Below, piece by piece: positions 1-64,000 of a stretch of DNA of 64,000 nt. A program made the translations under genes and the position numbers. How positions within the stretch are numbered: position 1 is the stretch's first letter; every line of letters starts with the position of its first letter. The notes under the pieces were generated by a model, which had not been told where the DNA came from, did no database searches, and saw only the letters and a program-made list of their open reading frames with translations. The DNA is from Sipunculus nudus (lineage: Eukaryota > Annelida > Sipuncula > Golfingiida > Sipunculidae), in assembly GCA_026874595.1 (NCBI GenBank), contig CM049308.1, positions 12,914,001-12,978,000 of the forward strand, given 5' to 3'.

Positions 1-324
1 TGCCCTCCACATGTTCTGGCCATGTTGTGGAGATGTAATGGGATTGAGGCACCAACTTGCTGCATTCCATTTTATGCAAATCAAATTGTAAATTTTAAAC
101 TGACAGATCATCGCAGGCATTTTACAGTTTATGCTGTGTAGTCGAATTGCATTAAACGAAATGTATAAAAGAAATTACAGAATCCATGTTTTAAGTTCAG
201 TTCTTCATAACTTTCACAGAGTGGAAAAAAATCTCTATTTTAGGTAAGCCTATCATTTTATTAGCGCTCAGCCCTTAGGCTGATGGGCTATTGTCGTTAC
301 CCAAGCTGTCCGTCCGTCAGGCCA

Positions 325-884
325 GCGTCCTTTAACTTTTACCTTGTGAGAGGGATATCTCTAAAAGGATTCACCGTAGGAATTTTATTTCTTCGGTAAA
401 GATGTGTCTCGACAAAATCTCGGTCGAAGATGGGTGACCTTGACCTATTTTTCTACGTTTAGAGCAGATTATAGAAAAACACTTAGAAGCTTATTTCTCA
501 GGAACCATTGAGTGGATTTTCACAAAACTTACTATAATTATAGGGAGTGATGGTCTGTACGTGCTGCACTAGTAAGGGGGCGCCACCTATGATTTCTGAT
601 TTTTAATTAATTTTTCTCGGATTTTTCCAATTTGGCATTGTGAGCGGGATATCTCTAAAAGGATTCACTGTAGGAATTTTTTTTCCTTGGTGAAGATGTA
701 CATTGACAAAATCTCAGTCAAGTTCAAAGATGGGTGACCTTGACCTATATTTCTAAGTTTTAGAGCCGATTATTGAAAAACACTTAGAAGCTTATATCTC
801 AGGAACCATTGGTGGATTTTTACAAAACTTACTATGATTATTAGGACTGATGGTCTGTACCTGCTGCACAAGTAAGGGGGCGCC

Positions 885-886
<2 letters not shown>
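325..886. repeat. Tandem ~290-bp repeat, GGGGGCGCCAC-bearing
   Basis: Two to three degenerate head-to-tail units. Each contains a GATATCTCTAAAAGGATTCA block, a GGTGACCTTGACCTA block, an ACACTTAGAAGCTTAT block and a GTAAGGGGGCGCCAC end. The same unit recurs, diverged, at 8,635-8,977 and 14,638-15,080. It is the target into which the L1-type element at 887 inserted. Bases 1-324 hold nothing I can identify. Confidence 0.8.
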
Positions 887-917
<31 letters not shown>

Positions 918-1106
918 TTTATTATTATAAACAAAAATAAAAAGTACCAAGTTCCATGCAATATAGTGCGCAAAACCTGTGCATTGCATATAATTACATT
1001 TCCCGGGATAAATTCTTAATTATTTCTCATTTACATACATGTGTATATGCATACATATACTCATATATACATATATATTTTGATAGATACCTAAATTCAA
1101 TTGTGG

Positions 1107-4100
1107 CTAATCATAATTTTCCATATTTCTCCCAACTGCATAGGCCCCCCATCTGTCATTAAACTTATTAACCTTGTTATTTTTTTGTGCTATTTTAAAT
1201 TCCAATCTAGCATATTTCCAAACATGGAAACATGCCTGTGATAGTGATAGACCAATCTGGTTTGTTCTACACAAATAAATATATTGTTTGACCAGTAAAA
1301 TAATTAAATTGCTCAAATCTGATGAATATAAATCTCCATACAAGACTGTTAATTTACTTATTTCAATGTTAATTTTTATCTCTCTACACCAAGTCTCTAT
1401 TTCATACCACAACCGCTTCACATCTTCACAATACCAAAACAGATGTATAAGTGTCTCAGTTTCACATTTACAAAAAGTACATACATTAGTCTCTTTAATT
1501 TTCCATTTGTGTAACCAATAATTATTAACCAAGCAATTATTTAGAAGCTTGTACTGAAACACCCTGGATTTAGTGTCCAGACATAATTTAAAAGGCAATT
1601 GATATACTTTCTGATAATCAACCTCGATTCCCTTGGTGTATATACACACTTTGGGTGGAAAAGGCCCCTTTTCCAACAACTTATTTATGAACTCTGTATA
1701 TATCACACGAGAAGGAACCTTTATCACCTCAACAAAGTTCCCATTAAAATACTGGAGTGTAAGTGGATCTATTTGTGGTTCTATTGAGTGTTCATAGACC
1801 TTGTGCTGGTTAAACTTTGAGACCAGTGCATACCATTTTAAAAAATCTGAACCTTTAATACCTTTCTGTACCCAAAGGGTGAAAGGTATTATATTTCCAT
1901 ATTCATCAAATAAATCTTTACCTGTTATTACTCCAGCATTTAGAAATTGTTTCCAATATACAGATTTTCCTGATATTTTAACCATTTTGTTATTCCACAC
2001 TATCTGCCTCTGCAGTGGAACTGCTTCAAAATATCCTTTACGTTATGTGATATAACTTCTTAAAATCTCTTTATAAAAGTCAGGAATTTTAAATACATCA
2101 ATATCTTTCAATGCTATATTACTATTTAATAAAACTTTTATATCAGGGCAAATAGACTTCAAATAAAGGTTAAATAGAACTTTCCATGGTCTTTGTACTG
2201 GTGACACATATCGCTTTAGCCAAGATATTCTTGATGAAGATATAACAGACCCTAGGTGTGGAGCATTTAACCCTCCATTTTTTATTTCCTGCATTAATCT
2301 TATTCTTTTAATTCTCTCTTTGCCATTTTTCCAGATGAAGGCAAATACAATTTTATTCAGCTCATTGTAAAAGCTTTCTGGCACACTTTCATTTGTAAAA
2401 TAATAATTAAATTTTGAGAAAATAAATGTTTTAGCAATTTGTATCTTTCCAAGTAAAGACAGGCTTCTCTGTTTCCAGAGAGTCAGAGTATTTTCTACTG
2501 ACTTCAACTTGGCAGACAAGTTCAAATCAAGTGCCGCTTTTTTATCGTAAGACAAATAAATTCCTAAAATTTTCATGGGCTCCTCCGGCCATTTAATCCC
2601 CAATGGCTTTTGCAAACATTTCCTATTTTGACCTATCCATAGTCCTTCACATTTATCATAATTCATTTTTAGACCACTGTAAACACCAAATTCTTGTATT
2701 ATATGTAAAAATAGTTTTGCTGACTTTAAGTCTTGCACTATTCCAACTGTATCATCTGCGTACTGAAGTAGAGTAAAATTATGATTTTCAATTTCTATTC
2801 CTTTTATAACTTTATTCGTTTTAATATACTCTGCCATTACTTCTACAGCAATTACAAATAAATAAGGTGACAGTGGATCACCTTGGCGAACCCCTCTTTC
2901 CACTTTAAAGTATCCAGAGGTGACCCCATTGTTTACCGTGCAGCTTTCAACATTTTTGTATAAAATTTTAATCCATTGTGTGAAGGAGTTAGGAAAATTG
3001 TATTTATTCAAAACTGAAAACATGAAATCCCATTCTAAAGAGTCAAAAGCCTTTTCAAAATCTATACTTAAAAGGATACCTGGAATATCATTAACTTTGG
3101 TAAAATTGAGAATATCTGATAAAATTCTTATATTTTCTCCTATATACCTCCCTTGAACATAACCAGTTTGACTTTCATTTATTATAGTTGGCATAATCGT
3201 TTTCATTCTTAGTGAAAGTGTTTTTGATAATATTTTATAGTCTGCATTTAAAAGTGATATGGGTCTCCAATTTTTTAGTAGTGTCCGGTCTTTTTTCTTA
3301 TCTATCAATATAATTACTGCTTGCTTTTGCGATGCTGACAGTTCCCCCTCCTTGAAGGATTTATTGAATGAAGCTACCATTGCTGAACCAAAATATGACC
3401 AAAACTTAACATAAAATTCTACAGGTAGTCCATCATTACCTGGGGTTTTGTTACTTGCAAAAGTTTTTAAAGTATTGTGGCATTCTTCTTCTGTAATAAC
3501 TTTATCAAGTAGTTCTGAACTCTGTTTTGATATGGTTGGTAGATCTATATTTGTTAAAAATGCGTCTATATCCTCTTTTGTTTTACTTGCTTTTGATTGA
3601 TATAACTGTGAGTAAAATTCTTTTTGCATTAACAAAATTTGTTTAAGATCAGTGACTATTTCTCCTGTTGCTGATTTAAGTTTTCTGATACATTTTTGTC
3701 CATTATTATATTTCTCTAAGTTCAAAAAATACTTTGAATTTTTTTCTCCGTTTTCAAACCATCTTGTTTTTGATCTAATCATACAGCCCTGTGTTTTATA
3801 GTTATCTATTTCTTCTAACTTAGCTTTTACTTGACTTATTTCATCTTGTATCTCTTGGTCCTGACCTGAATCTGTATTATCCATGTTTTCATATAATTGT
3901 TTTAAATTTTGCTTAAGAGTTATTTCTCTTGACTTTCTTGCTTTTGCTCTTTTCTTACCAAATGATATACAAAACTGCCTTATTTTATATTCAAATATTT
4001 CCCATTTAACTCGTTCATCGCTCACACTGTCATACTCCTGATCCCATTTTATTTTTTCACCAATTAATTCCGATGTAAATTCAGCATCATCTAACAGCTC

Positions 4101-4874
4101 AGTGTTTAGTTTCCAGTAACCTTTTCCTTTCATCTCGGTATCAGTTAATTTTTCAATGTCCAGCAAAATAGCAAAGTGATCTGATTTGATATAAGGTTGA
4201 GTTCCAACTTCTTTAATACTATCTTGCAAGTTGCTCGAGATCCACCAATAGTCAAGTCTACTACAAATGTTCTCGCTTTTAAGCCTCCAGGTAAAATTTT
4301 TCTTTTTAGGGTACTTGATCCTGAAAATATCTATCAAAGAAAAATATTCTGATATCTTTGTGAAAGTTTCTACTACATTTTTCCTAATTTCTGTTAAGCC
4401 TCCTTTTTTGTCTAATTTTGCATTGAAAATAATGTTTAGATCCCCTCCTAAAATTACTTGATCAAAAGGATCTATGTATTGCCTTAATATATTATATAAC
4501 TTTGTGTAGAAGATTTTTTGTTCTGTCACATTGTTTGGTGCATAAATATTGATAAGTTTAAATTCTTCTTGTTTTAACTTTAGTTTTACAATTAAAATTC
4601 TACCATTTGATGAGCTATATAATTTAGTCAGATCTTCTATTTCTAAATTCCTTTTAAAAAATATAGCGCATCCCTTACTTAATGAATTTGCATGACAGAA
4701 GAAACCTTTCCCATGCCATTCATTGCACCATTGATTTTCTGTTTCCTTAGTTCCATGAGTTTCCTGTAAAAACAAAATGTCACTATTGTTTGCTTTGGCC
4801 CACCTAAAGACTGATCTTCGTTTTTTCTGATTCCCTAATCCTCGTACATTTAAACTAACTAATCTGAATACCAT
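1107..4874 (-). pseudogene. L1/Tx1-type ORF2: endonuclease and reverse transcriptase, one in-frame stop
   Basis: This encodes the target-primed reverse-transcription enzyme of the element. The APE-type endonuclease starts at the first Met (SLNVRGLG, LQETHG, GGDLN, SRLDYWW, SDHFAILL). The reverse transcriptase follows, with IDFEKAFDSLEW, GVRQGDPLSPYLF and the catalytic YADD at residues 705-708. Near the C-terminus a Cys/His cluster (CTFCKCETETLIHLFWYC) matches the zinc-binding tail typical of L1/Tx1 ORF2. A single TAA at 2,043-2,045 interrupts the frame after residue 943. The same frame then stays open down to 1,107, about 1,255 codons in all, so the loss looks like a point change and not decay. 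Typical L1-type ORF2 proteins are about 1,200-1,300 residues. Confidence 0.93.
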
Positions 4875-7800
4875 AGATAATTTATTTTAATTTCTTTTAG
4901 CTTGGGGAGACAGATTTTATCTTTAGTGATTTTAATTTTTAATTGCCACATACATATTTTGTAGTTGAAAAAATTATAAAGTGTAAAAATAAATACATTG
5001 TAGGGTGTTGTATAGGCAAAATATATGTTCAAATAATAATTTGTGAGGGCACTTTTAACCCTACAACATGTAACCTTCCACATATAGCCTATATAACAAC
5101 TAGGCAACACTACAAAGGTTACCTGGATCCCTTTGATCCAGCTTAAACCTACTGTGCAATTAGCACACAGTTTAGGTTTATTTTCCGACATGTGAAAATG
5201 AAGACAACTGGCTGGCACCTCCCTTCTTAAAATACTATTTAAACACAAAAAGAGGCTTCCCCGTATTATACACTGTAACCATCTGTAATAAATTCATAAT
5301 ATTAATAATATATGTCTTTTCCTTTTCTACTCTTATATACCCCATATACATAAATACATGTTATCTCAGACCAGCTATAATCTTCTGTGGAAGAAACATA
5401 TACTCAAGTTAATAAAAAATAATTAAATAAATAAAATAGACCCCTCTTCATTTAGCTTCACATTGACTTCTTTCAATTATTCCAATTAAAATTTTACCTA
5501 CCATAGCCATAAACAGTCCCTTTATATTTAATTATAAGCATATGCTAAGGGTTTTCTTAAAAAATAATAATAATAATAAATACTACTGGTAGTCTAGATG
5601 GGAGCTGATTCCTCCGATTACATTTAAATGAACATGCCTTTAGACTAACTTTAATTCCATTTAGTTCACAGCTTGTTTTTATGCCTACAGACCCAGTCTG
5701 TATTCCCTGGTATTTACTTGTAGTCTCAACCCATGCTAAATATATATAAATATATGTAGATATAAAATCCATAAATAATAATAAATAAAGATATTTCCGA
5801 AGATTCTCAATGTGTCTCTGTTACCTAATTAACATCTTATTTCTTTTTTTTTCCACTTCTCTTCCTACTTTACCTTTGATACAATGCAATTAATTGTGGT
5901 CCCACAAAAACTGCTTTATAATTAAATGAGAGACCTGTGGGCCACAGTAATCAGCGTCAATGAGATTGAAGGTTAAATTTTAAATAATCATAAATGGGAA
6001 TCAAGTTTAAGAGAAAATGTTAGTATAGACCATGGTTGATTCATCTGTGGTTTGTAATAATGAGTCACATAATACTGAAATATTATAATATTGGGCAGAA
6101 TGACCATGCTCCCCCCCCCCCCCCCCTTTTTCCTCTTCCTTTTAAACTTTCAGATTAAAAGAGTTGGTCCAGTTTCTGACTCATGTATGGGAAGAATCCG
6201 ATATATGCCTGTATCTGATAAATTTAGGCATTCAGTGGAAAACTAAAAAGAACCTAGCTACAATTTCCAGACTCATTTCCATCGTTTAGTAAAAGACCTT
6301 ACTTACAGTTAGCCATATGCTTCGTTTTAAATATAGAATTACTGATTTGAAAGTGTTTTTTTTCCTTATGAACATGGCAAGTTGTCTAGTAAAGCCTAAA
6401 TTTGCCATAAAAAGTTAAAATTTTTGTTTGATTCCTGTATTTGTCTATAACAATGTATCCCTTATTCTGGTGAATATACTTTTATTTCCCTTTCTTCCTT
6501 CCCCTTTTTCCTTTTTCTCTTTCTTTTTTTCCAACCATTTAAAATCAATCATATATATTACATCATATTATACCATATGGCATCTCCTGCTTTATTACAG
6601 ACTTTGAACCAGATTATTACTTTCAATAAATTAGTTCTGATACCTACTTTATCACAAGACTGCACCATCATACAAAATGGATATTAAATTATATTTATAT
6701 GATATTAAACAATACACCTAGGCATTTTAAAATACATATGAATATAAGCCTCAAAAACCTCAATTGGCATTTCACCAGCTTTAACATCAGAATACAGTTA
6801 GTTTCTCCTGCCTCTTAACATCAAAGCATCCTTTCACCTTTCAATTTACATGAAAATAGGTTTTGTCAAAAATACAATATAGAGGAAAAGACGAAGAATA
6901 AAGTTCTATAAGCTGTTCTAATATTTCCAAATCCATATAAATAATGCTATTCATCATTTGATAATCATTATGTCTACAGCACATATGAAATGGAATTTTA
7001 CTTAAAAATGAGCATTGTATTCCTAAGTGAACCTGTTACTCTTTCCACTAATCACATCGTTCATATACGAGGTGTTACCAATATTATATTTATCTATCTA
7101 TTATACTCCTATATCATGACTGTTTTCCTATTCTGACAAGTCTTGTAAAATTCCATCCACTATACATACAGCAGAAAGATTTACTAAGCATCCTTTCACT
7201 CTTCATTTTCAATAAAAATAAGTGTTCATGTGATATTTGTTAATACTGTAATACAAAAAGGATAAAATAAAGAGTGGTAAGTTTGATCCTATATTTTCCC
7301 ATTTTGCTATTCATTATTTAATAATTAATAACATCATTAAATATGAAATGTTATTGTCCATAAGAGGCAGTACTACATTCATAAGTGAACATGTCACCCT
7401 TTCCATATATCACATCCTTCATAAATGATGTATTACCACTACCAGTACTACTAGTATCATACTCCTATATCACGACTCTTTTCCCATTAAGGCATTATGG
7501 CAGCATCTTGTAAAAATTCCGCTCACTGTGATGATAGCAGCTAGTATCACAAAAACCATCTCTTCATGAAAATTAGTGTGATATTTTGTCAATACCGTAA
7601 TGTAAAAATAGTAACAAAATAATGTCTCAGTCATACAACATTACAAGGACTCCATGACTATTGAGTGATAATAGGGGATTTAAGGGAAAAAAAGGGGGGT
7701 TTGTTTTATTAGAAAAAGTGATATACATTCCAATGGGAAAATATAAAACTTACAATTGAAGAAAAAAAAACAATACCACTTGTGAAGTTCAGTCACAGGA

Positions 7801-8032
7801 CAATGTCTACATAAAAGGTCTTAAGTGACGGCTTCGGAGGCTACAGCTGTCCACCTGGTCCTCAACCACTGGCCTTGACCTCTTCATAGATTACCGTAGA
7901 TATCCGTAGCTGGCTCTTCGTTTTCCGATAACTTCCTAGATGTCGCTTTTTTTCCGTCTGGGCAGCGCTGGCGCCATAAGTAGTGTCCAGGCGAAGTTCT
8001 GGTTCAGTGAACTTCCCTCCACGAGGATAATC
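4875..8032 (-). other. 3.1-kb non-coding spacer between ORF1 and ORF2 of the L1-type element
   Basis: AT-rich, with no ORF above about 130 codons in any frame that looks coding. It lies inside the target duplications of the element and is therefore part of it or an older insertion within it. It contains a C17 tract near 6,111 and a degenerate tandem repeat in its 5' third (see 6,840-7,625). Most L1 elements have spacers of well under 100 bp, so this is unusual. Confidence 0.75.
6840..7625. repeat. Degenerate ~355-bp tandem repeat inside the L1-type spacer
   Basis: Shared landmarks in order: GCATCCTTTCAC; a GATATT(T)TGT..AATAC..TAAT block; TTGCTATTCAT or TGCTATTCATCATTT; CATAAGTGAAC or CCTAAGTGAACCTGT; CTCCTATATCA(T/C)GACT; and TCTTGTAAAA(A)TTCC. 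These recur at about 6,840, 6,945-7,275 and 7,303-7,625 with extensive divergence. There is no coding potential. Confidence 0.7.
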
Positions 8033-8634
8033 TCAGGGGCTCTCAGGTTCTATTATTTTGACTGGGTGACCATTGACAAAGAGCTCCCCTCTCCAAAATC
8101 GAACTTTGTTTCCCTTTTCGTATTCACAGTTCATTTGGTTCTTTGCCTTTTGTTTGAGTTTAAAATCCTGTTGTGTGAGATCCTCAACCACGCGAACATT
8201 CCGCATGTTTTTCTTTTTACAGTTTATTATGACTTCAGTTCTGTCTACCCTGCTATAAAAACGGACAATAATATGTCTCGGGTTACGACCCTTTTTACCA
8301 GTTCTATGTGCCGTTTCAATTCTGTCTCTTATATCTGTGATGGTACTTTCGTTTTCTTCACCCAACAATTTATTTTCAGCAATAATTTTTGTGGCCACCT
8401 CTCTACAGTTTTCACTCCACGCTTGCTCTGGTATCCCAATTATCCGAGCATTCCACTCTCTGCTGCGCCTCTCTTGTTTGTTAAGTTCGTCATTCAAGCG
8501 TTGTTCAAGTTGTTCTATTTTCTGTTCCTTTGCGATATTGTCTTCTTGTAGTTTCTGCACCGTTGCATTTAGCTCTTTTATGTGTTTGTTGTCATTGTCT
8601 TTAGATTTTTGTAATTCCTCAATATCGAATATCA
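8033..8634 (-). pseudogene. L1-type ORF1 protein, 5'-truncated
   Basis: The frame is open from the element's 5' junction to the stop at 8,033, with no ATG inside the preserved N-terminal part, so the true start lay upstream and was lost. The first ~60 residues are a heptad-rich, Lys/Glu/Leu/Asn-rich coiled coil (ELQKSK..IEQLEQRLNDELNKQE). It is followed by the RRM-like core of L1 ORF1p (NARIIGIPEQ, RIETAHRTGKKG, RHIIVRFYSRVDR) and a basic C-terminal domain (QQDFKLKQKAKNQM). Known L1 ORF1p trimerises through the coiled coil and binds element RNA. Here it is a fragment of about 200 codons. Confidence 0.88.
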
Positions 8635-8981
8635 GGGGGCGCCACTTACAATTTCTAATTTTTAATGAATTTTTCTCGGATTTTTCAACTTTGGCCTTGT
8701 GAGCAGGATATCTCCAAAGGTATTCAACACAGGAACTTCATTTCTTCAGTGCTGATGCATATTTACAAAATCTTGGTAATGTTCAAGGACGGGTGACCTT
8801 GACCTACTTTTCAAGGTCGCATAGCTAAGAATAGAGTAAAACTTAGGAGCTTATTTCTCAGGAAGCATTTGGTGGATTAATATGAAACATGGTACGTACC
8901 TCTCCAGTTTAAATTTATGACTGAGACATGTACAGATATACATCAATGTGAGAACAAATATTTCGTACTTGTTACTGTTAC

Positions 8982-9764
8982 TGATACAGAGGTGGGGTTG
9001 GGGGATGTCCCCACCTGTATCACATACGGTTGCTGATGCGCGTGGCAGACAATGTTCCAAGACCAGTTTGATGACAGAAGCCTTTATTCAATAGCAAGCG
9101 GTCTGGGACAGTCTCTCTCTCTGAGAGAGCCGCCCAGCCTCCCTGAATCTCTCTGACTCTCAGTGCGCACTACAGATAGTTTTGTTACAGATCTTTCACG
9201 TGACATATGAGACATACATATCCATATTTCTGCATTTCGTCATAAAAGCTAAACCTTATTGGATGACTCAAAGTAGGTCACAATTACATCAGAGTTATAA
9301 GTGTTCTTCCTCACTTTCGTGAGATCTGATTGGACAAAAGTGCTATGGAAAATCCCAAGTCTGACCTGACATACATCCAATTATAGACTGACCTACAAGT
9401 CCTATTTGGAGGACAGTGCTTATATACACATGCGGAGTCTCATAAAATAACATGTTTTAATTGTGTTCTACCATTCCCTCATAAAGACTAAACACATAAG
9501 TCATTCTGTGACACTATTTCTGTTTGTACAGACTTAAAATAGACCTTATAATGGTTTGGTGTACTGTTCTCTGATTAAACTGGGAGAGAAGCCTATATGT
9601 GTGTGAACGGATGACTGGTTGTCGGGTGTCATCAATTATGAGAAGTCATTAATTGTTCAGTCTGACATGCCTGAAACTGAGCTTGTATTTGTGAAATATG
9701 AAATGTGAAATATTCCTTGAAATATGTGTTAAGTCACAAATATGCACTTTCCTACTCCATAACA
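8982..9764. repeat. Left LTR
   Basis: 783 bp, starting TGATACAGAGGTGGGG and ending CCTACTCCATAACA. It includes a TCTCTCTCTCTGAGAGAG palindromic stretch near 9,110 and a TTATATA box-like sequence near 9,420. It matches the right LTR almost base for base. Confidence 0.9.
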
Positions 9765-12556
9765 TATCCCTCTGGTATTCAGAATGAGGCTCCGGCCTCA
9801 TTGGCTAAGTTTGAGAAAATTTAGTTATTTCAAGAAGGATAACTGGAATGTAGATGACAGAAATACATTATGTGTAAGGATATATGTCTGTAGATAGTAA
9901 AGTGTTTCAGGACTGATGTGTGAGATGGAATTACACAGATCAATATAGATGTGGGATACATGAACATGTCACATTTCCAGATGTAACAGTGTAAGGAATA
10001 AGGTACTGAATGTTTTAAATTATGTAGCATTACGACAACAGTGCCTAAGCTGTCCTATATAAGCCGTGAAAGGAGATATATATAGCTACACATATATGCT
10101 AACTAACACAGAATTTCTTTTTTTGTGAATTGACAATCCTAAACAATATCTAGAAGATAAAATGCTGATGTGTAAGGAATCAGGAACAACATCGCAACCA
10201 TGATGACATTATTTGACATCCTAAAATAAGCATTAAACATTAGATTAAATAAGTATGGCAGTATCTAAATAGAATCAATAAATATCTTAATAGATATGAT
10301 TATAGCATCATGTTCATAATGAATGCACAGCTAGAATATATACAAGTACTATGCATACCGTATAAGCAATGGAATAATTCAAAGTATGTGAACCATTCTA
10401 GCATACAGTAAGTTATGTTACATAAAGATGTTCTGTCGAACAGCAATATGCATTTACAATTATAACAAGTGAATTAGCAATGCCTGTAGCTAAACATACA
10501 ATTCCTATGGAAAAAGTGATCATGAATTCCTAATCTGACAAAGTGTATATACTCTGTGCCTAAGAGTTACATATACATAAGTACATGACAATCTGCTCTG
10601 TGCTGATCAGTACCAATAATTCAAAATACATCTTGGCTTTCATACTTGCCATTGGGACAAGTTGACTTGAGAATAATGGAAGGTTGATTTGCTATTCCTT
10701 TAGCATAACACAACTGGTGTACCTTACCAGCGGATAAGTACATGACAGAATGATGTCATTCCTAACGACAGAGGAATGTTGTACATATATTCCCATTGAT
10801 TACCAATTTTTGTGCATAAACAAGGCGAAAGTTGTGTGAAAATGTAATGATAAATGAAAATAAATCCCTGACAGTTGCAAGCATCGATCTAGACCATATG
10901 GATTTTGATGGTAATTTTATTGCTAGCTATTTATGTGCAAGATCAAACATACATCTGTAGAGTGATGATTAAAATTAAATGAAAAATGTTAATGCTTGAA
11001 ATCCTTGTCACTCCACATTTTGGTTTATGGGTTAAAGGAAGCATGAATGCAGTGACCAGAATGCATTTGCTCATGAAACATGTCTGTCATAGTACGTGTA
11101 AATGTGAATTCCTATGAGAAGAATTCCTGTGCTAACCTACATATCTTGCCTGGCATTTCCAGCTATCAATAAGGTTAACCATATCAAACCCTTGTTTGAG
11201 GCAATAATGTGACCACAGGTCAGTGCATTATTGACTTTTGGAGTCATCACACTCCCCAGTTTGTCCAATTCCCTGTATATTGGGGGGCTTCCCATGAACC
11301 CGTGTTTGTGGACCAAACTGTGACAATTGAAAATAAGCATCGCATTGTGCATTGGTGACACAATGGGCTACCATTCCATTAAAGTTATAGCCAGGAGAGC
11401 ATTTCGATACCTGATGATTTGGTATGGAACAACACATGAGAAAATCTCAATATAAATGAATGCTAACATGCTGATGGTTTTTGCATATTGCTCTACTCTA
11501 GGAATTCTTTAATGTGAATCAATACAGTCATTTTGGTGACATTACATGTAAACATCTTAGATAGACATTACTATATCAAATCTAATATTGATAGTTCTAC
11601 ACTGTTTAATGTGGTTGTTGTAACAATTATTCCATGCATACCATATCAATAAGATAGAGACACTATAAATTATATCATTTTACAATTATGACACAGCAAT
11701 AAGAGAAAGTTATATTGTACTACATTCATATTAATATTTTTTTTTGTGTTTAGTTTTACAACATATTCATGCAAAATATTCTAAAATGCCCCAAATTTTA
11801 CATTGGGTATTTAAAATTCAGAGTCTCTGGTTTAGTTTTTCATTACCTCAGGCAATCTTGGGATCTTTGGGTCTTCTGTTGTCTTCCCTGCTTACTTGGG
11901 TGGTTTCTTTTTCTTCCTGGAGTCATGGTATGGAAGGTGATGCAGAAGATAGTGGTAGAACGGCAAATCTGCTTCTAGTAGTTGCAGGAACATAGCGAGG
12001 AACTTTTTGTGAGATAACACACAGTGCACGTGGTATGGCCAGTGGTATTGTTGTTGACATAGGCCCGAAGCTGGCTTGTCCCGATATTGATTTTTTTTTG
12101 GTGTGGCTGGTCCGAAACAATGATGATCTCAGGTTGAGATATCACAGCACTTTTTTTTAGCGAAAAATGTCATTTTTGCAACTTTAAATAACTTAAAGCA
12201 AAATACTGCTCAACAGTGTCCTTGTGGTTGAAAGATACAGTGAGAGTCTTTGATCTTCTTAAGCAGAGTACTGAGAAAACTGCAGCCAAGTTAAAGTTTG
12301 AAGAGAGAGTTCATAGCAAAGTTTGATACCTTCAGCAGCAGAGATGACATTCTTGATGTTAGGCTGTGATCCGGTACCTGGGTTGAAGTTCCAATGCATG
12401 GGTTGGTAGACCAGTCAGTGGCATCTGTGGCTGCAAGAGGGGGATCTTCATTCATCACTCCAGCTGGAAGCATTGTCGGTTTTTCTGGCACTGATGTGCT
12501 TGAAGTGAATCCCGGTTCATCCACCATAATGATACAGGACCCGGTCTCCACCAAAA
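9765..12556. other. Interior of the LTR element, no recognisable gene
   Basis: 2.8 kb, AT-rich from 9,765 to about 11,800, then more mixed. Short minus-strand frames occur at 11,923-12,120 and 12,291-12,554. The last is Ser/Thr/Pro-rich and lies next to the right LTR, where a gag remnant would sit if the element runs on the minus strand. I cannot identify it. Direct similarity of CCACCATAATGATAC and CCACCAAAATGATAC just before the right LTR suggests a small duplication at that junction. Confidence 0.6.
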
Positions 12557-13338
12557 TGATACGATGGAGGGGTTGGGGATGTCCCCACCTGTATCACATA
12601 CGGTTGCTGATGCGCGTGGCAGACAATGTTCCAAGACCAGTTTGATGACAGAAGCCTTTATTCAATAGCAAGCGGTCTGGGACAGTCTCTCTCTCTGAGA
12701 GAGCCGCCCAGCCTCCCTGAATCTCTCTGACTCTCAGTGCGCACTACAGATAGTTTTGTTACAGATCTTTCACGTGACATATGAGACATACATATCCATA
12801 TTTCTGCATTTCGTCATAAAAGCTAAACCTTATTGGATGACTCAAAGTAGGTCACAATTACATCAGAGTTATAAGTGTTCTTCCTCACTTTCGTGAGATC
12901 TGATTGGACAAAAGTGCTATGGAAAATCCCAAGTCTGACCTGACATACATCCAATTATAGACTGACCTACAAGTCCTATTTGGAGGACAGTGCTTATATA
13001 CACATGCGGAGTCTCATAAAATAACATGTTTTAATTGTGTTCTACCATTCCCTCATAAAGACTAAACACATAAGTCATTCTGTGACACTATTTCTGTTTG
13101 TACAGACTTAAAATAGACCTTATAATGGTTTGGTGTACTGTTCTCTGATTAAACTGGGAGAGAAGCCTATATGTGTGTGAACGGATGACTGGTTGTCGGG
13201 TGTCATCAATTATGAGAAGTCATTAATTGTTCAGTCTGACATGCCTGAAACTGAGCTTGTATTTGTGAAATATGAAATGTGAAATATTCCTTGAAATATG
13301 TGTTAAGTCACAAATATGCACTTTCCTACTCCATAACA
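12557..13338. repeat. Right LTR
   Basis: 782 bp, starting TGATACGATGGAGGGG and ending CCATAACA, then TTAC (the target duplication) and the CGCC of the host block. It differs from the left LTR mainly in the first 20 bases. Confidence 0.9.
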
Positions 13339-14637
13339 TTACCGCCTATAAACACTGTTCTTTTGGCTGAGGGCTTTTGTCAGCTTCTGCTGATATTCTA
13401 GTTACATTTGCATCAAAGCTCAAATTAATCCTCAGCAACATCCAGATTGAGTTGCTTTTTTATAAAAGTTTTTTTTTATTATCTTGTTTAACAAAATAAA
13501 TTCTTCAATTGAGAACCATTGATAAGGACACAGGTTGTGCCCATTATCTGAGCATCAAGATTCATGGGTCACTTGAACTTGGTAGTGATAATACCACTTA
13601 GTGTAATTAAGTTGGATGATCTGCGTTCAGCCCGTGTGGAAATCTTGGTTCTATTTAATATTAAATATTCCTGGCAGTCCCACAATCATTTTAGCATTTG
13701 CATTGACCTTAATGGCTTATTTGTTATACTGTTGAAAAAAATTTGTTTAACATAGGCCCAAAAAAAGGCAAAAAAAGTGTGATTTTGAGGCACCCTGTGT
13801 CAATTTTAACAACCCCCCCCCCCCCCCCGCATCAAAAATATTTATATTGATTTTCCTCTTTCAAGAAGATAAAATAATACAATTTTGATCAGAATTCCTT
13901 TGTTATGTAGTGCTTTTAAGCCAAAAAAAATCTGTTATTTTCATGCTTTTCCCTGATCATTTGCAATTTTGGAAACATGCAAACAAAAAAGTAAAAAAAT
14001 AAAATATTGCCCGCATGCACTAGTTTCTGAAAAAAAGTACCTGAAAACCATAGCTTTTTTAGCATCTGTCTGTCCGTCTGTCTATTAGACTGGCACGTTT
14101 TGACACCATTGGACCTAGAAATCTATAACTGAATATCCAGAGAGGTCCATAAAAAATCTCTTTTGAACCCGAAATTAGGTCACTGTGACCGATATCTTCC
14201 GAGCAGTGGTGCTCTTAATTATTTACCCCCCCCCCCCCAAGAATAATTGTATCTGCCAAAACGAAATTTTGCGGATACTATGTTTTTTGACCAGGTTCCG
14301 CTGCCACTGCGTTCGTTTCCTGTTAACTTCTCTGAGACTACTGGACAGATTTTTCGGAAACTTACACCAATTATTGGGTCACATGTGCGCTGGTGCCTAA
14401 CCAATTGGCGTTGACCTCTGACCTTTATTCTCTGCCCAGCGTCCATTTGTTCGTCTGTTTACACACATAATCCCACATATCTTGGGAACCGTTAGACTGA
14501 TCAGGAAAAAAAAATTGTACAAATGGATAGCTTTATAACATACAAAAAATGGTGGCGCCACCTGCAACCATGTTTGCAAAGTGTCCATCTGTTTGTCTGC
14601 CTTGGGTAAAAATCACTCATATCTCTGCAGGGGTTTG

Positions 14638-16375
14638 AAAAACACTTAGAAGCTTATATCTCAGAAACCATTGTTGGATTTTTACAAAACTTACTATGAT
14701 TATTAGGACTGATGGTCTGTTCCTGCTGCACAAGTAAGGGGGCGCCACTTACAATTTCTGATTTTTAATGAATTTTTCTCGGATTTTTCAACTTTGGCCT
14801 TGTGAGCGGGATATCTCCAAAGGTATTCAACACAGGAACTTCATTTCTTCAGTGCTGATGCATATTTACAAAATCTTGGTAATGTTCAAGGACGGGTGAC
14901 CTTGACCTACTTTTCAAGGTCGCATAGCTTAGAATAGAGTAAAACTTAGGAGCTTATTTCTCAGGAAGCATTTGGTGGATTAATATGAAACATGGTACGT
15001 ACCTCTCCAGTTTAAATTTATGACTGAGACATGTACAGATATACATCAATGTGAGAACAAATATTTCGTACTTGTTACTGTTACCGCCGATAAACACTGT
15101 TCTTTTGGCTGAGGGCTTTTGTCAGCTTCTGCTGATATTCTAGTTACATTTGCATCAAAGCTCAAATTAATCCTCAGCAACATCCAGATTGAGTTGCTTT
15201 TTTATAAAGTTTTTTTTTATTATCTTGTTTAACAAAATAAATTCTTCAATTGAGAACCATTGATAAGGACACAGGTTGTGCCCATTATCTGAGCATCAAG
15301 ATTCATGGGTCACTTGAACTTGGTAGTGATAATACCACTTAGTGTAATTAAGTTGGATGATCTGCGTTTAGCCCGTGTGGAAATCTTGGTTCTATTTAAT
15401 ATTAAATATTCCTGGCAGTCCCACAATCATTTTAGCATTTGCATTGACCTTAATGGCTTATTTGTTATACTGTTGAAAAAAATTTGTTTAACATAGGCCC
15501 AAAAAAAGGCAAAAAAAGTGTGATTTTGAGGCACCCTGTGTCAATTTTAACAACCCCCCCCCCCCCCGCATCAAAAATATTTATTTTGATTTTCCTCTTT
15601 CAAGAAGATAAAATAATACAATTTTGATCAGAATTCCTTTGTTATGTAGTGCTTTTAAGCCAAAAAAATCTGTTATTTTCATGCTTTTCCCTGATCATTT
15701 GCAATTTTGGAAACATGCAAACAAAAAAGTAAAAAAATAAAATATTGCCCGCATGCACTGGTTTCTGAAAAAAAGTACCTGAAAACCATAGCTTTTTTAG
15801 CATCTGTCTGTCCGTCTGTCTGTTAGACTGGCATGTTTTGACACCATTGGACCTAGAAATCTATAACTGAATATCCAGAGAGGTCCATAAAAAATCTCTT
15901 TTGAACCCGAAATTAGGTCACTGTGACCGATATCTTCCGAGCAGTGGTGCTCGTAATTATTTACCCCCCCCCCCCCCCAACAATAATTGTATCTGCCAAC
16001 ACGAAATTTTGCGGATACTATGTTTTTGACGAGGTTCCGCTGCCACTGCGTTTGTTTCCAGTTAACTTCTCTGAGACTACTGGACAGATTTTTCGGAAAC
16101 TTACACCAATTATTGGGTCACATGTGAGCTGGTGCCTAACCAATTGGCGTTGACCTCTGACCTTTATTCTCTGCCCAGCGTCCATTTGTTCGTCTGTTTC
16201 CACACATAATCCCACATATCTTGGGAACCGTTAGACTGATCAGGAAAAAAAATTTGTACAAATGGATAGCTTTATAACATACAAAAAATGGTGGCGCCAC
16301 CTGCAACCATGTTTGCACAGTGTCCATCTGTTTGTCTGCCTTGGGTTAAAATCACTCATATCTCTGCAGGGGTTT
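14638..16375. repeat. Second, uninterrupted copy of the 1.75-kb tandem duplication
   Basis: It starts in the ACACTTAGAAGCTTATATCTC unit and runs through GGGGGCGCCACTTAC at about 14,740, which is the empty site for the L1-type element. It continues through GTTACTGTTACCGCC at about 15,075, the empty site for the LTR element, and ends at GCAGGGGTTTGA. It is the internal control that fixes the boundaries and target duplications of both insertions in the first copy. No coding sequence is seen. Confidence 0.85.
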
Positions 16376-17480
16376 GACTAATTCACCTGAAATTCGGCAT
16401 TCGTTTACATCCTGGATAGCTTTCTTGATTTTATGACAGGTAGCGCAACCTACATTCACGTTCACGCTGCTGACATCCATGCTCATATCTGGTTTGACGT
16501 ATCTTCCTGAAAATTTGCATGTGTATGGATCTCACATAGCTCTTTATAATACGCAATAATGACAGGTGGCGCCACCTACATTCAAGTTCACACTTAAGAC
16601 ATCCATGCTTATATCTGGTTAGACGTATCTTTCTGAAAATTTGTGTATAGATCTCACATAGCTCTTTATCATACGCAAAACTGGTGGCCCCACCTGCAAC
16701 CATTTTTGCACAGAGTCCGTCTGTTTATCTGCCGTGGGATAAAATCACTCATGTCTCGGCAGTAGTTTGACATATCTGCCTAAAATTTTGCAGGGTTATG
16801 CATCCTGGACAGCTTTCTTGATTTTATGACAAGTGGCGGCACCTACATTCTAGTTTACTCTACAGACATCCATGCTCATATCTCGGGAACCGTTTTTGCA
16901 TGTTTATAGTTCTCACATATCTCGGGAACCGATTTTGCATGTTTATAGTTCTCACATAGCTCTTTATCATACACAAAACTGGAGGGGCCACCTGCAACCA
17001 TTTTTGCAAAGCGTCCTCTGTTTGTCTGCTATGGGCTAAAATCACTCATATCTCAGTCGTAGTTTGACTTATCTGCCTAAAATTTTGCGCGTTTATACAA
17101 TTTTGATAGCTTTCTCGATTTTTAGGCAGGTGGCGCCACCTACATTTATGTTAACGCTGCAGAAATTTAAGCCTATATCTCAGGATTGGTTGGACATATC
17201 CCCCTTAAATTTTGCATGTGTATAGATCTCGCATGGCTCTTAATCATACACAAAATTGGTGGCGCCAGCTGCCTCCATTTTGGCACAAGTCCTTCTGTTT
17301 GTCTGCTGTTGGATAAAATTACTCATATACATGTAGTGGTTTGACCTATCTGCCTAAAATTTTGCATATGTATACAACTTAGACAGCTTTCTGGATTTTG
17401 TGGTAGGTGGCGCAACCTACATACACATTTCGGCTGCAGACCTCCATGCTTATATGCAACAAACCTCACTCTGTTTCCCC
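16376..17480. repeat. Degenerate ~130-150-bp tandem family with GTGGCGCCACCT cores
   Basis: At least eight imperfect units containing a GTGGCGCCACCTaCATT or CTGCAACCATTTTTGCA core. These are followed by GTCCGTCTGTTT, AAAATCACTCATAT, a GTTTGACNTATCTGCCTAAAATTTTGC box and TAGCTTTCTTGATTTTATG or TCACATAGCTCTTTATCATAC. Weaker copies lie at 21,700-22,010. Short frames across it are by-products of the repeat. Confidence 0.8.
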
Positions 17481-18100
17481 TTGTTACTCAATCCATGCCT
17501 CACTTCACCCGTTCCACTCTGACTTTGGCGGATACACGTAGTCGCTTGTCGACTACCCATATTCTAATTGAAACTTTGACACAAAACATCCAATTTCTTG
17601 ACAATTTATGCATGGATTGCTCTGCATTTTGACTTAAATATTGTCCATGACAATAGTTGGTAGTTCCCGAAAACTGGTGGCGCAACTTGCATTTTTTCTA
17701 ATGTTTACAACGTTTCCCCTTGTTTTTGAGACTTTCAAATGACAGCAAATGAGTCCGTTTCTAGAATTCGGTTTCATCTAGTGTCCTGAAACCTCACGTG
17801 TATACTGATATTGACTGGTTTCTTCAGTTCCTGAAGACTGGTTTTGCCACATGTATTTTTGTTATTGTTTTCCCTTTTTTTGAGAATGCCAAATTATATC
17901 TAAACTATCAAATTTGCAATTGTGGTTTCATCTCGTGTCCTGAAACCTTTCGTTTTATTAGCGGCCCGTTTGAGTAAGTGGATGTCATACAGTAATCACC
18001 TTGTCTGTGTGTCTGTCTGTCCATCTGTTCGTTTTCCTGTACGTTGATGATTTCGTTTCCTGGTGATAACATCAGTTTGGATTGACATACATATTTTACA
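17481..18100. other. No feature recognised
   Basis: Mixed-composition sequence with two weak ACTGGTGGCGCAACTTGCATTT-like remnants of the neighbouring tandem family. No coding frame, RNA or element end is seen. Confidence 0.5.
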
Positions 18101-18780
18101 CTTGACCTATATATGGCCTGCCTCTATCCGATTGCAAGAACTCTTTAGATTTAGGGGTCATTAGGTCAAAGGTCAAGGTCACCAAACCTACTTATTTAGA
18201 AAGGTTGTGGATGTATTTTAAGCCAAACATTTCATCCCAAACCTTCAATCTTGCACATATAGCTGACCTGCAAATAGGGGAAGATTCTGATAGATATTGT
18301 GGTCACAAGGTAAAAAGGTCAAGGTCACAGGGGCCATCTTCCTGCGAATATTTGTTTCCGAATGATAACTCCAGTTTGGAATGACATATTGGTTTTAAAC
18401 TTGACTTATATATGACCCTACAACAATGTAAGATCTTATTGATTTTGGGGTCAAAGGTCAAGGTCACAGGACCCACTTATTTATAAAGATTGTGGATGCA
18501 TTTTAAGCCAAATTTTTCGTCCCAAACCTTCCATCTAACACATATAGGTGACCGATGAGATGAACCTGGTTGATTTGGGGGTCACTAGGTCAAAGGTCAA
18601 TGTCACAGTTGCCATCTGCCCACATATTTGTTTCTAAATAATAACTCCATCCTTTGGATTATCATAATGGTTTCAAACTTGATTTATATATGGCCCCACA
18701 AAAAAGTAAGAATCCTTTTTATTTTGGAGTCATAAGGTCAAATTTCAAGGTCACATGGCAGAAGGCATTATTCATTATGA
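18101..18780. repeat. ~150-180-bp degenerate tandem repeat with AGGTCAAGGTCAC runs
   Basis: Four imperfect units. Each has a GGTCAAAGGTCAAGGTCAC block, a TTATAAAGATTGTGGATGCA-like block with TTTTAAGCCAAA, CATCCCAAACCTTC and a CTTGACTTATATATGGCC block. They are spaced about 150-180 bp apart. The AGGTCA hexamers here are repeat sequence. Confidence 0.75.
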
Positions 18781-20223
18781 TGTCAAATTACAGTCTGAAT
18801 AAGGATTTTGGCTGGACCACATCATGATCAGGGTTTGGACTGGTCAAATTCCTGATTGACATTTGATCGGACGTTATAAAATATTCTCATTATCAATTTC
18901 AGCTGAGCGCCATGACCCACAGGTCCCTTGTTTTATTTTTAGCCCTAAACTGTCAAATATGAAAGGCTATGAATTATCGTACACTAATAGGTGCAGTTTT
19001 TCTCAGCAGTGACTGCGAGGTTGTCCTGAAATTTTGTATGTGCATTAAATTTTATATTTCAGTCTCTTTGTTTTCAAAGAGTGTTTTGAGGGTGAGAGGG
19101 ACGGACTAAAGTTGGCTGTATTTTTTTTTAAATATCTCTTGCTATGTTAACTTTGACTTCCTGTTGATGTATGACAGTTGACACACCTGTCACGCAAAAT
19201 GATAACATGTATCCCAGAATTAGACCAAGTTCCCATTGGTATTCCTCAGATGTCAGGCCTATTGAAACGACGCCACTCCCTGTGAATATGCTCAACTATA
19301 TAAACAAGGGCGTGTATTGCCCATTATTTTCCTATTTCCTGTGATTTCTGATAAAATCTTACACATATGGTTTAATATATTAAAGTACACCCACAAATAT
19401 GCAAACTCACACAGTACATAAGTGTCAAAACCACATTTTCGCAACTGAAAAGAGTACTTAAGTTCCCTATATTTTGGTAAATGTGTACTGAGAGCTTGAG
19501 TCCAAAGTTACGCGGGACCAAGGGGCGGGGGCTATATTTTTGCTGGCATTGGTTTCTCCTTTTGTCTGTTAGCAACATAACTCGAAAAGTTATTGACAGA
19601 TTTTGATTAAATTTTCAGTTTAGCTGGGCAATTATATAAAGGTCATTTGATTAAATTGTGGGGTGAGTTTTATCACTTTCTGGATCTAGGATTTTATAAA
19701 GAAAAAAATGCTGCATTTCTGACAATGTTAAACTGGGGTAATGAGCTGCCTGGGCGGAGGTCTGCGCTTTCTGAGTGCTTTTCTACTTTCTTCACTGACA
19801 TATCATTTTTAATCTTTTCTGCCAATATTCACACTCACATTAATTTCAGATGACATTCAGTACAGATAACTTCATTAAATCTGAACTGAAATGAACTTAA
19901 ACTTATTTTCCTGAAAGAGTGAAAATGAGTGGAATATACACTACTAAGTCCAATTATATACGTGCGCTGTATTAGTAAACGTATGCCCATTTGCATCTTC
20001 GCTGTGTTGTCATAACAACAGGTACTGTCTTATATGATTTATCTTCAATGATGTTAAAACTGGAGTATGAAAAGCAGAAAGCAGACGATCATAGGGGGCA
20101 CCACCTACAGCTCAATTTCGATGAGCTGGTGACTGATATAAATGATAACCGATATGACATCATATAAGCTAATCGTAATATTTTATGATTTACCAAAGTT
20201 GAAATTTAGTCAAGACTCTATTA

Positions 20224-20228
<5 letters not shown>
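18781..20228. other. No feature recognised
   Basis: Moderately AT-rich sequence without coding-like frames, inverted repeats or element ends that I could support. Confidence 0.5.

Positions 20229-20280
<52 letters not shown>
20229..20280. repeat. (TA)n(CA)n microsatellite
   Basis: About 17 TA units followed by about 9 CA units, directly abutting the MITE at 20,280. Confidence 0.95.
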
Positions 20281-20281
<1 letters not shown>

Positions 20282-20437
20282 GTGGAACCCCGCCTTACGA
20301 GCACCCCATAAATGGAACCACCCCACAATTACGACCACGTTTCTTGGTCCCGAATATATAATCCATTTTACGTAGAATTTCACAAAAACGACTACCTCTA
20401 AATTACGACCAAGGTGGTGGTAATTATCCGGTTCCAC
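20280..20437. mobile_element. pogo/Tigger-like MITE
   Basis: About 158 bp from CAGTGGAACCCCGCC to GGTTCCAC. The ends are inverted repeats (GTGGAACC/GGTTCCAC), and internal TTACGAC(C/G)A motifs appear near both ends in opposite orientation. CAGT..AACC ends followed by C-rich sequence are typical of pogo-group Tc1/mariner termini. Target TA is not certain because the left flank is (CA)n. There is no transposase. Confidence 0.6.
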
Positions 20438-21700
20438 AATCGCGGTTTTGTTAAATTTAAATTATGTCAATCGTAAAATTTTATAAAATATTTTATAAAT
20501 AACCTTTATTTATGACTTGTATGATAAAAATATCTTTGTCCTTCTAAGGTGTTGAATATATCAATATAATCTATTGTTTCAGATTATTTGTTAGCTTAGC
20601 TCAACTATAGCTATATAGGGAAAGTGTTTGTCCATAGCCTGCCTTTCCGTCTGTTAACGGGCCACATTGTCACCGTAATCCTCGAGAAGTTCAAACTTCA
20701 CGTATTGACAGGTCCTGATTAGACCATTGTGACCTATATTCTCTGACCTGTGACCTATATTCTCCAAAATACGTGTATGGGCATTAAAAAGGCTCTCAGT
20801 AAATAGCTTTTAGCGAACCTGTAAGCTAATGCGATGGTGTAGCGTCGTCCTTCGTCTGTCGTCTGGCCGTCCATAATGTCCAGCAGGGAAGCAATAAACC
20901 TCATGTATATCCCATTGCACAAGTTCGCACTAGGCCTGTCGGCCTTGTTTTATCACTGTACTTGTATTTTAGAGGATGACATATTGCAGCCTTTTTGTGT
21001 CACTACCTGCACCAACTTACATTTTTACGGGGGAAAAGCTTAGAAACCTTTGAAAATCTTCTCCGACATCATCCAGCCAAATTTTTCAATATTTGACAGA
21101 AATGATCCCAGAGGCGAGCTCTCAAGTTTGTTCAAATGGTTTGGGTTTGATTAATTTTTGCTGAGTTACAGGAATTTGAACTAAGTCATTCGGCCAAGTT
21201 AGCATATCCTAACATAACAACCTCAGAAATCTCAACAACCTCAGGATCTAGCATTGCCAAGTTTTGTGCAAATTTTGGTCACATGACTCATATTTGAAAT
21301 TGCAGTTTTTATGGTGCCACCTACATCGACCTGTTTTAAGGAACAAAAACCTCATAATTTTAGCCTCTTCCTGATTAAAAATGTTTTATAATGAAATTGT
21401 CAAGCTGAATCTCTTTTTTTTTTTACAAAAAATTACCCTAGGGTAGGGTTCTTTCAATTCTATAAGAATAGATTAAGTTCGTTGATTTTTTAGTAGAGTA
21501 ATTGAAAGCTGAGGTTGGTCTTGTGGCCATTTGTGAGCCTGTTTTAAACTGAGGGCTGCAGCTGGCAATTTGTTCTGGTTCACTCGGGGCAACTGCCTGC
21601 CTCAGCTGAGCTTGGTCAGCCCAATGCACCTGACTCAAGAGAAGTGTGATGTATTGGCCTAAAATTTTGACTTGTCCATGCACCTTTGATGGCTTTATCG
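20438..21700. other. No gene; one arm of a 90-bp direct repeat
   Basis: Contains 20,903-20,995 (ATGTATATCCCATTGC, then AGGCCTGT, GGCCTTGTTTTAT, GAGGATGACATATTGCAGCC). It recurs in the same orientation at 22,141-22,233. Nothing else is recognised. Confidence 0.55.
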
Positions 21701-22010
21701 TACACAAGACTGGTGTCGCCACCTAGGATGATTTTTGCACAGTGTATGTTCCTTTTTATTTCTTAGGAGGGATTTGATATATTATCCTGCATCTTGGATA
21801 GCTTTGTCATATACAAGACATGTGGCGCCACCTACAATTGTTTTGGGTTTTATACGTCTGTGCACATAGCTCAAGAGTGGTTTGGGGTATCTGCTGAAAT
21901 TTTAAATGTCCATACATCTTTGATGGCTTTCCCCTACATTAGGCTGGTGGCGCTACCTACAATCATTTTGTGTTTTGAACATCCATGCCAATATTTCAGG
22001 AGTGATGTTT
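21701..22010. repeat. GTGGCGCCACCTAC tandem-family remnants
   Basis: Three diverged units with TGTCGCCACCTA, GTGGCGCCACCTACAAT and GTGGCGCTACCTACAAT, each preceded by TGATAGCTTT or GATGGCTTT. It is related to the array at 16,376-17,480. Confidence 0.65.
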
Positions 22011-22557
22011 GTGTAATTGGTGCTTGTACTTCGGTTTAGAATTTTAGTAATTGCATTGTACATGTGCATGTCACACATGTTCTTGAAAATTAATCAAATA
22101 CTTTTCAAATTATGGTCAAGCATGTTATACCATTATATACCTGATGTATATCCCATTGCGCAGGTTCGTATAAGGCCTGTAGGCCTTGTTTTATAATTTG
22201 TACTTGTATTTTTGAGGATGACATATTGCAGCCATTTATCCAGCTTTCAACAGGGCACAAATCATTTTTCACTGTGACCTAAATTGTTCAAGTTATTGGA
22301 TGAAAACAGGTTTTTAGTTTCAGGTTACCTCTGAAATTAAAATTCGTAACATATAGAATGCTTGGTAAAGGACTGGAGGAACATCCTTCAATCCGATAAA
22401 TGTTATGTATGTTACGTTTGAAGTTTAAATGAACTGAAAGGTCCTGAAAATGTCCAAAGATTCTAGAAATTACTTAAACCTGTAATGTTCAGATTACATG
22501 CACAGACTAATAACATTTGTATTGACAAACTAAACTTTCACGCATTTTATTTGTATG

Positions 22558-23097
22558 CAGGGGTGTGGTCTAAATTGGTCCTGATCCGGTCAAGCTTTTG
22601 GCGGTCCGGTTCTAAGGGTGGTCCGGTCCTAGCGGTCCGGTTCATTTATTCAATCATAATCATAAATTATTTTGAATTATAAATAAAAAAAATGATAGAT
22701 GATAAAATTAAAATTATACAAGCTGACGCAAAAAGTAATAATTGTTATTTAGTAAATAAACCAGATTAGCCCACCAACAACCTATATAGACCCTGAAATT
22801 CTATGTCTAAACTTGCTTAATTGCACATCTTGCTCGAAACAAAATTTCTGCCAGTGGTCCTAGTACATCTACTGTGGTTCAGGAGCCTTCACTAATAAAA
22901 TACCTTCAAACACAAGCACATTGTTCAAAACAAGGGCTTCAGGTTGAAACTTATCACAGAATGTTTTAATAACACTAACTTTTAAATTTCAGAAGGGCCG
23001 GTCAGGTCCAGGGGTAGGTGGTTCAGTATTACTCGTTGCCGTTCCGGTCCGGTCCCAACCTAAATTGTGCACCAAAGCGGTCCAGTCCGCTTCTCTG
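22558..23097. mobile_element. hAT-like MITE with GGTCCGG repeats
   Basis: 540 bp between TTTGTATG (22,550-22,557) and CTTGTATG (23,098-23,105), an 8-bp target duplication with one mismatch. The ends are short imperfect inverted repeats starting CAGNG (CAGGGGTGTGG at the left; CAGAGAAGCGG on the complement at the right). Sub-terminal GGTCCGGT motifs are repeated at both ends. An 8-bp duplication plus CAGNG ends is the hAT signature. The interior is AT-rich with no transposase. Confidence 0.7.
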
Positions 23098-23268
23098 CTT
23101 GTATGTTTGAGAAGACATTTTTTGTCCTTAAGAAGGGGACAACTTAGATCTTTATGGCACAAAGTTTCAGCTAAATATCAAGACATGTCCTTTTTTAGGT
23201 TGCTCAAAAGACCTGAATGGTTGTCATTGTGACCAGTGGCGTCAATTTATCTTCAAGGGTTGAGGACG

Positions 23269-23280
<12 letters not shown>

Positions 23281-23324
<44 letters not shown>
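23281..23324. repeat. (TA)n microsatellite
   Basis: Uninterrupted TA for about 44 bp. Confidence 0.95.
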
Positions 23325-23326
<2 letters not shown>

Positions 23327-24185
23327 TTTTATTGTCTGTGTGGCAGATTTCAAATAAATTACAATTAATTATAAAGTTTAAAAAAAAATAAGGTATTATA
23401 TTTCCAGTGTTGGTTAATTCTAAAGCAGGTTTTGATACATAAAATATCACGGCAAACTTGGAAATAAAACAAAAGTCTATAATTTTAATTACTAATATAT
23501 TTCTTTCCTTAAAGGCTTATATAAATATTATTCTCTGAATATAGTAAGGGGGATAACATTGACCATCCCCTTCTTGCAAAAAAAAAAAAGTATGGGGGAC
23601 ATACCCACTCCCCCATCCCCTGATATTTCAAGGCATGGGGCAAAATTGCAAATGTTAGTTTTAAGAAGCTCCGAAGCCTGGAAAAGCATAAACTGTAACC
23701 ACTTCATCTTGGAAATTAAAACTTTTGTATCAAGATAGATAGTGATAAAATTTCCTTGGAAACCCCATAATTAGGTGACTTGTATGTTCTATTGCCCTTA
23801 GTAATTTGTCAAATTCATTCGAGCGTCAAGGTCCGAAAGCCACTAGATACATCAAGTGGGTAGTCAACAAAGATAAAATAGGTCAGTTTCAATGAAAGAT
23901 ATCAGACAGGACAATTTTATGTATGTAATTTCACATACCTTCCTCATTTGCTATTAATAAATGGAACAGCCCTGTTCTGAGATTGTCTCGGTTTCTTTAT
24001 GTCAGATTCAGCTGAGCATCCTGGTTCATGGGTCACTTGCTTTTTAAAACTCTCAGTTTAAAATACTAAGTACATGTATTCATAAACGTTTTCTGGGAAG
24101 TCTGTCAAGCTATAAAAAAAATTATCTTTCAGGTCCGATCGAGCTTTGTCAATAAAATATGTTTTCCATGTGTTCAACTCTAACA

Positions 24186-24307
<122 letters not shown>

Positions 24308-24700
24308 CGCCCTTACCGCTACTGGGAAAATGTCACACGGTGCAAACATAATAGGCCCTATGTGACAACCAGTTACTGTATAACACTTCGATAAACCAGT
24401 CGAGGGTGAATAAAGTGCTAGAGTGTCACTGCCCTCCTATATTGACTCCAATTATCCAATGGAATTCACCGGAATATCATTAAATATGTTACACCCTGAT
24501 TACTCTGATGATGATGCTTGGTTCAAATACAGGTCAGTATAACCCTCGTTGATGATCTATTTGTCAGTCTGGACAACTATAGGGGCTGATCAAGGACAGG
24601 AATGGGAGGGAAATTATCCATTTTCGCACTGTTTTCACGATAGGCCTAGTGTTAGCCTGTCCTGCCCTCTTCCATAAGTTAGGCCAATATAAATAAAGGG

Positions 24701-24993
24701 TATGGTTCTCAGGCACTTTTTTTTCAGAAATCAATGCTGGCGGGCGGTTTTTTTTATTTTTATTTTTTTGGTATGTTTTGATAAAAATGTCAAAAGATAA
24801 GGGAAAAGCCTGATAATAACAGATTTATTTTGCTTAACAAGTAAAAGCACTACATAACAAAGAAAATTGTATGATTTTATTTTCTTGAAAGAAATAACTG
24901 CAGCTCTAAATTGGTAAGATTCTATTGAAAATCAAAATAAAAATTTTTGATGCGGGGGTTTAAAATTGATGCGGGCGGTGCCTGAGAACCATA
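24701..24993. mobile_element. MITE with TATGGTTCTCAGGCAC inverted ends
   Basis: 293 bp bounded by perfect 16-bp inverted repeats TATGGTTCTCAGGCAC and GTGCCTGAGAACCATA. Further imperfect complementarity (GCGGGCGG-type blocks) lies just inside. The conserved interior (AAGTAAAAGCACTACATAACAAAG and downstream) also appears at 13,835-14,055, 15,570-15,785, 25,654-25,950 and 28,933-30,760. The superfamily is not assigned, and no transposase is seen. Confidence 0.75.
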
Positions 24994-25653
24994 CCTTTTA
25001 TTTTTTTTTTTGGCCTTATGGATTTTTTTTAGGGAACTACTAGTCCCTCCTTGTAAACATAACCCAACCCTTCCTAAAAAAACCTGGATCCGCCCCTGAT
25101 ATGATAAATAAAGGGCACCCGGAGCCAACTGTAGTTCATCCGGTTCAATATCATACATAATGGCAAATAAAAAAGAGTGCACCGTAAGACCCCTCATGTC
25201 GGCCCGGTGTACAGGAGGATGAGAACAAGATATAAAAATGCCCATTAACAGAGGCCAATGAGGTGATCACCATTTGATTCACGCCGGAAGTAGAGAACTC
25301 CAGGCCGAACCAAAGGGTGTGGCACACACTCGTTATCAGTTGTTTTGAAAAGCATAGGCTACTCTGTGCTTGGGTTGAATTTCTTTCTCAGAGTATCAAA
25401 GGTTCATGAAAATATCATGAGGGGGAAAAAAAACCATAATTGATCTCAGTTCACAGACACTGAGGTGATATTCTCAATATGGATAGGTGTGCGTTCTTTG
25501 GCCTTCTGTGTTTACGGTCTGACAGCCGGCTTATTGGAACAGCATGTGTACAGTGTTCGGGTCCTGCGAGCAAGCATTGCGTGCTTTGCTCAATAAAACA
25601 AAATGCAAGGCCTATACTTCCTTTGGCAAAATTAGGCTAAAAAAATAAAAAGA

Positions 25654-25950
25654 TATGGTCTCCGGCACCGCCCGCGCCATTTTTAAACCCCCGCATAAAA
25701 AATGGTTTTTTTTTTAAATTATTTTCAATAGAAACTTACCAATTTTGAGTTCCAGCCGCTCGGACATTTCTTTGAAGAAGATAAAATCATACGGTTTTGA
25801 TAAAATTTCCTTTGTTATGTAGTGCTTTTACTTATCTAGCAAAATAAATCTGTTATTATCATGCTTTTCCCTTATCATTTGATATTTTTATCGAAACATA
25901 CAAAAAAATCAAAACTAAAAATGACGCCCGCCCGCATTGATTTTTTTTTT
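25654..25950. mobile_element. Second MITE copy, inverted relative to 24,701
   Basis: Starts TATGGTCTCCGGCACCGCCCG, contains the complement of the conserved interior (TTTGTTATGTAGTGCTTTTAC), and ends GACGCCCGCCCGCATTGATTTTTT. The right terminal repeat is degraded. Region 24,994-25,653 between the two copies holds no feature I can name. Confidence 0.7.
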
Positions 25951-27330
25951 TAGCAAAGCCACCCGTCCGTTAACCGGGCACGTTTTGAAACCGTTCGACC
26001 TACGAATCCAAAATTTAGCACACAGTTAGATGTCCCCAAAATCTCCTACCATACTGAAAATTGGGCCTTTCTCTTCCCCCCCCCCCCCCCCCCCCATTCT
26101 GTTGACAGACCTGTACTATAAACGTGATAAATCTTATAATTTCACATTTTTTTCAGCAACGAGCAGTAACAACAGAGACTCCTCCCCCCCCCCCCCCACC
26201 CGTCCCTTCAATACATAGGACTAATAAACAAGATGAAACTTATAATTTTAATATTAATTTAATTCTTTTTGTTGAGACTTGGACAATTTTGATTAAAAAG
26301 AAAAAATTGTTTAGGAATTTAATCCTAATATTCAAATGTGATAAAATGTAAGGATCAAATGTAAGTGCTAATTGACAAGATTTAAGAAGATATAAATACT
26401 TTGTAGCTTTTCATTCATATCTTTCAATGTTGGCCGGGCCGTGGTGTGAATAACACTGTAAAACTTAGTTTTAAAATCAGGAATATTGGTCAAACGTTGT
26501 GGGATTAATTTTTAACTCATATGGCTATATATTTAACTTATATGGCCATATATTTATCTTTTGAAAACTTAATTACCTTCACACATTATTTGTTTATGAA
26601 ATGTAACTTTTATATAACACTTACCGAAGGCCCATCAATTTATTCTTGAAAACCTGTTGAATGTTAGGGAAAAGTGGGGGGGACTATTTCAGAGCTGGCT
26701 GCTGGCAAACCTGGTTAAATATACATGTTAAATAGTGTTCTTCCCTAAAATATTATGATATCTCCCAATATTTCGTTTTTAAACCGCTCGCTTATGCTCC
26801 TGTACACAATAAAAACCTGCAGCGGGCGCGATTAGTAGCGCAAAATATACACATAAACACTACGTCACATGGTGGTGTCACCGCGCAACTTCTAGGTTTA
26901 ATAAGCTTCCAGTCGGTGTTTCATCTTAATTATGTTTTCTTGGGAGCTGTCGATATGCGCAGGTCAAATCACGCGATCTTATTATTGTAAACAGACACAC
27001 ATGGACTGTGTTTACTCACACACAGAACAATAATAAAGTATAAAACAGATGAACTGGAGGGAGCTCGTGAGATAGTACACATAATATTGCAATTGTTGAT
27101 ATATCTTAAGGAAGTGTGAATAAATTATGCTGACCATTTCATGAGGATTTTAGTTGAAACAGTTGTGTTTTATGAAATTATGACATTCTTTTACAAATTT
27201 TCAGTTTCCCTCGGTAATATAAATGGTAACTGAGCAGACAATATGCTTCTTTACTTTTTACTCTTTTACTAAATGTACCTTTTTGGTTTTCTTTAGGTTT
27301 AAATTTTTATATTTCTCAAGCCTAAAGATA
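25951..27330. other. No gene recognised; two C-homopolymers
   Basis: C-tracts near 26,078-26,095 and 26,184-26,197 create proline-rich frames that are not coding. The rest is AT-rich without recognisable features. Confidence 0.5.
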
Positions 27331-27954
27331 AAAGCCGGCGATACACGAGGCGACATGTCACGCGACAAGTCGCAGGACAGGTTTGTTACGCGACAAGTCG
27401 CACCATGTATGAGGGTTAGTCGCAAGTTTTCATGAGTTGCGCGACATGTCGCAGAAGATGGAACTTGTTTCTTTTTCCTGCGACTTGTCGCGCGACATCA
27501 GGCCCAGTGTCGAGGGAAAAAGCAAGCGAATATATAACGATTGATCATGTTATCCTGTGATAATGTTACCGAACATGGTTTCACCGTGTCTGATGAGGGT
27601 GCTATGTGTTTTGCGTGGTCAACAGAAACTCAGAAGAAGTTGTTTAGCTATCCCAAGGTACCTATGCCTATTTTTCTTATGTATCTATATTAATAAAGAG
27701 AAACAAGATACAGTATGTCCTAGGCAGAATACAATTTTCGTCGCACGCACATATATAGATAAATATAATGTTACCATACAAAACAATGGTTGAATCCTGG
27801 AAGTTTTGTTTGATGCATGTAGTTTTTATCATAGTTTTGCAGGATATGTTGGAGAACATGTGCGTATGGACTGTTCATGTTTAGCGACATGTCATCGAAC
27901 ATTCTTATTCTGCCATTAATATGTCGCCTCGTGTAATCGTGTAAGGCCGGCTTT
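27331..27954. mobile_element. GCGACA/TGTCGC-rich inverted-repeat DNA element
   Basis: The ends AAAGCCGGC..ACACGAGGCGACAT and ATGTCGCCTCGTGT..GCCGGCTTT are inverted repeats. The left 180 bp carries at least six palindrome-like GCGACA(A/T)GTCGC motifs in both orientations, as expected of sub-terminal transposase-binding repeats. The interior has no transposase. The class is unassigned because the target duplication is not clear. Confidence 0.6.
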
Positions 27955-28932
27955 ACATTTATAAGCTAAAATAGGCCGGGGTATCAAGCACGCTTATCAG
28001 CTGCGCACGCGTTCTGTGATACATCGCCTACCTGTGTATGTGTGTGTGTATATATAAATATATATAATTGTACCTATGTTATTATATTTTAAAACCGAAT
28101 ACATATATAGTTGATAAAACCATTTGGCCATTTGAGTAGCAAATAAGGTTGTCTGGACTTATTTATGTACCTACCGTTCAGTGGCCCCGAACAGGTTGGC
28201 CAAGTACGTATATGCAGCAGGAATTGAGCCGTCATCCAGGCCACACTTAATTTCCCTTAATGCAAGCAGTGTACTGGATTAATTTGCATCTGATATTCTG
28301 ATACAGCCGTTCGTCACCTTAACGTCAAGATGCTTGTCAAGGAATTTGCAAGATATTCTTATCGTTATTCATATTATGGGTTCAATTTAAAAGCTCACTG
28401 CCTCACAATATGAATACGACCGGAAGAATAAGAGTGTTTAAGCATCACCTACGGCAAAAACAGCTTGAGGTTAGGTTTGTATTTCTGAACGCTAATCTAT
28501 TGAACAATCCGGTGATCATTTTTTGCTAAAGGGTTAACAGCCACAGGGGTCGTAATAACGAATAAAAAATGTAAAATTTATTCAGTAAAATTTTAATCTG
28601 ATTGTTCCCCTGCATCCCATGCGTGTACAATATAATCACTTTACAGATGTGAGGAATAATATATATTTCAGGTTCATTGTTGCCACGGAGGTAGCTTCTC
28701 CAAAGAGATATGGAACCTTTGCGTCACAGATTATGTGGGTTCAGGAGTAGGGAGATGGCCCATACTGTGATCTTGCTGTCGGCTGCTTCCATCCTGACCT
28801 ATTTTATTGCATTGGATGAGTCGATTCTTACTAATCAGAAGTCTTCCACTCTCCCTTTTAGGACTGAGTCAACTAAGGCTGATAAGGTGGGTTCTCTAAT
28901 TACTGAAACTAAGGCAAAAAAAAAAAAAGTTT
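27955..28932. other. Unassigned sequence ending in an A-tract
   Basis: 28,690-28,927 is a moderately GC-balanced stretch that ends in about 12 A next to a MITE end. It could be a short retrotransposed (SINE-like) sequence, but I see neither A/B boxes nor a target duplication, so this is only a possibility. The remainder shows nothing. Confidence 0.3.
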
Positions 28933-30760
28933 GGTTCTCAGGCATTTTTTTCCCGAAATCAAGGCGGCGGGTGATTTTTTTTTTCTTTCTTTCTTGCTCT
29001 TTTTATGCCCCCGCCACAAAGTGGGCGGGGCATATAGTTTTACCCATGTCCGTCCTTCCGTCCTTCCGAAATAAAACAGTTGTACGGACTTTTTTTGCAA
29101 TGCCTGCAGATATTGGCCTCATTTTTGGTGTGTGGGCAGATAATGACCAGTTACAGATCGAGTTCGCGTTTCGTCCCAGTTGACCTACTTTTGACCATTT
29201 TACGGCTCCTAAACTTAGAAAATTTCATGAAAAATAGAAATTTTCATGACAAATACACATGTACGGACTTTTTTTCGCAATGCCTGCAGATATTGGCCTG
29301 AATTTTGGTGTGTGGGCAGATAATGACTAGTTACAGATTGAGTTCATGTTTTGTCCCAGTTGACCTACTTTTGACCGTTTTACGGCTCCTTAACTTAGAA
29401 AATTTCATGAAAAATATAAATTTTCATGACTAATACACATGTACGGACTTTTTTTCGCAATGCCTGCAGATATTGGCCTGATTTTTGGTCTGTGGGCAGA
29501 TAATGACTAGTTACAGATGGAGTTCGCGTTTAGTCCCAGTTGACCTACTTTTGACCATTTTACGGCTCCTGAACTTAGAAAATTTCATGAAAATATAAAT
29601 TTTCATGACAAATACACATGTACTGACTTTTTTTGCAATGCCTGCAGATATTGGCCTGATTTTTGGTGTGTAGGCAGATAATGACCAGTTTCAAAAAAGA
29701 GTTTGCGTTTCGTCCCAGTTGACCTACTTTTGACAGTTTTACGGCTCCTTAACTTAGAAAATTTCATGAAAAAATATTAATTTTCATGACAAATACACAT
29801 GTACGGACTTTTTTTCACAATGCCTGCAGATATTGGCCTCATTTTTGGTGTGTGGGCAGATAATGACCAGTTACAGATTGAGTTCATGTTTTGTCCCAGT
29901 TGACCTACTTTTGACCGTTTCACGGTGGTCTAACATAGAAAATTTCATAAAAAAGTGCACATGTACGGACTTTTTTTCGCAATGCCTGCAGATACGGGCT
30001 TGATTTTTGGTGTGTAGGCAGATAATGACCAGTTACTGATCAAGTTCTTGTTTTGTCTCAGTTGACCTACTTTTGACCATTTGACTGCTCCTGAACATAG
30101 AAAGTTTCATGAAAAATAGAAATTTTCATAACAAATGCATATGTACAACCTTTTTTTCCTCAATGCCTGCAGATACCACCCTGATTTTTTATGTGTGAGC
30201 AGATAATGACAGTTGCAGATCGAGTTTGCGTTTCATCCCGGTTAACCTATTTTTCATTGTCTTATGGCTCCTAAACATAGAAAATTTCATGAAAGACAGA
30301 AATTTTTATAGAAAATGCACATGTATGGACTTTTTTTCACAGTGCCTGCAGATACTGGCCTGATTTTTGGTGTGTTGCTTGATAATGACCAGTAACAGAT
30401 CGAGTTTGCATTTTGCCCTTGTTGACCTACTTTTGACCATATGACACCTCCTGAACTTAAAAATTTTTTCAAAATTTAACAAATGTTTCTAATTTGCCCC
30501 AGGCGGGGGCATTCGTGTCGTTCCGACACATCTAGTTTTTGTATGTTTCGATATAAATGTCATATGACCAGTAAAAACAGGAATACAACACGTTATTTGC
30601 TAAACAGGTAAAAGCACTACATAAGAAAGGAAATTTCATCAAAATTGCATTATTTATTGACAGTAGTGTTTGAGTGACTAGAGCTCAAAATTGGTAAGTT
30701 TCTAATGAAAATTTAAATAAAAAATGTGATGCGGGGGGGGGGGGGGGGCTAACGATTCCC
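28933..30760. mobile_element. Third MITE copy, split by a pearl-like element
   Basis: The left part, 28,933-29,005, starts GGTTCTCAGGCATTTTT. The right part, 30,536-30,760, resumes with TTTTGTATGTTTCGATA and the conserved AGGTAAAAGCACTACATAA interior. It ends in a G-run where the right terminus should be. The interruption shows that the pearl-like element inserted later. Confidence 0.75.
29006..30535 (+). mobile_element. pearl-like (Helentron-associated) element with eight ~180-bp repeats
   Basis: Starts TGCCCCCGCCACAAAG with a CCCCGCC/GGGCGGGG hairpin. It then carries eight direct repeats of ~180 bp, each with ACATGTACGGACTTTTTTT, AATGCCTGCAGATA, GATTTTTGGTGTG and GTTGACCTACTTTTGACC. It ends GGCGGGGGCATT, a GTGTCG/CGACAC hairpin and ATCTAG, next to T. 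Inverted sub-terminal repeats, a central minisatellite and a 3' hairpin before CTAG match the pearl elements described from bivalves and the wider DINE/HINE group, which are moved by Helentrons. There is no coding capacity. It inserted into the T-rich part of a MITE. Confidence 0.7.
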
Positions 30761-32062
30761 CGGTGCATCGATACATCCCGAAACAAAGTCAAATATTGTA
30801 TCTGTGACGTCAGATGTAACTGTATACGTTGCAAGAATTCTAAATCATCCAATGGAAAGAGATTTCCGACATTGCATACGGGTATTCGGGAACGCTTTGA
30901 ACAGCATCTGATTGGCTATTTTTTAATTAATTCATTAATTTTATCATTTTTTTTTATTTTCCTTCATATTACTCTGTATTGGAACTTTAATCATCAACTT
31001 TAATCTCATAAAACTTTAAACATAAATTTTATGAGATAACGTTTTTTCTATTTCTATAAATCTCTAAGGGAGATAATTAGCCTGTAACCCTTACTCGTAT
31101 TGTAATTGTAACGTGAGCAAAGTATCGTGTTACGTGTTGTGTCATGAGCTGTTATATACCGTTACAGCCATAATAGTAACTGACAGGAAATAGGCAAATG
31201 TGGATGGGCCAAAATCTCAATAACAACTGATTATTGGGTCCAAGTGACCGTAATTTTACTGATAAGGGTTATTAGGTTTTAGTTAATGAAACCCAAGTGT
31301 TTAGCCTGATATTTTCAAGCAAAAATGCTTACGTTATATAAAGTAAGCCATGCATGAGTCAGCGAAAATTTAGGTGATTATTTTATTAGTACATTTGAAA
31401 CGTTCAAGCTAAGATTCCGTACGGAATGCGGGATGCGGATAAAATTAGAATTCACTTAATAAATAAGGTGAGATTCCGGCATGCGGAATGCGTGTCCGGC
31501 GAAAATCGCTTTATGTAGCTTTTCTTTTTGCCGGTTCCGCATGGTATCCAGGAGCAACACATAAAAAACATGCATGCTGCCGTGCAGGGTTCACATGATA
31601 TCTCAACATGCATTCCGCAAATAAGAAGTCTAAGATTTACGCGCTTTCGCGGAGAAGGCAGTCAGTAAGTGTACAACCAGTACGCTTTAGTGTCGTCTGC
31701 CAAAGTTTTTTTTTCAGGGGTGGGGGGGGGGGGGGGGGGGGGGGCATTTGGCTGAAAAATAACAAACTTACCATAAATTTTAATTACTGATCAAAATGAC
31801 ATAACTAATGACACCTTCATTGATTCTATAGAGGCCATGGGCCAAATTGAATACCAGCTGATCATGAAAAACAATTACTCATCTATTATCTACTCAGAAC
31901 TTATAAGTGAAACGTTACTAGAAGATCATTGCTGAAATAGTCGTTTATTAATTTAAAGGATAATAAATTTACAAAGTATAGGTTTAATGAATAATATCTC
32001 GAGGAACATTCCTATCATTATATGTTTCAGCTTAAGGCTATATTTGGGCCTGCGTATACTAG

Positions 32063-32131
<69 letters not shown>

Positions 32132-32303
32132 TCAGTTTAAGCGACCCTACGGTCAACACCGCCTTAGCTGTATTCCTGACTTTTACGTTCCCCCCCCCCC
32201 CCCACACACACACATACACACCCGAACTTTTTATTGTCAGGGGTTGCCGACTCGCAGGTTCTCTCGTCAAACTCGAACTCAAGGCAGACGTTAAGACGAT
32301 GTT
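30761..32303. other. No gene; simple sequence
   Basis: Contains a G-tract near 31,716-31,743, (TA)n at 32,061-32,128, a C-tract near 32,190 followed by (CA)n, and repeated GCATGCGGAATGCG-like words near 31,420-31,545. The boundary with the macro-element is abrupt at 32,304. Confidence 0.55.
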
Positions 32304-32400
32304 TAGATAGATAGAACTAGTATTTTGAGTCACTAGACAGACACGGTTGAGGTGGTCTGGGACCACCGCCCCGGCCTGTCTCTTTAGACTATAATTTTGA
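32304..32400 (-). other. 3'-terminal hairpin module of M1 (type I)
   Basis: Read on the minus strand: GTCTAAAGAGACAGGCC, a perfect GGTGGTC/GACCACC hairpin with loop CCA, CTCAACCGTGTCTGTC, then ACTAGTTC and the (TATC)n tail. The outer AGAC and GTCT can also pair. The same layout with different stem sequences ends G1, G2 and G3. In non-LTR elements a 3' structure of this kind is where the reverse transcriptase binds its template; that role here is inferred. Confidence 0.7.
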
Positions 32401-32681
32401 TGTCGAAAATTGCCACACAAGCCAAGCCAAGGAGCCGCGAAAGCCACCAGCACGCACCCGCACCGGTGACCGTGAAAGCTACATCATCCACACCGACAAA
32501 GCCCCGAGCGGGCCACTCACCGCACGGATATCATCAGCAAAGCCGCTGCCCCCACGATCCCGGTCGCGAGCGACATCCCCGAGCAGAGTGCGCACCACAA
32601 CAGAGAGACCCCAACACAAGCAGGGAAACCCAGATCGCCGCCAGAACAACCTCTACCGCGAAGAGCCGGACTTCCTGTGAC
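32401..32681. other. GC-rich module of M1
   Basis: About 280 bp of markedly higher GC than its surroundings, present also in M2 (46,128-46,412). In M3 most of it is replaced by a 95-bp unit. Both strands are partly open and neither resembles a known protein. The few differences between copies give amino-acid changes in the plus frame, so there is no sign of coding constraint. Confidence 0.5.
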
Positions 32682-32728
32682 TTGGGTCGGGCAGGCTGTC
32701 TTGGCTTGGTCTTCAGCTGGTCCCCGAT

Positions 32729-32934
32729 CAGTGGGCCTAAAGTTGTCTGTCTGCCCACTGTCAGGGATTCTTGGCTTGTCTTGCTAGTCTTGACTTGGGT
32801 TCCGGCTGTCGGGGTGGTCTTGTCTTCTCTTGGCTTGTCCTAGGGCTACCAGTCTTGACTTGTCTTGAGGCTTGGTCTTGGGTCTTGGTCTTGTGGCAGG
32901 CAGCGGACCTAAAGTTGTCTGTCTGTCCGCTGCC
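32729..32934. other. Two hairpins with the same 16-base loop and different stems
   Basis: Hairpin 1 (32,729-32,760): CAGTGGGC / GCCCACTG. Hairpin 2 (32,899-32,934): GGCAGCGGAC / GTCCGCTGCC. Both enclose the identical loop CTAAAGTTGTCTGTCT. Copies lie at 46,458-46,489 and 46,629-46,664 in M2, and at 51,107-51,138 and 51,277-51,312 in M3. Fully paired but unrelated stems around one loop argue for structural constraint. Between them lie GTCTTG/GGCTTG-rich short repeats. Confidence 0.8.
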
Positions 32935-32954
32935 AGGTCGATTAGTGATTGATT

Positions 32955-33002
32955 AGTCCTAAATAGGACTGTTGGGGGGGGGGGGTAGTCCTAAAAAGGA
33001 CT
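32955..33002. other. Two AGTCCTAAA-AGGACT hairpins
   Basis: AGTCCTAAATAGGACTGTTGG at 32,955 and AGTCCTAAAAAGGACTGTTGG at 32,987, separated by a G-run. Copies occur in M2 (46,685; 46,712) and M3 (51,333; 51,362). The version AGTCCTAAAGAGGACTGTTG in M2 at 46,712 is identical to the motif in the 5' UTR of both Jockey-type elements (43,181 and 58,602). Confidence 0.8.
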
Positions 33003-33366
33003 GTTGGGGGTCTTGTCTGGTCTGTCTGGAGCTGTCCCGGTGTAGGTCTGGGTAGTCGTCTTGGAAGTTGCTGTCAGTGGGCGGATGGGGTGTGCGCTCG
33101 TCTGGGTGCCCTCTATTCTTCCGCTGGTGGTGTGGGGGGGCTGCCGCAGTACTTGCGCGTCGGTGTCGGATGCTGCTGTTGGTGGTTGTCAGGGGTAGTA
33201 GTTGTCCTTTGTGGGGGTGGGGGGGCCGTAGATTTCTTTATAATTTTATAAGTATCACATGGGATTTTTTAAGAAAATACCTCATGATCATTTACCCTTA
33301 TATTGTCCTAAATGAGATATCTATATGAGATATCTTTATAGTTAGAAATCTAGCCGGCCGGTGGAG

Positions 33367-33485
33367 CTCTCAGTTTGTACTTTTATATTAAGTATCACAT
33401 AAATATTTATAAGAAATATTTACGATCATGTACTTTTATAGGAAATACTTATAAGAAGTATTTTTATATAAGCGCAGACTGAGAG
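33367..33485. other. Long AT-rich stem-loop
   Basis: CTCTCAGT at 33,367-33,374 pairs with ACTGAGAG at 33,478-33,485. Inside, TTTTATATTAAGTATCA-type and AAGTATTTTTATATAAG-type stretches are complementary, giving an extended imperfect stem. It is conserved in M2 (about 47,098-47,216) and M3 (about 51,742-51,860). Confidence 0.65.
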
Positions 33486-33766
33486 AAAAGGGGGCGGGGG
33501 TAGTTGAGGCTAGTGGCGGCATCAGTTTCCATCCACTTGCTAGTGGCCGGCTTCAGTTTCCATGCCACTGGTCTGCCGGAGATGCTGTAAATTACTAATA
33601 AGATCTATAATTATACCTTATATATGAGCGTCGGATAACCAGATATTGCGTCGATATTGTGAAAAATACAAAAACAAAAGGGAGAAAAACCGGTAAAAAT
33701 CATAAAAAACGTGGGTTAGTGTGCATGAAAAAATGATGAGTGAGGTGGTGTATTTACATGAATTGT

Positions 33767-33770
<4 letters not shown>

Positions 33771-33805
<35 letters not shown>
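33771..33805. repeat. Poly-T tract of variable length in the macro-element
   Basis: 35 T in M1; the equivalent tracts are 46 T in M2 (47,502-47,547) and 22 T in M3 (52,147-52,168), in otherwise near-identical flanks. On the element strand this is an internal poly(A). It may mark an old fused 3' end, or it may be slippage-prone simple sequence. Confidence 0.9.
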
Positions 33806-33806
<1 letters not shown>

Positions 33807-33958
33807 TTAAAAGTTAATGGTGTATAAAACAGCATGGTGCATTTTTTGTACATGGGTTTAGTATGGCTCTATTCTAATTTGGGGTGTATTAGTATTGGTT
33901 AGTGGATCGGTGTTGTGTCGGTGAGTATGTATTTTCCAGAGTTGTGTCTTGTTTTAAT

Positions 33959-34560
33959 CTCCGGCAATAATAGTGTCCCGGTTTGGGCACTTTGCCTTCG
34001 ATTTGTGTTATTATTGTTCTTTAATAAAGTATTGTGTATTGCTGAGTATTAGCTGTTCTGTGTTCCTTGTAGTTTTTGCTTTTATTTTGTTTGGTTTTTA
34101 TTTTATGGAAAGGTAAAACGCGTCTCGTCCGAGCCGGCGAATTACTCATCCCGTATCAGGTGACGTTAGGTGTGTTGTTTAATTGAAGATGTTATGAATA
34201 AATCTCCGACAATAGTAGTGACCCGGTTTGGGCACTTTGTCTTTGATTTATGTCATTATTGTTCTTTATTAAAATATTGTGTATTACTGAGTGTTAGTTG
34301 TTCTATGTTCCTTGTAGTTTCTGCTTTTATTCTGTTTGGTTTTTATTTTTATTTTTGTGGGAAGGTAAAACGCGTCTCGACCGAGCCTGCGAATTACTCA
34401 TCCCATATTTGGTGATGTTTGGTATGTTGTTCAATTGAAGATGTAATGAATAAATCTCAGACAATAGTAGTGACCCGGTTTGGGCACTTTGTCTTTGATT
34501 CATGTTGTTGTGGGTTTTAATAAAGTTTTAGCTTAATATAAGGATGTTGTTTTGTTGTTT
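33959..34560. repeat. ~250-bp tandem repeat, three units
   Basis: Units begin near 33,959, 34,204 and 34,456, with periods of about 245 and 252. Each holds ACAATAGTAGTG(A/T)CCCGG, TTTGGGCACTTTG, TTTATTTTATGG-type sequence, GGTAAAACGCGTCTCG and GCGAATTACTCATCCC. M2 carries the same set (47,699-48,300). In M3 it is split by the second Jockey-type element and has an extra partial duplication at 59,277-59,480. Confidence 0.85.
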
Positions 34561-34895
34561 TTAAGGTGTTAGGGAGGTTGTATTTTTCTAGACTGGTAAG
34601 TGGATGTTTTTGGGCGGGGGCGGTTTGCGCTCTTTTATGTGCTCTCTAATTTTTGTGTTTGTACTGGGAGGGGGGGGGGGGACGAGTGTAGTGAGGTTTG
34701 TTTACTGTGAGAGTTGTGTTTTTTGTTCGTGTGTGGTTTTTCTTTGTTGTCATGTCGGGGCGAGTGCTTTATTTTATTTTGAGTGTGGGTTTTATTATCG
34801 TTTTGTTAGGAAATGGGTGGTTTTTGTGGTTTATTTTTATTGTTATATTGTTTGGGAGTCGGTTTGGTCGGGGGGCGGGGCTGATATGTTAATTA

Positions 34896-35223
34896 GGGGA
34901 TGCCAGCTGCAGGGGAGTACAGGTATTGTGTTCCTCTGCAGCTAGGATCCGATGATTAATTGATGGTCGGGGTGTTTTTTCTATTTTCCTATGCCTAATA
35001 GTTTTAAAGATATTTATTTATTTTCGTCAAAATTTCGTAGGGTTTTAGTATGGATAGAGTTTTTTGGGTTCCGTAAATTTCGAGTTTATATTATTATTTC
35101 AAGTATGTTTGTTTCGTTCCTAAACTTTGTACGGGCCGTAGTTTTGATGGAAAGTTTGTATGAAAAGATGGGGCGTATTCGAGGGTCGTGGGTCAGTTAG
35201 TGTAGGTCGCGGCCCCGGCCTAG
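34896..35223. repeat. Monomer A of M1
   Basis: Begins with the type II hairpin at 34,896-34,950 (GGGGATGCCAGCTGCAG.. ..CTGCAGCTAGGATCC). It continues through GGTCGGGGTGTTTTTTC and GTACGGGCCGTAGTTTT to GGTCGCGGCCCCGGCCTAG. It is homologous along its length to monomers B and C, and is repeated in M2 (48,637-48,964) and M3 (59,798-60,125). The last 15 bases are the target of G1 and, in M2, of G3. Confidence 0.8.
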
Positions 35224-35325
35224 ACTAGACTAGATCTTGTAATTATAGTCATCAGACATCTCAGTTGAGATAAGCTGAGCTTGATCGCCCTGGATGTCTC
35301 TTTAGACTAGAAGTTCTTAATCCCT
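35224..35325 (-). other. 3'-terminal module of G1 (type I)
   Basis: On the minus strand: GTCTAAAGAGACATCCAGG, an imperfect CTCAG/CTGAG hairpin, CTCAACTGAGATGTCTGATGA, then ATCTAGTCTAG tail units. It keeps the AAAGAGAC box, the CTCAAC box and GTCTG of M1 while the stem differs. The 3' UTR just upstream (35,457-35,530) also carries CTGCAGCTGGGATCCCC, close to one arm of the type II hairpins. Confidence 0.65.
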
Positions 35326-35692
35326 TTAAATAAAGGTTTCAAGTTTTCCAAGATCGAAATAAAGTTGAAATTTTGAAATCGAAAAATTTAAGATCGAAAA
35401 ATCGTTCCGTTCGCAGTGCTTTAGACGAGAATGCCACATGTCTGTATTAGTCGACCAGGGGGGATCCCAGCTGCAGCGGTAGGAAGTCTGTTTTCTATGG
35501 ATGTACAATAGAGTGGATCCTAGCTGCACTGGAATAAAATTTCGCTTTTCTTCGTTATTGATTTTTAGAGTTCGTTTGTTCCTGGTCAGCCAACCGTGAG
35601 ACACTTCAATATCGTTTTACAATCTTGCTCGGAGCTTTGTTTGCGCTTTGTTTATACTTCTGGAGCCGTGAGAACTTTCATTGTTTACTGTG

Positions 35693-36994
35693 TCAGGTTT
35701 CCTGAAGGCCGGATTCAGTCTTTTCTTCAACACTTGTTTCCGTTGTACTTTCTTCAGTTATTTGAGATTCTTCTGATGGATTTTCGGCCTCCATTTCTTC
35801 TGTTTCGTCTTCAGCTTCTGATTCTGAGGTTGCGTATGTTGCTTGCGGGATCTGTTCCACTACTTCATATATCTTTTCTTTTGTGTTATGCAGCTTTATG
35901 GGATCACGTTCAGTCCATGAGTCAAACCAATCTTTGTATAACGGTTTTAAATCTTCCATGTGGTAATCGAGGTCGTCTGGGTGGATTGGTGTGTCCATTA
36001 GAAATTGAGCTACATAGGCAATGTTCCGTGCTTGTGTTTGTCGTAGGTCTTCATCGTAATCATTATACAGTACTGCTGCAGCCACCATATATATGAGTTG
36101 AGTTCCAGTGAAGTGTAGAGTCTGTACTTGTGCGTCTGCAGTCGTCTTCGGTGTTTCCGCTGCTTTTGATGGTTCCGTCTGTATTATTGGTGTCTGGCTC
36201 GTTTCTTGAGGTTCCGTGGGTTGTGATATTGCTTGGCAAGGAGGTGATGTCTTTTGTTGTGCTAGTTGACGATATTTTTTGTAGAAAGGGCACCCTCTGT
36301 AGGAAGTGGCGTGGTCCCCTTGACAGTTTGCGCATGTTTTCTGTGTTTTGGTACATTGATTTGTTCGGTGTTCAGGTGCTCCACAACGGTAGCATCTAGG
36401 CTTGTTTTGACATTCTCGGCTGTGGTGTCCCCATCCTGAGCAGCGGCCACAGAATGGATGAGTAATGGTCAGGTATTCTTCGGTTTTGAATAACTTGTAA
36501 CCGGCTTTTAGTCCATGTTGCAATGCGGAATCAGCATCTTCTCTGCTTGTCATGAGGACCTTGACTTTGTGAATGGGCGACTTTGTAGCTGAGCTATATA
36601 GGCGTATCACATCCTTGATTGAGTAGGTTTCTTCTAGCAGTGACTTTAAATCTTGGGTGTCCGTAGATGGGGGAACGCCTTTCATCACCACAGGAAATTC
36701 TGTAAGTTTGGTTGGTTTTACTCTCTCTCCTGATTTCTTACGTCTATGTTTCACCGTTGTAATCCCAGTGACGGTTTTGAATTTTCCATAACTTTTCCAC
36801 TCCGCCAGGTTCTTTAGGCGAGATCCGTCTATTGCCTTGGTGGGGTGTATATATAAGCTGTCTCTTGTTTTGGTAGCTGTGTCCAGAGTTATATCTGGAA
36901 AGGCCGCTTTTAAACTCCTATACAGTTGTACCGGGTCATTGAGGATATCTGGTGGGATACCCGAGACCAGGTAACCGTCCTCAGGCGAGGTCAT
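35693..36994 (-). CDS. Jockey-type Gag (ORF1) of G1, 433 aa
   Basis: A nucleic-acid-binding Gag. An N-terminal region (YLVSGIPPDIL, AAFPDITLDTATKTRDSLY) and an RRM-like segment (EFPVVMKGVPPS, IRLYSS, HKVKVLM) of the type that precedes zinc knuckles in Jockey Gags come first. Three knuckles follow: CGRCSGWGHHSREC, CYRCGAPEHRTNQC and CANCQGDHATSYRGC. The last has the CX2CX3HX6C spacing and YRGC ending seen in Jockey Gags. A linker with a few QT motifs leads to a predicted helical domain and a Glu-rich acidic tail (EAEDETEEMEAEN). The frame is open further upstream into the target duplication. I chose the ATG at 36,994 because MTSPEDG aligns with the starts of G2 and G3. Confidence 0.85.
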   Translation of the reverse strand: MTSPEDGYLVSGIPPDILNDPVQLYRSLKAAFPDITLDTATKTRDSLYIHPTKAIDGSRLKNLAEWKSYGKFKTVTGITTVKHRRKKSGERVKPTKLTEFPVVMKGVPPSTDTQDLKSLLEETYSIKDVIRLYSSATKSPIHKVKVLMTSREDADSALQHGLKAGYKLFKTEEYLTITHPFCGRCSGWGHHSRECQNKPRCYRCGAPEHRTNQCTKTQKTCANCQGDHATSYRGCPFYKKYRQLAQQKTSPPCQAISQPTEPQETSQTPIIQTEPSKAAETPKTTADAQVQTLHFTGTQLIYMVAAAVLYNDYDEDLRQTQARNIAYVAQFLMDTPIHPDDLDYHMEDLKPLYKDWFDSWTERDPIKLHNTKEKIYEVVEQIPQATYATSESEAEDETEEMEAENPSEESQITEESTTETSVEEKTESGLQET

Positions 36995-37083
36995 GATAAT
37001 AGTTGTGCGAGCGCGCTGTTGACACGTCTTGTCTAAACGAACACTAATACACGACTGCGGCCCCGGCCTAGTTGCCATGGCTT

Positions 37084-37727
37084 CCATCCATAACCGTTAC
37101 ACCGCTCAGGCAATAACTAGGGTTTCTACGCCGCAGTTTTGCCTCTTCGGGTCCCCCTCATTCTGCACTGAGGTCGCCAGAACTGACACGCCAGCTAGCC
37201 AGCTAGGTCCGGCCCGCCCTCGCCAACCGTCAACCACCGAGGAATCCCCCAGGTGTTCCGGGAGCCTGAGCCTCGCAACCTGCCAGTAATGTCCGAGCGC
37301 TACCGGCCTGCCCCTGGACTATTCGCAGTCCCGTCATGAGCCTTGTCCCTTTCGACCAGGTACAGCTCTCGTTCGATCGGAGCCTTCTCGGGAGCCTTCT
37401 CGGGAGCCTTCTCTGGTGCTTTTGCCATCATGTCTTGAGCCTTGTCCCTGCTGGTCCTGACCGGGCCCCCGGTTATTATGACGTCTTGGAGCCTTGTCCC
37501 TGATCCTTTCGGGATCCCCGTAACTTTTTCCACCAAACGGCTGGCTCTACAGGGCCAGGTTCCATACTGCCGGCAACAGGCTGGCCTACTCTTCTATCGA
37601 AAAACAGTATGGGGTCTTTTACGTGCCCGTCCCCTTCTGGACACGGGACCGCCATTTAACGTCCTCATCCGATGGACGGCCCGTGTTTGTCTTTTGCAGG
37701 CGGGCGCTGCGGTGCCCCGGAGCCTTT
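37084..37727 (-). other. 3' UTR of Jockey-type copy 1
   Basis: 644 bp with internal short direct repeats: GGGAGCCTTCTC three times near 37,378-37,415, and GAGCCTTGTCCCT at about 37,339, 37,438 and 37,492. A 78-codon frame (37,300-37,536) across these repeats is preserved in both copies but looks like repeat by-product. The last bases on the element strand are GTTATGGATGG. It lacks the AAAGAGAC hairpin module of the gag-only elements. Confidence 0.75.
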
Positions 37728-40517
37728 CTACCCTTCCCCCACTTTCTCTAGTGGGGTGATAATACTGGGTTTCCGTCTGCCACTGATCTTTTGCCAGTCG
37801 AGCCACATTTTGAGGTCTTTATAAAACTTCTCTTGCTTCACCTTTTCGACATAGCCTTTGCTCAACCTTAGTATGTGGTCGCTCACATACTCTATATCTG
37901 CCTTCTCGTGAAGCACAGATATCCGCGTGCGGGGCGGGAGTCTCAAGGCCGTCCTTAAGGCTCTGTTTTGAAGCCGTTGAAGTTTTTTAATATGGTGCTC
38001 TTTGGCGGTGATCAGGGCTATGCAGCCGTATGTCATAACCGGTCTGATCCAGGCTTTATAAAGGTATATCAAACTTTGGGTAGACATGCCTCCTGATCCT
38101 GCTTTTAGCACTCTTAAGCAGTTGAGTCTCGCTTTGACCCTCTGTTCGATATCCTCTATATGAGCCGCCCATGTGAGTCTCTTATCAACCGTCAGACCCA
38201 GAAATTTTATCTGGTCTGTGAATTGAATTGGTTCCCCGGCCAATTTCAGTTCTGGCGCTTTGCCGGCCTTACTGCCTTTCAGGTGCCTACCGAATTTGCA
38301 AGCCTGCGTTTTTGTCGCATTGACTCTTACTCGCCATTTGGCGCACCACTTTGTCACCTCGTCTAGACCGGCCTGTAACCTGGGTACTGCCCTCTTGCTA
38401 TGTGTCCATAGCGCAGTGTCGTCCGCAAATTGGCTCGTCGCCCCCGTGCGGACCCCTCCTTTCTCGGACAGGCTAGGCATGTCGTTGACGAATATGACAT
38501 AGAGCAGCGGGCTGAGAGCTGAGCCCTGCGGTGTGCCTGCGGCGGGTTCGATCTCATGCGACTTAGCGTCACCTACTCTGACCCATAGCTTCCTGTCACT
38601 TAGGAAGGACGAGAGGAGCCTCACAATGCGAGTCGGTAGTTTTGCCTGCGTTGCGATCTTATACCTTAGACCATCCCGCCATACTGCGTCGAAGGCTTTC
38701 TCGACGTCTAGGAATACACCTATAGTATCATTAGATCGCTGCAGGCATTGTCCCACCGACTGCGTCAACCTGAACAGTTGGTCATTTGTCGACCTGCCCT
38801 TACGGAACCCGCTCTGATTCGGGTTAAAGAATTTTGCTTCCTCCAAGTGACCACTGATCCTGCCAGCCAGTATTCGTTCCAGCACTTTGCCCAGAATTGG
38901 CAGTAGGCTGATGGGTCGGTAGCTTTTCGGCAGCGAGTGATCCTTTCCCGGCTTCGGGATCATGATCACGTTCGCTCTTTTCCATGCCCTTGGGAAGTAC
39001 CCCAGTTTCAGACACGCGTTGAACACAGAAGTGAGCGCTTCCAGCCCTTCCTCCGGTAGGTTAATCAGCACTTCCCTGGTGAGGCCGTCCTCCCCCGGGG
39101 CTTTTCTGCTTTTGAGTTTTTTCAGCTTCCTGCTGACTTCCGCTTTTGAGATCGCTCTCAGTAGCGGCTCGTCCTCTGCTGTCTGAGCGTAGCAGCTCTC
39201 TACCCTTGCCAGAGGCGAGTATAACTCGTTTGCACCTTGTCTTACGTGCCGATCAACCTCCTCCTGTGTTTGGTCGTCGAACTGGGGTCCCGTCGGGACC
39301 TTGTGTATGTTCCGGAGCGTCTCCGCGAACAAATTTGCCTTGTCCTTTTCTGTACTAGCCACCTTTCCCATCGGGCCTGTGAGGTCTGTAGTTCCGACCG
39401 ATGGTTTGTTCAGCGAGCCCGTGTATTGGCGGACCTGTCGCCAAAATTCGCCCACTGATATTCTGTGGTCCATACCGCTCGTGAACTTGTACCATTCCGC
39501 CTTTTTCTGGGCTTTTATTGCATTTTTCACCTCCCGACTAATAGCATTGTATTGGGATTTTAACTCCTCTGTTCGGAGTTGGATCTGAAGCCTTCTGATC
39601 CTCCTTCTTTCCCTTACAAGTGCTTTAATCGTTGGGGTGAATGACCACCAGTTACGGTTTTTCCTTTCCACCATCGGACACGCTCGGTCCAGGCAATCTC
39701 GCATTTCAGAGGTCAGTTTGTCGACTAGGGTGTCGATTCCTTCTGGGGTCGATGGTTCAGCGATACCTCGGAGCCTGTCTGCCAATTCATTTTTAAAGAG
39801 CCTCCAGTTTGCCTTTCTCCAAGGCCTCACCATTTTGGGTGGCTTTCTGTTCGCTCTCCAATCGAGCTCTAAATGAATTGGCATGTGATCGCTGCCTATA
39901 TCTTCCCCTACATGAAATTTACTGACCAGTCCTACCTCGGGCGATACGATTGCCAGATCGAGTATGTTCGTTCCACCGGTCGTGGGGTTCACCCTGGTCG
40001 GGCTCCCATCGTTCATTATCACCATACCGTACCGATCTATGCAATCCATCAGTGCTTTCCCGTTCAGATTAGAGGATCTGCTGCCATACGAGGTGTGTGG
40101 GGCATTTAGGTCCCCTAACACCACGTAGTGGCTGCTGTTCCTCTTAATCTTGTCAAAGAGTTGTGCCCTGGGCCGTGACTGTGGCGGGTTGTAATATACT
40201 ATTACATCGATTGCCGGGTCGCCGCTGTGGACAGGTTCAACTCTAACCGTTAGAGCTTCTATGTCCATCCTTCCTAGCCAGTTTGTTTGGCGGTATACTA
40301 GGTTCTCTTTGATCAAGAGAGCCACTCCGCCTCCCATATTACCGTCTGGCCGTCCCCTGTGTAGCAGGTTATAGCCGGTGAAGGAAACGTTTCTGGTCAG
40401 CTTAGACTCGCTGATAGCCATGATATCTACGGAATGCCTGTGGATATAGTTGAGTATCTCTAACCTCCTTCCATACAGGCCATTCACGTTTGCGTGGCAT
40501 AGTTTGAGCTTAACCAT
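37728..40517 (-). CDS. Jockey-type ORF2: endonuclease and reverse transcriptase, 929 aa
   Basis: Performs target-primed reverse transcription. The endonuclease is residues ~1-220 (N10/N12 in CHANVNG, E38 in ISESK, D136/N138 in LGDLN, D187, and S209-D210-H211). The linker is ~220-440. The reverse transcriptase follows with SYRPISLLP, FLDVEKAFDAVW, AGTPQGSALSPLLY and catalytic FADD at 697-700, then the FLGLTVDKRLTW and LQNRALRTALRLP thumb region. No RNase H is seen. The start is the ATG at 40,517, inside ATGGTTAAG, which overlaps the TAA of gag (40,512-40,510). An upstream in-frame ATG at 40,646 lies inside gag and is less likely. The start-stop overlap suggests coupled reinitiation. It is fully open and likely functional. 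Confidence 0.93.
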   Translation of the reverse strand: MVKLKLCHANVNGLYGRRLEILNYIHRHSVDIMAISESKLTRNVSFTGYNLLHRGRPDGNMGGGVALLIKENLVYRQTNWLGRMDIEALTVRVEPVHSGDPAIDVIVYYNPPQSRPRAQLFDKIKRNSSHYVVLGDLNAPHTSYGSRSSNLNGKALMDCIDRYGMVIMNDGSPTRVNPTTGGTNILDLAIVSPEVGLVSKFHVGEDIGSDHMPIHLELDWRANRKPPKMVRPWRKANWRLFKNELADRLRGIAEPSTPEGIDTLVDKLTSEMRDCLDRACPMVERKNRNWWSFTPTIKALVRERRRIRRLQIQLRTEELKSQYNAISREVKNAIKAQKKAEWYKFTSGMDHRISVGEFWRQVRQYTGSLNKPSVGTTDLTGPMGKVASTEKDKANLFAETLRNIHKVPTGPQFDDQTQEEVDRHVRQGANELYSPLARVESCYAQTAEDEPLLRAISKAEVSRKLKKLKSRKAPGEDGLTREVLINLPEEGLEALTSVFNACLKLGYFPRAWKRANVIMIPKPGKDHSLPKSYRPISLLPILGKVLERILAGRISGHLEEAKFFNPNQSGFRKGRSTNDQLFRLTQSVGQCLQRSNDTIGVFLDVEKAFDAVWRDGLRYKIATQAKLPTRIVRLLSSFLSDRKLWVRVGDAKSHEIEPAAGTPQGSALSPLLYVIFVNDMPSLSEKGGVRTGATSQFADDTALWTHSKRAVPRLQAGLDEVTKWCAKWRVRVNATKTQACKFGRHLKGSKAGKAPELKLAGEPIQFTDQIKFLGLTVDKRLTWAAHIEDIEQRVKARLNCLRVLKAGSGGMSTQSLIYLYKAWIRPVMTYGCIALITAKEHHIKKLQRLQNRALRTALRLPPRTRISVLHEKADIEYVSDHILRLSKGYVEKVKQEKFYKDLKMWLDWQKISGRRKPSIITPLEKVGEG

Positions 40518-42540
40518 GACGTCCCCCCACCGACTTCTTAAAACCGTTGCTACCGGCCTTTTTGGATTTGGGCTGCCTATAGCTGCCCTTATCCTTTTTG
40601 GATGATGCGTTACTGGCTGATACCGATCGAGCTCTCGGCTCCTCACGGTCCTTTTCCGTTCCTCTGTCCGACAGCGCCGTCCACGACAATTCTAGGCCTA
40701 GGTGCCTAGTAGCCGACTTCTTCACCACTGTTACGGCCCGTTCTCTGGGCTCATCGACTTTCGCCAGCTTCAGCGTTTCTGTGATCACTTCACAGAGAAA
40801 CTTTATCAGTTTCTCTGGGTTGACCTCTAGCATAGCCTGGCTTTCAGCCACGGCTTGCTCCTCCGCCGGAGCTACCCCCTTTTCCGTTACATTGCGGTTT
40901 TTGGCCGCGGCCCGCCCTCCGGCAAGCCTGGTGGACGTGCTACCGCTAGCCACGACCTGCCCCCTTTCGGGAGCGGGAGCCTTCTGGGTCCTTACAGCCT
41001 CTGAGGCCGTGGGTCCCCGGGAGCCTCTGGTGATTTTGGCGTAGGTCACGCCAGTCTGGTGGGCTTTACCTTTCCTGCCTTCCGCGCTCTTGCTGGTCGG
41101 CTTCCCTTCAGTGCCGTGTTTAGCCGTTGTCGGCCTCTGCCGGGCACCTTTGAAGGCTGTACAGCCCCTGTACATCGCCCTGTGGTCGCCCCCGCAGTTT
41201 GCACATTTTGGCTTGCTCTTGTCGGCTGCCCTTCGACAATCTTTGGCATAGTGGCCTGCCTCGCCACAGTGCCTGCACCTGCCAGCCTTAGTGCATACTT
41301 TGGCCGTGTGCCCGAACTGGTAGCAGTTCAGGCACTGGATCGGCTCTACGGCCTTCCGGAAAGCCTCGCAGCGTATACGCTCGCTCCCGTACCTGAACCC
41401 GTGCTCGAGTGCCCTCGTAGCGCTCTCGCTCTGCTGGAAGTGCACGAGCACCTTCCACACCGGCTTTTTTCCGTGCCTGAGCCGCACGACCTCTTTGGCT
41501 TTTAAGCCCTGTTCATTTAACTCCGCCATGATCTCTTCTGTTGAGATATGCGGGCTCATTCCTCTGGCCACCACCGATGTTTGTTGGGTGCCCTCTGGTT
41601 TGGCTTGCTTGCTGCCCCGTGCAAGCTCCACCACTACCTTGGGCCCCGCCTTGATCAGTGGGCGCCAGTCGGGCCTGGCTTCCCTTGCTGTTTCGGGGAG
41701 CGTGACCACCATTACTCCCCTGTCGAACTTTGTCTTACAGGCGGAGGTGCCCGTGCACTCCGTCACCAGCCTGTTCATTTTTCTACTGTTCTGCCTGAGG
41801 GCCGCCGGTAAGCCCCTGACCCAGTACCGAGCCAAGCCCTCTTTCTCCTGGTCAGCCACCTTACCTTCCGGCTGGCCGTTCTCCGTGCTCCCTGTCCGTA
41901 CAGGCGAGCTTCGGGTCGGAGTTCCGTCCGCTGCTTGATTAACCCGGGTCCCCGGTTTGGTGGGCGACCCGCTATCACCTGAGCGGACTGGATTAGAGGG
42001 CGTCGATCTCTCGATCGAGCTCGGGGACAGTGTCCTGAGAACCGTCGGCCACTCAGGCGATCCCACGTCTATGATTGGAGACCCCGACCGTTCGGGCGTC
42101 CCCGCCTTGTCCGGCCCCGGGACCTCCGGGGTGACCACTCCCGGGGTCTGCGGGGTTACCACTACCCTGTATGACTCGTTGCCCCTCTCGGGGGAGTCAT
42201 CGAATAGCTCGAAACTGGCGTCCCCTGTCGGGGTGGCCGGTACCGAGCTCGGGGAACCCAGCGTAGAGCTTGGCGAGTTCGATGCCCCTTGCATCGCTCC
42301 CTCGCCTGCTGGGCTCTGTGAGGCCGAACCCTTGTTCGCGCCTCGACCCTCCATCTCGGTCCGCACGTCCGCCGCCTGCGCTCTACCGATGCTCTCCGTG
42401 ATGAGCCCCGTAATCATCTGGAGGGCGTCAGGCCCGTGCCTTGCTGCCTGCTGCAGCCCACCTGTGATCTGGGTGAGACCCGGGATCACTTCTCTTTCCC
42501 TCTGAGAAAGCACCAACAGCCTGGTAAGTGCTTCCGCCAT
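40510..42540 (-). CDS. Jockey-type Gag (ORF1), 676 aa
   Basis: RNA-binding Gag. The N-terminal ~240 residues are low-complexity, rich in Pro, Ser, Thr and Gly, with a short hydrophobic start (LTRLLVLSQ). A central folded region follows (YWVRGLPAALRQ, VVTLPETAREARPDW, and an RRM-like TSVVARGMSPHIS..VWKVLVHFQQ). Three zinc knuckles lie at residues 403-416 (CLNCYQFGHTAKVC), 422-435 (CRHCGEAGHYAKDC) and 446-460 (CANCGGDHRAMYRGC). The C-terminal third is basic, Ala/Arg-rich and ends KKSVGGRHG. The start ATG is the first in frame after the 5' UTR. It overlaps ORF2 by 8 bases. Confidence 0.92.
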   Translation of the reverse strand: MAEALTRLLVLSQREREVIPGLTQITGGLQQAARHGPDALQMITGLITESIGRAQAADVRTEMEGRGANKGSASQSPAGEGAMQGASNSPSSTLGSPSSVPATPTGDASFELFDDSPERGNESYRVVVTPQTPGVVTPEVPGPDKAGTPERSGSPIIDVGSPEWPTVLRTLSPSSIERSTPSNPVRSGDSGSPTKPGTRVNQAADGTPTRSSPVRTGSTENGQPEGKVADQEKEGLARYWVRGLPAALRQNSRKMNRLVTECTGTSACKTKFDRGVMVVTLPETAREARPDWRPLIKAGPKVVVELARGSKQAKPEGTQQTSVVARGMSPHISTEEIMAELNEQGLKAKEVVRLRHGKKPVWKVLVHFQQSESATRALEHGFRYGSERIRCEAFRKAVEPIQCLNCYQFGHTAKVCTKAGRCRHCGEAGHYAKDCRRAADKSKPKCANCGGDHRAMYRGCTAFKGARQRPTTAKHGTEGKPTSKSAEGRKGKAHQTGVTYAKITRGSRGPTASEAVRTQKAPAPERGQVVASGSTSTRLAGGRAAAKNRNVTEKGVAPAEEQAVAESQAMLEVNPEKLIKFLCEVITETLKLAKVDEPRERAVTVVKKSATRHLGLELSWTALSDRGTEKDREEPRARSVSASNASSKKDKGSYRQPKSKKAGSNGFKKSVGGRHG

Positions 42541-43380
42541 TCTTTTATTCAGTGCCCTCTCACTGAATTGTCTAGATATACTCCCGCTCGGGCAGTATGT
42601 TGGTTTCCCGACCTTTCTCGATATATTCCTTTTGGGAATATATCGGGCTTTTCCTCTCGCCCTTTTTGACCTCGCTCTTCTGTCGGGTCTTATTATTTTA
42701 TTCCCGTTCGGGCAATAAAATAATTTTGGATTCTCTCTCCGCCTCCTGCCTCTATTTTCGCCCCGATTGCTCGTACCTGTTCAGGCTACGATTTCTCTTT
42801 TCAGTAGATTGGTTGTTTCCAGAGCGTGGAAGACAACTTATCTTCAGATGATCCGTGAGCCAACGAGCCGAGAGCGGGCTCTATTCAGCAGTTTTTACCC
42901 AGAGCCGGGCTTAAAACTGTGAGCTTTGTGGACGGTCGGGCCGAGAGCTAGCCCTTGAGCCGAGAGCAGGCTCAATGAATGAGTTAATTAACTGTACCGA
43001 GAGCGGGTATCTGTTAATTAGTTCTTTGTAGGTTTCACCTACCCCGGAGCCAACAAGAAAATTCGAAAAAGTGATACTTTACCTGATTCCCCTAAAGTAA
43101 CCTTAACTTATAGAACTAAGCCCTAGCTAAGATGCACTTGTTTGGGGATGGTAGTACTGAAAAGCTGAAAAAGATAGACTAGTCCTAAAGAGGACTGTTG
43201 TGGGTGGCTCCTATCACCAGTCTCGCTAATCACTAATGTGAATAGCTTGACTGGGAAGTTAGGCGCCAGTGAGTCTGCTGTGTCTCCGCGTCTCTGTCCA
43301 CTTGACTAATTAGGCGGTGGTGGTCTAATTAGAGTTGCTCCCAGGCACGTCCGTTCTCCACGGCTGCTGGGAATGCAATG
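42541..43380 (-). promoter_or_regulatory. 5' UTR of Jockey-type copy 1 with a stem-loop array
   Basis: Near the gag start are three hairpins: ATACTCCCG-CTC-GGGCAGTAT; CGATATATTCC-TTTT-GGGAATATATCG; and ATTATTTTATT..CCGTTCGG..AATAAAATAAT. Further 5' come four stem-loops that share loop GAGAGC: 42,865-42,881 (GAGCC/GGCTC), 42,938-42,954 (GGGC/GCCC), 42,955-42,975 (TTGAGCC/GGCTCAA), and 42,995-43,009 (TACC/GGTA) inside a TAATTAAC/GTTAATTA clamp. AGTCCTAAAGAGGACT at 43,181 is shared with the macro-element. Promoter, packaging or translation roles are all possible; the structures are what is seen. Confidence 0.75.
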
Positions 43381-44238
43381 TTGCCATGGCTTGACCTGTT
43401 GGTTGATTATTGTGTTTTGTAGTATGTAAAACAGGGGATGCCAGCTGCAGCGGGGTAAGTTGTGTACCCGCCGCAGCTAGGATCCGATGTTTGATTGATG
43501 GTCTGGGTGTTTTTTCTAATTTTCTGGGCCTGATATTTCTTATGGTTTTTATTATTTTTCGACGTTATTTCGTGAAACTCGGGAATGGATAAAGTTTAGT
43601 GTGTCCTGTTAATTTGGAGTTTCTATTACTATTTTAAGTGCGTAAATTTTGTTCCTGAAATTTGTACGGGCCGATGTTCAGTAACTAATTTGTGTGGAGG
43701 GATGGGATGTCTTAGGGGTCAATTAATGTAGGTTGCGGCCCCTACTTAGTGCCTTGGCCTGACCTGTTAATTGATGTTTAATGCGTGTTGTTTACCAAAC
43801 AGGGGATGCCAGCTGCAGCGGGATAAGCATTGTTCCCGCCGTAGCTAGGATCCGATGCTTAGTTGATGGTCGGGCCGGTTTTTACTGATTTTGGCATTAA
43901 TTTTTTTTTCCAAAATTTCTATTTTTATTTGCCGAAACTTCTTAATGTTTAAGTCTAGGGCGGGTTCTGTGGGTTTTGAGGGAATTGGGGTTGTATTTTA
44001 TTTTCTAGTTTGTTAATTTGGTTGCTAAAGTTGGTACGGGGCGTTGTTTCGCTTATAAATTTTGGAGGGTCGGGGAGTGATTTTTCTTTAGTTTTGAACC
44101 TTATGTAAACTCGTTAATATTTGGTTTTTAATTTAGAAATTTGGGGGAGTGGAAGATTTTAGAAAGTTCTTTAGGTTTTCGCTATAATTTTGGGCTTTGG
44201 GGAATAATAGGTTGGTTAATTTTGGGGGTGAAATGGAT
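43381..44238. repeat. Monomers B and C of M1
   Basis: B starts at TTGCCATGGCTTGACCTG, with its type II hairpin at 43,434-43,485. C starts near 43,738 with its hairpin at 43,802-43,853. Both continue with GGTC(T/G)GG..TTTTT, then a diverged AT-rich body. C ends at GGGGGTGAAATGGAT. They are homologous to monomer A, and recur at 60,126-60,981 and 63,092-63,930. Confidence 0.8.
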
Positions 44239-44340
44239 GAACTGAACTGAAACATGTATTTTACTTCCTCAGACACACATGGTTGAGCCGGACTAAGTCC
44301 GACGTCCCAGTGGTCTCTTTAGAAGAATTTTGAATTTAGT
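44239..44340 (-). other. 3'-terminal module of G2 (type I)
   Basis: On the minus strand: TTCTAAAGAGACCACTGGG, a perfect CGGACTTAGTCCG hairpin, GCTCAACCATGTGTGTCTGAG, then TTTCAGTTCAGTTCA tail. The AAAGAGAC, CTCAACC and GTGTCTG boxes are as in M1, and the stem is entirely different. Confidence 0.7.
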
Positions 44341-44466
44341 CCAAAAAATCCCGTGATGTTATTCAGGGAAAATCGTTGGTCACGTTCGCTGAAGTCTGAC
44401 AAATAGCCGTGGTGGACTCTATGGTGTTTTGGTATCTTCCTCGGAGTAAATGCTAATTTTCAAGGT

Positions 44467-45924
44467 TTATCCCCAGAAAAGTCCATGGTCTGGTATGTTG
44501 TGGTTGGCTGGGTCCTCGTCCGGAATTCTAAGTAAAACTTCTTTATAGTTCTGTACTCTGGTTTTTACTTGTTCTTGATCCCGGTTTTGGTGAGCGTGCA
44601 TGAGTTTCCAGTACTTGTTGAAAAGAATATTGATGATATGATCATAGTTTTGGTGATTTAGTGGCATCCCAATCATGTTTAAAGCATACATAAATTCCTT
44701 GGAGCATCTGTTTACTAAGTCCATTTCAGTATCTGCGTCTTGGTAATACATCTGACTTGTGGCAAGATGATAAAAAAGTTGAGTTGGGGTCAATGACTCT
44801 GTGTTTGTTGATGTTTCCTGCTGAGTGGCTGATGGCTCTGTATTTGTTGAAATTGTTGCAGTAGCTGGTTTTTTCTGTTTCTTCGTTTGGGTGTGTTGTG
44901 TTTTCACAGTAGGTGGAGGAGTAGTCTGGGTTAACTTTGTTCTGGAGGTGACTTGGTCTGTCTGAATCTGTTTTGTTTTGACTTTTGTTGCAGGCGGATC
45001 TGTCTGTGTGGTCTTGGCTTCCTTGGCCGGAGATGGTGGTAGTGGAGATAACATCGGAGGTAAGTCTATTTCCATGGCAACGTCTGAGCTGGCCGGAGTG
45101 TATGTAAGCGATCTCCTGGTTTGAAGTGTAGATCGTTCCTCTTGAGTTTTAGTTGGTGTCTGTTCTGGTTGTGCCTTGGCGTGTAAGAGTTGTTTCCTAA
45201 GTTGTCGATAGGTGGCGCATCCTTTGTAGCTGCTGGCATGGTTCTGTTGACAATTGAAACACCTGTTGCTTGTTTGTTTACAATTTCTAGTGTGATGACC
45301 TGGGTCTCCGCACTTGTAACATCTTTGAGTATTGTTGCATCCACGTGCTGGGTGCCCCCATTCACAGCAACGACCACAGAAAGGCAGGTAAACATCTTGA
45401 TATTGTTCTGTCTGATATCTATTGTAGGCGAGTGTTAATCCGTCTTGTAACGCTTGACTGGCGCTGTGAGAGTCATTGAAAATGACTTTTACTCTGTGTG
45501 TAGGCTGTTGGTTGCGGGCGTTCTTAAGGCGGATCACTTGAGTGGCTGATGGAAGTTTTTCTTGAATCAGTTGTAGTAGTTCTGACTCGGAGGTCTGTGG
45601 ATGGATCCCTTTAACTACAATAGGGAATTCTTTTGGCTTGAAATTGGATCTGGTGCGTTTCTTTGGTCGATGAGTTGTAGTCTTGATATGGGTAATATGA
45701 CGGAATTCCGGTGTTGTGACCCACTCTGTCTTGTTGCGGAGTCGTGGCAAATGCTGTGTTTCTGTCGGGTGTACGTATAGGTAGTTTCTGGACTTGGTTG
45801 CGGCATCGAAAATGATGTCGGGGAAGGTCTTCTTGAGCAGTTTGTACAATGCAAATCTGTTCTCTAATACTGTAGGGTTTACTCCCTCAATGAGTAGTCC
45901 CGTGGGGTTTTCCATGCTTGTCAT
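44467..45924 (-). CDS. Jockey-type Gag of G2, 485 aa, with a QT-motif array
   Basis: It has the same plan as G1: N-terminal domain (TFPDIIFDAATKSRNYLY), RRM-like segment (EFPIVVKGIHPQ, HRVKVIF), then three knuckles CGRCCEWGHPARGC, CYKCGDPGHHTRNC and CFNCQQNHASSYKGC from residue ~183. A disordered Thr/Pro/Lys-rich linker carries TQT, IQT, TQT, TQT, TNT and TNT at residues 306, 320, 332, 345, 360 and 373, spaced 12-15 apart. This resembles multivalent binding sites for dynein light chain LC8. A C-terminal helical domain of ~105 residues follows (LFYHLATSQMYYQDAD..). I took MTSMENP at 45,924 as the start because G1 and G3 begin equivalently, although the frame is open to 45,984. Confidence 0.85.
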   Translation of the reverse strand: MTSMENPTGLLIEGVNPTVLENRFALYKLLKKTFPDIIFDAATKSRNYLYVHPTETQHLPRLRNKTEWVTTPEFRHITHIKTTTHRPKKRTRSNFKPKEFPIVVKGIHPQTSESELLQLIQEKLPSATQVIRLKNARNQQPTHRVKVIFNDSHSASQALQDGLTLAYNRYQTEQYQDVYLPFCGRCCEWGHPARGCNNTQRCYKCGDPGHHTRNCKQTSNRCFNCQQNHASSYKGCATYRQLRKQLLHAKAQPEQTPTKTQEERSTLQTRRSLTYTPASSDVAMEIDLPPMLSPLPPSPAKEAKTTQTDPPATKVKTKQIQTDQVTSRTKLTQTTPPPTVKTQHTQTKKQKKPATATISTNTEPSATQQETSTNTESLTPTQLFYHLATSQMYYQDADTEMDLVNRCSKEFMYALNMIGMPLNHQNYDHIINILFNKYWKLMHAHQNRDQEQVKTRVQNYKEVLLRIPDEDPANHNIPDHGLFWG

Positions 45925-47497
45925 GACAAGCATAAAGACGGCGAAAAGCACGCAAAATGAAGCTCTGTCGAAAAACACGTCCACACTAGTGAAGCGCTAA
46001 CACGACTGTGTGTGCTGATGGTGAAATGGATAGACTAGACTAGAACTAGTATTTTGAGTCACTAGACAGACACGGTTGAGGTGGTCTGGGACCACCGCCC
46101 CGGCCTGTCTCTTTAGACTATAATTTTGATGTCGAAAATTGCCACACAAGCCAAGCCAAGGAGCCGCGAAAGCCACCAGCACGCACCCGCACCGGTGATC
46201 GTGAAAGCTACATCATCCACACCCACAAAGCCCCGAGCGGGCCACTCACCGCACGGATATCAGCAGCAAAGCCGCTGCCCCCACGACCCCGGCCGCGAGC
46301 GACATCCCCGAGCAGAATGCGCACCACAACAGAGAGACCCCAACACAAGCAGGGAAACCCAGATCACCGCCAGAACAACCTCTACCGCGAAGAGCCGGAC
46401 TTCCTGTGACTTGGATCGGGCAGGCTGTCTTGGCTTGGTCTTCGGCTGGTCCCCGAGCAGTGGGCCTAAAGTTGTCTGTCTGCCCACTGTCAGGGATTCT
46501 TGGCTTGTCTTGCTAGTCTTGACTTGGGTTCCGGCTGTCGGGGTGGTCTTGTCTTCTTCTTGGCTTGTCCTAGGGCTACCAGTCTTGACTTGTCTTGAGG
46601 CTTGGTCTTGGGTCTTGGTCTTGTGGCAGGCAGCGGACCTAAAGTTGTCTGTCTGTCCGCTGCCAGGTCGATCAGTGATTGATTAGTCCTAAATAGGACT
46701 GTTGGGGGGTTAGTCCTAAAGAGGACTGTTGGGGGTCTTGTCTGGTCTGTCTGGAGCTGTCCCGGTGTAGGTCTGGGTAGTCGTCTTGGAAGTTGCTGTC
46801 AGTGGGCGGATGGGGTGTGCGCTCGTCTGGGTACCCTCTAATCTTCCGCTGGTGGTGTAGGGGGGCTGCCGCAGGACTTGCGCGTCGGTGTCGGATGCTG
46901 CTGTTGGTGGTTGTCAGGGGTAGTAGTTGTCCTTGGTGGGGGTGGGGGGGGGGGGGCCGTAGATTTCTTTATAATTTTATAAGTATCACATGGGATTTTT
47001 TAAGAAAATACCTCATGATCATTTACCCTTATATTGGCCTAAATGAGATATCTATATGAGATATCTTTATAGTTAGAAATCTAGCCGGCCGATGGAGCTC
47101 TCAGTTTGTACTTTTATATTAAGTATCACATAAATATTTATAAGAAATATTTACGATCATGTACTTTTATAGGAAATACTTATAAGAAGTATTTTTATAT
47201 AAGCGCAGACTGAGAGAAAAGGGGGCGGGGGAGTTGAGGCTAGTGGCGGCATCAGTTTCCATCCACTTGCTAGTGGCCGGCTTCAGTTTCCATGCCACTG
47301 GTCTGCCGGAGATGCTGTAAATTACTAATAAGATCTATAATTATATCTTATATATGAGCGTCGGATAACCAGATATTTCGTCGATATTGTGAAAAATACA
47401 AAAACAAAAGGGAGAAAAACCGGTAAAAAATCATAAAAAACGTGGGTTAGTGTGCATGAAAAAATGATGAGTGAGGTGGTGTATTTACATGAGTTGT

Positions 47498-47548
<51 letters not shown>

Positions 47549-48636
47549 TTAAAAGTTAATGGTGTATAAAACAGCATGGTGCATTTTTTGTACATGGGTT
47601 TAGTATGGCTCTATTCTAATTGGGGGTGTATTAGTATTTGTTAGTGGATCGGTGTTGTGTCGGTGAATATGTATTTTCCAGAGTTGTGTCTTGTTTTAAT
47701 CTCCGGCAATAATAGTGTCCCGGTTTGGGCACTTTGCCTTCGATTTGTGTTATTATTGTTCTTTAATAAAATGTTGTGTATTTCTGAGTATTAATTGTTC
47801 TGTGTTCCTTGTAGTTTTTGCTTTTATTTTGTTTGGTTTTTATTTTATGGAAAGGTAAAACGCGTCTCGACCGAGCCGGCGAATTACTCATCCCATATCA
47901 GGTGACGTTAGGTGTGTTGTTTAATTGAAGATGCTATGAATAAATCTCCGACAATAGTAGTGACCCGGTTTGGGCACTTTGTCTTTGATTTATGTCATTA
48001 TTGTCCTTTATTAAAATATTGTGTATTACTGAGTGTTAGTAGTTCTATGTTCCTTGTAGTTTCTGCTTTTATTCTGTTTGGTTTTTATTTTAGTGGGAAG
48101 GTAAAACGCGTCTCGACCGAGCCTGCGAATTACTCATCCCATATTTGGTGGTGATTGGTATGTTGTTTAATTGGAGATGTAATGGATAAATCTCAGACAA
48201 TAGTAGTGACCCGGTTTGGGCACTTTGTCTTTGATTCATGTTGTTGTGGGTTTTAATAAAGTTTTAGCTTAATATAAGGATGTTGTTTTGTTGTTTTTAA
48301 GGTGTTAGGGAGGTTGTATTTTACTAGACTGGTAAGTGATTGTTTTTGGGCGGGGGCGGTTTGCGCTCTTTTATGTGCTCTCTAATTTTTGTGTTTGTAC
48401 TGGGAGGGGGGGGGGGGGGGGGACGAGTGTAGTGAGGTTTGTTTACTGTGAGAGTTGTGTTTTTTGTTCGTGTGTGGTTTTTCTTTGTTGTCATGTCGGG
48501 GCGAGTGCTTTATTTTATTTTGATTGTGGGTTTTATTATCGTTTTGTTAGGAAATGGGTGGTTTTTGTGGTTTATTTTTATTGTTATATTGTTTGGGAGT
48601 CGGTTTGGTCGGGGGGCGGGGCTGATATGTTAATTA

Positions 48637-48964
48637 GGGGATGCCAGCTGCAGGGGAGTACAGGTATTGTGTTCCTCTGCAGCTAGGATCCGATGATTAA
48701 TTGATGGTCAGGGTGTTTTTTCTATTTTCCTATGTCTAATAGTTTTAAAGATATTTATTTATTTTCGTCAAAATTTCGTAGGGTTTTAGTATGGATAGAG
48801 TTTTTTGGGTTCCGTAAATTTCGAGTTTCTATTATTATTTCAAGTATGTTTGTTTCGTTCCTAAACTTTGTACGGGCCGTAGTTTTGATGAAAAGTTTGT
48901 ATGAAAGGATGGGGCGTATTCGAGGGTCGTGGGTCAATTAATGTAGGTCGCGGCCCCGGCCTAG
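48637..48964. repeat. Monomer A of M2
   Basis: Type II hairpin at 48,637-48,691. It is nearly identical to monomer A of M1 and ends in the CGGCCCCGGCCTAG used as the G3 target. Confidence 0.8.
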
Positions 48965-49060
48965 ACTAGATCTTGTAATTTTAAAGTCCATCAGACAGAT
49001 ACAGAACGAGTGGTCTGAGACCCCTGCACTGATCGTCTCTTTAAGACTATAATTTTGAAT
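48965..49060 (-). other. 3'-terminal module of G3 (type I)
   Basis: On the minus strand: AGTCTTAAAGAGACGATCAG, a GGTCTCAGACC hairpin, then TCTGTATCTGTCTGATGGAC and an AGATCTAGTCTAG tail. It has the same box order as M1, G1 and G2, with a shorter apical stem and a degenerate CTCAAC box (CTCGTT). Confidence 0.65.
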
Positions 49061-49189
49061 GTTTTAGATGTTAGGTCCCAAAGTATTTCCGTAAAAAGGT
49101 TCGCTGAGTCGACTAGTAGCAATGCCTGGTGAAACTTCTGTAACGTTTTTTCTCGGAGATTCACTTTTATTTTTCAAAATTTTACGTCT

Positions 49190-50686
49190 TTAGTATATGG
49201 ATACATCAGTTCTGATCCTTTTTCGTGGGTTGACTGGTGATTTTTCCGGGGTAGCTTGGTCCACAATTTGGTGTAGAAATGGTCTGTTTAAATCCGTTCT
49301 GCATACAATAGCAGCAACTTGGTTGTATGCCCTGTTGTTTGATCTAAGAAAGGTATCCAAACCAGCGAGGTATTTGGTATCTTCTTCAGCCAGCTGTTGG
49401 TAGTTTCTAATAACTCCAATATTACCAAAAAAACTGGTAAAGTCCATAATCTCTTGAGGGGTGAGTTTTAGTTTTAAAATTGCTGTGATTGCAGATGAGC
49501 AGTATTCAAAAAAAGGCTTGGGGTCCATGTCCATATCAGTCAGATATGAGGTGGTAAAAGCTAAGATCATATACATAAACGCTTGTATATGATCGTCAAA
49601 CAACATAAACTCCAAGTGATCAGTCGGCATAGGTCCAGTTTGATTTTCCTGTTCTGTGGTTGTAGGAGGTGGTTTCAATTTTGGTGTCTGGGTGGTCTGA
49701 GATCTTGTGGTGGTCTTTTCTGGAGGTTCAGTTTGGCTGATTTTATTCTTGATCTTTGGTGTGGCTTGAACTTCCTTTATGGACTTTAGTTTGATGTCAG
49801 TCTGAGTAATAGCCGTTGTTGTGGTTTTGCTGGTACATGGGTCAGTTTGTGTGGTGGTCTCTGTTCTGGGGGTAGTCTGGGTAGCTTCCATATAGGAGGC
49901 TTGATTATCTGAGGAAGAACTGTTTTTGTTGACCATCTCAAAATTAGTAGTGGCTTGAAGAAATAGTTTCCTTTTACGCCGGTAGATGGCGCAACCCTTG
50001 TAGGCACTACTGTGTGGCTCCCCGCATCCACGACATCTTTTTGTGGTTGCTGTACAATCTTTAGTTTGATGATTTTCATCTGCACATCTGTAGCAAACTC
50101 TTTTGTTATTGCACTCTCGTGAAGAATGCCCCCATTGTGAACATTTCCCACAAAATGGGATGGTCACAGTCCGGTAGGCCTCGGCTTTGTAGGTGTTGAA
50201 AGCGATAACAATGCCCTTTTGTTGTATAGTGGTGGCTGCGGTCGGCTCGTGGAAAATCAACTTCACTTTTCTAGTGGGTGCTCCGTTGGGTCCATGTCGA
50301 AGCCTAATGGCGTGTTTACATCCTGGATACTGCTGCATAACATGTTGTAGTATTTCTGCCTCCTCCATATTGGGTGAAATTCCTTTAATGACGATTGGGT
50401 ATTCTTGTTGTCGGGGTGTAACTATCCGTTTCTTAGGTCGGTGTTTGACTTGGCGAATATTGTGGACCTCTCTGAACTCCGGAACCTGTCTCCATTCCTT
50501 TACATCCTTTAGTCTTGCGACGTGCTGTGAGTCTGTAGGATGGACGTATAAGTCTCCTCTAGTTCGCGCAGCTGCATCAAAGGAGATATCAGCAAATGCA
50601 CTTTTCAATAAACGGTAAATCGTAAAACGATTTTCCAGCACTGTTGTAGGTATCCCCGCTATGAGGAAACCACTGTCAGGTACCAT
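49190..50686 (-). CDS. Jockey-type Gag of G3, 498 aa, with a QT-motif array
   Basis: It starts MVPDSGFLIAGIP; the codons just upstream read ATS, as in the other two Gags. An N-terminal domain (AFADISFDAAARTRGDLY) and an RRM-like segment (EYPIVIKGISPN, RKVKLIF) come first. The knuckles are CGKCSQWGHSSREC, CYRCADENHQTKDC and CRGCGEPHSSAYKGC. The linker has TQT at 269, 279, 294 and 332, plus SQT 317 and NQT 347, again an LC8-like array. A hydrophobic helical C-terminal domain (LEFMLFDDHIQAFMYMIL..) ends in a basic tail (PRKRIRTD) that could act in nuclear import. It is intact throughout. About half or fewer residues match G1 or G2 by eye. Confidence 0.85.
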   Translation of the reverse strand: MVPDSGFLIAGIPTTVLENRFTIYRLLKSAFADISFDAAARTRGDLYVHPTDSQHVARLKDVKEWRQVPEFREVHNIRQVKHRPKKRIVTPRQQEYPIVIKGISPNMEEAEILQHVMQQYPGCKHAIRLRHGPNGAPTRKVKLIFHEPTAATTIQQKGIVIAFNTYKAEAYRTVTIPFCGKCSQWGHSSRECNNKRVCYRCADENHQTKDCTATTKRCRGCGEPHSSAYKGCAIYRRKRKLFLQATTNFEMVNKNSSSSDNQASYMEATQTTPRTETTTQTDPCTSKTTTTAITQTDIKLKSIKEVQATPKIKNKISQTEPPEKTTTRSQTTQTPKLKPPPTTTEQENQTGPMPTDHLEFMLFDDHIQAFMYMILAFTTSYLTDMDMDPKPFFEYCSSAITAILKLKLTPQEIMDFTSFFGNIGVIRNYQQLAEEDTKYLAGLDTFLRSNNRAYNQVAAIVCRTDLNRPFLHQIVDQATPEKSPVNPRKRIRTDVSIY

Positions 50687-50964
50687 GCTTGTAGCTTTGT
50701 AGACACGAAGTCGAGAAACACTGTCAGGACGTCTTTTCTGTACGAAGGTCGAACTGACTCTGACGGCCCCGGCCTAGTGCCATGGCTTGACCTGTAGATA
50801 GATAGAACTAGTATTTTGAGTCACTAGACAGACACGGTTGAGGTGGTCTGGGACCACCGCCCCGGCCTGTCTCTTTAGACTATAATTTTGATGTCGAAAG
50901 TTGCCACACAAGCCAAGCCAAGGAGCCGCGAAAGCCACCAGCACGCACCCGCACCGGTGACCGT

Positions 50965-51059
50965 GAATCTGCAGAGGTAAATTAGACCCCTGCAGCTGGC
51001 ATCCCCTAATTTGCATACAAGGTCTCCACAATCAATTAAGCACAACTAAGGCCCGTATC
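50965..51059 (+). mobile_element. 95-bp 3'-end fragment of the RT3 element, inverted
   Basis: A perfect inverted copy of 60,979-61,073, the 3' terminus of the RT3 element, here on the plus strand. It includes the CTGCAGAGGT..ACCCCTGCAG hairpin and ends GGCCCGTATC. Relative to M1 it replaces 32,477-32,681 (205 bp). It therefore looks like a heavily 5'-truncated insertion with target-site deletion. Confidence 0.8.
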
Positions 51060-53139
51060 TTGGGTCGGGCAGGCTGTCTTGGCTTGGTCTTCAGCTGGTC
51101 CCCGAGCAGTGGGCCTAAAGTTGTCTGTTTGCCCACTGTCAGGGATTCTTGGCTTGTCTTGCTAGTCTTGACTTGGGTTCCGGCTGTCGGGGTGGTCTTG
51201 TCTTCTCTTGGCTTGTCCTAGGGCTACCAGTCTTGACTTGTCTTGAGGCTTGGTCTTGGGTCTTGGTCTTGTGGCAGGCAGCGGACCTAAAGTTGTCTGT
51301 CTGTCCGCTGCCAGGTCGATCAGTGATTGATTAGTCCTGAATAGGACTGTTGGGGGGGGGGAGTCCTAAAAAGGACTGTTGGGGGTCTTGTCTGGTCTGT
51401 CTGGAGCTGTCCCGGTGTAGGTCTGGGTAGTCGTCTTGGAAGTTGCTGTCAGTGGGCGGATGGGGTGTGCGCTCGTCTGGGTGCCCTCTATTCTTCCGCT
51501 GGTGGTGTGGGGGGGCTGCCGCAGTACTTGCGCGTCGGTGTCGGATGCTGCTGTTGGTGGTTGTCAGGGGTAGTAGTTGTCCTTGGTGGGGGTGGGGGGG
51601 CCGTAGATTTCTTTATAATTTTATAAGTATCACATGGGATTTTTTAAGAAAATACCTCATGATCATTTACCCTTATATTGTCCTAAATGAGATATCTATA
51701 TGAGATATCTTTATAGTTAGAAATCTAGCCGGCCGGTGGAGCTCTCAGTTTGTACTTTTATATTAAGTATCACATAAATATTTATAAGAAATATTTACGA
51801 TCATGTACTTTTATAGGAAATACTTATAAGAAGTATTTTTATATAAGCGCAGACTGAGAGAAAAGGGGGCGGGGGTAGTTGAGGCTAGTGGCGGCATCAG
51901 TTTCCATCCACTTGCTAGTGGCCGGCTTCAGTTTCCATGCCACTGGTCTGCCGGAGATGCTGTAAATTACTAATAAGATCTATAATTATACCTTATATAT
52001 GAGCGTCGGATAACCAGATATTTCGTCGATATTGTGAAAAATACAAAAACAAAAGGGAGAAAAACCGGTAAAAATCATAAAAAAACGTGGGTTAGTGTGC
52101 ATGAAAAAATGATGAGTGGGGTGGTGTATTTACATGAATTGTGCTCTTTTTTTTTTTTTTTTTTTTTTAAAAAGTTAATGGTGTATAAAACAGCATGGTG
52201 CATTTTTTGTACATGGGTTTAGTATGGCTCTATTCTAATTGGGGGTGTATTAGTATTGGTTAGTGGATCGGTGTTGTGTCGGTGAATATGTATTTTCCAG
52301 AGTTGTGTCTTGTTTTAATCTCCGGCAATAATAGTGTCCCGGTTTGGGCACTTTGCCTTCGATTTGTGTTATTATTGTTCTTTAATAAAGTATTGTGTAT
52401 TGCTAAGTATTAGTTGTTCTGTGTTCCTTGTAGTTTTTGTTTTTATTTTGTTTGGTTTTTTATTTTATGGAAAGGTAAAACGCGTCTCGTCCGAGCCATC
52501 CATAACCGTTACACCGCTCAGGCAATAACTAGGGTTTCTACGCCGCAGTTTTGCCTCTTCGGGTCCCCCTCATTCTGCACTGAGGTCGCCAGAACTGACA
52601 CGCCAGCTAGCCAGCTAGGTCCGGCCCGCCCTCGCCAACCGTCAACCACCGAGGAATCCCCCAGGTGTTCCGGGAGCCTGAGCCTCGCAACCTGCCAGTA
52701 ATGTCCGAGCGCTACCGGCCTGCCCCTGGACTATTCGCAGTCCCGTCATGAGCCTTGTCCCTTTCGACCAGGTACAGCTCTCGTTCGATCGGAGCCTTCT
52801 CGGGAGCCTTCTCGGGAGCCTTCTCTGGTGCTTTTGCCATCATGTCTTGAGCCTTGTCCCTGCTGGTCCTGACCGGACCCCCGGTTATTTTGACGTCTTG
52901 GAGCCTTGTCCCTGATCCTTTCGGGATCCCCGTAACTTTTTCCACCAAACGGCTGGCTCTACAGGGCCAGGTTCCATACTGCCGGCAACAGGCTGGCCTA
53001 CTCTTCTATCGAAAAACAGTATGGGGTCTTTTACGTGCCCGTCCCCTTCTGGACACGGGACCGCCATTTAACGTCCTCATCCGATGGACGGCCCGTGTTT
53101 GTCTTTTGCAGGCGGGCGCTGCGGTGCCCCGGAGCCTTT

Positions 53140-55929
53140 CTACCCTTCCCCCACTTTCTCTAGTGGGGTGATAATACTGGGTTTCCGTCTGCCACTGATC
53201 TTTTGCCAGTCGAGCCACATTTTGAGGTCTTTATAAAACTTCTCTTGCTTCACCTTTTCGACATAGCCTTTGCTCAACCTTAGTATGTGGTCGCTCACAT
53301 ACTCTATATCTGCCTTCTCGTGAAGCACAGATATCCGCGTGCGGGGCGGGAGTCTCAAGGCCGTCCTTAAGGCTCTGTTTTGAAGCCGTTGAAGTTTTTT
53401 AATGTGGTGCTCTTTGGCGGTGATCAGGGCTATGCAGCCGTATGTCATAACCGGTCTGATCCAGGCTTTATAAAGGTATATCAAACTTTGGGTAGACATG
53501 CCTCCTGATCCTGCTTTTAGCACTCTTAAGCAGTTGAGTCTCGCTTTGACCCTCTGTTCGATATCCTCTATATGAGCCGCCCATGTGAGTCTCTTATCAA
53601 CCGTCAGACCCAGAAATTTTATCTGGTCTGTGAATTGAATTGGTTCCCCGGCCAATTTCAGTTCTGGCGCTTTGCCGGCCTTACTGCCTTTCAGGTGCCT
53701 ACCGAATTTGCAAGCCTGCGTTTTTGTCGCATTGACTCTTACTCGCCATTTGGCGCACCACTTTGTCACCTCGTCTAGACCGGCCTGTAACCTGGGTACT
53801 GCCCTCTTGCTATGTGTCCATAGCGCAGTGTCGTCCGCAAATTGGCTCGTCGCCCCCGTGCGGACCCCTCCTTTCTCGGACAGGCTAGGCATGTCGTTGA
53901 CGAATATGACATAGAGCAGCGGGCTGAGAGCTGAGCCCTGCGGTGTGCCTGCGGCGGGTTCGATCTCATGCGACTTAGCGTCACCTACTCTGACCCATAG
54001 CTTCCTGTCACTTAGGAAGGACGAGAGGAGCCTCACAATGCGAGTCGGTAGTTTTGCCTGCGTTGCGATCTTATACCTTAGACCATCCCGCCATACTGCG
54101 TCGAAGGCTTTCTCGACGTCTAGGAATACACCTATAGTATCATTAGATCGCTGCAGGCATTGTCCCACCGACTGAGTCAACCTGAACAGTTGGTCATTTG
54201 TCGACCTGCCCTTACGGAACCCGCTCTGATTCGGGTTAAAGAATTTTGCTTCCTCCAAGTGACCACTGATCCTGCCAGCCAGTATTCGTTCCAGCACTTT
54301 GCCCAGAATTGGCAGTAGGCTGATGGGTCGGTAGCTTTTCGGCAGCGAGTGATCCTTTCCCGGCTTCGGGATCATGATCACGTTCGCTCTTTTCCATGCC
54401 CTTGGGAAGTACCCCAGTTTCAGACACGCGTTGAACACAGATGTGAGCGCTTCCAGCCCTTCCTCCGGTAGGTTAATCAGCACTTCCCTGGTGAGGCCGT
54501 CCTCCCCCGGGGCTTTTCTGCTTTTGAGTTTTTTCAGCTTCCTGCTGACTTCCGCTTTTGAGATCGCTCTCAGTAGCGGCTCGTCCTCTGCTGTCTGAGC
54601 GTAGCAGCTCTCTACCCTTGCCAGAGGCGAGTATAACTCGTTTGCACCTTGTCTTACGTGCCGATCAACCTCCTCCTGTGTTTGGTCGTCGAACTGGGGT
54701 CCCGTCGGGACCTTGTGTATGTTCCGGAGCGTCTCCGCGAACAAATTTGCCTTGTCCTTTTCCGTACTAGCCACCGTTCCCATCGGGCCTGTGAGGTCTG
54801 TAGTTCCGACCGATGGTTTGTTCATCGAGCCCGTGTATTGGCGGACCTGTCGCCAAAATTCGCCCACTGATATTCTGTGGTCCATACCGCTCGTGAACTT
54901 GTACCATTCCGCCTTTTTCTGGGCTTTTATTGCATTTTTCACCTCCCGACTAATAGCATTGTATTGGGATTTTAACTCCTCTGTTCGGAGTTGGATCTGA
55001 AGCCTTCTGATCCTCCTTCTTTCCCTTACAAGTGCTTTAATCGTTGGGGTGAATGACCACCAGTTACGGTTTTTCCTTTCCACCATCGGACACGCTCGGT
55101 CCAGGCAATCTCGCATTTCAGAGGTCAGTTTGTCGACTAGGGTGTCGATTCCTTCTGGGGTCGATGGTTCAGCGATACCTCGGAGCCTGTCTGCCAATTC
55201 ATTTTTAAAGAGCCTCCAGTTTGCCTTTCTCCAAGGCCTCACCATTTTGGGTGGCTTTCTGTTCGCTCTCCAATCGAGCTCTAAATGAATTGGCATGTGA
55301 TCGCTGCCTATATCTTCCCCTACATGAAATTTACTGACCAGTCCCACCTCGGGCGATACGATTGCCAGATCGAGTATGTTCGTTCCACCGGTCGTGGGGT
55401 TCACCCTGGTCGGGCTCCCATCGTTCATTATCACCATACCGTACCGATCTATGCAATCCATCAGTGCTTTCCCGTTCAGATTAGAGGATCTGCTGCCATA
55501 CGAGGTGTGTGGGGCATTTAGGTCCCCTAACACCACGTAGTGGCTGCTGTTCCTCTTAATCTTGTCAAAGAGTTGTGCCCTGGGCCGTGACTGTGGCGGG
55601 TTGTAATATACTATTACATCGATTGCCGGGTCGCCGCTGTGGACAGGTTCAACTCTAACCGTTAGAGCTTCTATGTCCATCCTTCCTAGCCAGTTTGTTT
55701 GGCGGTATACTAGGTTCTCTTTGATCAAGAGAGCCACTCCGCCTCCCATATTACCGTCTGGCCGTCCCCTGTGTAGCAGGTTATAGCCGGTGAAGGAAAC
55801 GTTTCTGGTCAGCTTAGACTCGCTGATAGCCATGATATCTACGGAATGCCTGTGGATATAGTTGAGTATCTCTAACCTCCTTCCATACAGGCCATTCACG
55901 TTTGCGTGGCATAGTTTGAGCTTAACCAT
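53140..55929 (-). CDS. Jockey-type ORF2, copy 2, 929 aa
   Basis: Endonuclease and reverse transcriptase with every motif of copy 1 (LGDLN, SDH, FLDVEKAFDAVW, FADD). Only about two residues differ (SLNKP/SMNKP and MGKVAS/MGTVAS, both in the linker before the RT core). The start ATG again lies in ATGGTTAAG, overlapping the gag stop. Confidence 0.93.
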   Translation of the reverse strand: MVKLKLCHANVNGLYGRRLEILNYIHRHSVDIMAISESKLTRNVSFTGYNLLHRGRPDGNMGGGVALLIKENLVYRQTNWLGRMDIEALTVRVEPVHSGDPAIDVIVYYNPPQSRPRAQLFDKIKRNSSHYVVLGDLNAPHTSYGSRSSNLNGKALMDCIDRYGMVIMNDGSPTRVNPTTGGTNILDLAIVSPEVGLVSKFHVGEDIGSDHMPIHLELDWRANRKPPKMVRPWRKANWRLFKNELADRLRGIAEPSTPEGIDTLVDKLTSEMRDCLDRACPMVERKNRNWWSFTPTIKALVRERRRIRRLQIQLRTEELKSQYNAISREVKNAIKAQKKAEWYKFTSGMDHRISVGEFWRQVRQYTGSMNKPSVGTTDLTGPMGTVASTEKDKANLFAETLRNIHKVPTGPQFDDQTQEEVDRHVRQGANELYSPLARVESCYAQTAEDEPLLRAISKAEVSRKLKKLKSRKAPGEDGLTREVLINLPEEGLEALTSVFNACLKLGYFPRAWKRANVIMIPKPGKDHSLPKSYRPISLLPILGKVLERILAGRISGHLEEAKFFNPNQSGFRKGRSTNDQLFRLTQSVGQCLQRSNDTIGVFLDVEKAFDAVWRDGLRYKIATQAKLPTRIVRLLSSFLSDRKLWVRVGDAKSHEIEPAAGTPQGSALSPLLYVIFVNDMPSLSEKGGVRTGATSQFADDTALWTHSKRAVPRLQAGLDEVTKWCAKWRVRVNATKTQACKFGRHLKGSKAGKAPELKLAGEPIQFTDQIKFLGLTVDKRLTWAAHIEDIEQRVKARLNCLRVLKAGSGGMSTQSLIYLYKAWIRPVMTYGCIALITAKEHHIKKLQRLQNRALRTALRLPPRTRISVLHEKADIEYVSDHILRLSKGYVEKVKQEKFYKDLKMWLDWQKISGRRKPSIITPLEKVGEG

Positions 55930-57952
55930 GACGTCCCCCCACCGACTTCTTAAAACCGTTGCTACCGGCCTTTTTGGATTTGGGCTGCCTATAGCTGCCC
56001 TTATCCTTTTTGGATGATGCGTTACTGGCTGGTACCGATCGAGCTCTCGGCTCCTCACGGTCCTTTTCCGTTCCTCTGTCCGACAGCGCCGTCCACGACA
56101 ATTCTAGGCCTAGGTGCCTAGTAGCCGACTTCTTCACCACTGTTACGGCCCGTTCTCTGGGCTCATTGACTTTCGCCAGCTTCAGCGTTTCTGTGATCAC
56201 TTCACAGAGAAACTTTATCAGTTTCTCTGGGTTGATCTCTAGCATAGCCTGGCTTTCAGCCACGGCTTGCTCCTCCGCCGGAGCTACCCCCTTTTCCGTT
56301 ACATTGCGGTTTTTGGCCGCGGCCCGCCCTCCGGCAAGCCTGGTGGACGTGCTACCGCTAGCCACGACCTGCCCCCTTTCGGGAGCGGGAGCCTTCTGGG
56401 TCCTTACAGCCTCTGAGGCCGTGGGTCCCCGGGAGCCTCTGGTGATTTTGGCGTAGGTCACGCCAGTCTGGTGGGCTTTGCCTTTCCTGCCTTCCGCGCT
56501 CTTGCTGGTCGGCTTCCCTTCAGTGCCGTGTTTAGCCGTTGTCGGCCTCTGCCGGGCACCTTTGAAGGCTGTACAGCCCCTGTACATCGCCCTGTGGTCG
56601 CCCCCGCAGTTTGCACATTTTGGCTTGCTCTTGTCGGCTGCCCTTCGACAATCTTTGGCATAGTGGCCTGCCTCGCCACAGTGCCTGCACCTGCCAGCCT
56701 TAGTGCATACTTTGGCCGTGTGCCCGAACTGGTAGCAGTTCAGGCACTGGATCGGCTCTACGGCCTTCCGGAAAGCCTCGCAGCGTATACGCTCGCTCCC
56801 GTACCTGAACCCGTGCTCGAGTGCCCTCGTAGCGCTCTCGCTCTGCTGAAAGTGCACGAGCACCTTCCACACCGGCTTTTTTCCGTGCCTGAGCCGCACG
56901 ACCTCTTTGGCTTTTAAGCCCTGTTCATTTAACTCCGCCATGATCTCCTCTGTTGAGATATGCGGGCTCATTCCTCTGGCCACCACCGATGTTTGTTGGG
57001 TGCCCTCTGGTTTGGCTTGCTTGTTGCCCCGTGCAAGCTCCACCACTACCTTGGGCCCCGCCTTGATCAGTGGGCGCCAGTCGGGCCTGGCTTCCCTTGC
57101 TGTTTCGGGGAGCGTGACCACCATTACTCCCCTGTCGAACTTTGTCTTACAGGCGGAGGTGCCCGTGCACTCCGTCACCAGCCTGTTCATTTTTCTACTG
57201 TTCTGCCTGAGGGCTGCCGGTAAGCCCCTGACCCAGTACCGAGCCAAGCCCTCTTTCTCCTGGTCGGCCACCTCACCTTCCGGCTGGCCGTTCTCCGTGC
57301 TCCCTGTCCGTACAGGCGAGCTTCGGGTCGGAGTTCCGTCCGCTGCTTGATTAACCCGGGTCCCCGGTTTGGTGGGCGACCCGCTATCACCTGAGCGGAC
57401 TGGATTAGAGGGCGTCGATCTCTCGATCGAGCTCGGGGACAGTGTCCTGAGAACCGTCGGCCACTCAGGCGATCCCACGTCTATGATTGGAGACCCCGAC
57501 CGTTCGGGCGTCCCCGCCTTGTCCGGCCCCGGGACCTCCGGGGTGACCACTCCCGGGGTCTGCGGGGTTACCACTACCCTGTATGAATCGTTGCCCCTCT
57601 CCGGGGAGTCATCGAATAGCTCGAAACTGGCGTCCCCTGTCGGGGTGGCCGGTACCGAGCTCGGGGAACCCAGCGTAGAGCTTGGCGAGTTCGATGCCCC
57701 TTGCATCGCTCCCTCGCCTGCTGGGCTCTGTGAGGCCGAACCCTTGTTCGCGCCTCGACCCTCCATCTCGGTCCGCCCGTCCGCCGCCTGCGCTCTACCG
57801 ATGCTCTCCGTGATGAGCCCCGTAATCATCTGGAGGGCGTCAGGCCCGTGCCTTGCTGCCTGCTGCAGCCCACCTGTGATCTGGGTGAGACCCGGGATCA
57901 CTTCTCTTTCCCTCTGAGAAAGCACCAACAGCCTGGTAAGTGCTTCCGCCAT
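55922..57952 (-). CDS. Jockey-type Gag, copy 2, 676 aa
   Basis: Same length and architecture as copy 1, with three zinc knuckles from residue 403. About seven residue differences are scattered outside the knuckles (for example DVRTEM/DGRTEM, EGKVAD/EGEVAD, LEVNPE/LEINPE). All are substitutions with no indel, which fits recent common origin with both frames maintained. Confidence 0.92.
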   Translation of the reverse strand: MAEALTRLLVLSQREREVIPGLTQITGGLQQAARHGPDALQMITGLITESIGRAQAADGRTEMEGRGANKGSASQSPAGEGAMQGASNSPSSTLGSPSSVPATPTGDASFELFDDSPERGNDSYRVVVTPQTPGVVTPEVPGPDKAGTPERSGSPIIDVGSPEWPTVLRTLSPSSIERSTPSNPVRSGDSGSPTKPGTRVNQAADGTPTRSSPVRTGSTENGQPEGEVADQEKEGLARYWVRGLPAALRQNSRKMNRLVTECTGTSACKTKFDRGVMVVTLPETAREARPDWRPLIKAGPKVVVELARGNKQAKPEGTQQTSVVARGMSPHISTEEIMAELNEQGLKAKEVVRLRHGKKPVWKVLVHFQQSESATRALEHGFRYGSERIRCEAFRKAVEPIQCLNCYQFGHTAKVCTKAGRCRHCGEAGHYAKDCRRAADKSKPKCANCGGDHRAMYRGCTAFKGARQRPTTAKHGTEGKPTSKSAEGRKGKAHQTGVTYAKITRGSRGPTASEAVRTQKAPAPERGQVVASGSTSTRLAGGRAAAKNRNVTEKGVAPAEEQAVAESQAMLEINPEKLIKFLCEVITETLKLAKVNEPRERAVTVVKKSATRHLGLELSWTALSDRGTEKDREEPRARSVPASNASSKKDKGSYRQPKSKKAGSNGFKKSVGGRHG

Positions 57953-58806
57953 TCTTTTATTCAGTGCCCTCTCACTGAATTGTCTAGATATACTCCCGCT
58001 CGGGCAGTATTTTGGTTTCCCGACCTTTCTCGATATATTCCTTTTGGGAATATATCGGGCTTTTCCTCTCGCCCTTTTTGACCTCGCTCCTCTGTCGGGT
58101 CTTATTATTTTATTCCCGTTCGGGCAATAAAATACTTTTGGATTCTCTCTCCGCCTCCTGCCTCTATTTTCGCCCCGATTGCTCGTACCTGTTCAGGCTA
58201 CGATTTCTCTTTTCAGTAGATAGGTTGTTTCCAGAGCGTGGAAGACAACTTATCTTCAGATGATCCGTGAGCCAGCGAGCCGAGAGCGGGCTCTATTCAG
58301 CAGTTTTTTACCCAGAGCCGGGCTTAAAACTGTGAGCTTTGTGGACGGTCGGGCCGAGAGCTAGCCCTTGAGCCGAGAGCAGGCTCAATGAATGAGTTAA
58401 TTAACTGTACCGAGAGCGGGTATCTGTTAATTAGTTCTTTGTAGGTTTCACCTACCCCGGAGCCAACAAGAAAATTCGAAAAAGTGATACTTTACCTGAT
58501 TCCCCTAAAGTAACCTTAACTTATAGAACTAAGCCCTAGCTAAGATGCACTTGTTTGGGGATGGCAGTACTGAAAAGCTGAAAAGCTGAAAAAGATAGAC
58601 TAGTCCTAAAGAGGACTGTTGTGGGTGGCTCCTATCACCAGACTCGCTAATCACTAATGTGAATAGCTTGACTGGGAAGTTAGGCGCCAGTGAGTCTGCT
58701 GTGTCTCCGCGTCTCTGTCCACTTGACTAATTAGGCGGTGGTGGTCTAATTAGAGCTGCTCCCAGGCACGTCCGTTCTCCACGGCTGCTGGGACCGCAAT
58801 GCAATG
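57953..58806 (-). promoter_or_regulatory. 5' UTR of Jockey-type copy 2
   Basis: The same hairpin series as copy 1, including the GAGAGC-loop stem-loops around 58,277-58,425 and AGTCCTAAAGAGGACT at 58,602-58,617. The 5' end reads CATTGCATTGCGGTCCCAG on the minus strand, four to five bases longer than copy 1. Confidence 0.75.
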
Positions 58807-59797
58807 TCTCGTCCGAGCCGGCGAATTACTCATCCCATATCAGGTGACTTTTAGGTGTGTTGTTTAATTGAAGATGTTATGAATAAATCTCCGACAATAG
58901 TAGTGACCCGGTTTGGGCACTTTGTCTTTGATTTATGTCATTATTGTTCTTTATTAAAATATTGTGTATTCCTGAGTGTTAGTTGTTCTATGTTCCTTGT
59001 AGTTTTTGCTTTTATTCTGTTTGGTTTTTATTTTTATTTTTGTGGGAAGGTAAAACGCGTCTCGACCGAGCCTGCGAATTACTCATCCCATATTTGGTGA
59101 TGTTTGGTATGTTGTTCAATTGAAGATGTAATGAATAAATCTCAGACAATAGTAGTGACCCGGTTTGGGCACTTTGTCTTTGATTCATGTTGTTGTGGGT
59201 TTTAATAAAGTTTTAGCTTAATATAAGGATGTTGTTTTGTTGTTTTTTTTTAAGGTGTTAGGGAGGTTGTATTTTCTCGACCGAGCCTGCGAATTACTCA
59301 TCCCATATTTGGTGATGTTTGGTATGTTGTTCAATTGAAGATGTAATGAATAAATCTCAGACAATAGTAGTGACCCGGTTTGGGCACTTTGTCTTTGATT
59401 CATGTTGTTGTGGGTTTTAATAAAGTTTTAGCTTAATATAAGGATGTTGTTTTGTTGTTTTTTTAAGGTGTTAGGGAGGTTGTATTTTTCTAGACTGGTA
59501 AGTGGATGTTTTTGGGCGGGGGCGGTTTTCGCTCTTTTATGTGCTCTCTAATTTTTGTGTTTGTACTGGGAGGGGGGGGGGGGACGAGTGTAGTGAGGTT
59601 TGTTTACTATGAGAGTTGTGTTTTTTGTTCGTGTGTGGTTTTTCTTTGTTGTCATGTCGGGGCGAGTGCTTTATTTTATTTTGAGTGTGGGTTTTATTAT
59701 CGTTTTGTTAGGAAATGGGTGGTTTTTGTGGTTTATTTTTATTGTTATATTGTTTGGGAGTCGGTTTGGTCGGGGGGCGGGGCTGATATGTTAATTA

Positions 59798-60981
59798 GGG
59801 GATGCCAGCTGCAGGGGAGTACCGGTATTGTGTTCCTCTGCAGCTAGGATCCGATGATTAATTGATGGTCGGGGTGTTTTTTCTATTTTCCTATGCCTAA
59901 TAGTTTTAAAGATATTTATTTATTTTCGTCAAAATTTCGTAGGGTTTTAGTATGGATAGAGTTTTTTGGGTTCCGTAAATTTCGAGTTTCTATCATTATT
60001 TTAAGTATGTTTGTTTCGTTCCTAAACTTTGTACGGGCCGTAGTTTTGATGAAAAGTTTTGTATGAAAGGATGGGGCGTATTCGAGGGTCGTGGGTCAAT
60101 TAATGTAGGTCGCGGCCCCGGCCTAGTGCCATGGCTTGACCTGTTGGTTGATTATTGTGTTTTGTAGTATGTAAAACAGGGGATGCCAGCTGCAGCGGGG
60201 TAAGTTGTGTACCCGCCGCAGCTAGGATCCGATGTTTGATTGATGATCTGGGTGTTTTTTCTAATTTTCTGGGCCTGATATTTCTTATGATTTTTATTAT
60301 TTTTCGACGTAATTTCGTGAAACTCGGGAATGGATAAAGTTTAGTGTGTCCTGTTAATTTGGAGTTTCTATTACTATTTTAAGTGCGTAAATTTTGTTCC
60401 TGAAATTTGTACGGGCCGATGTTCAGTAACTAATTTGTGTGGAGGGATGGGATGTCTTAGGGGTCAATTAATGTAGGTTGCGGCCCCTACCTAGTGCCTT
60501 GGCCTGACCTGTTAATTGATGTTTAAGGCGTGTTGTTTACCAAACAGGGGATGCCGGCTGCAGCGGGATAAGCATTGTTCCCGCCGTAGCTAGGATCCGA
60601 TGCTTAGTTGATGGTCGGGCCGGTTTTTACTGATTTTGGCATTAATTTTTTTCCAAAATTTCTATTTTTATTTGCCGAAACTTCTTAATGTTTAAGTCTA
60701 GGGCGGGTTCTGTGGGTTTTGAGGGAATTGGGGTTGTATTTTATTTTCTAGTTTGTTAATTTGGTTGCTAAAGTTGGTACGGGGCGTTGTTTCGCTTATA
60801 AATTTTGGAGGGTCGGGGAGTGATTTTTCTTTAGTTTTGAACCTTATGTAAACTCGTTAATATTTGGTTTTTAATTTAGAAATTTGGGGGAGTGGAAGAT
60901 TTTAGAAAGTTCTTTAGGTTTTCGCTATAATTTTGGGCTTTGGGGAATAATAGGTTGGTTAATTTTGGGGGTGAAATGGAT
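59798..60981. repeat. Monomers A, B and C of M3
   Basis: Type II hairpins at 59,798-59,852, 60,179-60,230 and 60,547-60,598. The A/B junction GCGGCCCCGGCCTAGTGCCATGG at 60,110-60,133 is uninterrupted and shows the empty site used by G1, G3 and Jockey-type copy 1. C ends GGTGAAATGGAT at 60,970-60,981, the same sequence duplicated around G2. Confidence 0.85.
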
Positions 60982-63091
60982 ACGGGCCTTAGTTGTGCTT
61001 AATTGATTGTGGAGACCTTGTATGCAAATTAGGGGATGCCAGCTGCAGGGGTCTAATTTACCTCTGCAGATTCGATCCCCCTGTTGCTCGAAGGTCGGGG
61101 TGTGTTGAATGGAGGTCAGGTCGGTTTACAGGTGCGGGGTCGCGACCCATATTGCTGACCTCTTGTTTTTGTGAGTGTTGGGTTCTGTGTTGTGTGTATC
61201 CGTTGAGAAGGCTTGTTGGTGTAGTTTTTTGGATGTTTAATATATAGTTTATTTGTTTTATTAATTATTTACTATGTTATTGTTGATTTTGTCCTTCTAG
61301 AATGTAATCTAGAGGGGACTTTATTTTTATATTGTTTTTTGGTTGTGTGTAATCGTGTTGATATTTAAGTAATTTTATTGTGTCCAGTTCTTTTATTCTT
61401 TCATAGGAGTTTGTTGCTTGTTCTTTTAAATATTCAGTGATTTTGGGGGTGTTTGTTTTTTCTCTTAATTCGTCTGTTTTTCTTAGTTTGTGTGTTCTGA
61501 GAATGGCTCTCAGTGCTTTATTTTGTGTGATTTCTAATTTATTTAACATTGTTTTTCCTGCGCCTAGGAACGCAATGGACCCATATGTGCCTATAGGGCG
61601 GATCCATTGTTTGTACAGGTAGCTGGCCGTTTCTGTTTTCGGTCCGTCATGTTTGTAGCACAGAGCTTTTAGAATATTTACTCTGTTCCACATTCTTTGG
61701 ATTATATTTTCGATGTGTGGTTTCCAGGTGGCTCTTGAGTCGAATGTTACACCTAGAAATTTTGCCTCTTTGTGTTCTTTGAGGTCCTCTCCTAATAATT
61801 CTAGGGGCTCGAAATATTTGGGTTTTTTAGCTTTTGTGAATAAAACAGTTTGTGTTTTTGAGGGGTTTAAGCGGACTCTCCAGTCGTCGCACCAATCTTC
61901 TATTCTTTGTAATTGGGCCTGTACTTTATTTCTGGAGTATTTTGGGTTCGTGTCGGTCGACCAGATGGCGATGTCGTCAGCGTATTGTGATACGCATAGT
62001 TGTTGTCCTGATTTGGGGATGTCATTTACATACATTATGTATAGTAGAGGGCTGAGAACAGAGCCCTGGGGGGTCCCTGCTTTAAGAGTTATTTCCTGTG
62101 ATAGGGTCCCTTTAACTTTTACTCTAAGTGTCCTGTTGTGTAAAAAGGATGAAATTAGTCTGATTATTTTATTTGGTAGATGGGATTTCATTATTTTGTA
62201 TCTGATTCCGTCGGACCATACGGAGTCAAAAGCCTTTTCCACATCGAGGAATGTGGCCAGGGTATATTGACTCCGTTTAAAACCTGTGGTTATTGATTGG
62301 CTAAGTCGGAGGATGTGGTCGGTGGTGGATCTGCCCGCTCTGAACCCGGACTGATCTTGGTTAAAAAATGGGCCCCCCAATTCGGGAGGTCGGTTGTCCA
62401 AAAACGTGGTTATCCTATTTTTTAGGATTTTTTCAAATAATTTTCCTATGCAGGGGAGTAAGCTGATAGGTCTGAAATTTGTTGGTTTGTCTTGTGTTTT
62501 GCCGGGTTTTGGAATCATTGTGACTACGGCTTTTTTCCAGTCGTCTGGGAAGTATCCCCAGTTAATGCAGAGTGTGTATAATTTCGCTATTCTTTCTAAA
62601 CAGGTGTCGGGGAGTTTTTTTAATATTACGTAGTTGATGTTGTCTGCGCCTGGGGCTGATTTTCCCTTGGCTGTTTTAAGTGCGCGTTTTATTTCAATTA
62701 GCGCAACGGGCCTGACTGCGGGGTTATTATCATCTGTTTCATTTATTTGTGTTTGTAATGGTTTGAATAAAATCGGGTTGTTTTCTATAGTTTCAGTAAC
62801 TGTATCATAGAGTTCTTCATTAAAATCTTCATCTTCTGGTGTTGTGTGTATTTTTTCCAGGGTGTTCGCGAATAAATCTGCTTTGCTTTGTGGGGTTTCG
62901 GCTACGGAGCCGTCGGGTTTTAACAGTGGTTGGGATTGCCCTGTGCTGGGATTTGTTCTTGTGTTTGAATATTGTTTGAATTTGTTCCAAAATTGTTTTG
63001 TGTTTGTTTTATCATCTAAGCTATTTATGTAGTCTGTCCATTGTGTGCGTTTTTGTTCTAGGATAGCTTTTTGTGTTAGTTTATTTATTCT
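60979..63091 (-). mobile_element. 5'-truncated third RT element (RT3)
   Basis: A minus-strand fragment with a ~300-bp 3' UTR (60,979-61,276) and the RT-bearing part of an ORF2. The 3' terminus (GGCCCGTATC on the element strand) joins the 5' end of M3 at the G2-type target GGTGAAATGGAT. Its 3' UTR contains the type II hairpin at 61,032-61,078, which ties this RT to monomers A, B and C. The 5' side stops inside the ORF at 63,091, where a B monomer begins at GCTTGACCTG. No target duplication is seen. Confidence 0.8.
61277..63091 (-). pseudogene. Jockey-type reverse transcriptase lacking the endonuclease (RT3)
   Basis: The frame is open for about 605 codons from the truncation point to the stop. 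It starts in the linker after the lost endonuclease (FWNKFKQYSN, KADLFANTLEKIH) and runs through KSAPGADNI, FRPISLLPCIGK, FLDVEKAFDSVW, AGTPQGSVLSPLLY, the catalytic YADD (about 61,984-61,973), FLGVTFDSRATW and LEITQNKALRAILR to the end, EGQNQQ. It is clearly related to but well diverged from the two complete copies, and AT-richer. All RT motifs are intact, so the truncation is its only visible defect. No ATG precedes the linker, so it is scored as a fragment. Confidence 0.88.
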
Positions 63092-63930
63092 GGCTTGACC
63101 TGTTGGTTGATTATTGTGTTTTGTAGTATGTAAAACAGGGGATGCCAGCTGCAGCGGGGTAAGTTGTGTACCCGCCGCAGCTAGGATCCGATGTTTGATT
63201 GATGGTCTGGGTGTTTTTTCTAATTTTCTGGGCCTGATATTTCTTATGATTTTTATTATTTTTCGACGTAATTTCGTGAAACTCGGGAATGGATAAAGTT
63301 TAGTGTGTCCTGTTAATTTGGAGTTTCTATTACTATTTTAAGTGCGTTAATTTTGTTCCTGAAATTTGTACGGGCCGATGTTCAGTAACTAATTTGTGTG
63401 TAGGGATGGGATGTCTTAGGGGTCAATTAATGTAGGTTGCGGCCCCTACCTAGTGCCTTGGCCTGACCTGTTAATTGATGCTTAATGGGTGTTGTATACC
63501 AAACAGGGGATGCCAGCTGCAGCGGGATAAGCATTGTTCCCGCCGCAGCTAGGATCCGATGCTTAGTTGATGGTCGGGCCGGTTTTTACTGATTTTGGCA
63601 TAAATTTTTTTCCAAAATTTCTATTTTTATTTGCCGAAACTTCTTAATGTTTAAGTCTAGGGCGGGTTCTGTGGGTTTTGAGGGAATTGGGGTTGTATTT
63701 TATTTTCTAGTTTGTTAATTTGGTTGCTAAAGTTGGTACGGGGCGTTGTTTCGTTTATAAATTTTGGAGGGCCGGGGAGTGATTTTTCTTTGGTTTTGAC
63801 CCTTATGTAACCTCGTTAAAATTTGGTTTTTAATTTAGAAATTTGGGGGAGTGGAAGATTTTAGAAAGTTCTTTAGGTTTTCGCTATAATTTTGGGCTTT
63901 GGGGAATAATAGGTTGGTTAATTTTGGGGG
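63092..63930. repeat. Extra monomers B and C, 3'- and 5'-truncated
   Basis: Starts within B at GCTTGACCTGTTGG directly after the RT3 truncation point. Hairpins lie at 63,138-63,189 and 63,506-63,557. It ends at AATTTTGGGGG, ten bases before the usual C end, where the M4 tail starts. C here has the GCCGCAGC arm that restores full pairing of the hairpin. Confidence 0.8.
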
Positions 63931-64000
63931 TAGATAGATAGAACTAGTATTTTGAGTCACTAGACAGACACGGTTGAGGTGGTCTGGGACCACCGCCCCG
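63931..64000 (-). mobile_element. Macro-element copy M4, start only
   Basis: TAGATAGATAGAACTAG tail followed by the type I 3' module up to GGACCACCGCCCCG at the window edge. It shows that the head-to-tail series continues to the right. Confidence 0.8.

Follow-up and report, generated by a model that had tools for sequence, protein, structure and literature searches.

LINEs of the strictly site-specific kind, such as R1/R2 and TRAS/SART, use one fixed target sequence. Other systems are known for their islands and arrays. In green algae (Chlorella, Coccomyxa, and Chlamydomonas), nested insertion of Zepp and ZeppL LINEs is described as targeting existing copies, and the resulting tandem clusters, in which 3' ends abound, are described as mostly chromosome internal (PMC3446292, PMC8226300, PMC11005252). 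HeT-A, TART, and TAHRE are reported to form same-strand arrays in which a gag-only member depends on the RT of another element; a long 3' UTR, a G-poor sense strand, and a conserved gag are further features given for them (PMC5537684). At Drosophila centromeres, the Jockey-type non-LTR elements G2/Jockey-3 are described as concentrated in few chromosomal islands (PMC6516634), and the mammalian HAL1 (half-L1) is presented as a non-autonomous LINE derivative that encodes ORF1p alone (PMC5753468). Literature searches, by titles and the starts of abstracts, found no comparable animal array among the matches listed.

The array described here was first noticed in a 64,000-nucleotide stretch of the Sipunculus nudus genome (the window) and extends beyond it. 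It is very probably a one-way nest of non-LTR retrotransposons that grew at a chromosome-internal position through target-primed insertion of the ordinary kind, which as a whole is the best explanation. M is an autonomous 9.2-kb element with a gag, an endonuclease-RT, a 4-kb 3' UTR, and a (TCTA)n tail; R is a second autonomous element, with two window copies that are 99.35% identical; and gA, gB, and gC carry gag only (Table 1). The domain order is a gag with CCHC knuckles followed by APE endonuclease and RT, with zf-CCHC over its cut-off for the R gag alone and below it for the gags of M, gA, gB, and gC. From this architecture we call M and R Jockey-like. As the initial annotation had observed, gag-only and gag-plus-RT members stand side by side, on one strand: all eight ORFs of at least 200 amino acids from 35 kb onward are on the minus strand. 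A “macro-element” with a common 3' UTR and an exchangeable gag was considered and rejected, since each of gA, gB, and gC is a distinct 1.8-kb element that has ends of its own. A TART-like 5'-UTR repeat in the 3' UTR, considered for 63091-63930, was also rejected, this piece being the middle of M2. At gathering scores, Rfam had no match in the window.

Table 1. Elements, target duplications, and hairpins between positions 32,304 and 64,000 of the window
Feature	Position	Strand	Details
M1, 3' part	32304-35222	-	M coordinates 6238-9164; outermost element on left; 3' tail 32304-32315
M 3'-terminal hairpin	32320-32393, 46049-46122, 50811-50884, 63947-64000	-	Last clipped at window end
gA target duplication	35210-35223 and 37058-37071		CTAGGCCGGGGCCG(C)
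gA, gag-only	35224-37057	-	Inside M1; ORF 35693-36994, 433 aa
M-type hairpin in gA	35239-35311	-	
R copy 1 target duplication	37071-37083 and 43380-43392		AAGCCATGGCAAC
R copy 1, complete	37084-43379	-	Inside M1; gag 676 aa, EN-RT 929 aa, tail (ATGG)n
M1, upstream piece	43382-44238	-	M 5389-6237; terminates at hot landing site
gB target duplication	44227-44238 and 46020-46031		ATCCATTTCACC
gB, gag-only	44239-46019	-	ORF 44467-45933, 488 aa
M-type hairpin in gB	44256-44328	-	
M2, 3' part	46032-48964	-	M 6238-9156 and tail
gC target duplication	48951-48964 and 50764-50777		CTAGGCCGGGGCCG; target site same as gA
gC, gag-only	48965-50763	-	ORF 49190-50686, 498 aa
M-type hairpin in gC	48975-49051	-	
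M3 target duplication	50783-50794 and 63091-63102		CAGGTCAAGCCA
M3, 3' part	50795-52497	-	5' truncated at M 3279; sits in M2
R copy 2 target duplication	52484-52497 and 58806-58819		GGCTCGGACGAGAC
R copy 2, complete	52498-58805	-	Inside M3
M3, upstream part	58806-63090	-	RT piece ORF 61277-62518, 413 aa
Empty landing site	60957-60981		In M3 upstream part
M2, middle piece	63091-63930	-	M 5398-6232; between M3 and M4 insertions
M4, 3' end	63931-64000	-	Full-length M; runs past window to ~C3 12987134

How did these elements come to lie head to tail? The four identical 3' ends first reported are real, with ACTAGTATTTTGAG exact at 32316, 46045, 50807, and 63943, each after a TAGA/TAGAC run (allowing up to 2 mismatches gives 5 matches versus 0.58 expected, the fifth, with 2 mismatches, at 5226). 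The three joints GAAATGGA, GACCTG, and TTGGGGG are likewise present. The initial annotation took them for cut points at eroded 5' ends, joined without target duplication by serial attachment of 3' ends. They are in fact interior target sites in M's own 3' UTR, and duplications emerge once both ends of each element are paired (gB, gC, gA, and M3), so that the elements are nested rather than serially attached. Flanks match over at least 10 bp at 15 of 17 tested insertions versus 2 of 200 random pairs; within these 17, the match at M4 consists of tail repeat and that at M6 takes in some tail. At array joints the duplications are mostly 10-17 bp.

The nesting can be followed along C3, the contig of the window (C14, C17, C2, C9, C10, and C13 are other contigs of the same genome). 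Here reading covered 200 kb outside 13.14-13.26 Mb, the stretch in which M10 and M11 should have their upstream halves, and on C14 it covered all but about 113 of 143 kb. A single M copy, M2, is split across 112 kb of C3, its pieces lying at 13067838-13072141, 12977091-12977931, and 12960041-12962964 with M4-M8 and M3 in between. A diagnostic base marks this chain: within the 200 kb read, CCATATCAC is confined to its junctions (n = 6, 2 of them in a 93-kb duplicate), and the remaining 12 site copies have CCATTTCAC (3 in the duplicate). The sequence shows that M has repeatedly gone, always facing one way, into the 3' UTR of older M copies; every insertion duplicates the site, later copies land alongside, and the array grows head to tail. 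The gag-only elements and R have also entered, several times at the same sites, and the 93-kb block would have doubled afterwards, by unequal exchange or as an assembly effect. Related elements that repeatedly insert into earlier copies, nearly always in the same orientation, thus produce long one-way arrays in mid-chromosome.

The chief landing site is about 20 bp long (M 5379-5398, AAGGCCCGTATCCATTTCACCCCC) and lies within M's own 3' UTR. Seven of nine hand-listed M-in-M events fall within 31 bp, or 0.4% of the available M sequence (P ~6e-16 under uniform insertion; 4 of 6, P 4e-9, with the chain counted once). Genome-wide, an M end is followed by this hot site 13 times, all on one strand, 10 in the C3 array and 3 in the C14 array. 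CAGGTC, CTTCAGG, and a tRNA gene have also received M insertions, and isolated exact M ends are present at other places. Is the sequence of the site the signal? In the 200 kb read, the site is empty in seven M copies, while that of M2 took at least four insertions; site sequence alone may therefore not be the signal, and closeness to an existing tail may act as one. The M endonuclease would prefer the hot site, the edge of a tail already present, or both.

The gag-only elements lie partly at the same target sites as other array members. The few pairs compared show purifying selection on their Gag: dN/dS, computed on open frames alone, is 0.08 for gA/gA2 and 0.03-0.10 between the C3 gB and five copies from C17, which are not independent of one another (M ORF2, 0.03-0.37 in ten pairs). 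Those five copies lie head to tail at 43.99-44.03 Mb of the 61.1-Mb C17 with ACCCCCAAAATTAC, whose first 13 bases are the M site, at 6 of 6 joints; the run could be a tandem amplification. An AlphaFold model of gA (pLDDT 47) was too poor for use. M and the gag-only elements have in common a 3'-terminal RNA hairpin with covariation. In 5 sequences, both partners had changed in 12 of 22 pairs (0/500 shuffles), with one of five measures, further pair types, not above shuffles (243/500); in 29 sequences, 11 of 18 pairs did so (0/500 shuffles on all five measures). The hairpin pattern has 216 genome matches versus 7 for the reversed pattern. This shared hairpin is the basis for proposing that M's enzyme probably copies the gag-only elements: M RT would recognize it and copy them in trans. 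They would retain their own Gag because it would act on its own RNA.

R is similarly concentrated. The C3 and C14 arrays, 0.033% of the genome, hold 33 of 57 exact R 3' ends, 29 of these 33 on the same strand. The C3 array spans 328 kb (12.946-13.274 Mb), and a second such array occupies 142,670 bp of C14 (19.16-19.30 Mb of 68.3 Mb). Genome-wide there are 94 exact M-type 3' ends. Dispersal in both orientations, which the initial annotation had named as speaking against a telomeric array, is seen in part: 36 of the 94 lie outside clusters, on both strands, and 56 of the 58 clustered ends are same-strand, at 7 loci (clusters drawn by eye). These clusters are on 7 contigs, exact M ends being single or absent on the remaining large contigs, where diverged clusters could be missed. 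Gag-only matches are also grouped at further places, e.g., C10, C13, and C9.

Could the array be, or once have been, a HeT-A/TART-like telomere, made by 3' attachment to eroded ends and perhaps internal now after a fusion? Its single strand, mixture of gag-only and gag-plus-RT members, long 3' UTR, and G-poor sense strand (12-17% G in M, 21% in the last 1.5 kb) are as described for HeT-A/TART/TAHRE (PMC5537684), and a check of the C3 array's flanks found no founder duplication around the whole. On its left flank, 72 bp recur without change within a different repeat element on the right; the only further copy of the flank 12-mer close by belongs to that 72-bp repeat and was rejected as a founder duplication. 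However, the array is not next to a chromosome end, as first proposed: it sits at 12.9 Mb, 13% along a 97.9-Mb contig, and many Mb of mapped sequence lie on either side of each of the seven M clusters. Against attachment stand the duplications at joints and the C14 array, which as a whole splits one tRNA-Gln gene with the 11-bp duplication CTCTGAATCCT on either side; its flanks, once rejoined, give an intact tRNA-Gln(CTG) call. A duplication around a whole unit, also named beforehand as contrary evidence, is thus present on C14, whereas none was found on C3; as a general founder target tRNA-Gln was rejected, with just one case. The genome moreover has TTAGGG runs (1,367 overlapping 30-mer matches, of which the 100 listed fall in a single C2 block) and one partial TERT_RBD match (39/133 positions, E 1.1e-4, over its cut-off). 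The terminal 6 kb of C3, on either side, hold no TTAGGG array. Internal position, target duplications, and the tRNA-flanked C14 array led us to reject the telomere reading, which is hardly credible even for a former telomere; the HeT-A/TART likeness holds for make-up, not for telomere or serial attachment.

Two further processes could yield head-to-tail copies. Unequal crossing-over, amplifying one composite unit in tandem, would account for the doubled 93.3-kb block (99.93% identity over 59.6 kb compared), for the identical tails of another two C3 joints, which are separated by 15.5 kb, and for near-equal spacing on C2 (~7.1 kb), across the greater part of the C14 R run (~6.32 kb), and in the C17 gB run (1,785 bp). 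As the main source it is very unlikely: adjacent M copies differ in where they are 5' truncated and in what is nested inside them, a separate duplication going with each; distinct duplications mark most of the C3 units read as independent insertions; and, within the C3 array, the 93-kb shift explains just 7 of 26 M ends and 8 of 22 R ends. Template jumping by RT from end to end would make head-to-tail multimers in single events. The R pair within M6 looks like this, one tail joining the next 5' end directly, with no duplication between the copies and a single one around the pair; template jumping or tandem exchange may therefore also act. For the array at large jumping is highly improbable, since target duplications separate the members in both remaining R-R pairs that were read and at the M-M joints of the M2 chain.

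What does a nest of target-primed insertions imply? A one-way head-to-tail retrotransposon array, a hallmark of Drosophila telomeres, can arise without a chromosome end, from an element whose own 3' UTR is a landing site and gag-only partners with the same 3' hairpin as this element. The partnership of gag-only element and RT donor may therefore predate, or be independent of, telomere duty, and the common hairpin makes trans-mobilization directly testable. One speculation, which we consider rather unlikely, is that the gag-only Gags guide the RNPs of M and of the gag-only elements to copies already in place, making the islands self-maintaining domains of which at least one has a chromosome function, e.g., as a centromere. 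One cluster per chromosome, as centromere evidence, finds no support in the list of 94 exact M ends.

Unlike R1/R2 and TRAS/SART, M has no single fixed target sequence. Like HAL1, the gag-only elements are non-autonomous; HAL1, however, derives from L1 and is dispersed and not known to be nested. With G2/Jockey-3 the array shares Jockey-type elements in few islands, but “head-to-tail” is absent from the main text of PMC6516634, where no self-nesting was noticed. The likeness to HeT-A/TART/TAHRE is broader: gag-only gA, gB, and gC beside RT-bearing M and R, head to tail on a single strand, a long 3' UTR in M, and a conserved gag. The arrays here differ in being internal, with target duplications, in a genome that has telomeric repeats, and their gag-only elements are short (1.8 kb), with only the terminal hairpin and a knuckle-type gag in common with M. 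The closest known system is Zepp of green algae, here combined with a HeT-A-like gag-only team. M, like Zepp, inserts into existing copies of itself. Zepp, however, is L1-type and algal, whereas the array elements are Jockey-like by architecture, and its clusters are described as one to a chromosome, at presumed centromeres, whereas exact M ends show a cluster on 7 contigs only. Unlike in Zepp, the landing site is in the element's own 3' UTR, and the nest is common to a minimum of two autonomous and three gag-only families.

Two autonomous non-LTR elements, M and R, and three gag-only elements, gA, gB and gC, make up the array on contig C3 (97.9 Mb) of the Sipunculus nudus genome (1.43 Gb, 153 contigs). 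The label "Jockey-like" for M and R is one we presume from architecture rather than from a tree. Identity between the two ORF2 proteins is 40%. Compared with the gA gag, that of gB is 37% and that of gC 33% identical; the gC knuckle region has 31% identity to the M gag. The second frame of M has no early ATG. Its 40-nt overlap with the end of gag and the location of its N-terminal endonuclease residues upstream of the first ATG suggest, from sequence, frameshifting or non-AUG initiation. At the right end of the C14 array, the 5' half of an M relative continues into M-like ORF2 and 3'UTR, which points to chimeric 5' halves in the M family.

Features of the arrays and their surroundings (C, contigs; L, loci in local coordinates)
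Feature	Position	Strand	Size	Description
M		minus	9.2 kb	gag 580 aa; second frame (open, 969 codons, M 2184-5093) encoding endonuclease and RT; 4.1-kb 3'UTR; tail (TCTA)n or (TCTAG)n
R		minus	6.3 kb	gag 676 aa; EN-RT 929 aa; tail (ATGG)n
gA, gB, gC		minus	1.8 kb each	gag only
Hot site	M 5379-5398			start of 3'UTR repeat region
C3 array	C3:12946304 to about 13274424		328 kb	internal at either end
Tandem duplication	C3:12987130-13173741		93.3 kb	99.93% identical (59.6 kb compared); breakpoints at M tails; either genuine or an assembly effect
Element bordering array on right	C3:13274424-13281000 (L037, L038)			direct repeats (at least 167 bp) at a spacing of about 6.4 kb
Another LINE, outside array	window 1107-4874	minus		EN-RT frame 943 aa; zf-RVT frame 297 aa
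More repeats	window 16433-17440
Tandem repeat	window 29081-30466			unit 180 bp, 7.8 copies
Inverted copy within M3	window 50965-51059		95 bp	exact copy of 60979-61073, also in M3; displaces part of M3 3'UTR; looks like a twin-priming-type rearrangement
M relative	L029 96-2047; L036 6831-8783			gag and 5'UTR diverged from those of M (about 74% identity)
Insert in M10	L022 5487-6041		555 bp	shared 3' hairpin; tail (GATTC)n; duplication ACGCATTAAA
TTAGGG block	C2 at 404 kb

How are these elements joined? The initial annotation, whose coordinates (window, C3:12914001-12978000) were correct on re-check, had proposed serial attachment of 3' ends to eroded 5' ends, as at a telomere. When M, R and the gag-only elements were aligned to the 200 kb of C3 at the array's left and the boundaries inspected, the joints resolved into nested insertions. 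M3 lies in M2, flanked on both sides by CAGGTCAAGCCA, and M4 and the chain M5-M8 lie in M2 at the hot site, so that M2 is split into three pieces across 112 kb. M2 is itself nested at the hot site of M1, where gB also sits; gA in M1 and gC in M2 have a common target site, CTAGGCCGGGGCCG, and copies of R are hosted by M1, M3, M5, M6, M7 and M8. The site in M2 has the variant CCATATCAC, which within the 200 kb is confined to chain junctions (n = 6, including 2 in the 93-kb duplicate), 12 other sites having CCATTTCAC. By scripted comparison, 15 of 17 insertions had a flank match of at least 10 bp versus 2 of 200 random pairs, with the match scored for M4 being tail repeat (duplication judged by eye, CCCCCAAAA), that for M6 including tail, and M7 scoring none because its boundary was set off (GTATCCATATCAC is visible in the alignment). 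RR, in the 5'UTR of M7, has a 7-bp match.

Seven of nine M-in-M events, listed by hand, fall at M 5370-5400, although this interval is just 0.4% of the M sequence that was available; under uniform insertion, P is about 6e-16. With the chain taken as one event, the count is 4/6 (P 4e-9). The site took 2/5 gag-type and 2/11 R inserts. Genome-wide, an M 3' end followed within 24 nt by ATCCATWTCAC matched 13 times, on a single strand (C3 10, 3 of them within the duplicated block; C14 3; control 0). The exact M 14-mer by itself occurs 75 times, about 10 being expected from its control. Since seven native landing sites within the 200 kb are empty, M may prefer a used site or an existing tail.

Where do such arrays lie? 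The C14 array is 142,670 bp long, of which about 30 kb was read. At its left border the leftmost M tail adjoins CTCTGAATCCTGCG; at its right border, AGGTCCCGTGGTGTAACGGTTAGCACTCAGGACTCTGAATCCT leads into the 5' end of an M relative. The rejoined flanks are called as tRNA-Gln(CTG), an intact tRNA-Gln gene and two genes for tRNA-Pro are found within 2.1 kb, and no second exact M end genome-wide fits this tRNA site. For the C3 array, 193.7 kb at the left was analysed, together with 10 kb and the final 1.2 kb on the right-hand side. The right-hand M carries a separate duplication, CTTCAGGAACAAA; a founder duplication around the whole array was not found. In the left flank, 72 bp are identical to part of the direct-repeat-flanked element right of the array. 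At each C3 end, the 6 kb examined hold repeats resembling AACTTAAGCTTATGTTGAAT and lack a TTAGGG array.

A search with one 42-mer found 94 exact M-type 3' ends genome-wide, in clusters (bounds drawn by eye) on C3 (26), C14 (14), C17 (5), C2 (4), C5 (4), C15 (3) and C7 (2), and as 36 single ends on either strand. Within clusters, 56/58 share a common strand, both exceptions being on C14. R has 57 exact ends, with 22 in the C3 array (8 of them copies within the 93-kb duplicate) and 11 in that of C14; 29 of these 33 are on the array's strand. A gag-only protein search, with the best 86 of 887 candidates scored, gave at least 88 matches, many with open frames, and several among those listed fall in M clusters. 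On C17, five head-to-tail gB copies are spaced at 1,785 bp, with ACCCCCAAAATTAC, whose first 13 bases are the M site, at 6/6 joints.

How might gag-only elements be copied? M, gA, gB and gC are predicted to share one 3'-terminal stem-loop, formed by differing stem sequences. Both sides had changed in 12/22 pairs among five sequences and in 11/18 among 29 hand-picked ones (0/500 shuffles each, on every measure for the latter), statistics that sequence relatedness inflates; further pair types among the five were no more numerous than in shuffles (243/500). A covariance model from five hairpins had 31 matches in the window and hit 19 of 35 loci examined, including another short family (L022 5505), and none of the R ends. 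A gapped pattern matched 216 times genome-wide versus 7 for the reversed control. From this common 3' end, we infer that gag-only RNAs would be copied by the RT of M. That short family, represented by the 555-bp insert in M10, would by its sequence use the same end.

Purifying selection was gauged on open frames only. Two gA copies differ by 20 synonymous and 6 nonsynonymous changes (dN/dS 0.08), and C3 gB against the five C17 copies gave 0.03-0.10; values among the near-identical C17 copies (0 to 1.4 or undefined) are uninformative. M ORF2 gave 0.03-0.37 (ten pairs from five copies, three duplicate-block copies excluded).

Membership in the telomeric group, suggested by the initial annotation, was not borne out: position and attachment were both tested, and neither is that of a telomeric array, which places the array outside that group. 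Its mode of growth resembles instead that of Zepp, which is described as nested insertion aimed at existing copies (PMC8226300), with one cluster on each chromosome (PMC3446292). The likeness to HeT-A and its RT donor, using features given in PMC5537684, is one of team structure.
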